Positions 1-64,000 of a stretch of DNA of 64,000 bases are shown in pieces (positions within the stretch are counted from its first letter, which is position 1; every line of letters begins with the position of its first letter). Made by a program: the position numbers and the translations under genes. The stretch is from Trichaptum fuscoviolaceum. Its lineage: Eukaryota > Basidiomycota > Agaricomycetes > Hymenochaetales > Trichaptaceae. Under the pieces are notes generated by a model. That model did not search any database. It was not told the origin of the DNA and saw only the letters and a list, made by a program, of their open reading frames with translations. The stretch lies in assembly GCA_910574455.1 (NCBI GenBank), contig CAJSYZ010000003.1:3161250-3225249 (forward strand), read 5' to 3'.

Positions 1-3000
1 TATCGTCGGTTCCGTCGGTTCCGTCTTCCCAATTATCAGCGTCTTCGTCATACGCTTTTTCGCAGGTCGAATCTGCATCTATAACGTCAAAATACAAGGA
101 GAAGTCCCTGCCAGTGATACCCGATCCAACAAGTTCGGTGTTCTTTCTCGTATCGATATCTGTACTGGCATCGTAAGCTAGGAGGCGGGATCGAACCTTT
201 TCCCAGTTTGATTCAGTGAAGAAAGAGGGATTTGACAACAAGTTAACATAGTCGTCCGTATGAGGTTGCCACAGAGCGCTAGTGAAATACCACTCAGCGC
301 CGCCAAGTTCTTCTTTGATATTTTGCAACCGAGCCACCTGTTTATCAATGGCAACCTTGACCTATCCATGGGAAGATCAGCGAATAAGGACAATATAAGT
401 GCTGAAAAAAGTAGATACCGCTGTTGCCGCAAGGGCGAGGGCACCGATAGGCTTTCCTATGGTGTTTCTGTCCAGTATTTTATGCCGACCCATGGCCAAG
501 ACAATGTGTACGGACAACACTGAGACCACAAGGTCAGAGCAGAACAGTCCTTGCTTCTGTACATTTAGGGTCAATGCATGGACACAAAACGCGACAATAA
601 ACACTCTTTTACTTACCCTCTCCATACTATACCAGCTTTCCCATAGAAACGGTTCGGCTTTCTTCTTGTCAACTAGCGTCTGCAACGTCTTCACAATTGC
701 TTCGTTTTGCATTGACTTTAATTGTTCGCCGCTGATAAAACTGGCAACTGATTGCTCAGCTTTCTCAAAAAGTTTCTTGCGCCAGCTATCAGAGCATCTC
801 TGGGCCGCCTGAAATACGAGGATTGCATCTCAATTTGGTAAAGGTGACTTGGAGATAAGTTAGATTGACTCAACTAGAGAACAGATATCGGCGAACTGAG
901 TTTCGTAACTGAATTCCACAGAATCAAACACTTTCCCCCACAGTGAGCTGATGAGCTTATTGTCCGGAGTTTGCCATGGTGTGACGGACTTTCCAACTGC
1001 GCGAAATAGTGAAGGTAATAGAATATGAGTCCATCCTGCCTGAGTACCGGGAGGGAGACACTGGTTCGTCGCCCTTTTCCTGCCTGGCACGCGAGATCCT
1101 TCCCTTCCTTCATTTTGATCCTTGTCCTCAAGTCCCACTGATGTCTGCATATAAGTAAATCAGCAAAATATGTCATAGAAATGAATTTGATTCGACAAAC
1201 TGAGCTAGTAGTCCGAGAGACTTTGCGATGACCTTGATAAGCCCCAGTCACTAACACTTCGGGTCCGGGGGTGCAGGATGCTCTCGTCATTGCAAGGGAC
1301 GGTGCTCGAGGTGCTAACGACATCTTTCGACCACCAGACTATTAGTAAGAAAAAAAGGTGAATGTCTACATTTAGAGTGTATCAATCGACTCTCACTTAC
1401 TTCATTATCAGCCACCAGCGACTGCCTCTTGCGATTAGAGGTAGCGGATCCAAGCTCCGGCTGCAGCACGTCAGAAAGCTGTTATCCATGGCAAGTGAAC
1501 AGCTCGAAAAGAAGCACTTACTGTCATATCGGCCTCAGGCCGATAAGGAATGTCAGAGGGTTTCCTCTTCTTACTCAAGTCCTTTCCGCCTGATCAGATA
1601 CGAACTTAAAATGCCGGTTACCATAGAATTGACGCTTACTGTGGCACCGGCCTGTGTGTCCATGTCAGTCAACAATGACTTCTTGATCTTGACAGCCTTA
1701 TTAGCCTATTGAGATGGTTTAAAATAAGTAAACATAAAATGAAGGAATTCATTGCACGTGAAGGTAGAAGAATTACCACATTAACCTGAGAGTCGGTGTC
1801 TGGTGGCGACTTCCTCTTTCCGTTCTTTGTGACTGTGATGTCCTATTCATATTCACACATTAGCGCTCAACTTGAAGTGAAGAAGGAAACGAATAGTTGC
1901 CACAGGAGAGCACCGGAAGTGAGCCTACAGTGCATCGACACTCACACATACCTGTACACGGGGTTCCAAGGCTAGTGATTGCACCTTACAACCATAAATA
2001 AGGGGGGAACGAGAGAAGTTGAGATAAGATAGACTTACCGGTGCGCTAAGCTGCGAAATAGCAGTCCTCTTGTTTGCATCCTATCAAAATACCAATTCAG
2101 TAAGCAATGAAGGAAGGATGTACCATGAAGATCACTGTCTGGTACTCACCTGTCCACCTGGATTTATCTTGTTATTCTTATCCTCGAGTACGGGAAGGGA
2201 TTACTCAGTAGATTGAAAAAATGTAGAATGATATGACATCGCTTACCGTTGAAACCTGCGACCCGGAAAGAGTGTCACGCAATAACTTCCTTTTCTTCGA
2301 GTTGACGTTGCTGCTACCTCCATCCTGTTCATGAGACGGCAGTTGGCAGATAAACAATAACGAAGGAATATGAACAAACGGTCATGGAGCAACTGACATG
2401 AATCGAACAGTAATCAGTCGGACTCACACAAGCTTGAGCCGGCCTTGTTAGCCTCTTCGGATCGCTTCCCGCCCTATAAACAAGTTATTCAGACTGCATC
2501 TGCCATTCTAATGCTCCGTCAACTCACAACATTTGATTCCGAATCGACAAGATGTGCCTTCTGTTGCACGCTGATTGTGCTATTTTTTACACCATGATAG
2601 CTTGTAAGGGTTATTGTTTCTCCTTCATCCTCCCAGGGACTTAAGTTTTCATCATCTGGCAATTCGACGGTGTGTCTGGTGCAGCTTTGCGTCAGCAAGG
2701 CTCATAATATAGTGGTAGCAAAGACAAGAGCGTCAATGTTGCAGGTGAAGGATTTCCAACTTGAAGTTGGGTCTCGGCCCGGGAGCGTCACGGTAGTAGT
2801 AGCCTGAGTAGGTAGTCGGGATGATGATGATCATACTAGTATGAGTTTAATAATTGAGTCTAAATCAAGCTTCTCACTCACCATTACATCGACTTGACAG
2901 TACCAGATACTGATTCAGACGCAATGCAAGATTCAAACCTCAAACTCACAAATTGATCCTTTCTGAGTCTATCCCTGCCACTGGCACCTCAAGACCTCCA

Positions 3001-3975
3001 CCCTCTTCACCAATGAAAGTGGAATCATCTGTGTTGCGAAGCGCCCTGACAGGGCGTTTTGTCTTGTCGTTCCGCCTTGACGTAGCGGGCGAGTCTATTA
3101 TGTCCGTTTCTTCACCAGAAAGACTCTCGTTCGGTCCTGCAGGAGCGTGAAAGAATGCGTCGCTGGGAGTCACGGTGGCGGCAGACCTGGACATCTTTGC
3201 GGTCTGCACACATGTGCGAAATGGAAGTTCACCTTTGGAATCTTCTTTCCTAGCCTTTTTTGCAGGCTCCCTGTTTGGCTCATCCATACTCGCTGCTTCG
3301 CATTAAGGTGAGTCACAGTGTTCAACCTCCAAGCTTTGAGATCATCTAAAATGTATAGGCAATGTTACTCACGAATATCCAAGTCTTCGTTGTGTCCATC
3401 TTCACAACCCGATACGTCTTTAACATCGTTCTTCGAGTCTGTTTATGCCAGTTCAAATGATCTGTGTCATCACTGATCTAAAGTTGAAGACTTACTGCTA
3501 GCTTCGCCTTTTGGCTTTCTACGTCCACGTTTGCCAGTGAGTTTGGGCACTGTTGAGCCCATCTGGGTGCGTGTCTCAAGAGCCTTTGACAAGTTGTTTT
3601 CAAGCTCTACGGTCTCTAGCATCGCTGCTTCTTGGTTCTCTGCTGCAGTCACCTTCTTGCGAACCTTGTCAGCTGCCTCTTGTTCTTTTGCTGCCCGTTT
3701 TTGCTCCGCAGCGAGTTTTTTCCTCTCTTTCGCAACCGCGACTTGCTGGGCCGCAGCTCTCTGCGGAAGGCTGCCCGCTCTTCCTTCTGCTTTTCCTTCT
3801 CTTCCTTCTCCTTCAATGCCTCATCCCGCCTCTCTGCCTGCCGTACTTTCCTTTTCTCTTTTTCTTCCTTCTCCCGCAATATCTCCTCCTGTGTTCGTCT
3901 TGTTCTGAGTTGTCCAACGACTGCTCCGGGGTGCTTTTCGCTGTTCTTAGCTCTTGTCTGTCTTTGAGTTGACAT
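1..3975 (-). pseudogene. Plavaka-associated partner gene, copy 1 (frameshifted, cut by window edge)
   Basis: Minus-strand multi-exon gene starting at 3975, divergent from the Plavaka transposase. The N-terminus has an HPG motif followed by a long charged K/E/R/Q coiled coil. Middle exons are short and basic to acidic. A downstream exon (about 690-380) holds the EPFLWESW motif and a hydrophobic stretch around KQGLFCSDLVVSVLSVHIVL. The last exons leave the window at base 1. It is collinear with the copy at 31605-35917. Relative to that copy it has 2 extra bases near 3757-3762 that shift the coiled-coil frame, and a 1-base difference near 413. I recognise it as an Agaricomycete protein family commonly encoded divergently beside Plavaka transposases; its function is unknown. 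The exon map is approximate. Confidence 0.7.
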
Positions 3976-4256
3976 TTTGTGCAGTGTTTTGAGACTTGTA
4001 TGATGATAAGATGTGTCGAAGGTGCAAGTTCAAGATCAGGGAGGCGGGGGCGTCTATCTTAGACAAGTTGAAAATTTACGCCCACTACTAGTACCGTGAC
4101 TACTCTATGACTAATTTTAACTCAGGTTCAAGTTCACTGCCAGTGGCACTCCGAGTCCGAGTCACTGCCAGTGCTAGCAGCCTGCCAGTGCCAGTGAGGC
4201 TCAGCTGTGAGTCCCAATTGTCAACGTGTACTACTACTGAGGTTACATTCAAGTTG
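3976..4256. promoter_or_regulatory. Divergent intergenic region of Plavaka copy 1
   Basis: About 280 bp between the partner gene (minus) and the transposase ATG (plus), so probably a shared bidirectional promoter. Bases 4091-4240 consist almost entirely of the short quasi-palindromic words (CACTG/CAGTG, GACTC/GAGTC, TTCAA/TTGAA, TACTA/TAGTA families). This block aligns poorly with the equivalent region of copy 2 (35918-36160), although flanking sequence on both sides aligns well. Confidence 0.5.
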
Positions 4257-6661
4257 ATGCCAGCGACACGGAAAAAAGCACGATCCCTTTCATTTTCCAC
4301 CAACTATTCGATGCACCTTGCCCGGCTGTAGTAGGACGTTCAAGAGTCAATCTGGAAGAGCAAGACATGAATATTCAGCTCATCCGACGTCATTCTTGGC
4401 AAGTTCTTCTGCCTGTGGTCACGAATATGAATCGTCACCTATTCGACCCATACGAGCTCCAAGTCCTCAACTTGGAGCTCTCCTGAGGTCGTCCGAACTT
4501 CCAACAGAGGGTCATTCTGAGAGCGGCTCTGACTCCTACGATTACGATATTTCCATGCTTACACAGGATATCTCGATGCTCAGTATAGGCCGAGACGAGC
4601 TGCTTCAAGATTTGGACAGACCTCATTCTCTGTCCCATTCTGTCACCGGAAGTGACAGTGGCCGTTCTGAAGACTTGGATTCCGACATTGGAGATTATAA
4701 GGAGAGTGAGGATAACTTGAAGGTGTATCACAGATACTTGAATGGTGCGCGCCAAATTAATTGTTCCCGGTTTACTGTAGCATTTTGACACCAAACATTG
4801 TGCAGCCACTCCATGCGATACAGAAGGGAACTTCTTAGAATATGAAGACTCACCCGCTCCGCGAAACGAATCTGCGTCAAATGACTGGTTTCCCTATTCG
4901 TGTCGAGCAGATTTTGAGCTCGCAGATTTTCTCTATCGAGAAGAGCAAATGTCTGCTGGGAACATAACAAAGCTTCTGGGAATCATGAAGGCTTATCAGC
5001 TGATTCAGGCGGCGGAGAATGTAAAATCTTGCGGATGTTCCAAATTGGATGCGACAGAGCCTGACGATGACTTAGATCTGGGTTCAACTAGTACGCTACT
5101 CAATGGAGACGCGCAAAAAATGTATAACGTCATTGATGCTACGAAAGTCGGTGATGTGTCTTGGAAATCCTTTAGTAACTTCTACACAGACGACAATGGC
5201 CAAAAGGTGACAAATGAGAACACCGAGTCATGGAAGAGGAAAGAATATGATGTTTGGTATCGGGATCCTTTGGAAGTGATCCGGAATTTGGTGGATAATC
5301 CAGCTTTGGAAGGCGAATTCGACTATGTCCCGTTTCGTGAGTATCAGCCGAAGGAGGACTCTGATGACAACAAAGAACGAGTCTTCAGAAACTACATGTC
5401 CGGAAACTTTGCTTGGGAACAGGCTGTAAGTCATGAATCATGCAGCATTCAAAGTTGGAAGAAGTGTATTGATAATCCTTGACTTAGAACAAAATCTTCG
5501 CCGAAGATAAAGCGGTCCATGGGTCTATGTTCGTTCCGGTCATCTTAGGGAGCGACAAGACAACAGTCTCCGTTGGAACTGGCAACAACGAATATTATCC
5601 ATTATATCTTTCAATAGGAAATGTATCTAACAAGGCCCGGCGGTCCCAAAAGCTGAATACAGTCCAGCTCGTAGCATTTCTAGCAATACCAAAGAGTGTG
5701 TGTCAAAAACTGAGCTATTCATTTGTGTTCAAGTTCTGATGCTTTGCAGCTGAATGGCAGTATGAAAAGTCAGATGACTTCCGTCGCTTTAGACATCAAA
5801 TCTTTCATTCATCTATATCAAGAATCTTGAGTCCACTGAAGACAGCAATGTCCATAAACAATGAACAAACCATTCTCCGGTGCCCTGATGGTCACTTGCG
5901 TAGGTCAGTTCTCGGACTCGGCTCGTATATAGCCGATTATCCGGAACAGGTGAGTCTATGCGCAATATGCACTGGATGGTGCTGCAAGTAAGTATTGTCC
6001 TTTCCAAAAATCACATCCAACTCGAGTTAGAGAAAATGACTTACTGTGGCCATATAGATGTACATCACCTCACAAGAATCTAGATAATCCGGAATTTGTT
6101 ACAAATCCTCGAACAAAAGAGCTACACGAACGATTGATAGAACAGGTGGATGACAACAGCATAAGTAGAGCAACGGTTCGAAAAGAGTATGGGTTCCACC
6201 AAGATATTGTGGTAAGTGTTCTAAACTCTCCATACAATGTGAGCTGACCACGACTATGCTCCATAGCCCTTCACCAATGACTTTCCACGTGCAGATATAT
6301 GCGATCTCATTTCTCCGGACCTACTGCACCAAATGATCAAAGGCGTATTTAAGGATCACCTTGTTGAGTGGATTTGCCAGAGCTTGACCACGACAGAGCT
6401 GGACGTTGTGGATAAAAGGTGCTGTTTTTTCACAAGTTGTTTAATGTGAATACTGCTGCTAATCTCCGCGTAGAATCAGAGTTGCTGCTCCTTTTCCTGG
6501 ACTTCGCAGATTTCCCGAAGGCCGAGGCTTCAAGCAATGGACAGGCAATGATTCTAAGGCACTTATGAAAGTATATGACCTTTCTGTCTTGTTCGAGGCG
6601 GTGGTTTGCTGATATTTGATGCAACTTGCTTAGGTGTATCTTCCGGCTATGTGGGCATTGC

Positions 6662-7491
6662 TGTCGAGATCCCAGGCCCCTTTTCTCATTTCCCGCACTT
6701 TCCCGCCAAGGATCCCGACATGAGCAGACAATCCCGCGGGGAGAATCCCGCCATTGGATTCCCCGCGCGAAACCCCTTTCCCGACTCGCACGATCCCCCG
6801 CAAGATCCCCCGCTCACGTGACCTATCCCGCACCATCGTCCCGACCACCATGCACGCATACACACATTCATTTACGACGACCCGCCACGGCACACGTACA
6901 TTCACTTATCAACATACGCTCATTAATCCGTTAGTACCTCAAGGTGACGACCTGCAACAGTCTGGCATACCTAGTCTGGCTAGTCGCGGCCCCGGACCGG
7001 ACGCTGACGTCCACGGACAGGCCGTAGCCATCTGGAGAGACGGGATAGACATGCCTAGCAGTGCGGTCGTAGCATGTATCGTTTGTAGTAGATAGGTGCG
7101 CATTGCGCAAGGACACTTAGCGTAGATTAACTATACAGTCTTTACGAAGTAGATAAATAGCTGTAGGCATCGTAAGGAGCACCCCACTTTTGACCTCTTG
7201 TGGAGTGCTTCCTTAGGTGCGATCTCTCTCTTTTCTCCTGTGTAGTTAGTTGCGCAATACTTACTTGTGGAGTGCTTCCTTAGGGATCCGCTTACTTGAC
7301 GTTCAAAGCAGTGAAGAGTCCTAGCTGGCCTTGAGAATCCCGCGACGCGCCTGGATAGAATCCCGCGCGTTTCCCGCCCGAATTCCCACGCTCGTTCCCA
7401 GTCGCGAATCCAGATTCCCGAACGCGGGTTCTTGTCGTGAATTCCAGTTTCCCGAAACTGTTTCCCGCTACAATTCCCGACGGTCGTAACA
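6662..7491 (+). repeat. 5' LTR of the chromovirus
   Basis: Starts TGTCGAGATCCC and ends GGTCGTAACA. Both ends are dense in [A/T]TCCCG motifs (about a dozen in the first 190 bp and about eight in the last 150 bp). A TATA-like GATAAATAG lies at 7152-7160, about 30 bp before 7186, the likely start of the R region. A 17-bp direct repeat (GTGGAGTGCTTCCTTAG) occurs twice, around 7200 and 7266. Target duplication ATTGC lies immediately upstream. Confidence 0.97.
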
Positions 7492-7493
7492 TT

Positions 7494-7504
7494 AGGTCAA
7501 AAGT
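7494..7504 (+). promoter_or_regulatory. Predicted self-priming primer-binding site
   Basis: AGGTCAAAAGT starts 2 bases after the 5' LTR. It is the exact reverse complement of ACTTTTGACCT at 7186-7196 inside the LTR, and pairing stops at both ends, giving exactly 11 nt. In the Tf1 retrotransposon the first 11 nt of the mRNA fold back to prime at such a site. No tRNA-type PBS beginning TGG was seen directly after the LTR. That this element self-primes is inference. Confidence 0.7.
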
Positions 7505-7580
7505 CCTGGCTCACCGCCGCTCGGACTCGACACCCTCACGCTCTTTACTTCTACCCCCGCACCCGTACCGCCGACCCGCG

Positions 7581-8789
7581 ATGTCGTCCCACCAGGAATG
7601 GGGAGGACTCGCAGACACCTTCGCTTTCCCGTCCCCTAGCTCCTCGATGGAGGATGACAAACTCCAGCCCATCCTTGATCGCCTCGACACCCTCGAAAAG
7701 CGCTACTCCAAGCTAGTCAACGAACACAATCAGGTCCAGAACACAGTCGCCCAGCTCAAGCACGCCAACCGGGCGTTAGAAGCCCAAATCGCGAGTCAGC
7801 CCGCCTCCCCGTCTGGGGGCGGAGCCGGGCTCAAGATGAAGCTTCCCGACACCTTCGAAGGCGAACGAGCCAAGCTGGAGAACTGGATTCACCAGATTAA
7901 GCTCTACCTGTTCGGACAACATCCGGGACTAGACGAAACCCGCAAGGTCGCATTTGCTCTGATGCTACTGCGGGGGCCGGCGCAAGACTGGGCACGACCC
8001 ATTCTAGATCGACTCCAGGACATCCCGACACCGCCAGAAGCCGCCAGCCTGGAGGCCCTGTTCGCCGCCCTTCGCGCCTCTTACGGGGAAATCGATGCAG
8101 ACAAAGCCGCAGCCGACAAACTGATGCGCCTACGCCAGACAGGAACGGTCGCCGAGTTTGCATCGCAATTCCGTGCCCTCCAAGCCCTCACCGGGTGGCC
8201 CAAGGACGCAACGACGGATGTCATCTACCTCGACATGTTCCGGAAGGGACTCAAAGACCAGGTTCGCCAGCACATCGCCAGCACAGAGGCGAAGGATATG
8301 AAATTCGATGCCTACGTCAACTGGGTTTCCGAGACGGACGAGAAGCTAAGGCTCGCACACGCCTATGGACCAGTATCAAAGCCAGCGGCTACGCCCCGAA
8401 GCAATCCCGGCACCACTAGTTCAGCTCCGCGTACGATCCCGACTGCGGGCGCAAGCTCGACGAAGGATCCCAACGCAATGGAGATTGACAGGGTGCGCCG
8501 GGAGCGCAGGAGTAAGGGACTATGCTACTACTGCGGAGAGAAAGACCATTTGGTGAGCGATTGCCCAACGCGACCGCCATCCCGAAACCTAAAGGCGACG
8601 AAATCCACGTCCCCGTCGAGCCCCTCGCCCCCCGCGCTCCAGTCGTTCGAAGAAACGCTCAAACGTATGGCGGAACAGTACGTCCAGAATGTGCAGCAGT
8701 CCGTGCTACAGAACGCATTCGCCGCCATGACGCCCGCCGCCAAGAACGTTCATAATCCCGAAGCCCCGCCCCCAGCGGATTTTCAGTAG
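7581..8789 (+). CDS. gag: Chromovirus Gag
   Basis: Capsid and nucleocapsid polyprotein of about 402 residues that packages the element's RNA. The start is taken at ATG 7581 (MSSHQEWGG), although the frame is open upstream to 7437. A coiled-coil segment (KRYSKLVNEHNQVQ...LEAQI) is followed by a retrotransposon Gag domain (FEGERAKLENWIHQIKLYL...ALMLLRGPAQDW) and one CCHC zinc knuckle, CYYCGEKDHLVSDC, near residue 315. The stop at 8787-8789 lies in a region where the pol frame (-1) is also open, so pol is probably reached by -1 frameshifting; this is inference. Confidence 0.93.
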   Translation: MSSHQEWGGLADTFAFPSPSSSMEDDKLQPILDRLDTLEKRYSKLVNEHNQVQNTVAQLKHANRALEAQIASQPASPSGGGAGLKMKLPDTFEGERAKLENWIHQIKLYLFGQHPGLDETRKVAFALMLLRGPAQDWARPILDRLQDIPTPPEAASLEALFAALRASYGEIDADKAAADKLMRLRQTGTVAEFASQFRALQALTGWPKDATTDVIYLDMFRKGLKDQVRQHIASTEAKDMKFDAYVNWVSETDEKLRLAHAYGPVSKPAATPRSNPGTTSSAPRTIPTAGASSTKDPNAMEIDRVRRERRSKGLCYYCGEKDHLVSDCPTRPPSRNLKATKSTSPSSPSPPALQSFEETLKRMAEQYVQNVQQSVLQNAFAAMTPAAKNVHNPEAPPPADFQ

Positions 8790-8830
8790 GGTCGTATTGC
8801 TCAGTCGCGCCCTATACGACCCAACCGCCC

Positions 8831-11800
8831 TTGTGGCCGAAGAACTCTCTTAATAATGGTCCCTTGTATTTAACCATCTCTACAATAGACCGTCGTCTTC
8901 GACGACATTTGAAGTTCCCGGTACAGGTTAGCGACGGAAAAACGGATGCCTTAGCCACAGTAATGTTAGACAGCGGTGCGTCGGGAACTTTCATAAATTC
9001 CCGCTACGTTTCGCGACACGGACTCCAGACTCGGGAATTGGTAATCCCGATACTTTTGCGCAACGCGGACAATTCCCCGAACGCGATTGGACGCATCACC
9101 AAGGAAGTAGTCCTCAACGTCGAGATGAAGGGACACTTAGAACAGTTGACCATGGCCGTCGCGGATATTGGCGACGACGATATTATCATGGGGATCGACT
9201 GGTTGCGGCACCATAACCCAACCATTGACTGGACCAACGATGTGGTCGACCTCAACCGCTGCCCACCTCAGTGTGACAACCAGCAACGCCTGGTCCCGCT
9301 TCCCCGCCTCGCCATAGCAGAAGAAGTCGAGACCCCCTGGGGGCCCGACAGGACCCAGGCCGAATGGGAAGCTGTCCCACCCGGATTTCGGTACTCAGAA
9401 AAATATTGGGACCAGTACCACGACGCTGAATCCTACTTCGTCACGACGGACGACCACTTCGCGTACAAAATTGCCGCCTCGTACACCCACTCCCAGGCCA
9501 TCGCTGAGAAGTCAGCAGTGAAGGAAGGCGAGAAAACCTTCGAGGAACTAGTTCCCCCCGAATTTCGTGAGTTTGCCGACGTTTTCTCGAAAGTTGAATC
9601 CGAAAGGCTTCCACTACGCAAGCCGTATGATCACGCCATAGATTTAGAACCCGGGAAGGTTCCCCCGTACAGCAAAATCTATCCGTTGGCCCCGGCCGAA
9701 CGCGACGCCCTTCGCGAATTCGTTGACGAAAACCTGCGCAAAGGGTACATACGACCTTCGAAATCCCCTGCAGCGGCTCCCGTCTTCTTTATCAAGAAAA
9801 AGGACGGAACCTTGCGCATGGTAGTCGATTACCGACGACTGAACGATATCACGGTCAAGAATCGATACCCGCTTCCCCTCACGATGGAACTCGTAGACGC
9901 ACTGCAAAAGGCGAAGGTTTTCACGACGTTAGATTTGCGATGGGGCTACCACAACGTGCGACTGAAGCAAGGCGACGAGTGGAAGGCCGCATTTCGGACT
10001 CAGGCAGGACATTTCGAACCAACGGTGATGACATTCGGGCTCACGAATGCCCCGGCGACCTTCCAGCATATGATGAACGATATCTTCAAAGATCTCATTG
10101 GAGTATACGTGATCATCTATCTTGACGACTTGCTAATCTTTTCCGAAGATGAATCGCAGCACGAGGAACACGTACGGGAAGTCCTTAAGCGGCTGCGCGA
10201 AAACGACTTGTTCTGTAAACCCGAAAAGTGCAAATTCAAACAGACTTCCGTCGAGTATCTCGGGATGATTATTTCGCAGGGAAAGGTGGCGATGGATCCC
10301 GCCAAGGTACAGGCGGTCCTCGACTGGCCTACCCCGAAAAAGGTGAAAGACATTCAAGCCTTCCTCGGGTTCGCGAATTTCTATCGACGCTTCATTCGGG
10401 ATTTCTCGCACATCGTCAAACCGCTCACGACGCTGCTGAAGAAGGACGTTCGCTGGGCCTGGACAGAAAACCAGCAGTTCGCCTTCGACTATCTCAAGCG
10501 CATGTTCACGACCGCCCCCGTCCTGATGATGCCAGACATGTCGCGACAATTCATCGTGGAATGCGACGCCTCTGATTTCGCGACCGGCGCGGTCTTGTCC
10601 CAGGAAGGCGACGACGGGCTGATACATCCGGTCGCCTTTTTCTCGAAATCCCTCAACGATGCGGAACGCAACTACGAGATTTATGACAAGGAGCTACTCG
10701 CGATTATTCGAGCTCTTGACGAGTGGCGACATTATCTCGAAGGTGCGAGTCATAAACTCGATATCGTGTCTGACCACAAGAATCTGCTATATTTCTCTGA
10801 ATCCCGAACGCTGACGCGACGCCAAGCCCGGTGGAGTCTGTTCCTCACCCGCTTCGATTTTACGATTCGCCATCGCCCAGGGCGACTCGGGGGCAAACCC
10901 GACGCCATGTCACGACGCGTCGATCTTCAACCCGAAGGCGAAGACAACACGGGACGGACCCTCCTGACCCCCGAAATGTTTCGACTAAAGGCAATTCGTC
11001 GGGGAATGACGCAGGTACACGGGGATCAGGCCCTCCTACGACGCATTCGTAAGTCAGATCAATATGAAGACGAACTGGTGGACGCGATCGAGCTGGTCAA
11101 GTCCAAGGCGCCTCGAGTCCTGACCAAGGAACTTGAGGACTGGAGCACCGAGGAAGGCCTCATCCTGTACCAGGGTAAGGTTTACGTCCCGAAAGACGAG
11201 ACCATTCGCCGGGATGTGGTGAAGACTTACCACGACAGTCTCCCCGCCGGACATCCTGGACGTTGGAAAACGTTTGAGATGGTAAGCCGCAACTACTGGT
11301 GGCCCGGGATGTCTAACTTCGTAGAACGATACGTTTCGGGATGCGATACCTGTGCACGCACGAAGAACCGATCCCCAACGCCCGGTAGGACTCCTGCAAC
11401 CGAACGAAATCCCGCAGGGCCCCTGGCAGGCGATTTCGTGCGATTTCATCACCCAGCTCCCCCGATCTGGGGATTACGACGCAATTTTCGTGGTGGTCGA
11501 CCGTCTCACCAAGCAAGCGCATTTTATCCCGACCACGTCTGATGTCGATGCACCGGAAACCGCAGAACTCTTCCTGCAACACGTCTGGAAGCTGCACGGA
11601 ACCCCCCGCCAGATCATATCCGACCGCGGACCACAGTTTGTCGCGCAGTTCATAAAAGCCCTTTTTTCCCGACTTGGTATCAAGGGTACCACGTCGACTG
11701 CGTATCACCCGCAGACGGATGGGCAAACCGAAAGGGTAAACCAAGAGTTGGAACAATATTTACGGGCTTTCATAGATACACGACAAGAAAACTGGGCCGG

Positions 11801-12722
11801 ATTACTCCCGATGGCAGAGTTCGCGCACAACACGAAAGCGCACGCGGCAACACGACAATCCCCGTTCGCGCTCGTCTACGGCTACAATCCCGAATTCACG
11901 ATTGCCCCGAGCGACGGCCTGTCCACGGTCCCCGCCGCGGACGCACGACTACAGGAGCTTCAGCAGGCACAGGAAGAGGCAAGAGCGGCTTTGGAGGTTG
12001 CGGCAGAGCGCATGAAGCAGCACTACGATCAGGCCAGGAACGAGGCCCCGCAGTACGCAGTCGGGGATAAAGTATGGCTCGAGGCGACGAACGTTCGGCG
12101 ACCGGGAGCGCGCAAATTATTACCGAAACGACTAGGGCCGTATAAAGTGAAGGCAAAGCTAAGTGACCTCACCTACGAACTCGAACTCCCCGCGTCGCTG
12201 AAGATTCATCCCGTATTTCACGTATCGCTGCTCTCGCCATACCACGAAGACGACATTCCCGGTCGAACGCAACCCCCGCCGCCCCCAGTCGAAGTAGAAG
12301 GAGATCTGGAATACGAGGTGGAAGAGGTACTGGACGCTAGACGGTTTAGACGGAGGTTTGAATATTTGGTACGATGGAAGGGATATTCGAGCGCGGAAGA
12401 TACATGGATTCCCGCAAAGGATATGGGTAATGCAAAGGCTAAAATTCGCAGTTTCTATCGAAAACACCCGGACGCCCCTCGAGAAGTCAACGCTATCGAG
12501 CTCTGTGACCTGAGCAAGATTCAAGCTTGGCGCCCCGGAGTTGCGCCTTTGGAGGGGGGTAATGTCGAGATCCCAGGCCCCTTTTCTCATTTCCCGCACT
12601 TTCCCGCCAAGGATCCCGACATGAGCAGACAATCCCGCGGGGAGAATCCCGCCATTGGATTCCCCGCGCGAAACCCCTTTCCCGACTCGCACGATCCCCC
12701 GCAAGATCCCCCGCTCACGTGA
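8831..12722 (+). pseudogene. pol: Chromovirus Pol (PR-RT-RH-IN-chromodomain) with a single-base frameshift
   Basis: Aspartic protease (LDSGASGTFIN), reverse transcriptase with YLDD active site (VIIYLDDLLIFS, about 10110), Ty3 RNase H (VECDASDFATGAVL), and integrase with an HHCC zinc-binding region (H-PGRWKTF...YVSGCDTCAR) and DDE core (SCDFITQL...ISDRGPQFVAQF...QTDGQTERVNQELEQ). A C-terminal chromodomain follows (EYEVEEVLDARRF...YLVRWKGY...EDTWIPAKD). One extra A near 11376-11378 shifts the frame between the zinc-binding region and the DDE core: domains up to there read in the 8831 frame, the rest in the 11352-12722 frame. The second frame runs about 160 bp into the 3' LTR before stopping at 12722. 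No separate pol start is needed if it is made by frameshifting from gag. As read, it cannot make full integrase. Confidence 0.92.
12549..12562 (+). promoter_or_regulatory. Polypurine tract
   Basis: Purine-rich run TTGGAGGGGGGTAA directly upstream of the 3' LTR at 12563, the position where plus-strand DNA synthesis of LTR elements is primed. Confidence 0.75.
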
Positions 12723-13392
12723 CCTATCCCGCACCATCGTCCCGACCACCATGCACGCATACACACATTCATTTACGACGACCCGCCACGGCACACGTAC
12801 ATTCACTTATCAACATACGCTCATTAATCCGTTAGTACCTCAAGGTGACGACCTGCAACAGTCTGGCATACCTAGTCTGGCTAGTCGCGGCCCCGGACCG
12901 GACGCTGACGTCCACGGACAGGCCGTAGCCATCTGGAGAGACGGGATAGACATGCCTAGCAGTGCGGTCGTAGCATGTATCGTTTGTAGTAGATAGGTGC
13001 GCATTGCGCAAGGACACTTAGCGTAGATTAACTATACAGTCTTTACGAAGTAGATAAATAGCTGTAGGCATCGTAAGGAGCACCCCACTTTTGACCTCTT
13101 GTGGAGTGCTTCCTTAGGTGCGATCTCTCTCTTTTCTCCTGTGTAGTTAGTTGCGCAATACTTACTTGTGGAGTGCTTCCTTAGGGATCCGCTTACTTGA
13201 CGTTCAAAGCAGTGAAGAGTCCTAGCTGGCCTTGAGAATCCCGCGACGCGCCTGGATAGAATCCCGCGCGTTTCCCGCCCGAATTCCCACGCTCGTTCCC
13301 AGTCGCGAATCCAGATTCCCGAACGCGGGTTCTTGTCGTGAATTCCAGTTTCCCGAAACTGTTTCCCGCTACAATTCCCGACGGTCGTAACA
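12563..13392 (+). repeat. 3' LTR of the chromovirus
   Basis: 830 bp, same length and apparently the same sequence as 6662-7491, followed by the second ATTGC target copy at 13393-13397. The pol reading frame continues about 160 bp into it. Confidence 0.97.
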
Positions 13393-14972
13393 ATTGCGCA
13401 CGATGATATGATTCGCGCATTGAGTGCATTTCTTGACTTCTGTTACCTTGTGCGTCGGTACACGATTACAGTCTCAACTCTTGATCAAATCAAAGCCTCT
13501 TTGGATCACTTTCACCGTTATCGGCAAATATTCATAGCTAAAGGCATCCGGGATAACTTCTCACTTCCACGACAGCATGCCATGATCCACTATCCTACAA
13601 TGATCCCTCTGTTCGCTGCACCGAGTGGTCTGTGTTCATCGATCACAGAGAATAAACACATTTACGCGGTGAAGGAAACATGGCGACGCTCAAACAGAAA
13701 TGATCCTTTGGGTCAGATGATCACAGCAAACCAACGTCTCAGTAAACTTATTGCATCGAGGGCAGACTTCAAGAGGCGTGGAATGCTGGAAAGTCCTCTG
13801 GCTGAGGCTTCATGGAGAGCTTTGCAAGATGTTCTGCGCAGGAATATGTCAGAGTCGGAGACAGATGACGCTCAGGCTGAGAGGACCCAAATTCGGAAGG
13901 AGCAGATGCACCATGATCATGATACACCCGTAGCTGGCGCAGCTGATGATACAGAGGACTTCTTCGATGACATTGTGGGCAATAATGAACTCAACGAAAT
14001 TGCAGACCTGGAAGATCCCGAAAGCTTAGTGCATGGGCCTCAGCATCTTGCGGTTCATGACATACTACATGCTGAACGCCAGATGCGCTTGGGTGGCAGA
14101 AATGACCCTTTGAGCTTGATGTTAATGGCTTCGAAGTCACGTAAGTATTAGTACTTAGTAACCCATGCTTTTGGTGCTGCACATCTGACTTCTTTGATAT
14201 CATCCTTGCAGAGTCCAGTACGGTGTACCCTAAGCAACTTAACGCTCTTGCGGCGATAAAAGGCCATCCAGAGCTCCGAAAACTCCCACAGCTCATTAAA
14301 GACTACTTATTCAACAAGTACGAGAAGCACAACTCCAACTTAAGGGGCTCCTCTGGCAGAGCCGAACCAGCAGTTGAATTGGACATAAGCAATGACTTTT
14401 CAATTTTCCATTCAGCCACCGCTTTCTTTGCCTTCCGTGGCGAATCGATCCCTATAGAACAAGCAATGAGGGAGGTGATCAGGTCCAATCCCTCTTGGCG
14501 CGGAAAGGCAAGACGTGATGCAGTCCTTGTTCGAGTTAATACTCGCAAAAAGGGGTTTGCAGGAATGCGAGTTGCCCGAGTTATGCTTCTTTTCTCCTTT
14601 GCCGTTAGTAAATTGAAACGTCAGGAATGCGCTCTCGTCCAATTTTTCAAGCGTGTTGGAGACTCGCCTGACCAAAAAACAAGTATGTGGATTGTCGAGC
14701 CGGAATATGAGTTAGACACCTTTACCACCTGTCCTGGTGTGAAAGCCAGTGGCAGACGTCACTACTACCACCGTGACTGCAAGGCTCCGAAGCTATTTGT
14801 GATAGGTATAGGGGATATCTTTCGTTTGGCTCACCTCCTTGGGGTGCCAAAGGGTGATGAATGTCCTCCAAAGTCATTGACACCCGAGGAGTCCTTGGAC
14901 TTTTATGATAGATTCTATGTTAACCGATTTGTAGACATGCACATGCACGAAACATTGTACGAAAGTAGATAA

Positions 14973-15551
14973 TGATAAAAACAAACTCTTCATTTAGCAC
15001 ACAAAGTACAGTAGGCACGATGGTTGGAATTCTCTGTACTACGATGTCCATTTTACTACTAGTACTAGTAGTACTTACTAGTAATAAGTAGACTCCGACT
15101 TGGAGTCGGAGTCGGAGTACACTCACTGGCAGGCTGGCACAACTTGAACTTAGACCTTCAAGCTAAATAAACTTTCTATTTTATTTAATACAAGTAGTAA
15201 TCAAGAAAACATTCACATCACAATACCAACGTTTTCAAACTATACCAATACTAGTACTACTAATCTGCGCTGCGCTCGCAGATTAGTAGTACAGCACAGA
15301 GGAGCTTGAAAAGGGAGTAAACTGATGAAAAATATCAGTACAACCCTTCAAGTTGACAAATTGAATAACCTTCTCATAAACATAAATGAAATATTCGAAT
15401 AGTAATAACTTGAACGGAATGTAGAATGAAAAAAAAGCCTCCGAGCCTTATTGCGTACTAGTATAGTAGACATTTGCGACACAGTACAAGCACAAAGTTA
15501 TCCCACATGAGTGAGGGTCAATATCGTAGAAGCCGGACCTGCCTGAGCACC
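14973..15551. repeat. Intergenic region with quasi-palindromic words and a hairpin
   Basis: No gene seen. 15050-15150 contains chained TACTA/TAGTA, GACTC/GAGTC and CACTG words. 15254-15292 is a perfect hairpin: 16-bp arms (GTACTACTAATCTGCG and its complement) with a 7-base loop. It lies between the converging 3' ends of the Plavaka transposase and the minus-strand gene at 15552, so it may act in 3'-end formation; that is speculation. Confidence 0.5.
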
Positions 15552-18328
15552 CTAGTTACTACCATCGCGAATGGGTCCCGAGCTGATGTTCGAAGAGTCG
15601 TCTCCAAGAGGATTAAGGTTTTCGAGAAGCGCTAGTAAGATTTTGTAGTCTTCACAAAAAATTGATTCACTACCAACTGCTGTGGAGACGAAAGAATCCA
15701 TCTCGCGCTCTGTCGAAAAAAGGTTCTCGCGGTTGAAGTCATAATCGTCATCGGATTGGTGAAGTTTCTGGACTAAGCCACGTAAATCACCCTCGAGGAC
15801 CTTGACAAGAGGGTTGCTGGCGACTACTCCCGCCCGTTCTTGTACTGTCGGTCGAACGTTGAGATGGAGGATTACGTGCATAAAGAGGTCGTCCGTAAGA
15901 ATTAATAGACATTTCTTGATCAAATTGAATTTGTTCAGGAAGGTCTGGCGTTCTTTGCGTAGTTCATCCTCGAACTTCTGCCGGTGTACAGCATCCTCCA
16001 TCTTGCCCACTTCACCAACAGTGTACAATTTGATGGATGGCTTTGTGGTATCCTGAACAGCATCCTCCTTCTCCACAGCGTCGATGACGGAAACAAGCTT
16101 GACGAGGTCGCCTGAGCGTGCCAATCGGTGGCGTACATCCACCGCTGAACCGTGTAGAAATACAGCGGAGTAATCAACTTCTACCTTCATTTTCGGTGTT
16201 CGATCTGCCGATGCCGAACCTGCCAATGAGTCTGGGATGGAGACTTCCTGATGAACTTGTGCAATGAGGGCATCTAACAAAACCAAACATTCCTTGCACG
16301 CGTTGTACGACCATATAAGCAGAGGGACGAAGAACCTCAACGCTTGCACAGGACCCCCTATTACCACTGGCGAGTCATTAGGGTCACGCCCGGAAGCCGT
16401 GCGCTGCACTGTTGACGTGGACGAGTCAAGGCCTGATGTGAACACTGGCAGCGAAAATTCCATGGCGTGCGGGTGAGAGTAGTTGTCATTGGTAGTAGAG
16501 TTTTGGATCGCCGTCGGAAGTCGAATCATGCCTCGACCGTGACGCGTACTAGCATCATTAAGGTAAGAGGATTCGAAGAACTTGTTCTGAAAGCAGGAGA
16601 ATATGGAATTCTGGTGTATCCACCTCCCATCCCCTTTTAAGCCAACTGGATAGAACACGTAGTGTGAGTGATAAAAGACCGTTACGCGATCCAGAAATTT
16701 CGACCATCCGGTACCATTGATGAACCTAGTATAGTACTCTCGGCGTTCTCGCGATATGAACTCAGAACTTGGAAGGAGCTCCGCAAGCGCCAACACCACC
16801 ATTAACCTTATATCGCCTACAGTGTTCCGAATAGCAAATTCAGCGGACGTCCACTGGCAATCACCGGAGAAGAAAGTCAGTACAAATATTATCACGACTG
16901 GTACACTGCCAGTGGCAAGTCCGAGTTGTAATGAATTTATGACTTACGTTTGTAAGGTGCACATCATTCAAGTCGCCCATGTACTTGAGGAGATTAGTCA
17001 AGTTCCGTACTGCCCGGAAGTTTATCAACAACTGCCTTTTCTTGACTTTGTCTAGCTCCTCTTGGTAATCATGAAGGGCTCGTCTTGTCTGTTGGACCAC
17101 TATCTTAAAGATGGCCACCGTGGAGAGAAGAAGTTTGTCATTCTGGGTCGCATAACGGCGATAATGATTATGCCGTATCTCGTTAACTATCTTCGTGGAG
17201 AGTGTGTCAATGGCCTGGATTCTGTCGAGATCCCGGGCTCCTTTTCTCATTTCCCGCACTTTCCCGCCAAGGATCCCGACATGAGCAGACAAACCCGCGG
17301 GGAGAATCCCGCCATTGGATTCCCCGCGCGAAACCTCATTCCCGAATCGCACGATCCCAGGCTCACGTGACTTATCCCGCACCACCGTCCCGGCAACCAT
17401 GCACGCATGCACACACTCATTTACGACGACCCGCCACGGCACACGTACATTCACTTATCAACATACTCTCATTAATCCGTTAGTACCTCAAGGTGACGAC
17501 CTGCAACAGCCTGGCATACCTAGTCTGGCTAGTCGCGGCCCCGGACCGGACGCTGACGTCCACGGACAGGCCGTAGCCATCTGGAGAGACGGGATAGACA
17601 TGCCTAGCAGTGCGGTCGTAGCATGTATCGTTTGTAGTAGATAGGTGTGCATTGCGCAAGGACACTTAGCGTAGATTAACTATACAGTCTTTACGAAGTA
17701 GATAAATAGCTGTAGGCATCGTAAGGAGCACCCCACTTTTGACCTCTTGTGGAGTGCTTCCTTAGGTGCGATCTCTCTCTTTTCTCCTGTGTAGTTAGTT
17801 GCGCAATACTTACTTGTGGAGTGCTTCCTTAGGGATCCGCTTACTTGACGTTCAAAGCAGTGAAGAGTCCTCGCTGGCCTTGAGAATCCCGCGACGCGCC
17901 TGGATAGAATCCCGCGCGTTTCCCGCCTGAATTCCCACGCTCGTTCCCAGTCGCGAATCCAGATTCCCGAATGCGGGTTCTTGTCGCGAATTCCAGTTTC
18001 CCGAAACTGTTTCCCGCTACAATTCCCGACGGTCGTAACAGATTCCGACGTTCGAGTTCTTAGCGAACACGTCAAGTCGTTTGAGGAGATCGCCTTCGAC
18101 GAAGCCTGTAGAGCCGTGAAAGTCTAGAGAAAGTAGACGACCATCTGTCTTCAATTGAGTCTTGCGCTCGATGTTAGATGATTTGAGTTTCCTACCACTA
18201 AGAGGATCCGCCTCGTAACTTGAATACGAGTCGTCACTAGTAGTACTGCCAGTGTCCGAGTCTGTATCATGGTCATCCGGATCGCTGAAGTAGAGGTATG
18301 ACATTTTCAGAGTCTTGTCAAAGAGCAA
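15552..18328 (-). pseudogene. Uncharacterised gene broken by a solo LTR
   Basis: Minus-strand gene starting at 18328 (or the second ATG at 18304). Exon 1 runs to the insertion at 18041. The reading frame resumes in phase after one copy of the 5-bp target duplication (17222 downwards), continues to 16948, skips an intron at 16854-16947, and ends at 15552. The first 60 residues are Asp/Ser-rich. The middle has a helical KDR-rich segment (HDYQEELDKVKKRQLL). Later comes a hydrophobic helix, ALRFFVPLLIWSY, followed by LVLLDALIAQV, then charged helices ending with a segment around IKKCLLILTDDLFMHVI. I do not recognise a named domain. It weakly resembles the C-terminal part of the 52276-54994 gene. 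Probably non-functional unless the 818-bp LTR is spliced out. Confidence 0.7.
17223..18040 (+). mobile_element. Solo LTR of the chromovirus family
   Basis: 818 bp, TGTCGAGATCCCGGG...GGTCGTAACA, clearly related to the 830-bp LTRs at 6662 and 12563 but with scattered substitutions and small deletions. Flanked by a 5-bp target duplication GATTC (17218-17222 and 18041-18045). No internal region is present, so it arose by LTR-LTR recombination. It interrupts an open reading frame on the minus strand that is otherwise continuous across the site. Confidence 0.96.
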
Positions 18329-18360
18329 CTTGAATAGTGAAAGTGGGCTCGAGCTTTCAG

Positions 18361-19568
18361 CTCAGTGAGTACTTATACGGCAACAGGGGGATCACTAGCA
18401 CACGCCGCTGTGGCCCCGTCGGTACTACTATGTAGTAACTTGAGTTGAAACCATACCCGCAGGCTGCCCAGTGGTCGCCAGCACTGGTGGCAGCAGTGCC
18501 ACAGTGGCACAGGACCCCAGCAACTTGAACTTGAACAAGTTCAAGTTGAAGCCCTAGTACTAGTACTGCCAGTGCCAGCCTTAGCCTGAGTACTATATAC
18601 TCAGGCTACTGCTCGGGCCGTGACACCGGTGCAGATGATCATGCCGGGCCTTCAAGTTCAAGTTGTCCGGATAATTGTTCTTTGAAAAGTTTGAGCTCAG
18701 GCTCTAGGCTTACTACTAGTAGTAGTAGTAGTACACTGGCATTCCAGATAGTATTTGAAGGAATCAAAATTTGAAAAATGTGAAGTAAATTTCCAGCTAA
18801 ATCACCCCAAAAAGTGCGGAGGCCTGTTCAAGTTGCAAGTTTGGCTAACAATGCCCTATACTAGTAGTAGTATTCAAGTTGTTGCTGAATTCTTCTCTGA
18901 AAGACCGGGCGCCGATCCTGAACTTCGATTCTTTTTTCCGACCTAAGGCTTGTACCACTGCCAGTGGCAACTTCAAGTTCAACTTGAAGTTGACTCGGAG
19001 GCGGCAGACCCCGGCAGTGGCCCGGCACAACTTAAAGGCCTGCCAAAGCTTTTATCGGATTTGGATAGTAACCATCCCCGGATCATGATGCAACCAACTT
19101 GAAGGCATGGCCCGGGTACGGAGTCCGGATGAAAGGACTGCCAAAGGCCTGCCCGGCAGTCCGACTAAAATTGCGCTAAAAGTTCCCAGTCCCGCTCTTT
19201 TCCGAATTCTAGTACTACTAGTAGTAAGAGAATCCACAGTTCAAGTTGAAGTGTTTTGTCCGGATAAAACCCATCCATTCAAGAGTTTCCGGCAGGCCTA
19301 GCCTGAGTATGATACTACTAGTAGTAGTAGTACTATTCGGACTCCTCGGGGTCCTAGCGCCACTCGGAACTTGAGGCTCCGACTTACTAATACTATCTGA
19401 GACAGCATCATGATCAGTGATAAGCTGAGTTCAAATTGTAACAAGTACTACATAGTAGTACATACTACTACGCCAAGGCTGCGACCCTGACCCTGTGCCC
19501 ATCGCCGTGTCACTCAGGCTCACTCACTGGCAGGCTGGCAGACTCCGAGTCTAACTGCACAATAAACA
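18361..19568. repeat. 1.2-kb intergenic hotspot of quasi-palindromic hexamer words
   Basis: Lies between the divergent genes at 15552-18328 (minus) and 19569-23093 (plus). Nearly the whole stretch is built from chained words of the TTCAA/TTGAA, CACTG/CAGTG, TACTA/TAGTA, AGCCT/AGGCT and GACTC/GAGTC families, in both orientations. A good example is 18530-18556, where two TTGAAC units are followed by inverted AAGTTC units. Less regular words with TCCGGAT and GGCCTGCC are also present around 18660-19180. No convincing gene was found. Confidence 0.75.
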
Positions 19569-22500
19569 ATGACAACTAGTCCTGCGGTAGACTTGCATGA
19601 TGACAAGACTCAGCCTCAGGCTAAGGCTAGCACAATCAAAGAAGCATTGCAGGCCTTCGGTGTGTAGTACTATACGGTTTAATAGTAATTCATCACTCAC
19701 AGGCATGGTCATCACTGGCATCTTGAATGTTATTAAATAGGGCTCAAGCATCAATCAGTACTACTCAATGGGCTGTCACCTGCCATAGAGATTGCAACGG
19801 AGTCCGAAATAACCAGTCCGTATGGTATGTAGTATACTGCTTGATCGTTACAACCAGCAAAATACTCATGATCATTATGGTCAAATAGGGCGGATATTAC
19901 TGCAAGACAGTACTCCTGAAAGGGTGTCGCTTCGCCTTCCAAAGGAACACACCAAAGTTGTGCAAGCAGATGATATAGTATTAGAGTCACCAACGGATTC
20001 TGGAGGCAAAGCATTGTTGGACTCCACCAACACTTCACAGTCTTATTCCTCTGAAGTAGCAGATGAACTCGTGACGAAAGCAAAGTCATCATGGGAAAAC
20101 TACCGTAGTCGAAGTGTTCCGCTTGCACAAGAAATTTTGCGCCAAATGTCGGAACTGCGTGTTGAAGCAGAACCGCTTGCGGGAATCGCGTTACGCCATC
20201 TGGAGGAAGACGTAGGGGACGCTACTTGGGAGGCGCGCGTGGGCCCGGGGAAAACTAATACCGTTTATGATCTGGGCCAAAAGATCAGGGCTGAAATGGC
20301 TGTCGACGCTCCTCAAGAGCATTTTTGGTCCTTGGAGTCGAAGCGCGGGGATGAGGCAGAGGCGGGAAGGTTAAAGTGGCAATCGCTGCAGAGAGATGTT
20401 GAAAACCTGATACGAGAACTCGACGAATGCCTGAAGTACAGCGTTTCCAAGTCGCGCATCGCCATCAAAGAGCTAAAAAAGGGCTTGACGGCAGACCTTC
20501 CAAACGACCTCACCTCCGTGATCAAAAGTCTCAATGAAATCGCGAATGAGCTTCAGGAAGAGCAGCCGAACAGTACTCTCTACGTGAAGCTCAAATCGCT
20601 CAAGAGGACTCTCCAAATCATTGACTTGAAAACGGAGATGGCCGACGGCGAGAATCATCGCTCTACCATCCAAGTGCAGCACATGTATGGTTTGGTAGTA
20701 TCAGCGTTTGCTGAAGTAAGTTTGATGTTCAAGTTACTGCTCTGCGTCTTCATTCGTTTACATGATTCACATGGCACTGGCAGTTGGAGCATGCGGCCGC
20801 CGCCACCGCCATCCGCTCTCTGTGCGAGAATGCCAGAGATGACTTGTTCAAGGCATTCCGGTACGCATATCCGGAACTAGATTCGTTCAAGATTGAGCCG
20901 GCCAGTAAAAAACCTGTCGCCGATACGGGTGTGAAACCATCCGCATTGTACAGAAAGGTTTCGACCTTGCACAAGTCCTTCATCTACCCACCGACTGAGA
21001 CTAAGCCCGCCACTCAGCCTGAGGCCGGCACCGTCACGACTCAGCCTGAGGCCGGCACCGTCACGACTCAGCCTGAGGCCGGCACCGTCACGACTCAGCC
21101 TGAGGCCGGCTCACCCAACACGAACAAGTCAGCGAAGAAGAAGAAGGGGAAGAACCCGAAGAATAAACCCCCGAACACAGAACTTCGCGAAGCTGAGGCT
21201 ACTGAGCCCAACACTCAGCCTAGTGGCGTTAAACGTAACGAGGACCCGACCATGTCGAATAAAGGTCCTACTAGTGAGCTTACACAATACGCTCAGTCTG
21301 ACAACCCCCCCGACTCGGACACGAAGCTTCCGAGTCCGCGATTCCATTACCAGAATTTGGTTGCAAAGAGTGAAGACTTGGAGACGCTGAAAGGAAATCT
21401 CCGTACCGAGTACGACGAAAACGCAGAGGAAGTGCCAGAGCTTGGGCAACCTGCAAACTATGATCTCTTGGACGTGATGGGCATCAACACTATGTTCAAA
21501 TCCTTCCTTCCGCGCTTTCACGGCGCACTCGAATTTAACTTCGCCCTCTTCCTGCTCTTAAAAGAGCAGGTCATCAAAATGGAGGAGAAGATACAAAACA
21601 TCCTTAATACTGAGGATCAGCAATCTTTATGCGATATCTTCGATAACCCTAAGAACGAAAAATATAAGGAGATTCTATCTTGTGGCGTAATGCCAACGAC
21701 GAAAGATGACAATTCAGAAGAAAGGAATAAATTCTTAAAGCGTGTTCGAGTTAGCACCGAAGTAGATGGGTTTTCGGGGAAATCAGACTCTGCCTTCACT
21801 CTATCACTTGAAGACGAGGATTACGGCTTCAATGCGATGGCCTCGCTGGACTATATAGGTTCGGAGGAATTGCCAACACGTATGTATATCAACCAAGAAA
21901 GGCAGGCCAAGAAGGCAAGGGACAACTTGAAGGAGGCCGAGCCTGAGGAGGCCGAGGATGCGCATAAGGAAGCCGCAGAAGTCTTGAAGAAGCAGGACTT
22001 CAAGTCCCTCCCCATCGCACTCAAGCTACACAACTTCATTGGCGACTTGGTGACCTTTTGCGTTGAAAAGTTCGAACGTCTGTCCGAAACGAAAGAGGTG
22101 ACTATCGCTGGTCGTGTTGTCAACGTGGAGTATCTGAAAGAGCTGCAAATATGTGATCTTCCGTTAGGCTTGCATTCTCGACCCGGCTTCAAGAGAACGT
22201 CGAAGATTGCAAAACTTCTGGTCCACCTCAGACATCGGCGCAACATTCATCGTGAGCGAGCATCGTGTCTCCTTCGCGCAATACAGATTATTCTTTGCGA
22301 CATACCCGGCGAAGTCGTCAAAGACGGTGAACCATTCCGCAATTTACTGAACCGATACCAACATGGACGAGTTCGTCCCTTCGCTGCGCAAACGGTTTTA
22401 GCTCTTGTTTTACGTGCAGAGGGCAACTTAAATTATCCCATGGGTACGGACCGAATGAGGCATCTTGTGGCTCTGGCTCTGATACAGGCACCTGCCAAAC

Positions 22501-23093
22501 TTTATGGCCGAGAGTTGGAAGATGTCCAGGAAACCCCGTCTTGGATTAAAGATTATATGCTCTCCGAAGAGGGGCCCTACTCCATGGTCAAGAAAGGACC
22601 TCAAGAAACCCTTGACATTAATGCTCTTCTTACCCTTCTGCACGTAGTCTGGGGTGTGCCATTTACGCTCAAGGATCAAGAACCGGACAAAGTTGTAGAT
22701 CGGCAAGTTGAATTGTCAAAGTCAGTTAAGGGCAAGGAGCGAGAACCGGGCAATGTCAATGTCAAGTTTCTGTCTGATCTTACGAGTGCAATTGCAGATG
22801 CGAGTGCAGATGCGAGTGCAGATGCGAGTGCAGATGCGAGTGCAGATGCGAGTGCAGATGCGAGTGCAGATGCGAGTGCAGATGCGAGTGCAGATGCGAG
22901 TGCAGATGCGAGTGCAGATGCGAGTGGAAGCGATGGAAACGGAAGCGACTCCGAGTCAGCGGCTCTACTACCTAAGCACCATCACTTGCTTCGACGAATA
23001 GCAACATCAGTATCACAGCTCATGGATAGCATCTGGGAGAGTTATGTAAATTCTATGGAAAAGGTAGACATTTATACTTGGGATTTCCACTGA
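19569..23093 (+). CDS. Uncharacterised lineage-specific protein, about 1103 aa
   Basis: Four-exon model: 19569-19659, 19741-19824, 19889-20715, 20784-23093, with introns of 81, 64 and 68 bp in consistent phases. The N-terminus (about residues 20-60) reads through LLNGLSPAIEIATESEITSP, a type seen at the start of Agaricomycete lineage-specific proteins. Residues 60-330 are helical and charged. Then come a Thr/Pro/Glu repeat (TQPEAGTV, four copies), a Lys-rich segment KKKKGKNPKNK, a helical domain with FKSFLPRF...FNFALFLLLKEQV, and an all-helical region around LPIALKLHNFIGDLVTF. Near the C-terminus is (ASAD) repeated about 11 times. No named domain was recognised. Function unknown; expression is plausible given the intact frame. 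Confidence 0.72.
21012..21107 (+). repeat. 24-bp minisatellite coding TQPEAGTV
   Basis: Four tandem copies of a 24-bp unit inside the 19569-23093 gene. Each unit contains the AGCCTGAGGC word, so it looks like a word-derived sequence amplified in frame. Confidence 0.85.
22797..22926 (+). repeat. 12-bp minisatellite coding (ASAD)n
   Basis: About eleven near-perfect copies of GCGAGTGCAGAT encoding Ala-Ser-Ala-Asp repeats near the C-terminus of the 19569-23093 gene. The unit length is a multiple of 6 and of 3, so copy-number change preserves the frame. Confidence 0.9.
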
Positions 23094-24559
23094 GCTTGCC
23101 TCGGATGTAGTAGTAGTACTGGGAGGACTCGGTACTCAAACTATTTCTAACTGTTTTCTTTTCGTAGTATTACCTCATACCAGTGCATACCACTAGTATT
23201 CAAGTTGTGTCTTTGTATGTTTGTCTCCTGTTCTGTGTTCGTCGACCTTATACTTGTGTTTTCTGTGCATCGGTATTCAAGTTGTTGTATGACTGTATGT
23301 AAATAAAAAACGATATGAATTGTTTACTAACTATTCCGAGTCGGACTTGGACTCACTGGCACCAGTGATGCTCTAATTACTGCCCGATAAATTCACGACT
23401 GGCTCGAATCCGGGTCTACCAACCTGAAGACCGAACATCGTTACGGGTCACTGTTCGGCAACTTGAACTTTTGAGCTGAACTTCAAGTTGAAGTCCCACG
23501 ACTCGGTCTCAGGCTCTGACTCGGAAGTTCTTCCGACTCGGAGGTCAGCTTGAAGTCGGAAACTACTAGTACTAGTAAACTAAGCCTGAGGGGCGAAGGT
23601 CGGTCCGGCTACTACTACAACTGCTCTGCTCGACAACTATTAGGTATAATAATTTTAATGGAATGACCGGTTGTTATTCTCGGGACGTTCTAGGTCAGAG
23701 GGAACTGGACGGCTTGACTTATGCTATTGCCTTCTGGCAGACGACGGAGGAGCTGGAACAAATGGGCTTTGCGACCAACCTTGATTCAAAGACAGACACG
23801 CAACTTGGTAGTATTGTTTTCCCGACTCCGAGTCAGCAAGAGCCCGACGTGGACATCGCCGCTCGCCTTTTCCCAGACTGAGCCCCTTCCTCAACTCCCC
23901 CACCATGCGCACAAACTCTCTCATCTCATCCTCTTGCACTACCTTGAGGCTTGTCATTTTCTTCAACCTTGGCGCTGTCTCCTTCACATACGACATCTTC
24001 CATGCGCTGCTCTCCTGCACTTTGTACTAAATTATGTCGTAACAGATCTGGGCGGAATGGGAGACAGAGGTCTGCACGAGCATGGCACAGGAGTTCAAGG
24101 CTGGTGAGTTTATTCTCCTTCTCAATCCTTTTTACTTCACGTTATTTACATACCATTTGATACAGAATCCTAGCTCACACCGTTTACAGCGCACGCAAGA
24201 TGGTGCAATTCTGGAACACCGCCAGACAGCACCACCACCATTGCCATCGCACTCCTGCTACTAGTAGTACCCAGCATCGACATGATGACTTCCCACGTGG
24301 GGTCTGACACTGGCATCACAGGCCCTCCGTCGTCACCACTGACAGCCATGGTCAGGTTGGAAACTAGAGACTTCCGGAGACACTTTCATTGTTGTGGGGA
24401 CTGGTAAGTAGCCCTAGTAGTTATCCGCTATTGCAACAATAGCTCATGACCCGATGAACACAACTACATGACTGGCTGATGCTATGGTTGTTGAAGCGCT
24501 TAGAATGCCAGCACGCTTACGAGTTCGAGACGACAGCGCGCACCATCTTGCCGGGCAAG
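23094..24559. repeat. Intergenic region with word clusters, no clear gene
   Basis: 23340-23600 holds chained GACTC/GAGTC, TTCAA/TTGAA and TACTA words, including the perfect 11-mer TTCAAGTTGAA at 23482-23492. Short open frames at 23663-24107 show no recognisable domain. I see no supported gene here. Confidence 0.45.
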
Positions 24560-25620
24560 TCTTCTTTCAGAGACAAGTCATTCGGAGATGAGGAGCTCAA
24601 AGGCTTCCAGTTTGCCTCACCAGACGACCATCAAATTATATCTATTTCGCTGATTCCATGGCTCATGGCGGGGATTTAAGAGATGCTCCTTGCCGACACA
24701 AGGGACTTCTTGCAATCAGAGAAGGTATGTACATAAAGTGCCACACATCGACTGAAAGTTTAACCTCTCTTTCTGAATCAGTGGTGCGCTGACCGTGGTA
24801 ACCGCTCTCGTCGCGACAATTTCCTCTATTGTGTCCCTGGCTTGGGCAGATCATCGTTGATCCATGCCCTTGCTGGCGCGCTCATGCTCGACATTCTCGC
24901 CATCTCACGTTGCGCTCTTTGGATGAACGATGTGACGTTGTCGTCGCTTATGGGCCGTGTGCCTGCCCCGTGAATTGTCCTTCTCGAGGACCTTGACGCT
25001 GCATTCACTCGCTCAACTTCGCGCGACGGGTCCTCAACCTGTGTTCCTGGTGGTAAGAAGAAGAGCTCTTTGTTGTCCGACAACAAGGATAAGATGACGA
25101 TGATGACGACAATGAAGAAATTGGCAAGAAGAAGAAAAGCAAGAAATATGACACTCTATCCGACGTGAACACGCTCTCTCTTTCTGGCTTTCTTAATGCA
25201 CTTGATGGTGTCGCCGCTGCTGTTGGCCGCTTCCTCGTCCCGTCGCAGCGACGAACCATCTTGAGCGTTTCGACCCCGCGCTCTCGCACCCCGGTGGTAT
25301 GGATGTTTGGATCGAGTTCAAAAGCGCAAGCCCTAGGCAGGCTCAAGCGCTCTTCTGCGACTTCTTCCTGTACGCGGACGTCAAGAAGCCCGAGATCACC
25401 AAACGCGAAGGCGAGCTCGATGGGATCAGCCTCCCCCCCCCCACCCCATCCTCTGGATCGATTTCGGAAATTCCGGTGTCGGTATTTGCGTCCGATGCCT
25501 CGAGTACCGCAACCTTGAGCTCGAGCTCATTGATGAGAGGTGCGTCAAACAGTCTACCTGACGTTGGCAAAGCAGCTCACGACGCAAATTGCGAATTCAT
25601 CAAACGGGAAAAAGTATTAC
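24560..25620 (+). pseudogene. BCS1-like AAA ATPase remnant
   Basis: Reads through several frames as the AAA domain of the BCS1-like mitochondrial chaperone family expanded in basidiomycetes. The conserved run EMLLADTRDFL...SEKW (24681) is split by a normal intron (24725-24781). It is followed by a degenerate Walker A region (VPGLGRSSLIHALAG, where GSGKS is expected), then WMNDVTLSSLMGRVP, and a TGA stop near 24972 just before the Walker B region IVLLEDLDAAFTRS. Later frames give the sensor region with DVNTLSLSGFLNALDG (25158-25212) and MDVWIEFKSAS...QALFCDFF (25299). Lysine loss, the stop and frameshifts mark it as a dead copy. The N-terminal BCS1 domain is not convincingly present. Confidence 0.8.
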
Positions 25621-26415
25621 TTCATCTTAGATATCGTTCAAGTAGTCATGTCCTATTCCTTGACAAACACCTCTGTGCCACCACCATTGCCGCCGAAACG
25701 GAGATCGCTCGGTTTCAATATGCAGAATAAGTCGATTATCGGCCGACAGCGCAATCCCCCCAGCTCTAAGGACAAGAAACGCTCCTTCATTTAAACTACT
25801 TCTTCCATAGCGGATTGGGATGCATTGATCCCATTTCCCACATTGGCATGGTTCCGGTTTCGAGTTGTATCCAGGGATGACTGATTGTATGACGGCTTAC
25901 TCGTGGCTTTGCCTTCTAGAGCTGATGGAACAGCTTCTTGTGCAGTGGGCTATGTCTTCCTGACTTCTTCGGAGTTAACCTGACTCACTTTCTTGTTTGT
26001 TTGTGCATAAAATGAAAAGAAGCCTCATAATCGAGTCATCTAGAAGAAATCCTTCTTATCTCCTGTCAGTTCAGCTTGAGGTTTATCCGAGCCATAGTAT
26101 AATGCACTGATAGATTCCTCTCTTCTTTTCCCAGAAGAATAAGGCATCAGAAAAATGCGTGCAAGAGCTTTGTATAAATGTGAACTCGGAGTGGGTGTCG
26201 CCCCTCCCCGCCACCCACCCACCCATTCAACCCTTCGCCATGAACTTTTATCACATTCTGTTGGGGCTCCACATGCTCCTATTGATTGACCATGCTGTGC
26301 TTCGAGTACGCATCGCGCGAAGACTTCCTTGGACACAAAGGAGGATATCTAGGATGCAAAAAACTGTACTTACTTTCTATTTCCTCTCAAAATCACTGCA
26401 CTGACTTTTTGCCAG
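25621..26415. other. Gap without a supported gene
   Basis: Contains only short open frames. A piece at 26286-26360 (CFEYASREDFLGHKGGY) may be an upstream exon of the exonuclease gene that follows, but no splice arrangement joining it in phase could be confirmed. Confidence 0.3.
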
Positions 26416-27285
26416 CTTTACAAATGGACACAATATCTCCTCGACTACCTGGGGGTTCCGCCAACGCCTCTTCTTCAACTTCGCAGTTATACACTCGGAC
26501 CTCTTGTTCCTGAAGTATGTCTGACCACCGCGACGATGGAGAATGCCGTAGACGTCATCTATGCTTCCTTGCCGGATGCCCCGGAACGACGCTTCGTTGC
26601 CCTCGACATTGAATGGGCGAGTAACGTACCAGGACTATATCGCGTGGACCTCATCCAACTCGCGGTTCAGCAACATGTGTTCCTCCTCCGGACTCATCTA
26701 CTTAATGCTCTTCCCCCAAGATTGGAACAATTATTAGGTGATGAAACTGTATGGAAAGTGTCAGCAGGAATCGCTGGTACGAGAGTCCCATTTCTTCTCT
26801 CATTATGCGGCATAACTGAACTAATTGGCAGGTGATGCAACTCGCATCAGGAATAAATTTGGCGTTCCCGTGACCTCCTGCGTCGATTTGACAGATTGGG
26901 CGCGCCTCGTCTACCCCGATTTCTGGCCAAGAACGCCAACTTGGCTCCAGCTGCTTCTGAACCCCCGTCTCTGGTTCAAGTTTCCGCAACCGTTTATAAA
27001 GCTGGAGGAGATGGCGGGCAGACTCCTGCAGACAAACATCGAAAAAGATGTCTTGGTCACGATGAGCAATTGGGCCGAAGTTGAGCTGTCGGCTGCTCAA
27101 GTCCATTGTAAGTTATCCTTTTCAAGTTGTCACTCAGGCTGACCATCTTCTCACTTGCATCTGCTCTATTAGATGCGGCAATCGACGCGCACAGCACGTT
27201 TGCTGTTGCTTCCGTCTTGAATCAAGATGCCTTGGCCTTACCGGAAACAGTAATCCATCACTTCCCAATGCTCGATATTGAGTAG
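26416..27285 (+). CDS. DEDDy 3'-5' exonuclease (RNase D/WRN exonuclease type)
   Basis: Exons 26416-26776, 26832-27117 and 27173-27285, with introns of 55 bp each. The frame is open from a probable acceptor at 26415; the first in-frame ATG is at 26536, so the true start is uncertain. The DnaQ-like exonuclease fold is shown by Exo I (ALDIEW, with the Asp-X-Glu pair), Exo II (KVSAGIAGDATRIRNKFG, with Asp) and Exo III (YAAIDA, with Tyr and Asp). All four metal-binding carboxylates are present, so catalysis looks intact. An Exo domain of this size alone, without a helicase or HRDC domain, is typical of fungal stand-alone members acting on DNA or RNA 3' ends. The substrate is unknown. The gene ends PMLDIE-stop. 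Confidence 0.82.
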
Positions 27286-27526
27286 GCTGAGGCCCGTTTG
27301 AATAGTGCTAACGGTGTTATCTTGTTGAGTAAATTGTTGAGTGTATGCTCTTGTCTTCAAAAGTTGCCAGGAGCATCGTGATTGTATCTATTATTGAATT
27401 GCTTCTCGTTGAATGATCATTGTAGACTGAGGTTGTCAATGGTGTTTGCTGTCGCTTTCAAGATGTCATGAAGATGAAGGTAGCTTGAAATCTCAAAACA
27501 GAGGTTCAAGTTCACTTGAGTACAGT

Positions 27527-27917
27527 AGTGGTAGTAGTAAATCTCACTTGAGTCTGACTTGCCGCCTGATGTACAGCTTCCCTCCTTACGCACTGATTTT
27601 GTCCTGAAATGCCGTTTTAAGGCCATCAGGCAGCCAGGCAACACTTCAGGCAGGCATGACAACGCTTCAACCCATTTAAGGAAGCTTCAGGACGCGCCAG
27701 CCGCCGTTAGCAATCTCTGATGTATTACACTTGAGCACTGAAATCCTGACTTGCATTCTGATGCACTGAGAGACGGCTTGCATCCTGAAACACTCCTTAT
27801 TTCAGTGAGATAAGGCAATCAGTGTATTTTCAGACGAAGTAGCGACCCTTCAGACAGGTGCCAGCCAAATCAGGACGCGTCAGGACGCGTCAGTCGCCGT
27901 AAGCAAAAGGAAGTTTC
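27527..27917. repeat. Dispersed repeat with hAT-like terminus (copy 1)
   Basis: Shares long matches with 55395-55603 in the same orientation (blocks around CTTCCCTCCTTA, GGCCATCAGGCAGCCAGGCA, CATTTAAGGAAGCTTCAGGA, and TCGCCGTAAGCA). It ends AAGTTTCCCTG. Read inward, the terminus is CAGGGAAACTT, resembling hAT-superfamily ends. No second end or 8-bp target duplication was found, so it is a fragment or a non-autonomous element. Confidence 0.55.
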
Positions 27918-27924
27918 CCTGATG

Positions 27925-28478
27925 CGTAAGCAGGTCCGCCCAACGCGCGGCAAACACAAAAAAACATCCCGCTCGCAACACGGGTAATTCCGAAGGGCGG
28001 GAAGCGTGGGATATGTACAGTCTTTAACTGGCACATGAGAACTCAATGGCTTCAGCTTCATGCATTTTAATCCCCTCAACTCATTGTGAAGACTAGTTGT
28101 AGTATATAGTTGAGAGCTTGTAGTAGAGATTCAGATGTACCAGCTTTTTTAAGCATTGCAGGCTTGTTAATAATATTATCAGCAAATTAGAAGAATACAT
28201 GTTACTATCTATATATATCAGAATTAATATTATGCTATTTCTCTTTTATAGCGTTTCCCACCTTCAGTATATGCACACATATAACCTAAGTCGATTTAAG
28301 CTTGCTACAGAGGTATCAGGGAAATGTTATGCATTAGATGGTGTATTATGTGGGTATGTTATATGCATCTACCTAAAAAAGAGCGAGAAATTCTCGCGCT
28401 TCCCGCCCTTCGGAATTACCCGTGTTGCGAGCGGGATGTTTTTTTGTGTTTGCCGCGCGTTGGGCGGACCTGCTTACG
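27925..28478. mobile_element. 554-bp inverted-repeat element with 82-bp perfect arms
   Basis: 27925-28006 is the exact reverse complement of 28397-28478 (82 bp, no mismatch seen), beginning CGTAAGCAGGTCCGCCC. The interior (28007-28396) is AT-rich and has no coding potential. This is the structure of a MITE or foldback element. It is inserted immediately beside the end of the dispersed repeat at 27917. A clear target duplication was not found. Perfect arms suggest recent insertion or gene conversion between them. Confidence 0.85.
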
Positions 28479-28491
28479 TTTGATCTTTTGC

Positions 28492-28608
28492 CAGGGGCCG
28501 TCAGAGACGGCTTTCCATTCTCGTTAAGTTATGTCTTGTTTGTTACAAACACTAATTAGGATATTCCGACGGTAAGCTAGTTATGGAAGCCGGCTCTGAC
28601 GGCCCCTG
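28492..28608. mobile_element. 117-bp miniature inverted-repeat element, hAT-like ends
   Basis: The ends CAGGGGCCGTCAGAG at 28492 and its complement at 28608 form about 26-bp inverted repeats with a couple of mismatches, around a short AT-rich core. CAGGG termini suggest a hAT-derived MITE. No matching 8-bp target duplication is visible. Confidence 0.65.
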
Positions 28609-28846
28609 GGAACGAGGTTGGCGTGTCGCGCATATTTGTTATACAAGTCGTTTACAAACAAACCCGATTAGATCCAACGGTCCGCATACCCCAACATGTT
28701 TTCTTTCCTTTCTACTTTATTCTTCTGCGAGGTGCTAGAACTAATACATATGTTGTCCAAAGTCTCGGAAAGGTTATCCACAGACTGAGACATCACAATG
28801 ACCCATGATCAGAAGGCTATAATGACCTTGAGTCTGATAGGTAATA

Positions 28847-30633
28847 TCATTCAAGAGTACCTTTACTTCGCGAGACTGCCCATGGAGTTCCAGCTTCGTA
28901 GAAGTTCATAGGATAAGCATCCAATGCATCTCGCCCATTCTGGTTTAAGGACTGAGACTTCCACCCAGGAAGCTTTCCGACCGCGACAGCTGCTTCATAC
29001 GGACTCAGTAAAGGCCGGCTGAATGCGTAGCCCCAGTCTATCGACAACCGTGGACACGACGTTTGGACGAAAGCTGATACATACTGATCCATGAGGGACA
29101 GTTTCGCAGGGGAGAGTTCCGATAGCAATATTGGGACGTAAGGCACATCAATACCCTTATCTTCCAAGAGCTTGGTGATAGCCTAGTAGTCGAAATAGCA
29201 CATGAGATCCTTCAATTGGATGCAATTAAGCTTTATAACGCATACCTGGAGTTGTTTGAGACTTCCTTGCCGACCAAGTGTCCCAAGAATCACACCCCAC
29301 GATTGTTTCTCAGTTCTCGAAGTTATATTTGAAACAGTCGAATTGGTTGTTGGTGGTAAGGCATTTAAAGATGCCAGTGAGACACTTGACCTTGCCTGTT
29401 GTATTGCATTGCCTCGAATAGATTTCATTTCTTCGTGATTATAACGTTCTCTTGTCAGCTTCTTTGAGTATGGATCATAGCGGAACGCAGGAATGGATGG
29501 ATTCGCGATCATGATGGATTCTAAGTGGAATCGACCATCCCCAAGGTAGCTGTACAAAGTAATTGAGAAGCCAAAACTTAGTGTCATATTGTTCACTCAC
29601 ATCAGCGCATCAACATCCTGTAGTGTAGGAGCCGTACAACCCAAAATTTCTCCGGGTGAAAGTGGTTTCGATCGAGGAATTGTGATATTATATGCGCCGG
29701 TCCATAATCTTGGCTGCAAAGATGATTCACCTATTGACGACCCAGAATATGATGGCGAAGAAGAGAAATCAATCGATAGATCTTCTTTCAACCTCTGTAG
29801 TGCAGCAACAAATTGTATCGTGGATACTAATGCCAGTCGGGTAAGTTGTGTTTGCTTGTCAGCCGAAGATTCCTCGCTAGTTGCTGGGCTTTTATCTTCG
29901 GATGTTGGTCCCTCAATGCGCAGATGTCGAGTAACTCCAATTTTTTCTCCAGGAGCTATCCGACTACGTTCCTCTTCCGATGAAAGCAGTTCGGTGTGAA
30001 AGACATCCCTCTCGTTGGGAAAGTTAAGTCGTACCGTTTCCGCAAGGTGTCTTGAGTCGATCGCAATCTCCACAAATACGTAAAGAGTTTTTATTGTTGT
30101 TGTGTCAATAGGCACTGAAATGGAGCATTAGTAGGCCAACCAAAAAATAGCATATATAAATGGTTTACCGAGGCAGCTATGGCCGTAGTGTACTAACATA
30201 TCACACCCAAGGGCGATTGCGGTATAGTCATCTATACAACAAGCACCGTATGTGACATCCCCCATCACAACAGTGAGTGCCGACGTAAACCTGCGCAGCG
30301 TTCTAATAGTTTCCATGGAAGAAGAATATCTCTGACGGACCGTTCGATGATGTCTGCGATTGTGCACGCAAACATTTGCAATCCTTCTGGCATCTGGAGA
30401 GCTACCATCTGAGCATTGTTCTTCCGAATATGAAAGATAGTCTTATGGATTTCGAATGAGTAGTTTGTAGGCAACTGCAATATGGCTGCATTCAATTCAG
30501 GATCCTCTAAAATCTCGACGGGTATGCGATTGACGGGAAGTGAAGAACCAGACTTCGCTGTAACAGAATCACGTCCAACAAAGCGTTTCCGTGGCTTGTT
30601 CGCATTTTTGGCAGTTGATTTGATGGAAGCCAT
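28847..30633 (-). CDS. DPH1: Diphthamide biosynthesis protein 1 (ACP-histidine synthase subunit 1)
   Basis: Five exons: 30633-30341, 30290-30169, 30114-29601, 29549-29246, 29182-28847. Introns are 50-63 bp, all phases agree, and the product is 522 residues. With Dph2 this cytosolic radical-SAM-like enzyme transfers the 3-amino-3-carboxypropyl group from SAM to a histidine of elongation factor 2, the first step of diphthamide synthesis. The three conserved cysteine sites for the [4Fe-4S] cluster are visible: TYGACCIDD (about residues 111-119), EILGCTAP, and [13 protein letters not shown]. Other family blocks are [39 protein letters not shown] and [14 protein letters not shown]. It has a Ser/Glu-rich insertion after NFPNERDVF and a second variable loop in exon 4 containing a CCAGTG word. 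It is a conserved housekeeping gene surrounded by transposons. Confidence 0.96.
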
Positions 30634-31604
30634 GTGTAGTTGCGATAGTTGAGCAGCAGCGCTCAGCTTCAGTGTATGCGGCGTTTGGCTTCAAGCTGGT
30701 ACTAGAAACGGAAGCGGATGATAGTCGCATGCAACAAAAGTTCACTTTGCTACAGTGGCGAAAGGCTAAAACCAGCCTCTCGGAAACCCCCACAAAACTT
30801 TTCTTTCTACGGACACAAAACTTAACCAATGACCCTGAAACTGCGTAAATAGCTTCTAATGCAATGTATCTTCAATTCTTATAGATTAGTTTTGCACAAA
30901 AATAATTCCGAAAAAAATATCATGTCTGAATTTGAAACATCTTGCTTATTTTGGGGGTGTAGCTCTTTTAACTATTTCCCACGGGTTCGGAACATCATCA
31001 GGGAAACTACTTTCTGCTGAAAGTGACTTAAGTGTTACTTAAACGTCCTGAGAGACTGAAGTCTTAAATAAGGCAAGCTTCACTTATTCATGCATGTCCT
31101 CCCATTATTCAGGACAAGTTGGCTGAAATAAGTGCGGGCTGGCTTAAATAAGGAAAGATGGCTGAATCAGTGCTCTAAGTGTTTCAGGCATTCAGCACCC
31201 CAGTGCTCCAGTGTATCATCCTTTAATTACAGCAGTAGACAAGTGTTGTAAGACAAATTGCAGTGCTCAAGAGTCTAAGTGCATAAGAACGATCCAAGTA
31301 TTTCATTGCATCAGAAATATATAAGACAACATTATTTAGCTATCAGTGCCTCAGTGTTCAAGTACATCAGTCATCTACGCAAGACTAAGCATAGCAGTCG
31401 CTATGAAGGGATCCCCCACGACATTACCGTGAACCTCTGCCGTGACGGGCAGTGGCAGGTCACACTTCGCTGCCGTACCTTCAATTCTGCATGTTCTTTG
31501 GCGGACCAGTAGAAACGAAGGCTGCTCTGCGAGTCGATGGTAATATAATATTGAGCGCACGGACAGAAACGAAAAGAAGAGGCTCACCAGTGATCGATTT
31601 GCCC
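30634..31604. repeat. Intergenic region with hAT-like repeat terminus
   Basis: At 30998 a sequence starts CAGGGAAACTACTTTCTGCTGAAAG and continues to about 31330 with ACTTAA/CTTAAATAAGG-type words. It resembles, in opposite orientation, the ends of the repeats at 27527-27917 and 55395-55603. It is probably one end of a related non-autonomous hAT-like element. No gene was supported. Confidence 0.45.
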
Positions 31605-31795
31605 TTAGAAGTCTACGCAGTCCGTAGCCGAATCCCATTTTGAAGCGTCGTCCTCCTCATGATCACCATCTCCACCTAAATCCTTGTCCTCGCCCTCGCC
31701 CTCGCCTTCGCCCTCGTCCTCGTCCTCGTCCTCGCCCTCGTCCTCGCCCTCGCCCTCGTCCTCGTCCTCGCCCTCGTCCTCAATCTTCTCAACGC

Positions 31796-31829
<34 letters not shown>

Positions 31830-34800
31830 AATCTTCTCAACGCCCTCGTCCCCGCTCTCGCTCAGGTCGTCGTCGCCCTTAGCATTAGCATGTTCGTCCT
31901 CTGCATCACCTTCCATCTCGCTTCTATGTTCAGCCCCCTCACGCTCTTCGCCCTTATCGTCGGTTCCGTCTTCCCAATTATCAGCGCCTTCGTCATACGC
32001 TTTCTCGCAGGTCGAATCTGCATCTACACCGTCAAAATACAAGGAAAAGTCCCTGCCAGTGATACCCGATCCAACAAGTTCGGTGTTCTTTCTCGTGTCG
32101 ATATCTGTACTGGCATCGTAAGCTAGGAGGCGGGATCGAACCTTTTCCCAGTTTGATTCAGTGAAGAAAGAGGGATTCGACAACAAGTTAACATAGTCGT
32201 CCGTATGAGGCTGCCACAGAGCGCTAGTGAAATACCACTCAGCGCCGCCAAGTTCTTCTTTGATATTTTGCAACCGAGCCACCTGTTTATCAATGGCAAC
32301 CTTGACCTATCCATGAGAAGATCAGCGGATAAGGACAATATAAGTACTGAAAAAATAGATACCGCTGTTGCCGCAAGGGCGAGGGCACCGATAGGCTTTC
32401 CTATGGTGTTTCTGTCCAGTATTTTATGCCGACCCATGGCCAAGACAATGTGTACGGACAACACTGAGACCACAAGGTCAGAGCAGAACAGTCCTTGCTT
32501 CTGTACATTTAGGGTCAATGCATGGACACAAAACGCGACAATAAACACTCTTTTACTTACCCTCTCCATACTATACCAGCTTTCCCATAGAAACGGTTCG
32601 GCTTTCTTCTTGTCAACTAGCGTCTGCAACGTCTTCACAATTGCTTCGTTTTGCATTGACTTTAATTGTTCGCCGCTGATAAAACTGGCAACTGATTGCT
32701 CAGCTTTCTCAAAAAGTTTCTTGCGCCAGCTATCAGAGCATCTCTGGGCCGCCTGAAATACGAGGATTGCATCTCAATTTGGTAAAGGTAACTTGAGAAT
32801 AAGTAAAAATGACTCAACTAGAGAACAGATATCAGCGAACTGAGTTTCGTAACTAAGTTCCACAGAATCAAACACTTTCCCCCACAGTGAGCTGATGAGC
32901 TTATTGTCCGGGGTTTGCCATGGTGTGACGGATTTTCCAACTGCGCGAAATAGTGAAGGTAATAGAATATGAGTCCAACCTGCCTGAGTACCGGGAGGGA
33001 GACACTGGTTCGTCGCCCTTTTCCTGCCTGGCACGCGAGATCCTTCCCTTCCTTCATTTCGATCCTTGTCCTCAAGTCCCACTGATGTCTGCATATAAGT
33101 AAATCAACAAAATATGTCATAGAAATGAATTTGATTCGACAAACTGAGCTAGTAGTCCGAGAGACTTTGCGATGACCTTGATAAAGCCCCAGTCACTAAC
33201 ACTTCGGGTCCGGGGGTGCAGGATGCACTCTTCATTGCAAGCGACGGTGCCCGAGGTGCTAACGACATGTTTCGACCACCAGACTATTAAGAAAAGAAGG
33301 TGAATGCTCACATTTAGAGTGTATCAATCGACTCTCACTTACTTCATTATCAGCCACAAGCGACTGCCTCTTGCGATTAGAGGTAGCGGATCCAATCTCC
33401 GGCTGCAACACGTCAGAAAGCTGTTATCCAAGGCAAGTGAGCAGATCGAAAAGAAGCACTTACCGTCGTATCGGCCTCAGGCCGATAAGGAATATCAGAG
33501 GGGTTCCTCTTCTTACTCAAGTCCTTTCCGCCTGATCAGATACGAACTTAAAATGCCGGTTACCATAGAATTGACACTTACTGTGGCACCGGCCGGTGTG
33601 TCCATGTCAGTCAACAATGACTTCTTGATCTTGACAGTTTTATTAGCCAATTGAAATGGCTGAAAATAAGTAAACATAAAATGAAGGAATTCATTGCACA
33701 TCAAGGTAGAAGAATTACCACATTAACCTGAGAGTCGGTGTCTGGTGGCGACTTCCTCTTTCCGTTCTTTGTGACTGTGATTTCCTATTCATATGCACCC
33801 ATTAGCGATCGACTCAAAGTGAAGAAGGAAACGAATAGTTGCCACAGGAGAGCACCGGAAGTGAGCCTAGGGTGCATCGACACTCACACATACCTGTACA
33901 CGGGGTTCCAAGGCTAGTGATTGCACCTTACAACCATAAATAAGGGGGGAACGAGAGAAGTTGAAATAAGATAGACTTACCGGTGCGCTAAGCTGCGAAT
34001 TAGCAGTTCTCTTGTTTGCATCCTATCAAAATACCAATTCAGTAAGCAATGAAGGAAGGATGTACCATGAAGATCACTGTCTGGTACTCACCTGTCCACC
34101 TGGTTTTATCTTGTGGTTCTTATCCTCGAGTACGGGAAGGGATTGCTCAGTAGATTGAAAAATGTAAATGATATGACGTCGCTTACCGTTGAAACCTGCG
34201 ACCCGGAAAGAGTGTCATGCAATAACTTCCTTTTCTTCGAGTTGACGTTGCTGCTACCTCCATCCTGTTCATGACACGGCAGTTGGCAGATAAATAATAA
34301 CGAAGGAATATGAACAAACAGTCATGGAGTAACTGACATGAATCGAACAGTAATCAGTCGGACTCACACAAGCTTGAGCCGGCCTTGTTAGCCTCTTCGG
34401 ATCGCTTCCACCCTATAAACAAGTTATTCAGACTGCACTTGCCATTCTAATGCTCCATCAACTCACTGCATTTGATTCCGAATCGACAAGATGTGCCTTC
34501 TGTTGTACGCTGATTGTGCTATTTTTTACACCATGATAGCTTGTAAGGGTTATTGTTTCTCCTTCATCCTCCCAGGGACTTAAGTTTTCATCATCTGGCA
34601 ATGGGATGGTGTGTCTGGTGTAGCTTTGCGTCAGCAAGACTCATAATACAGTGGTAGCAAAGACAAGAGCGTCCGAGTCAATGTTGCAGGTGAAGGACTT
34701 CCAAGTTGGGTCTCGGCCCGGGAGTGTCACGCCGGTCACTGGCACTGCCAGTGCATCCGCTGCCAGTGGCAGGCTCATTAGTCGTAATCTAGTACTAGTC

Positions 34801-35917
34801 GGGATGATGTTTAATAATTGAGTCTAAATCAAGCTTCGCACTCACTATTACATCGACTTGACAGTACCAGATACTGATTCAGACGCAATGCAAGATTCAA
34901 ACTTCAAACTCACAAATTGATCCTTTCTGAGACTGGCAACTCAAGACCTCCACCCTCTTCACCGATGAAAGTGGAATCATCTGTGTTGCGAAGCGCCCTG
35001 ACAGGGCGTTTTGTCTTGTCGTTCCGCCTTGACGTAGCGGGCGAGTCTATTATGTCCGTTTCTTCACCAGAAAGACTCTCGTTCGGTCCTGCAGGAGCGT
35101 GAAAGAATGCGTCGCTGGGAGTGGCGGCAGACCTGGACATCTTTGCGGTCTGCACACGTGTGCGAAATGGAAGTTCACCTTTGGAATCTTCCTTCCTAGC
35201 CTTTTTTGCAGGCTTCCTGTTTGGCTCATCCATACTCGCTGCTTCGCATGAACGTGAGTCACAGTGTTTAACCTCCAAGCTTTGAGATCATCTGAAAATG
35301 TATAGGCAATGTTACTCACGAATATCCAAGTCTTCGTTGTGTCCATCTTCACAACCCGATACGTCTTTAACATCGTTCTTCGAGCCTGTTTATGCTAGTT
35401 CAAATCTGTGTCATCACTGATCTAAAGTTGAAGACTTACTACTAGCTTCGCCTTTTGGCTTTCTACGTCCACGTTTGCCAGTGAGTTTGGGCACTGTTGA
35501 GCCCATCTGGGTGCGTGTCTCAAGAGCCTTCGACAAGTTGTTTTCAAGCTCTACGGTCTCTAGCATCGCTGCTTCTTGGTTCTCTGCTGCAGTCACCTTC
35601 TTGCGAACCTTGTCAGCTGCCTCTTGTTCTTTTGCTGCCCGTTTTTGCTCCGCAGCGAGTTTTTTCCTCTCTTTCGCAACCGCGACTTGCTGGGCCGCAG
35701 CTCTGCGGAAAGCTGCCCGCTCTTCCTTCTGCTTTTCCTTCTCTTCCTTCTCCTTCAATGCCTCATCCCGCCTTTCTGCCTGCCGTACTTTCTTTTTCTC
35801 TTTTTCTTCCTTCTCCCGCAATATCTCCTCCTGTGTTCGTCTTGTTCTGAGCTGTTCAACTACTGCTCCGGGGTGCTGATCGCTGTTCTTAGCCCTTGTC
35901 TGTCTTCGAGTTGACAT
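31605..35917 (-). CDS. Plavaka-associated partner gene, copy 2
   Basis: Minus strand, many short exons. The first exon (35917 to about 35452) codes an HPG motif and a 110-residue charged coiled coil (EEILREKEEKEKKKVRQAE...) ending GRRKPKGEAS at a GTAAGT donor. A later exon around 35230-34910 carries basic NLS-like PAKKARKED. An exon near 33090-32800 codes LPPGTQAGWTHILLP and DNKLISSLWGKVF. The exon around 32656-32560 ends ESWYSMER. An exon around 32490-32350 codes GLFCSDLVVSVLSVHIVLA. The last exon (from about 32300) ends at 31605 in an Asp/Glu/Gly-rich tail of about 70 residues. The order of conserved blocks matches an Agaricomycete protein family of unknown function found divergent to Plavaka transposases. 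The coiled coil, basic patch and acidic tail suggest a nuclear accessory protein. Individual exon borders are approximate. Confidence 0.7.
31684..31860. repeat. Hexanucleotide-period array coding an acidic tail
   Basis: Imperfect CTCGCC/CTCGTC units with 6-bp and 3-bp periodicity. On the minus strand they encode (Gly/Asp-Glu) repeats including two VEKIE interruptions. It is the C-terminal tail of the partner gene. Confidence 0.85.
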
Positions 35918-36160
35918 TTTGTGCAGTGTTTTGAGTCTTGTATGAGGATAAGATGGATCGAAGGTGCAAGTTCAAGATCAGGGAGGCGGGGGCGTCTATC
36001 TTAGACAAGTTGAAAATTTACGCCCACTACTGCTATGACTAATTTTAACTCCGAGTCAGGTTCACTCAGGCTCACTGGCAGCCTCAGGCTGAGGCTCAGG
36101 TGTGAGACCCAAAGACCCAAGACGTGTACTAGTACTTCTACTGAGGCTACATTCAAGTTG
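35918..36160. promoter_or_regulatory. Divergent intergenic region of Plavaka copy 2
   Basis: 243 bp between the partner gene start and the transposase ATG. 36047-36150 is replaced by words (GACTC, CACTG, AGCCT families) that differ from those in copy 1, whereas 35930-36040 and 36150-36160 align well. It is a probable bidirectional promoter. Confidence 0.5.
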
Positions 36161-39100
36161 ATGCCAGCGACACGGAAAAAGCACGATCCCTTTCATTTTC
36201 CACCAACTATTCGATGCACCTTGCCCGGCTGTAGTAGGACGTTCAAGAGTCAATCTGGAAGAACAAGACATGAATATTCAGCTCATCCGACGTCATTCAT
36301 GGCAAGTTCTACTGCCAGTGGTAGTGGTCATGACTATGATTCTTCACCCATTCCAAGTCGACCCACACGAGCTCCAACTTTTCAAGTTCTCCCTAGGTTG
36401 TCTGAACTTCCAACAGAAAGTCATCTTGAGAGTGGCTCTGACTCCTACGATTACGATATCTCCATGCTTACACAAGATATCTCGATGCTCAGTATAGTAG
36501 GCCGAGACGAACTGCTTCGAGACCTACTAGTAGGCGGACCTGATTCTCAGTCACATTCTGTCATTGGAAGTGATGACCGTAGCGCGTCCTCTGAAGACTT
36601 GGACTTAGACATTGGAGATCATGAGGAGAGCGGGGATAACTTGAAGGTGTATCACAGATACTTGAATGGTGCGTGCCATGTTTATTGTCCTCGGTTTACT
36701 GTAGTACTCTGACACCAGACACCGTGCAGCCACTCCATGCGATGCAGAAGGAACCTTCTTAAAAGACGAAGAACCCCCCGTTCCTCGAAACAAACCTACA
36801 TCAAATGATTGGTTTCCCTATTCGTGCCGAGCAGATTTCGAGCTCGCAGATTTTCTCTATCGAGAAGAGCAAATGTCTGCTGGTAACATAACGAAGCTTC
36901 TTGGAATCATGAAGGCATATCAGCTAATCCACCTCGCGGATAATGCGAAATCTGGCGGATATTCTGATTTCGACGCGACAGAGCCTGACGAGGACTCGGA
37001 TTTGGATATTACTAGTACGCTGCTCGATGGAGATGCACAGAAGTTGTACAATGTCATTGACGCTACGAGAGTTGGTGATGTGCCTTGGAAATCCTTCAGT
37101 AACTTCTATACGAATGACAATGGCCAAAAGGCAACAAACGAGAACTCCGAGTCATGGAAGAGGAAAGAGTATGATGTATGGTATCGGGATCCTTTGGAAG
37201 TGATCCGTAATTTGGTGGATAATCCGGCTTTGGAAAGCGAATTCGACTGTGTTCCATTTCGTGAATATCAGCCAAAGGAGGACTCTGATGCCAGTGACAA
37301 CAAAGAACGAGTGTTCAGAAATTACATGTCCGGAAATTTTGCTTGGGAACAGGCTGTAGGTCATGACTCATGAACTCGCAGGAAACATACTGATTATCCT
37401 TGACTTAGAATAAGATCTACGCCGAAGATAAAGCAGTCCATGGATCTATGTTTGTCCCGGTAATCTTAGGGAGCGACAAGACAACAGTCTCTGTCGGAAC
37501 TGGAAACAACGAATACTATCCGTTATATCTCTCCATCGGGAATATATCTAACAAGGCCCGGCGGTCACAGAAATTGAATACAGTCCAGCTTATAGCATTT
37601 CTAGCAATACCAAAGAGTGTGTACCATACCATAATATTTGATTAGTTCTGACACATTTTGCAGCTGAGCGGCAATACGAAAAGTCGGATGAATTCCGCCG
37701 CTTTCGACATCAAGTCTTTCATTCATCTATATCGAGAATCTTGAGACCACTGAAGAGCGCAATGTCCATGAACAAAGAGCGAACCATTCTCCGGTGCCCT
37801 GATGGTCACTTTCGTAGGTCGATTCTCGGACTCGGCTCGTATATAGCCGATTATCCGGAACAGGTGAGTCTATGCGCAATATGCACAGGATGGTGCTGCA
37901 AGTAAGTACCGTCCTTCCCCAACATCGCATCCGAGCCCGAGAAAATGGCTTAATGTGTCTTTATAGATGCACAGCACCTCACAAGAACCTAGATAATCCG
38001 GAATTCTTTACAAATCCTCGAACAAAAGAGCTGCACGAACGATTGATAGAACAAGTCGATGATAACAGCATAAGTAGAGCAACAATTCGTAAAGAGTATG
38101 GGTTCCACCAAGATATTGTGGTAAGGGTTCCGAATTCTCCATTGGATGTGCACTTACCACAACGATAACCCGTAGCCCTTCACCAATGACTTCCCGCGTG
38201 CAGATATATGCGATCTCATTTCTCCGGACCTTCTGCACCAAATCATCAAAGGCGTGTTCAAGGATCATCTTGTCGAGTGGATATGCCAGAGCTTGACCAC
38301 AACAGAGCTGGATATTGTGGATAAAAGGTGCTATTCTCTTACAAGTAGAATAATATGAGTCTCAGTGCTAACTTTCGCATAGAATCAGAGTCGCTGCTCC
38401 TTTTCCTGGTCTTCGCAGATTTCCCGAAGGTCGAGGCTTCAAGCAATGGACAGGTAATGATTCAAAGGCACTTATGAAAGTATATGGTCTTTTCATCTCG
38501 TTCGACGCGGTGGTTTGCTGATATTTGATGCAATCCGCTTAGGTATATTTCCGGCTATTGTGGGCATTGTGCACGATGATATAATTCACGCATTGAGTGC
38601 ATTTCTGGACTTCTGTTACCTTGTGCGTCGGTACACGATAACAGCCTCGACTCTTGATCAGATCAAAGCCTCTCTGGATCACTTTCATCAATATCGGCAA
38701 ATATTCATAGCGAAGGGCATCCGGGATAACTTTTCGCTGCCACGACAACATGCCATGACCCATTATCCTACAATGATCCCTCTCTTTGCTGCACCTAGCG
38801 GGTTGTGTTCATCTATAACAGAAAACAAACACATCTACGCGGTCAAGCAGACATGGCGACGTTCAAACAAAAATGATCCTTTGGGTCAGATGATTACAGC
38901 GAACCAACGACTCAGCAAACTTATTGCGTCGAGGGCAGACTTCAAAAGGCGTGGACTGCTGGACGATACGCTGGCTGAGGCTACGTGGAAAGCCTTGCAA
39001 GACGTTTTGCGGAAAAATATATCAGAGACGGTCACGGATGACACTGAGAGGACCCGTAATCAAAGAGAGGAAATGCAACATCATGGCGTACTATTTGTAG

Positions 39101-40150
39101 GTGCAGCCAATGATACAGAGGACTTCTTCGATGATATTGCGGCCAATCAAGAGCCAAATGAAATTGCAGATCTGGACGATTCGGAAGGTTTAGCGGATGG
39201 GCCACAGCGTGGTGCGGTTCATGGCAGAGGATTTGCTGAATGCCAGTTCCACTTGGGTGGCAGAAATGACCCTTTGAGCTTAATGCTAATGGCTTCGAGA
39301 CAGCGTCAGTAACACGTCTTTCTGATGCTGCACATCTAACTTCCTTGTTGTCGTCCACACAGAGTCCAGCAAGGTGTACCCTAAACAGCTCAGCGCTCTT
39401 GCGGCAAAAAAAGGCCATCCAGAGCTCCGACAGCTCCGACAACTCATAAAAAAGTACTTATTCAACAAGTACGAAAGGTGCAACCACAACTCCGATTCAG
39501 AGTGCTCTGCTGGCATGGCCGAATCGGACTACAACAGATTTGAACACTTTGAACTGGATATGAGCAATGACTTTTCAGTTTTCCATTCGGCCACCGCTTT
39601 CTTTGCCTACCGTGGTGAATCGATTCCCATAGAACAAGCAATGAGGGAAGTGATTAGGTCTAGCCCCTCTTGGCGTGGAAAACCTCGACGAGATGCAGTT
39701 CTTGTTCGAGTTAGCTCCGGCAAAAAGGGATTTGCAGGAATGAGAGTTGCCCGTGTTATGCTTCTATTTTCCTTCACCGACAAAGTGGAACGTCACGAAT
39801 GTGCTCTCGTCCAGTTTTACAAATGCGTTGGAGACTCGCCTGACCCAAAAACAAGTATGTGGATAGTCGAACCAGAGTACGAGTTCACGACCCCTACCTC
39901 TCAATCTGTCGCAAGTGGTCCTCAACAGAGTGCCAGTGGCAGAGCCACCTACCGCTCTAAGAGTTCGAAGTTTACCGTGATAGCTCTAGGGGATATCTTT
40001 CGGTTAGCTCACCTCCTTGGGGTCCCGAAGGGTGATGAATCTCCTCCGAAATCATTGGAACCGGAAGGCTCCTTGGACTTTTACGATAAGTTTTATGTTA
40101 ACAGATTCGCTGATATGCACATGCATGAAACATTATACGAAGCCAGATAA
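36161..40150 (+). pseudogene. Plavaka DNA transposase, copy 2 (one frameshift)
   Basis: Exons 36161-36668, 36730-37355, 37409-37616, 37664-37901, 37967-38120, 38176-38327, 38383-38479, 38543-39304 and 39363-40150; introns are 47-65 bp. The start is MPATRKKHDPFHF. It has a C2H2 finger (CTLPGCSRTFKSQSGRTRH), then an acidic variable linker, the transposase core and a C-terminal domain ending near HMHETLYEAR. Core blocks match the basidiomycete Plavaka family: DFELADFLYREEQMSAGN, YDVWYRDPLEVIRNLV, MFVPVILGSDKTTVSV, YIADYPEQ, NDFPRADICDLISPDLLHQ, RFPEGRGFKQWTG and SSITENKHIYAV. The summed exons are one base short of a multiple of three. The missing base is near 38548 at the start of exon 8, where copy 1 has one more base. 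So the gene is nearly intact but, unless splicing compensates, frameshifted. Confidence 0.85.
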
Positions 40151-40899
40151 CTTGAATAGAGTTAAATCCTATTTCTAGGCGTTAGCATGCCTGTGAGTAT
40201 GTTGGCATATATGACTATATAATTTGTACCTTGAGAGAGCACGGCAAGGGCATGTCAAATATGATTTCAATGATTAGTATTCAAGTTGTGATGAGGTCAT
40301 GGCGGTGTACCCTCCAAAATCCGAACTTGAAGTTATCCTTGACGAGGAGTCGGCGTTAGAAAACACTGGCAGTGGCACGCCGAGTCCGACTCCGAGTCGG
40401 GTTGGCACAGTACCACTGGCAGTGGCACCATGACTAATTTGATTTGATGTATTATTCCATTATAGTGACCGCAGGCCCTTAAGTAGGGCCTATCATGATG
40501 ATGGCGCACTTAGAATACATTGTAATTTAACACTACTGTAACTTGAATGTAATTGTAGAACTTGAAAGCGCAGAATAATTTTAACAAACAAGAAAAAGTG
40601 CAAAGGGTATGATCAGATTGAGATATGCCGAATGACGGTATTGTGAGGCGAAGTGTTGCTTGAAAGACTCTCAGAGGGGAGTGCATACAGTTACAGGAAT
40701 TGTTCAAGTGTTGATACAATATGTTGGTGATGGTTTTTATACAGTGCTCCGAGTCCGAGTCGATGGGGGGAACCGCTTTCGAGAATCCGAGAATCCGAGT
40801 CGGAGGCGTTCCGAGTGTATACTATTAGTAAATAAACTGATAGTACTAGTCGTAGTAAAAAAACGGGCCGAGCTTTCAAATTGCCGGCACTCCGAGTCA
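40151..40899. repeat. Plavaka 3' flank with word clusters
   Basis: No gene. Word clusters occur at 40320-40440 (CACTG, GACTC families) and 40740-40870. A GGCCCTTAAGTAGGGCC palindrome at 40475-40491 could be a terminator hairpin. I could not identify the terminal inverted repeats of the Plavaka element here. Confidence 0.45.
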
Positions 40900-41640
40900 G
40901 GCTCAGGCTCACGCAATTCCGGAACTTGAACACAGTGCCCTTCCTTTGAGCGGGAGAGAGAGAAAAAGCGAGGAATAAGTAGAAAAAGCCGGGTTCATTG
41001 AGTCGCGATGGCCGGGAACAGGTGGGGAAAGCGTTGTCCTTGATGTAGTGCAGGACTAGGTCATGCCTGGTACCCTTGCCCAGGGTTGATCTCAATGTGA
41101 AGGGTTTATTTTTGAGTGACGTTTGGAGTGCTCCGAGTCGGCGGGTGTCTGCGTACACACTGGCAATCGACACTGGCACGTGAAGAGATAATGGGAGACC
41201 GGATCCGGAACTTGGCAATTGAAACAGAGAGGAGAGTCAGTGCACAATATGCGGGCCAAGTGAGTATTGAGTGGTGTGTATCCTGTCCGGAGTTGTGTGA
41301 TGATCACACACTCGTTCCGGCTCCGATCCTTGCAGATTCTGCGAACTGCCCGAGACGGTGCAGTGAGGTCAACGGCGCGCAGTTTCTTCCCACTCTTCAA
41401 TCTGATCCACTCCGTCTTCCAGCGCAAGGAGGATTGGAGTTTCCGGTCTGCAACATCGGGATGCTTCAGGCGTCCAACCTATCTCGAGTCGGAGAATTGT
41501 GCCGCGATTTCGGCTTTCGCGTCCACTCAGGCTTGTTCGCCGTTCGCGGCCATGTCTTCGTGGCTCGGTACCCAGTGAATAGTGATTGCCAGAGTGGTTC
41601 ATTGCTCAGGCTGCCGAAGTCGCTGGATTTCTGCCCAGAA
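40900..41640 (-). pseudogene. LINE-type retrotransposon remnant (RNase H and C-terminal region)
   Basis: Minus-strand frames give a decayed RNase H C-terminal motif (WVPSHEDMAAN-like, in the first third, frameshifted), then a basic region RWKTEWIRL. Next is the stretch IITQLRTGYTPLNTHLARI followed by CFNCQVPDPVSHYLFTC, a Cys/His arrangement typical of the C-termini of Agaricomycete Tad/I-like LINEs. Several frame changes are present. No reverse transcriptase domain remains in the window. Confidence 0.65.
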
Positions 41641-42048
41641 CGTTCTGAGTAAGTGCTGGCCCGGTTGTGCTTTGGGTGTGTGGATGACTTGAAGGCCAGG
41701 CGACTTTCCTTATATGTCTCACTGGCAGTGCTGTGGCGGCGTGTCTACTACACGCAGACATACTACTTACTCAGCCTACTAGTAGTAGCCTGGTCTGGGT
41801 ACGTTACGAAAATAGCTAATAGTACTAGTACCGCAGCCACTCAGGCTGCAACTACTCTATAAAGTATGACTTGAAGAAGCTTCAATGCCAGGTCCTCGCC
41901 CTTTGCCCTCCTCGTCCTCGCTCATTCATCTGAAAAGTAGTATGTCCTTTCCTCCCGTGTCACTATCCTTCCCGCATTCAACTATTGTCTGCTCTCCCAT
42001 TCCCCTTATTATTACTGACTGTCTCTTGCAGCTTTTATTCACAATACG
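41641..42048. promoter_or_regulatory. Upstream region of protease-like gene 1
   Basis: 41720-41855 is word-rich (TACTA/TAGTA, AGCCT). A TATA-like box CTATAAAG lies at 41856-41864. A probable untranslated first exon and intron follow before the ATG at 42049; the intron sequence resembles that upstream of gene 3 (CCTTCCCGCATTC/CCTTCCCGTATTC). Confidence 0.45.
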
Positions 42049-44225
42049 ATGAATCCGGGCAACCGAGACCGGATGAAGCGTCCGAGTCGTCCCGGCGGCT
42101 CACTGGCACAGCAAGTCAATGCCAGCCTCAGGCTGCCAAGTGGCAGCTCTTTGAATTTGGAAGTGAGTTATGTCTTGGCGTCTTATACTACAATTTCAAA
42201 TTTGTTATCTCACATCCAACTTGGACTTGAAGTCATCGCCGGTGGGCCGGGCTCAGGTACTAGTATGTACTGCTGTTTAATTGAAATTTTCACCATGCTG
42301 AATGTCACCGATCCCCCATTTACCTCAATTAGCCATTTAGAAGGCCAGTGGCGACACTGAACTCCGAGTCGAGTTTTTATACCTGTCAGTATTATATCGG
42401 GATTCGGTCCAACCCTCCTCTGGTTGGCAGATCGAACCATGATCGGCGGCGAAAAGAGGACCATCAACATCGGGGAAAAGAAAAGTTCTTGAACGTCCTC
42501 GACAACGACTGCCCTCTGATCGGGCAATGGCCCGTTTTGCTACCTATATTTGAAGACGCTTTTGATCGCTTTCACGTCAGGCATACCGTGACATGCATAG
42601 ATATATGCAAGATTGGATATCATAAAGACGGGAAGGGGGAAGACGGGAGGTCAGATCCTGTTGTCGTGTGGATTGGAGTAATACCGTCCGAGTTGGAGGT
42701 GCTTATGCCCTCCGACTACGAGAGGCCTGTTGGTGATGTTTATTGTGAATGCGCCGACGCGATTAGAAGCTCCATTCGCAAGCGCTGGACATTCAAGTTA
42801 TCAGGGCGGTTCGAGGTAGAATTTCGCGAGGCCATAGAATTTCGTCATGTCGACACCGACGAACAAGCTGATCATGATGCAGACCCCCTGGTCTATATGG
42901 CTATAAACCAAATCCCACCTGAGACGTATGTCCCTGTACCTGATGTTGAACGACCGAATCCCGAACCTCAACCGAACGCTGCACCTCTCAGGGAAGTGGA
43001 TGACGAAGTTTGGGGTCAGCTCGTCCTCATGCTGCCACCCGTTCCTGACCCCTCACAATCTGATCTGGGATCATTCATGCAACGGATGTTGCACAAGGTC
43101 CAGACCACTGTCTCACACGCTATATCGGTGCAACCAGGCGTTGCTGTCAGCCCCCGAGGAAAGCGATCGTACGGAACTCTGGGACTTGTTGTGCAGATTC
43201 CAGTTCAGTCGGAAGGACAGGAAGCCAGGCTTCTATCGCACTTCATAACGTGTCGTCATGTATTGCTTCCAGACACCATCTCACATATCGACAATAGAGT
43301 CGAGAACGCCACCGCCTACAACTTGAAACGCGTGCAAATTGCACCTACGATCCACTACGATTATGTTTACAAATCGTACCTGAGTTCGGTGGAGGAGGAA
43401 CTTCTAGAGAAATTGTTACGCCATGCACAGACCCGGGTTGACTACGTACAGGCTATAGCAGACGTGCAACAAGTAAGGAGCGAACTGAACAACTTCAAAA
43501 CTCAGCTTCAGACATGGCATGCGGATACTAGTGACAACTCAAACACCCTGGTCATCGGCGCAGTAGTCTATTCGCCTTCACCAAGGCGCGAGAACTACCG
43601 GAGCATGTACGACCGCGATATTGCTGTCGTCCAGCTGTGCCATACCGTAATGGCTAACACAGTGGTCCCATACTATAACGTTTTGAACTTCGGTATCTAC
43701 GCGCAGGACAACACTATTTTGAACAGGATACGAACATTTTTCAATGAGCAACATGAGTTATATCCCGAAAATAACTCGTTGCCTATCAGGGCCGATATCA
43801 TCCCGAGCGCTGAGATGAATGTTTCGATCCCAGTTATAAAAGCTGGTGCTTCCACCGGTGTGACAGTCGGCATGGCCAACCCTATGGAGGCAATCTCCTT
43901 CGTCCGCGTCAATGTGTGCTATCGCAACAACCGTCCCACATACATTCTCACGTATGACCAACACCTGTACTGGACCGTGTATTCGCCGCTATCGGACGTC
44001 TTCTCGACAGCAGGTGATTCTGGAGCTGTCGTCGCTGACTTACGAGGACGGTGGGGAGGTCTCGTCGCATCTGGGGTCGGGGTTGATGAAGATCGACTCG
44101 ACATAACATATACAATCCCTGCTTTCGCAATCCTCGAGCAACTCTATAATGAGGCTGAATTCCCCAGAATTATAATACCTCAGGCTCAGGCTGACACTGA
44201 CCCGGACTTGGACCCGCAGCCTTGA
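42049..44225 (+). CDS. Trypsin-like serine protease family protein, gene 1
   Basis: Two-exon model 42049-42162 and 42390-44225, 649 residues. The N-terminal 38 residues are Arg/Ser-rich and word-derived. Residues about 85-190 form a domain with VTCIDICKIGYHKDGKG and VVVWIGVIPSELEVL, which precedes the protease fold in many Agaricomycete proteins of unknown function. The trypsin-like (PA-clan) domain shows His in FITCRHVLLP (H328), Asp in YDRDIAVVQL (D448) and Ser in AGDSGAVV (S582), so the triad is complete. There is no signal peptide, so it is probably cytosolic. The last residues (PQAQADTDPDLDPQP) are encoded by AGGCTC/GACTC-type words. It has a six-base CAAGTT insertion at 42794-42799 relative to genes 2 and 3. 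Confidence 0.8.
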
Positions 44226-44774
44226 AGTTGACAGCGAGAGCAAGTCCGAATCGACGTTGCCTATCTATTTTTTCCCCTTCACTTGTCCATCTCTCCACTA
44301 GCATACTGGTTTTGTTGGTTTTATTGCGTGCCCTTACTTAGTAGTTGCAAATTGTGATACAAAAATATCATGATGTTCCAAAGCTGTTACAACTTCAATC
44401 TTGCAGATCAAACCTTGAAATGGGTAAAGTTCTAGTTCAAGTAGAGCTCCAATTGTTGAACGTAAAGTCAGATTGGGCATAGTGACTTATAACGTGAACT
44501 TGAAGGCATCTAAATCGTACTCAGCCTAAGTAGTATCACAGCCTCCTGAGTGATTGCCAGTGCTATCTTCGACCCGGAGTCGCAACTCCGACTCGGAGTC
44601 GGAGTCACTGGACTCCGAGTCGTCACTGGCACTCCCAGGCACTCCCAGCCTCTGAGGCTCAGGCTGCCACTGAGTGCCGGCGTGGCAACTTGAACACTAC
44701 TAATATAAGAGCGCCGCCAGTGTCTTCCACTGGCACCCCCACCCTCTCAGGCTTCCCACTATCAGTTGGTAACA
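44226..44774. repeat. Intergenic word cluster
   Basis: 44515-44700 is almost entirely words, including perfect 11-mers GACTCGGAGTC (44590-44600) and GACTCCGAGTC (44611-44621) and chained AGGCTCAGGCT. A TATA-like TAATATAAGAG lies near 44700-44710, 65 bp upstream of the next ATG. Confidence 0.65.
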
Positions 44775-47700
44775 ATGTCGGATGTCGTGCAACTTGAATT
44801 TGACGTATGCCCTTCTTTCAAAGTTCATATATTGCTATCCGTATTTACCTGTTGCTCTCAACTCGAAGGCAAAGATAGTACCACTCCGACGCGATGCCAC
44901 TGGCAGTGACGGCGCACAGGCTGACTCCCACTCACTGGCAGGATGGCAGTCGGAAATTTACAAACTAATATACAATGTGTGTTTTGTACTATGCCACAAG
45001 AATTGTTTGGTGGCCTCTTACTAAGTTATACTGACATTCTGCCTTTCGCTTCTGCTCAAGCTTTCCAACCTTACTCCTGACAAGAGAGACTTCATCCAAC
45101 AATTGATGCAGCCAAACTTACCGACTAGTAGCAACAACAATTCAAACGCCGAACTTGAAGTAAAATGTCTTGATATTTCTTTTAATCTGCCATGATGTTG
45201 ATGTGTTCCCCCTTCTTACTTGTTTCAACACTGCCTGACATCAAGATAACGTTTGTTTACGATGGCAAAAAAGTTAACAACCGAGTATGTCCTGTTCTCA
45301 TTCTCCCTGTTCCATCTCTATCTCACTGGCAAGCAGGATTCTGCCGATGCTGCGGTTGCCTCGCCAGTTCGCGAAACGCAATTGTCAAAGATTGATGACA
45401 GCGTAAACGTATGTCGTGCTACTTTTGTTTGTTATCATGCATAATGAATTCTCATCGTCTCATCTAAAGACGTCCAATGCGCCTCCAGTAGACAGTAAGC
45501 AGAAGTTGCCGCCACGAGTGACACAAGAGACGTCCTCGGGAGTGAAACAACTCAGCCTGAGTTCCGGTATCGCTACAAGCAAGGAAGACTCTCAGGCTAC
45601 CGATACTGCGGTGGCCGCGCCAGTTCGCGAAACGCAATTGTTGAAGATTGGTGACATCGTAGATGTATGTCGTGCTATGTCATTTGCTTTTTCCCCAGCC
45701 ATGCTGATTTGTTACCGTTTCCCCTTCTGCCTCCATTAGACGTTCAATGGACCCCCAGTACATGGTGTATGGCCGGTACCTCTACCGCCGCCACTGGCAG
45801 TGACACAGAAGACAATCCCGGATACGACCCTTCTCACAGACAGTTCTAATATCATATCATTGGAAGCGAAAAAACCTGTGAAGACTCGGAGGATTTGGGA
45901 TCTGAAGGATCATCTCAATTATTACTGGGGATGTCCGACCAACGCTGTTCCTGTCGGGCGTAGTGGATTTTTTGTGGGACACCAGGGGAACATTCCGGGA
46001 CCGCATAAGCGCGAGAAAGCGATGAAGCACATAAACGTCCTTGACAACAACTGCCCTCTGATCAGGCAATGGCCCGTTTTGCTACCTATATTTGAAGACG
46101 CTTTTGATCGCTTTCACGTCAGGCATACCGTGACATGCATAGATATATGCAAGATTGGATATCATAAAGACGGGAAGGGGGAAGACGGGAGGTCAGATCC
46201 TGTTGTCGTGTGGATTGGAGTAATACCGTCCGAGTTGGAGGTGCTTATGCCCTCCGACTACGAGAGGCCTGTTGGTGATGTTTATTGTGAATGCGCCGAC
46301 GCGATTAGAAGCTCCATTCGCAAGCGCTGGACATTATCAGGGCGGTTCGAGGTAGAATTTCGCGAGGCCATTCCTCAGTCCTGTCCCGCAAGTGGAGTGG
46401 TACCAACCCCTAATCCCCTGGACGACGGAAAACCTCTCGAACACGAACAACTACCTGGCCCCGTACCAGCACCTGGACAATCACATGTAGTCGATGGCCT
46501 TGCCGCTCCCGCGTCTGGGTTCGGAAGTCTCGGCCAAGAAACCAAGGACCCGACAGAGAACGTTTCCTTACCTTGTTTTCGACCACTGGCACCTGATACC
46601 ATAATTCCGGACAGCACGGCTCTTGACCTTCCGCCTGATAAAATTTTGGCCGGAGACTTCAGTGAACCCAGATCTCCTGAATCTATAATTAAGTCTCTAG
46701 AGGCATACACTTCAACCCTTCGAGGAACAAGCATAGGAGTTAGTGGTCAGGACACTTTCAGTACATGGGGTCCCATCATCAAATTTCAGGGGTTGGATAA
46801 ACTGTTCAGTTTGATTAACGGACATGCTATATTTTCCGCCTCTAGTGAAACTACCATCAACGAACTAGTGGACGCCGTTGAAAACCCAGCTGACGAGGAC
46901 CAGCGTGTATCAGACGTCGAGGACAAGCGTGAACTATATCTAGTCCATATTCTACCTGATGCCTACCGTTCCTTTATCGACAACGAATTCTGTCGAGCGT
47001 TAAATGAGCTTGGAAGACAAAGGCAGAGATGCAAAGAACGACTTGACAAACTGGAATTGATCTCGAAGGATTTACAAGCAGATGGTAGCGGAAGCATCGC
47101 AGTCCCAAGCGCTAAGTATGCTCCTTATGGTGGAATGACAATCAACATTTCCCAAGAAATCGAAATAGCCTCTGCGCTCTCCAAATCTACCACTAAAGCA
47201 ATGGGGGACTATCACGAAATCCATCGGAAGGTTTACGAAAATTTCAACCTACTCGAACCTAATGGGACTCGCGCTGGGACCATTGGCTATGTTGGCTATT
47301 CGCATTCAGGCTCGCAGACCTGTGCCGAGATTGGGCATGAATTCGGTTTCAATTCTGAGTTTGCCCTCGTGCAGCTGTTCGACAAGAAAGTCAACGAAAC
47401 GAACTTTCAGTGTAACGTCATTCACTTCGGGCAGCATCCTGAGACCAATGTCGTGCGTATTCGGTCGGCCTATAGAAAAGCAAAGGTTCCGTACCCTACG
47501 AATGGACGTCTCGAAATCAAGTCAGGGTATATCGAAAGGTCGGATCAATTCAATCATGAGATTGCGGTGTTAAAGGCTGGTGCTACCACTGGTGTAACAG
47601 TTGGATATGCGAACCCGATGGAGTCTGCGATCTACGCAGTCATAAATAGGACACTCGGCGGCAACCCGACGAATCCGCCACTGGCAAAGTTGAAAAAAGG

Positions 47701-47959
47701 AGCTGCACGCCTTGTCTGGAATATACCTTCAAAATACGACTACTGTTTCGCAAAAAGTGGTGATTCTGGTTCTCTGATTGCTACCTTGGACGGCAAATGG
47801 GGCGGAATAATTACCGAAACTTGTGTCAAGGGTCTTCAAGTTAGCACAGGTGCTGACAACGGCGATTTCACCTACGCGCTCCCAGCATTCGCTATTGATG
47901 AGATGCTTACCTATGCCAAATTTCCGCCGATCGTTGTACCAACGACACGCAAGGACTGA
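44775..47959 (+). CDS. Trypsin-like serine protease family protein, gene 2
   Basis: The last two exons are secure: 45470-45664 and 45740-47959. An upstream exon ends at 45408; other 5' exons are uncertain, with a candidate ATG at 44775 followed by a GTATGC donor. The N-terminal part is low complexity. The CIDICKIGYHKDGKG/WIGVIPSELEVL domain follows. Then there is a linker rich in Pro with several VPTPNPLDD-like segments, and a trypsin-like domain with a candidate catalytic His (LINGHAIFSAS) and Ser (KSGDSGSLIATLDGKWGG). The position expected to hold Asp reads NSEFALVQL, so Glu replaces Asp. It is nearly identical to gene 3. The D-to-E change suggests loss or change of peptidase activity. Confidence 0.78.
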
Positions 47960-48378
47960 CTCTGAACAATGTATCTTTACTTTGTTAATCTGTCTTTCTT
48001 CCGCATTCCTCCACTACTATTCTTACTAGTTTCATGCTTTTCTGCTTTTGTTGTGTGTTGTTGTACGCTAGTACTAATGGAATACCTGTTGCGAACTTGA
48101 GTATTGAGCCTGAACGACTCTTGAAGTATTATTCTTAGTAGTAGTTTCAACTGCCAGTTGGCAGCCTGAGTGCCGCACCGCCGCGTGTCACGGTGCAGGC
48201 TGACTCAGACTCGGAGGAACTTCAAGTACCGTGACTAGTAGTATATAAAGTAAAAGAAATGGTCTTGTCTCGTAATCGATGGTATGCCCTTTCCTTTTGA
48301 GTTTCCATCCTTCCCGTATTCAAGTTGACCTGTCGTATTCACTCCTGTCCTCATAATCTTGTCTCGCAGGCATTCGTA
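47960..48378. promoter_or_regulatory. Upstream region of gene 3
   Basis: Words at 48060-48240; TATA box TATATAAA at 48242-48249. The first part (47960-48115) is duplicated after gene 3 (51906-52061), so the duplication unit includes the 3' flank. The ATG at 48259 is only 10 bp from the TATA box and is unlikely to be used; the next plausible start is 48379. Confidence 0.55.
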
Positions 48379-51300
48379 ATGTGGCCACGGAGGAGAGAGC
48401 GAGTCCGTTCCGAGTTCGCCAGTAATCATCGTAAACTTGAAGTGAGTGAAGTGCTACTACTACTAGTACTACTAGTATCTTCAAGTCATTCGAATATTAA
48501 TCTGTTGTCTTCATTCCGACTCGGACTCGAAGAGGAACCCCCCCAAAGTCCGCACGAAATTGCGAGGTTTTCTAAGAACCATACAAGCCATCTTCGCGCC
48601 AAACACGACTCTAGCTAACGTGTGTCTTGATATCTTACTTTCAAGTTATTTACTGCCCTGCTAATTTCTCATTGTCTCGACTGTAGACGTCCAATGCGCC
48701 TCCAGTAGACAGCAAGCAGTTGAAGCCTCCGCGGCGACGGCGGGTGACACAGAAAGATAAGAAACACCATCGTTCCGGTATTGCAACAAGCGATGAAGAC
48801 TCTACTCCTCGCGAAACGCAATTGCCGAAGATTGATGACAGCGTAAACGTATGTCGTGCTACTTTTGTTTGTTATCATGCATAATGAATTCTCATCGTCT
48901 CATCTGAAGACGTCCAATGCGCCTCCAGTAGACAGTAAGCAGAAGTTGCCGCCACGAGTTACACAAGAGACGTCCTCGGGAGTGAAACAACTCAGCCTGA
49001 GTTCCGGTATCGCTACAAGCAAGGAAGACGCTTTCGCAACAAACAAGGAAGACTCTACATTTCGCGAAACGCAATTGTCAAAGATTGATGACAGCGTAAA
49101 CGTATGTCATGCTACTTTTGTTTGTTATCATGCATAATGAATTCTCATCGTCTCATCTAAAGACGTCCAATGCGCCTCCAGTAGACAGTAAGCAGAAGTT
49201 GCCGCCACGAGTGACACAAGAGACGTCCTCGGGAGTGAAACAACTCAGCCTGAGTTCCGGTATCGCTACAAGCAAGGAAGACGCTTTCGCAACAAACAAG
49301 GAAGACTCTACATTTCGCGAAACGCAATTGTCAAAGATTGATGACAGCGTAAACGTATGTCATGCTACTTTTGTTTGTTATCATGCATAATGAATTCTCA
49401 TCGTCTCATCTAAAGACGTCCAATGCGCCTCCAGTAGACAGTAAGCAGAAGTTGCCGCCACGAGTGACACAAGAGACGTCCTCGGGAGTGAAACAACTCA
49501 GCCTGAGTTCCGGTATCGCTACAAGCAAGGAAGACTCTCAGGCTACCGATACTGCGGTGGCCGCGCCAGTTCGCGAAACGCAATTGTCGAAGATTGGTGA
49601 CATCGTAGATGTATGTCGTGCTATGTCATTTGCTTTTTCCCCAGCCATGCTGATTTGTTACCGTTTCCCCTTCTGCCTCCATTAGACGTTCAATGGACCC
49701 CCAGTACATGGTGTATGGCCGGTACCTCTACCGCCGCCACTGGCAGTGACACAGAAGACAATCCCGGATACGACCCTTCTCACAGACAGTTCTAATATCA
49801 TATCATTGGAAGCGAAAAAACCTGTGAAGACTCGGAGGATTTGGGATCTGAAGGATCATCTCAATTATTACTGGGGATGTCCGACCAACGCTGTTCCTGT
49901 CGGGCGTAGTGGATTTTTTGTGGGACGCCAGGGGAACATTCCGGGACCGCATAAGCGCGAGAAAGCGATGAAGCACATAAACGTCCTTGACAACAACTGC
50001 CCTCTGATCGGGCAATGGCCCGTTTTGCTACCTATATTTGAAGACGCTTTTGATCGCTTTCACGTCAGGCATACCGTGACATGCATAGATATATGCAAGA
50101 TTGGATATCATAAAGACGGGAAGGGGGAAGACGGGAGGTCAGATCCTGTTGTCGTGTGGATTGGAGTAATACCGTCCGAGTTGGAGGTGCTTATGCCCTC
50201 CGACTACGAGAGGCCTGTTGGTGATGTTTATTGTGAATGCGCCGACGCGATTAGAAGCTCCATTCGCAAGCGCTGGACATTATCAGGGCGGTTCGAGGTA
50301 GAATTTCGCGAGGCCATTCCTCAGTCCTGTTCCGCAAGTGGGGTGGTACCAACCCCTAATCCCCTGGACGACGGAAAACCTCTCGAACACGAACAACTAC
50401 CTGGCCCCGTACCAGCACCTGGACAATCACATGTAGTCGATGGCCTTGCCGCTCCCGCGTCTGGGTTCGGAAGTCTCGGCCAAGAAACCAAGGACCCGAC
50501 AGAGAACGTTTCCTTACCTTGTTTTCGACCACTGGCACCTGATACCATAATTCCGGACAGCACGGCTCTCGTCCTTCCGCCCGATAAACTATTGATTGGA
50601 GACCCCAGTAAACCCAGATCTCCTGAATCTATAATTAAGTCTCTAGAGGCATACACTTCAACCCTTCGAGGAACAAGCATAGGAGTTAGTGGTCAGGACA
50701 CTTTCAGTACATGGGGTCCCATCATCAAATTTCAGGGGTTGGATAAACTGTTCAGTTTGATTAACGGACATGCTATATTTTCCGCCTCTAGTGAAACTAC
50801 CATCAACGAACTAGTGGACGCCGTTGAAAACCCAGCTGACGAGGACCAGCGTGTATCAGACGTCGAGGACAAGCGTGAACTATATCTAGTCCATATTCTA
50901 CCTGATGCCTACCGTTCCTTTATCGACAACGAATTCTGTCGAGCGTTAAATGAGCTTGGAAGACAAAGGCAGAGATGCAAAGAACGACTTGACAAACTGG
51001 AATTGATCTCGAAGGATTTACAAGCAGATGGTAGCGGAAGCATCGCAGTCCCAAGCGCTAAGTATGCTCCTTATGGTGGAATGACAATCAACATTTCCCA
51101 AGAAATCGAAATAGCCTCTGCGCTCTCCAAATCTACCACTAAAGCAATGGGGGACTATCACGAAATCCATCGGAAGGTTTACGAAAATTTCAACCTACTC
51201 GAACCTAATGGGACTCGCGCTGGGACCATTGGCTATGTTGGCTATTCGCATTCAGGCTCGCAGACCTGTGCCGAGATTGGGCATGAATTCGGTTTCAATT

Positions 51301-51905
51301 CTGAGTTTGCCCTCGTGCAGCTGTTCGACAAGAAAGTCAACGAAACGAACTTTCAGTGTAACGTCATTCACTTCGGGCAGCATCCTGAGACCAATGTCGT
51401 GCGTATTCGGTCGGCCTATAGAAAAGCAAAGGTTCCGTACCCTACGAATGGACGTCTCGAAATCAAGTCAGGGTATATCGAAAGGTCGGATCAATTCAAT
51501 CATGAGATTGCGGTGTTAAAGGCTGGTGCTACCACTGGTGTAACAGTTGGATATGCGAACCCGATGGAGTCTGCGATCTACGCAGTCATAAATAGGACAC
51601 TCGGCGGCAACCCGACGAATCCGCCACTGGCAAAGTTGAAAAAAGGAGCTGCACGCCTTGTCTGGAATATACCTTCAAAATACGACTACTGTTTCGCAAA
51701 AAGTGGTGATTCTGGTTCTCTGATTGCTACCTTGGACGGCAAATGGGGCGGAATAATTACCGAAACTTGTGTCAAGGGTCTTCAAGTTAGCACAGGTGCT
51801 GACAACGGCGATTTCACCTACGCGCTCCCAGCATTCGCTATTGATGAGATGCTTACCTATGCCAAATTTCCGCCGATCGTTGTACCAACGACACGCAAGG
51901 ACTGA
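48379..51905 (+). CDS. Trypsin-like serine protease family protein, gene 3 (repeated exons)
   Basis: Exons recognised: 48379-48441, 48687-48848, 48910-49101, 49163-49354, 49416-49610 and 49686-51905; an exon around 48518-48595 is possible. The exons at 48910, 49163 and 49416 are near-identical tandem copies coding SNAPPVDSKQKLPPRVTQET... (192-195 nt, symmetric phase). The catalytic part (49686-51905) is a near-copy of gene 2, with the same His (NGHAIF), the same Glu in place of Asp (SEFALVQL) and GDSG serine. A cluster of about a dozen substitutions separates the two genes around 50570-50616. Joining of the first exons is uncertain. Confidence 0.75.
48849..49415 (+). repeat. 253-bp tandem exon-intron duplication
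   Basis: A unit made of a 61-bp intron plus a 192-bp exon is present at 48849-49101 and 49102-49354, and again (with a changed 3' part) from 49355. A single related unit exists in gene 2 at 45409-45664. Each exon has 64 codons, so every added unit keeps the frame. Confidence 0.9.
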
Positions 51906-52275
51906 CTCTGAACAATGTATCTTTACTTTGTTAATCTGTCTTTCTTCCGCATTCCTCCACTACTATTCTTACTAGTTTCATGCTTTTCTGCTTTTGTTGT
52001 GTGTTGTTGTACGCTAGTACTAATGGAATATCTGTTGCGAACTTGAGTATTGAGCCTGAACGACTCTTGTAGTAGCACTACTATTCTTAGTAGCAGTTTC
52101 AAACTGAGTCACTGGCACGCCACCACTCAGATAGTAGTAGCCTGCCAGTGAGTACTCTACGTAGTACTACTACTCGCTTCAAGAAGAGGACACTCAGCCT
52201 GAGGCTGACACTAGTACTACTACTACTACTACTAGTAGTAGTACTACTTCTAAATCTGCAACTCTGCTGCCTGAA
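51906..52275. repeat. Duplicated 3' flank and word cluster
   Basis: 51906-52061 repeats the flank of gene 2. From 52062 it diverges into words, with perfect AGCCTGAGGCT at 52196-52206 and TACTACTAGTA at 52227-52237. Confidence 0.7.
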
Positions 52276-54994
52276 ATGTTAAACTCGAACTTCGAACCCT
52301 CAGGCTCTCGCCACCGCTGTGACTGGCTCCTGACGACGCGATCCAGGAGCCTGAGTCCCACCTGCAGTTGTGGTCATTGTGTCTGGCGCTGCGGCCTTAC
52401 TACTAACAGTGTCACACCTGTATCGTCGTCTCTGGCAGCTGGCACTCAAGCACACCGGTATCAGGAGTTAGGTCAAGAACTTGAAGAACAACAAGAAGTC
52501 TCGGACGACCCAGGTTGCTCGCACCAGTACCATACTACTCATACTACACTGGCACAGGACCGAGGTAGACCCACGCGGGTTGACTCCAGACGTACTCGCA
52601 GCCCGAGACGTAGCCTGAGGTCTTCCGAGGTTCCAAACAACATCATGCAATTCCAGAAACAGCATGATGCCACGCATTGTACTCGCAGCAGTGGTATCTC
52701 AAAGTCGCTGAATCAGTGGGACCAATTGCATCGACACCAACCAACATCGCGGCGAACTTCTTATAGGAAGGACTTGACGCCATCCCACTCGGCTCCTCCA
52801 AGTCAACGATCTGACAGCGCCGGGGGAGGGCGAGCTCAGTCTATGAGTCTCTTAGACAGCCCGAGGGGTAAGGCGATGGAGGCGCAAAATGGTCCGGTGG
52901 AATATACTCTTGATAATGTGGAAGGCCCAAGAAAGGAACCTGTCTGGGGGGTCAAAGCTGAGATCAACGAGTCAAAGTCGGCTCCTTCAGGTATTAACTT
53001 ATCTCAATTGATATCTATGGTATAATTGCTTATTAGCGCAAATTATAAGCCTTTATCGCTATGGCAACTCTTAAACAAGATATAATTCGGCAAAAGGATA
53101 TACACAGGTGTCTATCTTCCGGAACGAATGAACACGACGAGGCCATGCAAAATAGTTGTGATTTAAGTGTATTGGATCCTGCTAGGACGGGAGAGCAAGG
53201 AGGGCAAGAGACAGGACAGGATGCATCAGTCGTGCAGACGGAAGACGAGGATCTTCGTGCAGAGGTAGCCGCTCTGAGAAACGAGGTGACGGAAATGAAG
53301 AAGGCATACCATGCAAAGTTTCAAGAACTCACGAGACTTAGCGAATCCTTCAGTAAACAGGAGAAGCTCGTCGAAGAGGTTTTTGAAACTGTCGATCTAT
53401 TATGTGAAAGTGTTGATGGGGTATGGTAATGGTCATACTTCTTAACATTGATTCTAAACGTCTGACAGTCTTCATCTAGAATCAAGTGGCGAAGGATGGG
53501 GTGACCTTGAGGTCTTTCCTGGAGGACCTTCAACGCTATGTTGTTCACGGCTCGTTTTTCCTCCTTCCCTTTGAGAAGTCTGAGAGGGAAGCTTGCCTTC
53601 AGTTCCGAGGCCAGCGAAAGATAGAATGGATGAGCTTCAACCTTCAGATGAAACATATTTTTGTGAACTATCATAAAACTCTTCATGGCGAAGGAAATTC
53701 TCTCCGTCTGATTCAATCGAGGTCCCCATTGGGAGAAAGTCTATATCCGATGGACGAAAGAACGCGCTTTCGAGAAAGAGGACCTCTGCCCAGTCTGCGA
53801 GAGCAGAAGTACTGTCTGAATTACACTGACAACAAACTCGAGCTTCCCATATTTAAGTCTGGGATATTCTATTTCTTCATCCCCTTGTTCCTAGCCCATT
53901 ACGTTGCGTATAGGAACCACATCGAACTTCTGGACGAGATGATTCACGTGTTCCGCAACCGCATTGAACTGCACGAGAGGGAAGGAGGATGGGCAGGAGG
54001 ATCACACGATTACCAGACGCCGGCGCAAAAAGCGTGTATTATTTTTACCAGCAACGAGGATATCTATCCGGATGGGTATGATCGATGGCCATCTGTGGGG
54101 GCGATTGATTTGAACCGTTTACTGATATTGGTGAAACGCGACCTATCGGCACGGGAGGTGAACAGCAAAAATATCGATGTCAAACTTCAAGAGGCAATTG
54201 CTGTTTTCCAAGGCAGCGATATGCTTGCGTCCAAGGACTTACAGAAGGAATTGGAACCAACTGTAGCGCCCTTTCGCCAGCAACGTATGGCTGCATTCGA
54301 GGGGCACCGTAAACGATTGGATCGAAGTATGGATTCGACAAATCTACGAAAGCAAGGACCTGAAGTTCATTCATCTGGCTACATACGTGACCATCGCAAG
54401 CGTGCCCTTCCGGATCACACAGATGTTATGGATGATCCTCAGAGGAAACGTCCCCGCAACTCTGACAATGAAGTGGTCCCTCCCGAACCCCAGACATTGA
54501 ACTTCTATTCTTCGGCTTTGAATAAGGCGGAAAATACCCAGAGAGCTCTAATTCATGGATATACGACAGTGAAAAGATGGCTCGCGATAGTTACCAATGA
54601 TGAAATCTTCAAGCACGTCGTGAACAAGAAATCTGTTATGGGCAAAGCACTGAATGCGATCGCACATGAGCGAGAGTGGAGTGTCGAGAAGATTTATGAA
54701 TCCGCTACAAGGCTGTCAAGTCTGTTCGCTTCAGATGCCGAGGAATCCGACGGGACGCCCCTCTCAGAAACCGAGAAAGCAAAGTTCACAGACGCGTTTC
54801 GGGAGGTGGTCGCAGGTGTTTATGAGGTCAGCGGTGATCTTTTGGGTCCTGACTTACCACCTCCACCAAATAATAATGGGCAGTTGAGAATTGCGGCTTT
54901 CATCTCACGCGCGAGGGCTTGGACAGAGCCCGAAGAAAAACAGTTGAAATCGATAGTGGGATGTGCTGAATTTGATCATTTGAACATGGCGTAG
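52276..54994 (+). CDS. Uncharacterised lineage-specific protein, 866 aa
   Basis: Exons 52276-52990, 53050-53420 and 53480-54994; introns are 59 bp each and all phases agree. The first 240 residues are Ser/Arg-rich, low complexity and partly word-derived. Residues about 300-360 form a coiled coil (LRAEVAALRNEVTEMKKAYHA). The third exon codes a helical domain with a hydrophobic helix IFYFFIPLFLAHYVAYRNH then IELLDEMIHVF, a basic RKRLDRSMD...KRALPDH...RKRPRN region that may be a nuclear localisation signal, and a C-terminal helical region with VKRWLAIVTNDEIFKHVV. No named domain. The FF-PL-Y-LLD-I pattern and the later segment resemble the 15552-18328 product (FFVPLLIWSY...LLDALI; LTDDLFMHVI), suggesting distant paralogy. 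Confidence 0.72.
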
Positions 54995-56244
54995 TATGTA
55001 GCAGGGAAATTTGAACGTGTCGGATAGTATCGGGTTTTCAGAATGAGATAGACTGTAACTTGAACCAGATGTACGATCATGATTGCAACTGCCCATAGTA
55101 CTGTAGCCCTTCCTATACATTTTCACATAGTACATATTGCTTTTTACTTTGTATACCACTAGTGCTAGTTATAGTTTGGTGAACACCCAGGGAATGGGTG
55201 TGCTGGATAGCATGAGCAACACCTGTCATACTATAATGATGATGATGATGAACGAGCCTGAGCTTGAAGTCTCAATACATGCACAGTAGTAGTAGTAGTT
55301 GGCAGTAATGAGTGGCGGCTTCGACTTCTATACTGAATCTGCTGATGAACTTATCTTGTACTTGCCATTTTACTTAAACTGTGCACGCTCGTGCTTAAAT
55401 CTCACTTGAGCCTGGCTTGGCGCCTGATGTACAACTTCCCTCCTTATGCACTGATTTCGTCCTGAAACACCGTGTTCTAAGGCCATCAGGCAGCCAGGCA
55501 ACGCTTCAGGTAGGCATGGCATCGCTTCATCCCATTTAAGGAAGCTTCAGGACGCGCCAGGACGCGCCAGTCGCCGTAAGCAGACGGAAGTTTCCCTGAT
55601 GATGCGGAATCAACGTCTTCAAGTTTTCGCAATCCGATGAGCCTCAAACAGAAAAATCGTCAGTACGAGAAATTTTAATCGGAATTTACCTTTTTCCGGT
55701 AACCCGGGAAAGGTCATTCAGCTACTTAACCCTAATTGGTAGCTTTCCAGAAAGGTTCGGAAATCACTCCTGATTATATTTCGAGCCAATCCAAGGCCAA
55801 TAAAGGCTGAAATCTAACAAAAAAAATAATGTCCTTCAAAAAAATTTGAAACATCACCCGGAGATTTTTTTATTGCATAAATCGACGTATCTTTCTTACT
55901 TTGATTACAAAAATTTCAGCATGGCGAGTTTTCACGCAAAATTCCGGCCTGCACCCAGAGGCGGGTTTTGGCCTTTCGCCACTGTAGTAGCCTCAGGCTG
56001 AGCCTGAGTGCGGAGTGGTGACGTCAGCGGCGGACACTTGCCACTGCCAGTGGCAGTGGCAGGCTCAGGCTGCCAGTACTAATTAAGTTGAAGTTACTAC
56101 ATAGCCTGAGTATTCTCGCACGAAGGCCCGCTGAACTCTGCCGACCATTTCTTGCTTCTAGCATAATCCTCGGTCTACGCATATCCACGACTTGGAACGT
56201 GTAAGGGCGGCACAAAGGTGACCTCAACTAGCAGAGCGAATAAG
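54995..56244. repeat. Boundary between accessory and conserved DNA: hAT-like repeat and words
   Basis: 55395-55603 is the second copy of the dispersed repeat at 27527-27917, ending GTTTCCCTG. A short GATGAT microsatellite is near 55234. 55608-55980 is AT-rich without a gene. 55985-56110 is a word cluster (CACTG/CAGTG, AGCCT). Conserved genes start after this. Confidence 0.55.
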
Positions 56245-59200
56245 ATGGAGATGGCACAGTGTGCCATGCGTGGCCATTGCGGTCGTTCAACGACAACGTT
56301 CAGAGAACTGCCTTGCCCATATGAAGGTCCGCCCATGGAGGTTCGTTGTGATACACTCATATTATTGTTGAATCTCACTAAATCACGCTTTTCAAGCCTG
56401 AGGATGACGATGCCAAGAAGCTTTTGGCAGACGTTTGTGGGTTCGAACTCGCAGAAGGGCCGGTATGCTGCACTTCAGAACAGGTTGAGCTTCTTCAAGA
56501 GAACTTTAAGGTCGTGGAAGCGCTAATAGGCTCCTGCCCCGCATGCCGAAATAACTTCAGGTCCTTCTTCTGCTCCTTCACATGCGCTCCAAACCAAGGG
56601 TCGTTTGTCGACGTAACCTCTACGCAGACTTCCACGGATGGCACACCTGCCGTGAAATCGCTAGATTTCTTCGTTGGAGAGGAGTTCTCTAGCGCGTTCT
56701 TTGGCAGCTGCGCAGAGGTCAAGATGTCGGCCTCAAATGACTATGCAATGTCTTTTATAGGAGGCGGGGCGAAAAATGCATCTGCATTCTTGAAGTTTCT
56801 TGGTGACCAGAAGGACGTAGGAAGCCCATTCCAGATTGACTTTCCGTACAATGCGCCGCCGGAGTTCAATCCTTATAATCCAACGGCGCGAAATTGTGCA
56901 GATGATAATCTACAAAGCAGGTGTACTTGCGTGGACTGCTCACAGGTCTGTCCAGTGTTAGATCCTGTAGACCCGCCAAATTCAGGCCCGTCATGCACCA
57001 TTGGCGCGTTATCCTGTCTCACCTTTATGCTCACCAACATTTATGCAGTGCTTGTCGTCGGGGTCTTTCTGACATACACAATAAAACTGGCTATGCGAAC
57101 TCATAGAAACAGGAAATACGGCCGAATAGCACTCGCAGGCGAAGATCCTTCCGACAATCCCCTTTCTCCCCGCTCTCATTCACGTAGCCTTGTGGGTGCA
57201 TCCTCTTTGGCAGTACAAACAGATGGTGCAGATTCTACCGGTGATCAATCTGGTGAATCGAGACATCTTGGACGTGGCGCATCTCTCCTGGACCCAATAG
57301 AAACACTGCAGCCTCGCCAATACCGACTCAATGTCATATTGCGGAGGGTTTTCTATCGTTTAGGCTTGATGTGTGCAACGTACCCGTGGTTAACCCTTTC
57401 ACTTGTCCTAACACTCGTTAGTCTTCTCAATATTGGCTGGAAGAAGTTCGAGATCGAGACTGACCCAGTCCGACTTTGGGTCGCACCGGACTCCGAAAGC
57501 AAACTACAAAAGGAATACTTTGACCAACATTTTGGCCCCTTTTACCGACCTCAACAAATATTCGTTACCTCCGTAACATCTAGTGCTGCAGTATCGAACG
57601 CTACGAGCAACATCACAAGTACTTCGGAGAACGTCGAACCCCTCCCTCCTGTCTTGACGTGGGAGAATTTGAAGTGGTGGGCCAAGGTGGAATCAGACAT
57701 TCGTTCACTTCGTTCATCTCGTGGATACAAGTTATCCGACATCTGCTTCGCACCAGCTGGTCCTGGGACACCATGTGTTGTTCAATCCATAACTGCGTGG
57801 TTTGGAGGTGAACTTGACTACTACGAAGATGGGTGGGAACATCGGATCATTGAGTGTGCAACTACACCCACCGAATGCCTTCCAGACTTTATGCAACCCC
57901 TCTACCCCCGATATGTTATGGGTGGCGTCCCGGATAATCCAGTAGATGGGGAATCCAAGAATTGGCTCGACGCACGTGCTCTAGTTGCAACCATCGTTGT
58001 ATCCGACTCATTGGATCTGGAAAAGCAAGAAAAGGCAATGGATTGGGAAAGAACTCTGCGCGAATATCTTCAACTTTTGAGCGAAACGGTCCCTGAGGAA
58101 CACGGGTTACAGATTTACTTTTCTACGGGTGTCTCGTTAGAGGAAGAAATCAACAAGAGCACAAATATGGACGTCAAAATAGTCGTGTTGTCGTACATCG
58201 TCATGTTCTTCTATGTTGCCTGGTCTTTGGGCAACAATTCGGTTGCTGCAGGTGAAGAAAGCGCTTTTATACTTCTGTTCCGATGGGCAGTGGACTTGCC
58301 TCGCTATTTCAGAAACAAGCTGTCTACAACATCAATCATCGATACGAATGAAGCCCCACGACTACTACCGCGTCTGCCGCGAGCGATCTTCGTGAACTCT
58401 AAAGTGACCCTCGGCCTATTTGGAATAGCAATAGTTATTCTTTCAGTTTCCTCCTCTGTAGGCTTCTTCTCCGCCGTTGGCGTGAAAACCACGCTAATCA
58501 TAGCGGAAGTCATACCTTTCCTCGTATTGGCCGTCGGCGTCGACAATGTGTTCATTCTCGTCCATGAATTGGATAGACAGAATTTGCTTCATGGCCCCAA
58601 CGCTGCATCAAACACTCGAAACGGCGGACCCGGATCGGCTGCCACAACCCTTATTTCACCAGCGTATGCGAGGCCCTCGCCATTCTCTTCGTCCCAGGAT
58701 GGCTCAGTAGACGCAGAATCGGTTCCGATCCATTTCACAGTCGAGGAACGTGTTGCCAGAGCATTAGCGAAGATGGGACCATCGATTTTGCTTAGCTCTA
58801 TCACTGAAACTACTGCATTTGCTCTAGGCGCTCTCGTTCCGATGCCTGCGGTTCGAAACTTTGCGTTGTATGCCGCAGGTAGCGTCTTCCTGAACGCCCT
58901 TTTGCAAGTCACAGCGTTTGTAAGCGCACTAACTATTGATCTTTACAGGCAAGAGGTAAGTGTATCCAGACTTTTTCTTCTCATAAACTGACTAAGTCCT
59001 TGACCCCATATAGACAAATCGAGTTGATTGCTTTCCCTGTATTAAATTGCCTACCCGTATCGCTTTGCTGGACAACCCTCCTGCCGGTGCGAATGTTGGA
59101 GTCATCGTTCGATTCATACGCCGAAGATATGCACCTTTCCTTTTACAGCCTTTTGTGAAGAGCGTCGTATTACTGCTTTTCACCGGAATCTTTGTTGGGT

Positions 59201-60669
59201 CTGTGATCTCCATGCAGCACATACAACTGGGTCTTGGTTAGTTGAAGAACTGTTGCCATTTGTTTTTAAGCTGACCGCGTGCTTTGTTCAGACCAACGGC
59301 TGGCTCTTCCTTCTGACTCGTACCTATTATCTTGGTTCGATGCATTAGACAAGTATTATGACGTCGGCCCGCCCGTGTACTTTGTCGCGAAGGACGTTGA
59401 CGTTACAGAGAGACTGGGTCAAAAGCATCTGTGTGGTCGATTTTCAACTTGCGACGATTTTTCACTAGCCAATATTTTAGAGGGCGAGAGAAATAGGAGC
59501 GAAGCATCCTTTATATCCGAACCAGCAGCTTCGTGGATAGACGACTTTCTCTACTGGTTGAATCCAGTCAACTCCTGCTGTCGAGTTCGGAGAGCGAGGC
59601 CGGATGTCTTCTGTGGTCCTCGAGATTCCCCCCGTGTTTGCCAACCTTGCCTTGAAAACTGGAACATCACGATGGAGGGTCTACCTGAACACGACGACTT
59701 CACCAGATACTTGAAGCAGTGGATCCATTCTCCAACAAATGAAGATTGCGCTTTAGGAGGGCAAGCAGGCTATTCAACTGCTGTCTCGTTCAACTCCGAT
59801 GGTGTCGTGGAAGCAACGCATTTCCGAACCATGCACTCCCCCCTGAAATCGCAAGACGCCTACATAAACTCATTTGCTGCCGCCCGAAGAGTTGCGGATG
59901 ACATTACCGAGAAGACTGGAGTTTCAGTCTTCCCGTATTCGTTTCATTATGTCTTCTTCGATCAATATGCACATATCATCGCCATCACACAGGAGATCCT
60001 GGGCCTTGGATTGGCAGCCGTTCTTGTTATCACAGCTCTTCTACTTGGGTCTTGGAGAACAGGAAGTATTGTATCGGGTGTCGTGGCCCTGACTGTCATC
60101 TCTGTCATGGGGGTGATGGGTCTATGGGGAATCAGCCTTAACGCCATAAGCCTTGTCAACCTCGTAATCTCTTTGGGCATCGCTGTGGAGTTCTGCGCTC
60201 ATATCGCTCGAGCTTTCATGGGTGCTGGGACCGGCATTCCCGTTGATCAATATTCCGGACAGAAAGAGCGAGATGAGCGAGTCTGGACTGCTCTAGCGGA
60301 TGTTGGGCCTTCGGTGAGGAGTTCACGTGGGGGGTTTTACGGTCTTTCATCTGACATTTGTTCTTTCAGGTCTTATCGGGCATCACTTTCACGAAGCTGA
60401 TAGGTGTTTCTGTATTGGCGTTGACTAGATCAAGACTCTTGGAGGTCTGTAGATAGTCCGATTGGCGTTACTTCATCGTACTAATTCTTTTTCATCAGAT
60501 TTATTACTTCCGCATGTGGCTCTCACTGATCATCTCTGGCGCTTTGCATGGCTTAGTCCTCTTGCCAGTCGTATTGAGTTATGCAGGCGGGCCTGGTTAT
60601 GCCCTTGATGATGCCGACGAAGAGTGGATGAGCAATACAATCAGGAGACGAGATTATGAATATACGTGA
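56245..60669 (+). CDS. NCR1: Niemann-Pick C1-related sterol transporter
   Basis: Exons 56245-56340, 56397-58955, 59014-59236, 59292-60313, 60370-60444 and 60499-60669; introns are 54-58 bp. The 1381-residue product ends RRRDYEYT. This is a vacuolar/endosomal membrane protein that takes sterol from the lumen into the membrane. The N-terminal Cys-rich sterol-binding domain is visible (CAMRGHCG, CCTSEQ, CPACRNNFRSFFCSFTCAPNQ, CTCVDCSQVCP), then a first TM helix (FMLTNIYAVLVVGVFL). The sterol-sensing domain follows (VVLSYIVMFFYVAWSLG ... TLIIAEVIPFLVLAVGVDN), and the last RND-type bundle (ITQEILGLGLAAVLVITALL ... LVNLVISLGIAVEFCAHIA). The usual signal peptide is missing from the model: the frame opens at 56245 without a hydrophobic leader, so a first exon upstream is probably overlooked or lost. 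Confidence 0.95.
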
Positions 60670-60867
60670 GTTCATAATATTCATACACAGATAATGCGTT
60701 GTTTAACTCTTGTTTGTGATGCTAAGCCCTTTCTTGGCTGATGATGATTCTACGCACAGCGATTAAAGTACTCATTTGTTAATAGATTATTAGGCACAAT
60801 ATATTTTGACTCATTTTAATACGAACACAGGGATACTTTTAGAATACATATAGATGAAAGTTATAAA

Positions 60868-61811
60868 CTAACGATCATCTGCAGGAGATCTCGGCGACCT
60901 GGACCTACTGTCCCTGATATCATCTCTGCTAGAGCTCCTCCTGCCCCGGCTTCGGCTTCGGGAAAGACTCTGGGAACGACCTCGACTGACACTTCTTGAA
61001 TATCGCGAGTAAGAGGAGTAAGAGCGTGAGCGACTGCGTGGCGAACGTGATCGCGAGCGAGATGGTGAGTACGACCGGCTACGTGACCGACTGGAATGCA
61101 CTGAATAGCTGCGCGACCTTCTACGAGTGCCAGTACCGCCTCGCTCATAACTTGGTGACCTCCGTCTAGGCGGGAGACGCCCAGAGTCTCTCCTAATTGG
61201 TGACCGGCTACGCGAACGGGAGTAAGGTCGATAAATGTCTCTCCCCGATGGCCCTCTACGACCATACGTTCCTCGACCACGGTAAGAGTCGCTACCATAG
61301 CGCGGCTCGTACAATGGCTTCCTTCGAGGGCCTCGAGAAGGCGACCGCGACCGAGAAGAGGAAGGTGATCTGCCTCTGTCTCGACCGTTGCGGGCCGTCT
61401 TGACTCTGGGAGAGCGAGAGCGGCGAATGGGAAGATCTGAGAGCTCGACCTTCACAAACGCGCCGTCCAACTGTCCTCCGTCCATGTGCGAAACTGCCTT
61501 GCGTGCTGCATCAGGAGATGAGTACTCCAGTGAAGCTTTCCCTCGGTTTTGAAGGGCTGGATAAAGTTGATGAGAACAAGTTACTATACAATATTGGGCT
61601 ACATACATTTTCCAAAGAGCGGGAGGTCAACTTTTGTTATTTCGCCGTAAAATCCAAAGATTGTTCTTAAATGTGATTCGACGACATTCCTAGTGAGATT
61701 TGTGACTACGACGACTTTCGCGATCACGGTGTCGCGTCGGTCGACATCGCTCATATTGACATCATCGTCATGCAAGGGTCGAGGAGAAATTGAGCGCCCT
61801 CTTGCAGACAT
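60868..61811 (-). CDS. RNPS1-like SR-related RNA-binding protein
   Basis: Exons 61811-61607 and 61556-60868; the 50-bp intron splits the RRM; 297 residues. The RRM spans about residues 25-105: RNP2 is VVVVTNL, and RNP1 is degenerate (GKASLEYS). HMDGGQLDGAFVKVEL at its end is characteristic of RNPS1, the RNA-binding subunit of the ASAP/PSAP complexes linked to the exon junction complex. The C-terminal two-thirds is a long RS domain (RSRSPS, SRSRSRS) expected to be phosphorylated by SR kinases and to direct the protein to nuclear speckles. Tail-to-tail with the NPC1-like gene, 198 bp apart. Confidence 0.9.
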
Positions 61812-62092
61812 GTCGGCTAAGGAGGTGAAGGACTGCCTTCGACAGAACGAACAGTGAACAACAGTCCGAGTATGCCAATAGTATGGCATCCGAGTCGGCG
61901 TGACCTGCCCTGAACTCGGCACTACCCATCGAGAGAAGAGACTACTATCGTGGACACTAACCTCCTGTGATGCTCAGCTTGTATGCCCTTGCCTTTCAAA
62001 CACATCGTCGAGATTATACGTGAATAGGTGTGGTAGCTTATGTACAAAAAATATGGAGAAGGAGGTACACCCTGAGGTCATGACCGCGATCG

Positions 62093-63996
62093 TCATATTC
62101 GTCTTTTCCAGGATGAAACCGCCGAACCCGGAATGTAATCGAAATCATCTGGCGCATCGCTGTCTGGTGTTCCTTTCTTGGCCTTATTGCGTGGCCGTCT
62201 GGTACACCCTGTTATTCTCGCCGAAAGTTGGCATGCTGTCTTTTGATGTCTCACAAAGAGATCTCTCCTCGAGAATGCTGCTTGACTGCAAGATCTACTG
62301 CTTCAGATACCTCTCGTAACATAGCATAGGTTAGGATCTCTCACCAGTCGCAAATGAATTTCTTTTCTGGTCTATGGTTGTTCTCGTGTCTTTGGCAGTC
62401 GTTGTTGCGTATGAAGCCTAAACCACTATCAAATAGATATGTAACCATTAATAATGGATTATCTCGTCAGTCAGCCAGAACCAGCAATTCTTACCATATA
62501 CTGCATTGAAAGGGCTTCTCTCCAAGGTGTGTCCGTATGTGATCGCCCATATGATCTTTGCGTTTCGTTGCCTTCCTGCAGTCAGAGATATAACACCTAT
62601 AGCCAAGTATTGTTTCCCCGCGTTCAGAAAGGCGGCCAGCAAAGCTGAACAAAAGGTCATCCGAAAGCTTTTGGCCAGGGTTCATCATTTTATAATACTT
62701 TGTCTTTTGAGCAACGGCCTCATGGGTAACGCCTTCATAAGATCGTAACAGATTGATATCAAAGGGCATAACATCGTCAAAGTCCTCCAGAACACCGAGC
62801 AAAGGCCGAGTCCTTGAGCTGTTCGTTCTATCAGCAAGAACAACACGAGTATCCAGAGTACTTTGTCCAGTAAGTAGAGTCGAGTCGATATTTTCAACCT
62901 TGACATTGCTTGACTGATTGTGTAACGATGACGACATGGGCTGAAGGACGGGCTCGTGAAGATTTCCCAAGGTTATAGTTTGGGGTTCGATCAGGAGTTC
63001 AGGATTTTCAATCTTCGGAGCGTGAATGTGACGGAAGAAATAATCAACTACTTCGCACAATTGGTCATTGGTCAACGTCGGCAGCTGTCGTTCTTCAGGT
63101 ATGTTTGGCACTCCCTCCGGTGGAGGAGAATGTTGTGGATAAACGAACTCCATAACATCCTGATCCATGGTGTCCTGCTCCTCAGATTTGATGTACAGGT
63201 CATCGATTGAAGGAGGCTGTTCCCCCATGACATCCTGAGGCCTCACGAAAACGATTTCTTCGTGATCCATCCGCTGCAGAGACCTTGCACTTGTCATTGA
63301 GCCCGATATTTCGGTCGTCGAATCGGTTAAAAGAACATCAGAGATGACAGGAGAAGGAAGTTCGGTTCCCGCTCCGTCAGATCTACAAAAGTGACTTTCA
63401 TGAAAAGTCGAAGTTGGATACACAGGTAACTGTTGATGAAGGTCTTGCCCATCCATAGGGTATACTAAGGAGTCCTCCGTCTCGACTAGGAAGTCTGTTT
63501 CATCAAGTAAGGAGTCATTAAGAATGTCACTCAAGGTCAAGAAAGGCGTTGAATGCTTCTCTGAACCGCAAGTTCCTTCAATCTTCGGTTTCCACAAAAT
63601 AGTGCCATCCGAGTCGTAGCAGCGTTCAGGTGCGCGAGAAGTTTCTCGATGCTTTGCGCTCTTCAAAGAGAAATCCAGATGAGAATCAGCCTTTGAGATG
63701 GTGCTCGATGGTGAACAGTGGACGGGGTGCAGCTGAAAGTCCGATACACAAGGTGGACGGTTATCCGCCAAGAACAAAGGCCTATAGAATATGCTGGGTG
63801 AGGAAGGTTTTTCTTCGTTTTGTAGTGCCGGGGATCCGGATATCTTAGCCCGCGCAAGCGTCGCATAATAGTCAAGATTTGGTGAGGTGAAAGAGAAGCG
63901 CTGTAGATAGTCGGGTGTGGGAGAGAGGCCGTCCTCACGGAACGAGGCCAGCCTCGGATAGTAAGTTTCATTAAAAGATCGTGAGGGATAGTCCAT
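62093..63996 (-). CDS. C2H2 zinc-finger transcription factor
   Basis: Exons 63996-62495 and 62285-62093; 209-bp intron; 564 residues if the start at 63996, four bases from the window end, is correct. The first 430 residues are acidic and Ser/Pro-rich (activation-domain-like, with LTLSDILNDSLLDETDFL). Finger 1 is CYISDCRKATKRKDHMGDHIRTH. A LGEKPFQC linker leads to finger 2, which is completed across the intron: CSIC-QAA-FSRRDLFVRH-QKTAC, a C2HC-type finger. A basic tail follows (TRRPRNKAKKG). Two tandem fingers at the C-terminus are common in fungal regulators; the target is unknown. The acceptor at 62286 was chosen because it alone gives canonical finger spacing. Confidence 0.82.
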
Positions 63997-64000
63997 ATTG

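Follow-up and report, generated by a model that had tools for sequence, protein, structure and literature searches.

Short palindromic scars in Trichaptum fuscoviolaceum as probable footprints of giant Plavaka-type transposons

We analysed a window of 64,000 nucleotides of the Trichaptum fuscoviolaceum genome (contig CAJSYZ010000003.1, positions 3,161,250 to 3,225,249, the whole stretch of DNA considered here), which contains many short palindromes around a central C or G. These motifs are likely the excision footprints of giant DNA transposons of the Plavaka superfamily, formed through flank hairpins of the RAG/hAT kind. The elements and the scars are linked by a shared signature, and the hairpin step is inferred. 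The scars appear to record earlier positions of giant Plavaka-type transposons and to hint at the way in which these cut DNA.

A preliminary description of the window had reported five families of 11-bp palindromes, in which unrelated pentamers are followed by one C or G and by the inverted pentamer. Its five perfect examples were indeed found, at 4138 (TGCCAGTGGCA), 23482 (TTCAAGTTGAA), 44611 (GACTCCGAGTC), 52196 (AGCCTGAGGCT) and 52227 (TACTACTAGTA), and words of the form N5-S-rc(N5) were far above chance (123 in the window versus 33.9 +/- 5.9 in 20 order-2 Markov simulations). The C/G centre matters, because the A/T-centred counterpart N5-W-rc(N5) occurred 39 times in the window versus 32.5 in simulations. 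The pentamer did not hold as the unit. Each quoted pentamer is itself xy-S-y'x', arrays read (xy S y'x' S)n, and what the families share as their unit is d-C-d'-G-d, an 8-mer built from a dinucleotide d and its reverse complement d' (e.g. TG-C-CA-G-TG, AA-C-TT-G-AA). We call this 8-mer a scar. It was counted 460 times in the window (34.9 expected) and 466 times in 200 kb sampled from this genome (93.5 expected), both strands being read, so that every occurrence is counted twice. The GC order of the unit was 4-fold rarer in the window (116) and 2.7-fold rarer in the 200-kb sample (172). A mirrored-core control was not enriched as a group (36 versus 28.4 in the window, 104 versus 96.5 in the sample), and neither were the W-centred controls, with 34 versus 29.5 for d-T-d'-A-d and a total of 112 versus 89.5 for d-A-d'-T-d in the 200-kb sample. 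The 'cmp' control, which is the motif itself for AA/TT, and the 'dir' control, which is unclean for self-complementary d (TA, AT), were excluded from the argument.

The 6-bp periodicity that had been noted was confirmed. In the window, runs with a period of 6 and a length of 11 bases or more were enriched for five dinucleotide classes, AA/TT (19 versus 2.5, mean of 10 simulations), CA/TG (21 versus 0.6), TA (21 versus 0.4), AG/CT (19 versus 1.3) and GA/TC (18 versus 1.4), and weakly for AT (6 versus 1.0). There was no enrichment in the window for AC/GT (1 versus 0.8), CC/GG (0 versus 0.3), CG (0 versus 0.2) or GC (1 versus 0.0). Runs of this length were enriched in the 200-kb sample for four of the five main classes, the exception being AG/CT (5 versus 4.0), and the distribution was uneven, with 7 of its 20 stretches devoid of all five classes. 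Genome-wide, on both strands, TGCCAGTG occurred 15,070 times, AACTTGAA 18,963 times and GACTCGGA 10,074 times, versus 1,397, 5,773 and 2,748 times for the respective words read backwards. The three families counted genome-wide are thus commoner there than comparable words, and all five are so in the window. They are not fragments of one longer satellite, since lone 6-bp units stand in unrelated flanks.

The 59-Mb genome contains 495 ends of giant Plavaka transposons of the form CATCAGGG...CCCTGATG; the sequence CATCAGGGAAACT was found 495 times genome-wide and its reversed control 0 times. The element goes in at a dinucleotide d, which is duplicated, giving d-[CATCAGGG...CCCTGATG]-d. Perfect 2-bp target duplications were present in all 20 paired elements first checked and in the element of the window (Table 1), and the duplications were identical in 10 of 11 further pairs (at most 60 kb apart, among 60 more ends). 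About 250 elements are now present in the genome. PlavakaB of Agaricomycotina is described as having a PF18759 transposase, CATCA..TGATG termini and target duplications of 2 or 3 bp (PMC12730594). The present elements are similar: both termini match 5'-CATCA..TGATG-3' in the 20 elements and in the window element, the duplications are of 2 bp, and four exon pieces in the window match PF18759 (E = 1.7e-23, 4.1e-27, 6.3e-24 and 1.4e-16, in order). Judged by these features of sequence, the giant elements are members of the Plavaka superfamily (PlavakaB). They differ in the length of the paired elements, 17-41 kb (mean 25.6 kb), and the term 'footprint' is absent from the main text of PMC12730594. 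More than one subfamily is present, because the ends vary in sequence just inside CATCAGGGAAACT. The window element has a 99.7% identical copy (E2, C2:2928685-2956333), with no 6-bp indel between the two, and its flanks run uninterrupted in paralogues that lack the element. The window also holds the terminus of a second element, shared with locus L021 (98.2% over 2.6 kb); the other end of this element was not located.

Table 1. Positions of elements, putative scars and arrays in the window
Feature	Position	Strand	Basis
Complete giant Plavaka-type element, 24.6 kb, termini CATCAGGGAAACT...AGTTTCCCTGATG	30996..55601	+	Termini and 2-bp duplication read directly
Left target-site duplication AT of this element	30994..30995	.	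Direct reading; empty paralogues
Right target-site duplication AT of this element	55602..55603	.	Direct reading
Terminus of second element of same kind, flank dinucleotide CG, rest upstream	27912..27924	-	Terminus sequence
Predicted Plavaka transposase, pieces 36705-37370, 37409-37642, 37642-37902, 38176-38355	36705..38355	+	Pfam PF18759
ORFs directly downstream of transposase pieces	38461..40150	+	Paralogue at 13408-14972
Scar TC-C-GA-G-TC	34672..34679	+	Paralogue near 2731 has TC alone; exact
Scar TG-C-CA-G-TG inside transposase exon piece	37289..37296	+	Paralogue has TG alone; exact
Scar AA-C-TT-G-AA	2758..2765	+	Paralogue has AA alone; exact
Scar GT-C-AC-G-GT, rare class	3169..3176	+	Paralogue has GT alone; exact
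Scar TT-C-AA-G-TT, right flank of window element	55618..55625	+	28 aligned paralogues have TT alone
Nested scar TGCCAGTGGCA, quoted in the preliminary description	4138..4148	+	Read at coordinates
Nested array cluster, classes AA/TT, TA, CA/TG, AG/CT	18522..18590	+	Array scan
Nested GA/TC array, quoted in the preliminary description	44581..44625	+	Read at coordinates
AG/CT scar, then long TA-class array	52196..52240	+	Read at coordinates

The constant C and G of the scars are the terminal bases of the element, and the scar classes follow its target dinucleotides. At 80 ends the dinucleotide was AA/TT in 21 cases, TA in 18, CA/TG in 17, and GA/TC, AG/CT, AT and CG in 6 each, while AC/GT, CC/GG and GC were at 0, also when the ends were collapsed to about 67 distinct elements. 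The rank correlation between duplication classes and scar excess was 0.83 (p 0.003) for the distinct elements and 0.77 (p 0.01) for the ends. The agreement is not complete: CG makes up 6 of the 80 duplications, yet CG scars were barely present (5 versus 2.5 expected), GA/TC and AG/CT have a larger share among scars than among duplications, and scars of the AC/GT (16 versus 5.6) and CC/GG (11 versus 3.5) classes were found with 0 of 80 ends in either class. The preliminary description had argued that a shared geometry in five unrelated sequences would not come from transposon ends. The five sequences correspond to five dinucleotides that one kind of transposon duplicates at its target sites, each set around the terminal C and G of the element. 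The preliminary interpretation was right in invoking a single process for all five families, and wrong in excluding transposons and in suggesting that a few templates were copied, an idea which nothing supports. Snap-back-like synthesis at breaks, which it also proposed and which would copy a few bases in inverted form, is compatible with the data.

Further evidence was obtained from paralogues. Fifteen alignments contained 17 indels of 6 bp, versus 3 of 5 bp and 4 of 7 bp. The 17 represent 15 distinct events, of which 8 were exact conversions of d to d-C-d'-G-d, 3 fitted with one mismatch and 4 did not fit; three further exact events were found at 55618 in the window, in L029 and in L162. Exact 6-bp units for which the empty copy has a lone d include those at 34672, 2758, 3169, 37289 and 55618 in the window, at L005:37, in L029 and in L162, and some exact insertions adjoin existing arrays. 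Exact scars contain x-y-C-y'-x', i.e. palindromic P-nucleotides. The nested scar at 4138-4148 lies in a dense cluster (about 4091-4205) with several insertions relative to the paralogue. Among aligned paralogues, 27 were empty at the target site of the window element (AT in 21, GT in 4, TT in 2) and one, L162, had a AACTTGAA scar there. This scar does not come from excision of the window insertion, because d is AA in L162 and AT at the window element. Searches with joined flanks yielded no scar in 5 of 6 cases: the joined flanks of L057, L043, L039 and L037 were single copy, and the flank of L031 lay in a repeat, with 13 matches across the junction whose lengths showed no 6-bp excess.

The scar structure suggests the following scheme of excision. 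The first nick would be made one base inside the element, so that its terminal C stays as the 3' end of each flank. This 3' end would attack the opposite strand to form a flank hairpin, x-y-C-y'-x', and once the hairpin was opened two bases beyond the tip, both sides would end in a 3' overhang, xyCy'x'. Because both flanks bear the same duplicated d, the two overhangs would be complementary in their last two bases; annealing of these ends and gap filling would give d-C-d'-G-d, a gain of 6 bp. With a self-complementary d (TA, AT), the full 5-base overhangs could pair apart from a single C:C mismatch, and the product would be d-S-d, a gain of 3 bp. Reading frames would be kept, because each event adds 3 or 6 bp, and since every new event would add a matched C...G pair, long arrays would be nested brackets.

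In agreement with this scheme, longer arrays tend to have C/G strings that read as balanced brackets. Balance was seen in 16 of the 37 arrays with four S, where 12.5% is expected, and in 8 of the 13 with six S (7.8% expected), and two-S arrays of the five main classes had the CG order in 272 cases versus 56 for the GC order. The rule was broken by odd-S arrays (92 of 724), and 266 of 581 two-S arrays and 21 of 37 four-S arrays were neither CG-ordered nor balanced. This leaning to balanced brackets accounts for the apparent 'flips' of orientation noted previously: what was read as a flip is a change between C and G at S. The base before the duplication was C in 43% of 97 unique flanks. Since a scar includes C-d'-G, and C-NN-G is a favoured target, scars would be hit again and nested. 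Exact scars held two of the 80 ends in their terminal d, against 0.07 expected by chance (p 0.003); both ends belong to the 20 pairs, and 0 of 60 single ends lay inside a scar. It is reasonably likely that the whole scheme holds, i.e. that Plavaka excises via RAG/hAT-like flank hairpins that retain one element base, that most donor sites are sealed by the frame-preserving d-C-d'-G-d, that a scar with its own C-NN-G target seeds further hits, that arrays follow a context-free bracket grammar, and that the genome is a record of excisions, with an apparently new class of simple repeat.

Several other origins of the motifs were considered. Degenerate microsatellites, in which (xy S y'x' S)n hexamers expand by replication slippage with C/G changes every third base, would explain the period of 3 or 6 in longer arrays and several copy differences within existing arrays, including single TAC/TAG units and one TACTAG unit. 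Slippage predicts neither the C-before-G polarity (272 versus 56) nor the match between scar classes and duplications, and for eight exact 6-bp units the empty copy shows a lone d outside any array. We consider it highly improbable and set it aside, because insertions begin at a lone dinucleotide and not by growth through added units. Palindromic filler is known in end joining, and repair of ordinary breaks independently of a transposase, for example by polymerase-theta-type snap-back insertion, could leave such filler; with a fixed length, a fixed C and G, a 2-bp duplication and a restriction to certain classes, this origin is barely credible.

Two explanations retain a transposon. Cutting of the target site by the same transposase, or aborted integration, with neither a lasting insertion nor excision of an established element, would give the same target preference and 2-bp geometry, and scars, numbering tens of thousands, far exceed the about 250 present elements. 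It is nevertheless distinctly unlikely, since the retained C/G is the end base of the element, which requires joining of the end and then cutting, and since intact duplications commonly flank elements that are still in place (20 of 20). It is also unlikely that the motifs were left by different, maybe smaller, DNA transposons that likewise have C..G termini and duplicate 2 bp: ends do diverge just inside CATCAGGGAAACT, with more than one subfamily, and other element types exist, but the dinucleotide spectrum of the CATCAGGG ends, the sole 2-bp family examined, fits the scars except for CG. For footprints of the giant elements, the surplus of scars would mean that jumps were very numerous in the past, or that further families exist.

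Plavaka is related to the CACTA and RAG transposases. Footprints of Tc1/mariner elements, whose target is TA, keep terminal bases of the element between duplicated target dinucleotides, as d-C-d'-G-d scars do; here, however, the inner dinucleotide is d' and not element sequence, and targets extend beyond TA. The target duplication of Ac/Ds is 8 bp, versus 2 bp here. Ac/Ds footprints, like the present scars, are short palindromes around one central base, ascribed to a flank hairpin opened off-centre and to end joining (PMC5873905). They are heterogeneous, 128 clones from C. albicans having shown 28 kinds (PMC5873905), whereas here a single +6 product dominates, with the end base of the element as its centre. 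RAG and hAT enzymes produce flank hairpins (PMC6900584), and Plavaka has C(2)C and H(3-4)H motifs, located between the catalytic D and E, in common with RAG1, Transib and EnSpm (PMC12730594). The present elements would share this chemistry with RAG, Transib and ProtoRAG, and differ in their target duplications of 2 bp. Among the open-licence papers covered by our literature search, we found no account of how Plavaka cuts DNA. The scars form a large natural data set, with testable predictions for the position of the nick, the position of hairpin opening and end joining, and they would make past excisions countable in a genome. They suggest that transposition of 17-41 kb elements has been very frequent in this fungus, and that tandem 'simple repeats' may be stacked transposon scars rather than products of slippage.

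The nine window ORFs initially compared with Pfam had no match, and none of them overlapped the exon pieces matched later; a protein search with a 719-aa ORF scored 7,996 candidates, none of them at E<=0.001. The ORFs downstream of the transposase pieces had no Pfam match at E<=0.1, and 38566-40150 was 79% identical to 13393-14972. The insertions in L160 and L161 have ends other than CATCAGGG, and further element types are present in the genome.

The preliminary description had proposed five unrelated pentamer families, forming 11-bp quasi-palindromes (arm, one C or G, inverted arm) made by a single process. The five palindromes it quoted are exactly placed, and the window contained 123 words of this form, N5-S-rc(N5), where S is C or G, the expectation being 33.9; with A or T at the centre the figures were 39 and 32.5. 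The enrichment was thus borne out, while the pentamer as a unit was not: the pentamers are themselves of the form xy-S-y'x', so that each array can be written as (xy S y'x' S)n. When runs of 11 or more bases in the window were sorted into the ten dinucleotide classes, five classes were strongly enriched and AT weakly, with no enrichment of AC/GT, CC/GG, CG or GC. In a genome sample of 20 stretches of 10 kb, evenly spaced and taken from five contigs, TA, AA/TT, CA/TG and GA/TC were enriched in such runs, as in the window, and AG/CT was not (5 vs 4.0); 7 of the 20 stretches were devoid of any run of this length of the five classes.

With parts of a longer TA run left out, the six 8-mer types most enriched in the window had the form d-C-d'-G-d, where d is a dinucleotide and d' its reverse complement. 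Each occurrence being counted twice because both strands were read, this form totalled 460 in the window (34.9 expected) and 466 in the sample (93.5 expected), the reversed order d-G-d'-C-d 116 and 172, and a control with mirrored core 36 (28.4 expected) and 104 (96.5 expected). The AG/CT 8-mer was enriched in the sample (27 vs 7.0).

If each event turned d into d-C-d'-G-d, the S letters of an intact array would form a balanced string, with C opening and G closing. We counted arrays of all ten classes in the window and the sample together, some of them near-copies because the window contains internal duplications. Two-S arrays read CG in 315 of 581 cases (25% expected at random), and balanced strings made up 16 of the 37 four-S arrays (12.5% expected, p 3e-6) and 8 of the 13 six-S arrays (7.8% expected, p 1e-6); the sole eight-S array was unbalanced. 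In the five main classes, CGCG was found 10 times and GCGC never, and CCGG 6 times versus GGCC once. Contrary to the bracket rule, 92 of 724 arrays had an odd number of S letters. Strong as the bracket tendency is, then, it has many exceptions, and the arrays that break it could stem jointly from mutation, chance matches and 3-bp events.

The insertions themselves were seen between paralogues. Alignment of the two halves of a diverged duplication inside the window (13-6660 and 31958-38569, 90.6% identical) revealed motif copies on one side that are missing on the other (see the table). In 15 paralogue alignments, indels of 1 to 8 bases numbered 31, 9, 13, 2, 3, 17, 4 and 2, and a few were longer. 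The 17 six-base indels represent 15 distinct events (two were seen twice), of which 8 were exact conversions of d to d-C-d'-G-d (hereafter scars), 3 had one mismatch and 4 did not fit. Three further exact events lay outside those alignments, and in 8 of the 11 the empty copy had a lone dinucleotide, the other 3 being beside or inside arrays. Among the 13 three-base indels, 7 were TA-S-TA or AT-S-AT and 6 were doubtful or did not fit; 3 of the 7 lay inside longer TA arrays, where slippage is possible as well. The TA-S-TA 5-mer, which the 6-bp TA scar also contains, was enriched 1.95-fold, versus 1.02-1.34 for other d-S-d words.

Features of the window and insertions seen in its internal duplication
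Feature	Position	Remarks
LTR retrotransposon, Ty3/gypsy type by eye	6662-13392	identical 830-bp LTRs
Single LTR	17222-18040	96% identical to LTRs of 6662-13392
12-bp tandem repeat TGCAGATGCGAG in ORF	22793-22926	ordinary tandem repeat, unlike scars
6/48-bp tandem repeat CCTCGC in ORF	31688-31851	ordinary tandem repeat, unlike scars
Giant Plavaka-type element	30996-55601	duplication AT; flanks continuous in paralogues
TG to TG-CCAG-TG	37289	TG only on other side of duplication
TC to TC-CGAG-TC	34672	TC only on other side of duplication
AA to AA-CTTG-AA	2758	AA only on other side of duplication
GT to GT-CACG-GT	3169	GT only on other side of duplication

Motif-rich loci shared a common end, CATCAGGGAAAC..., and its 13-mer CATCAGGGAAACT was present at 259 + 236 places in 59.09 Mb, the reversed control at none. 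Flanks were read from the first 100 of these 495 places. Pairing a + end with a following - end gave 20 elements of 17.2-40.9 kb (mean 25.6 kb) with both flanks, all 20 bordered by an identical 2-bp target-site duplication, and 60 further ends with one flank each; the latter formed 11 pairs at most 60 kb apart, with equal dinucleotides in 10, the exception spanning 59.7 kb. The window element encodes a Plavaka transposase (PF18759) in four exon pieces (E 1e-16 to 4e-27). In PMC12730594, PlavakaB elements are described with termini CATCA..TGATG and duplications of 2-3 bp, and C(2)C and H(3-4)H motifs as common to Plavaka, RAG1, Transib and EnSpm; our element agreed with PlavakaB in the transposase domain, termini and duplication. 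A second copy (C2:2928685-2956333), 99.7% identical over the longest match, is set apart by an inserted retrotransposon and by a difference in a tandem segment. A 723-bp probe from the element found at least 40 copies at 97-100%. Taken as about 250 element equivalents of 25 kb or so each, these elements would occupy an estimated 10% of the genome.

Identical 40-bp flanks occurred at two places each in three cases (C1:21286 and C2:120551; C1:73078 and C1:418026; C1:5148558 and C1:5248410), so that these elements were probably copied along with host DNA. At C2:4128404-4197954, a TA element (ends 4147455 and 4185412) is apparently nested in a wider end pair with GA on both sides. The window element also contains a 253-bp tandem repeat (48783-49623, 3.3 copies), a segment in which the C2 element differs, and two copies, 99.0% identical, of a segment with a 719-aa ORF (45365-48150 and 49311-52102); at E<=0.001, the ORF of the former matched no Pfam profile, and at the same threshold none of 7,996 scored candidates was related to it.

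Five agreeing lines of evidence, drawn from sequence comparison, appear to tie the element to the motif. We classified 80 ends, namely the left ends of the 20 pairs and the 60 further ends, with three identical flank pairs and some ends from one element. The duplicated dinucleotide was AA/TT in 21, TA in 18, CA/TG in 17, and GA/TC, AG/CT, AT and CG in 6 each; AC/GT, CC/GG and GC had none of the 80, though they make up 28% of dinucleotides. For about 67 distinct elements, the counts were AA/TT 17, CA/TG 15, TA 14, GA/TC 6, and CG, AT and AG/CT 5 each. Duplication class correlated with scar excess (Spearman 0.77, p 0.01, by ends; 0.83, p 0.003, by elements). The scar's constant C and G are the two terminal bases of the element. 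Two of the 80 ends (0.07 expected, p 0.003) lay within the final d of exact scars: L039 (TTCAAGTT) and L057 (TGCCAGTG). Both belong to the 20 pairs; the 60 single ends gave no such case. In the dispersed repeat hosting the window element, one retrieved paralogue (L162) reads GGAAC-AACTTGAA-GCGG at the element's insertion site, which in the remaining 27 copies of the alignment is a bare dinucleotide (AT 21, GT 4, TT 2); the d of this scar differs from that of the window element. The window copy of the repeat has its own TTCAAGTT scar, absent from the other 28. Of 97 unique flanks, 43% (24% expected) had a C directly before the duplication, which makes C-NN-G, the sequence found inside each scar, a favoured target. 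Two other copies of the dispersed repeat (L160, L161) contain insertions of 2.9 kb and 1.4 kb with ends unlike those of the window element.

Several findings count against the excision reading. CG duplications exist and matching CG scars are all but missing, while some AC/GT and CC/GG scars exist without such duplications at the 80 ends. The different d of the L162 scar and the unenriched AG/CT runs of the sample also belong here. Scars far outnumber elements; some may derive from further families with identical termini. Searches with five sets of joined flanks, four of the sets single copy, yielded no scar.

The 2-bp duplication, the insertion turning d into d-C-d'-G-d, the C/G polarity and the target preference are direct observations; for excision, we infer hairpins on the flanks. 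RAG and hAT enzymes are described as forming hairpins on flanking DNA (PMC6900584), and PMC5873905 ascribes Ac/Ds footprints, palindromes centred on single bases, to hairpin resolution, with the involvement of yeast Pso2, a relative of Artemis. A flank hairpin x-y-C-y'-x' on each side, opened two bases past the tip, would leave overhangs whose last two bases would pair because the same d is present on both flanks, and joining would yield exactly d-C-d'-G-d. With TA or AT, full overhang pairing with one C:C mismatch would produce TA-S-TA, and would explain the few clear 3-bp events seen with these dinucleotides. Among the open-licence papers listed on Plavaka, RAG- and CACTA-related hairpins, excision footprints in basidiomycetes and elsewhere, EnSpm/CACTA, ProtoRAG/Transib, microsatellites with excision footprints and palindromic or hexanucleotide repeats, we met no description of the motif pattern. 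In Marasmius oreades, hAT elements have been reported both to insert and to excise, and a single Plavaka-related deletion was not taken as an excision by the authors (PMC9674265).

Genome-wide, three of the 8-mers occurred at 34,189 places above their reversed controls, which extrapolates, scaled by class shares, to about 45,000-50,000 scars. Exact 8-mers reached 38 per 10 kb in 1-27924 (to the end of a second, left element of the same kind) and 46 in the window element, versus 6.5 and 10.7 outside these two parts; the 6.7-kb retrotransposon contained one. Listed ORFs, transposase exon pieces included, cover 29,892 of the 64,000 bases and held 60 of the 230 exact 8-mers; an addition of 6 bp keeps the reading frame. 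More inverted and direct repeats were noted at two loci (L022, L029). The nearest named records to an NPC1-like protein encoded at 56424-58991 were from Sanghuangporus, Coniferiporia and Phellopilus (67-68%), all of them Hymenochaetales.
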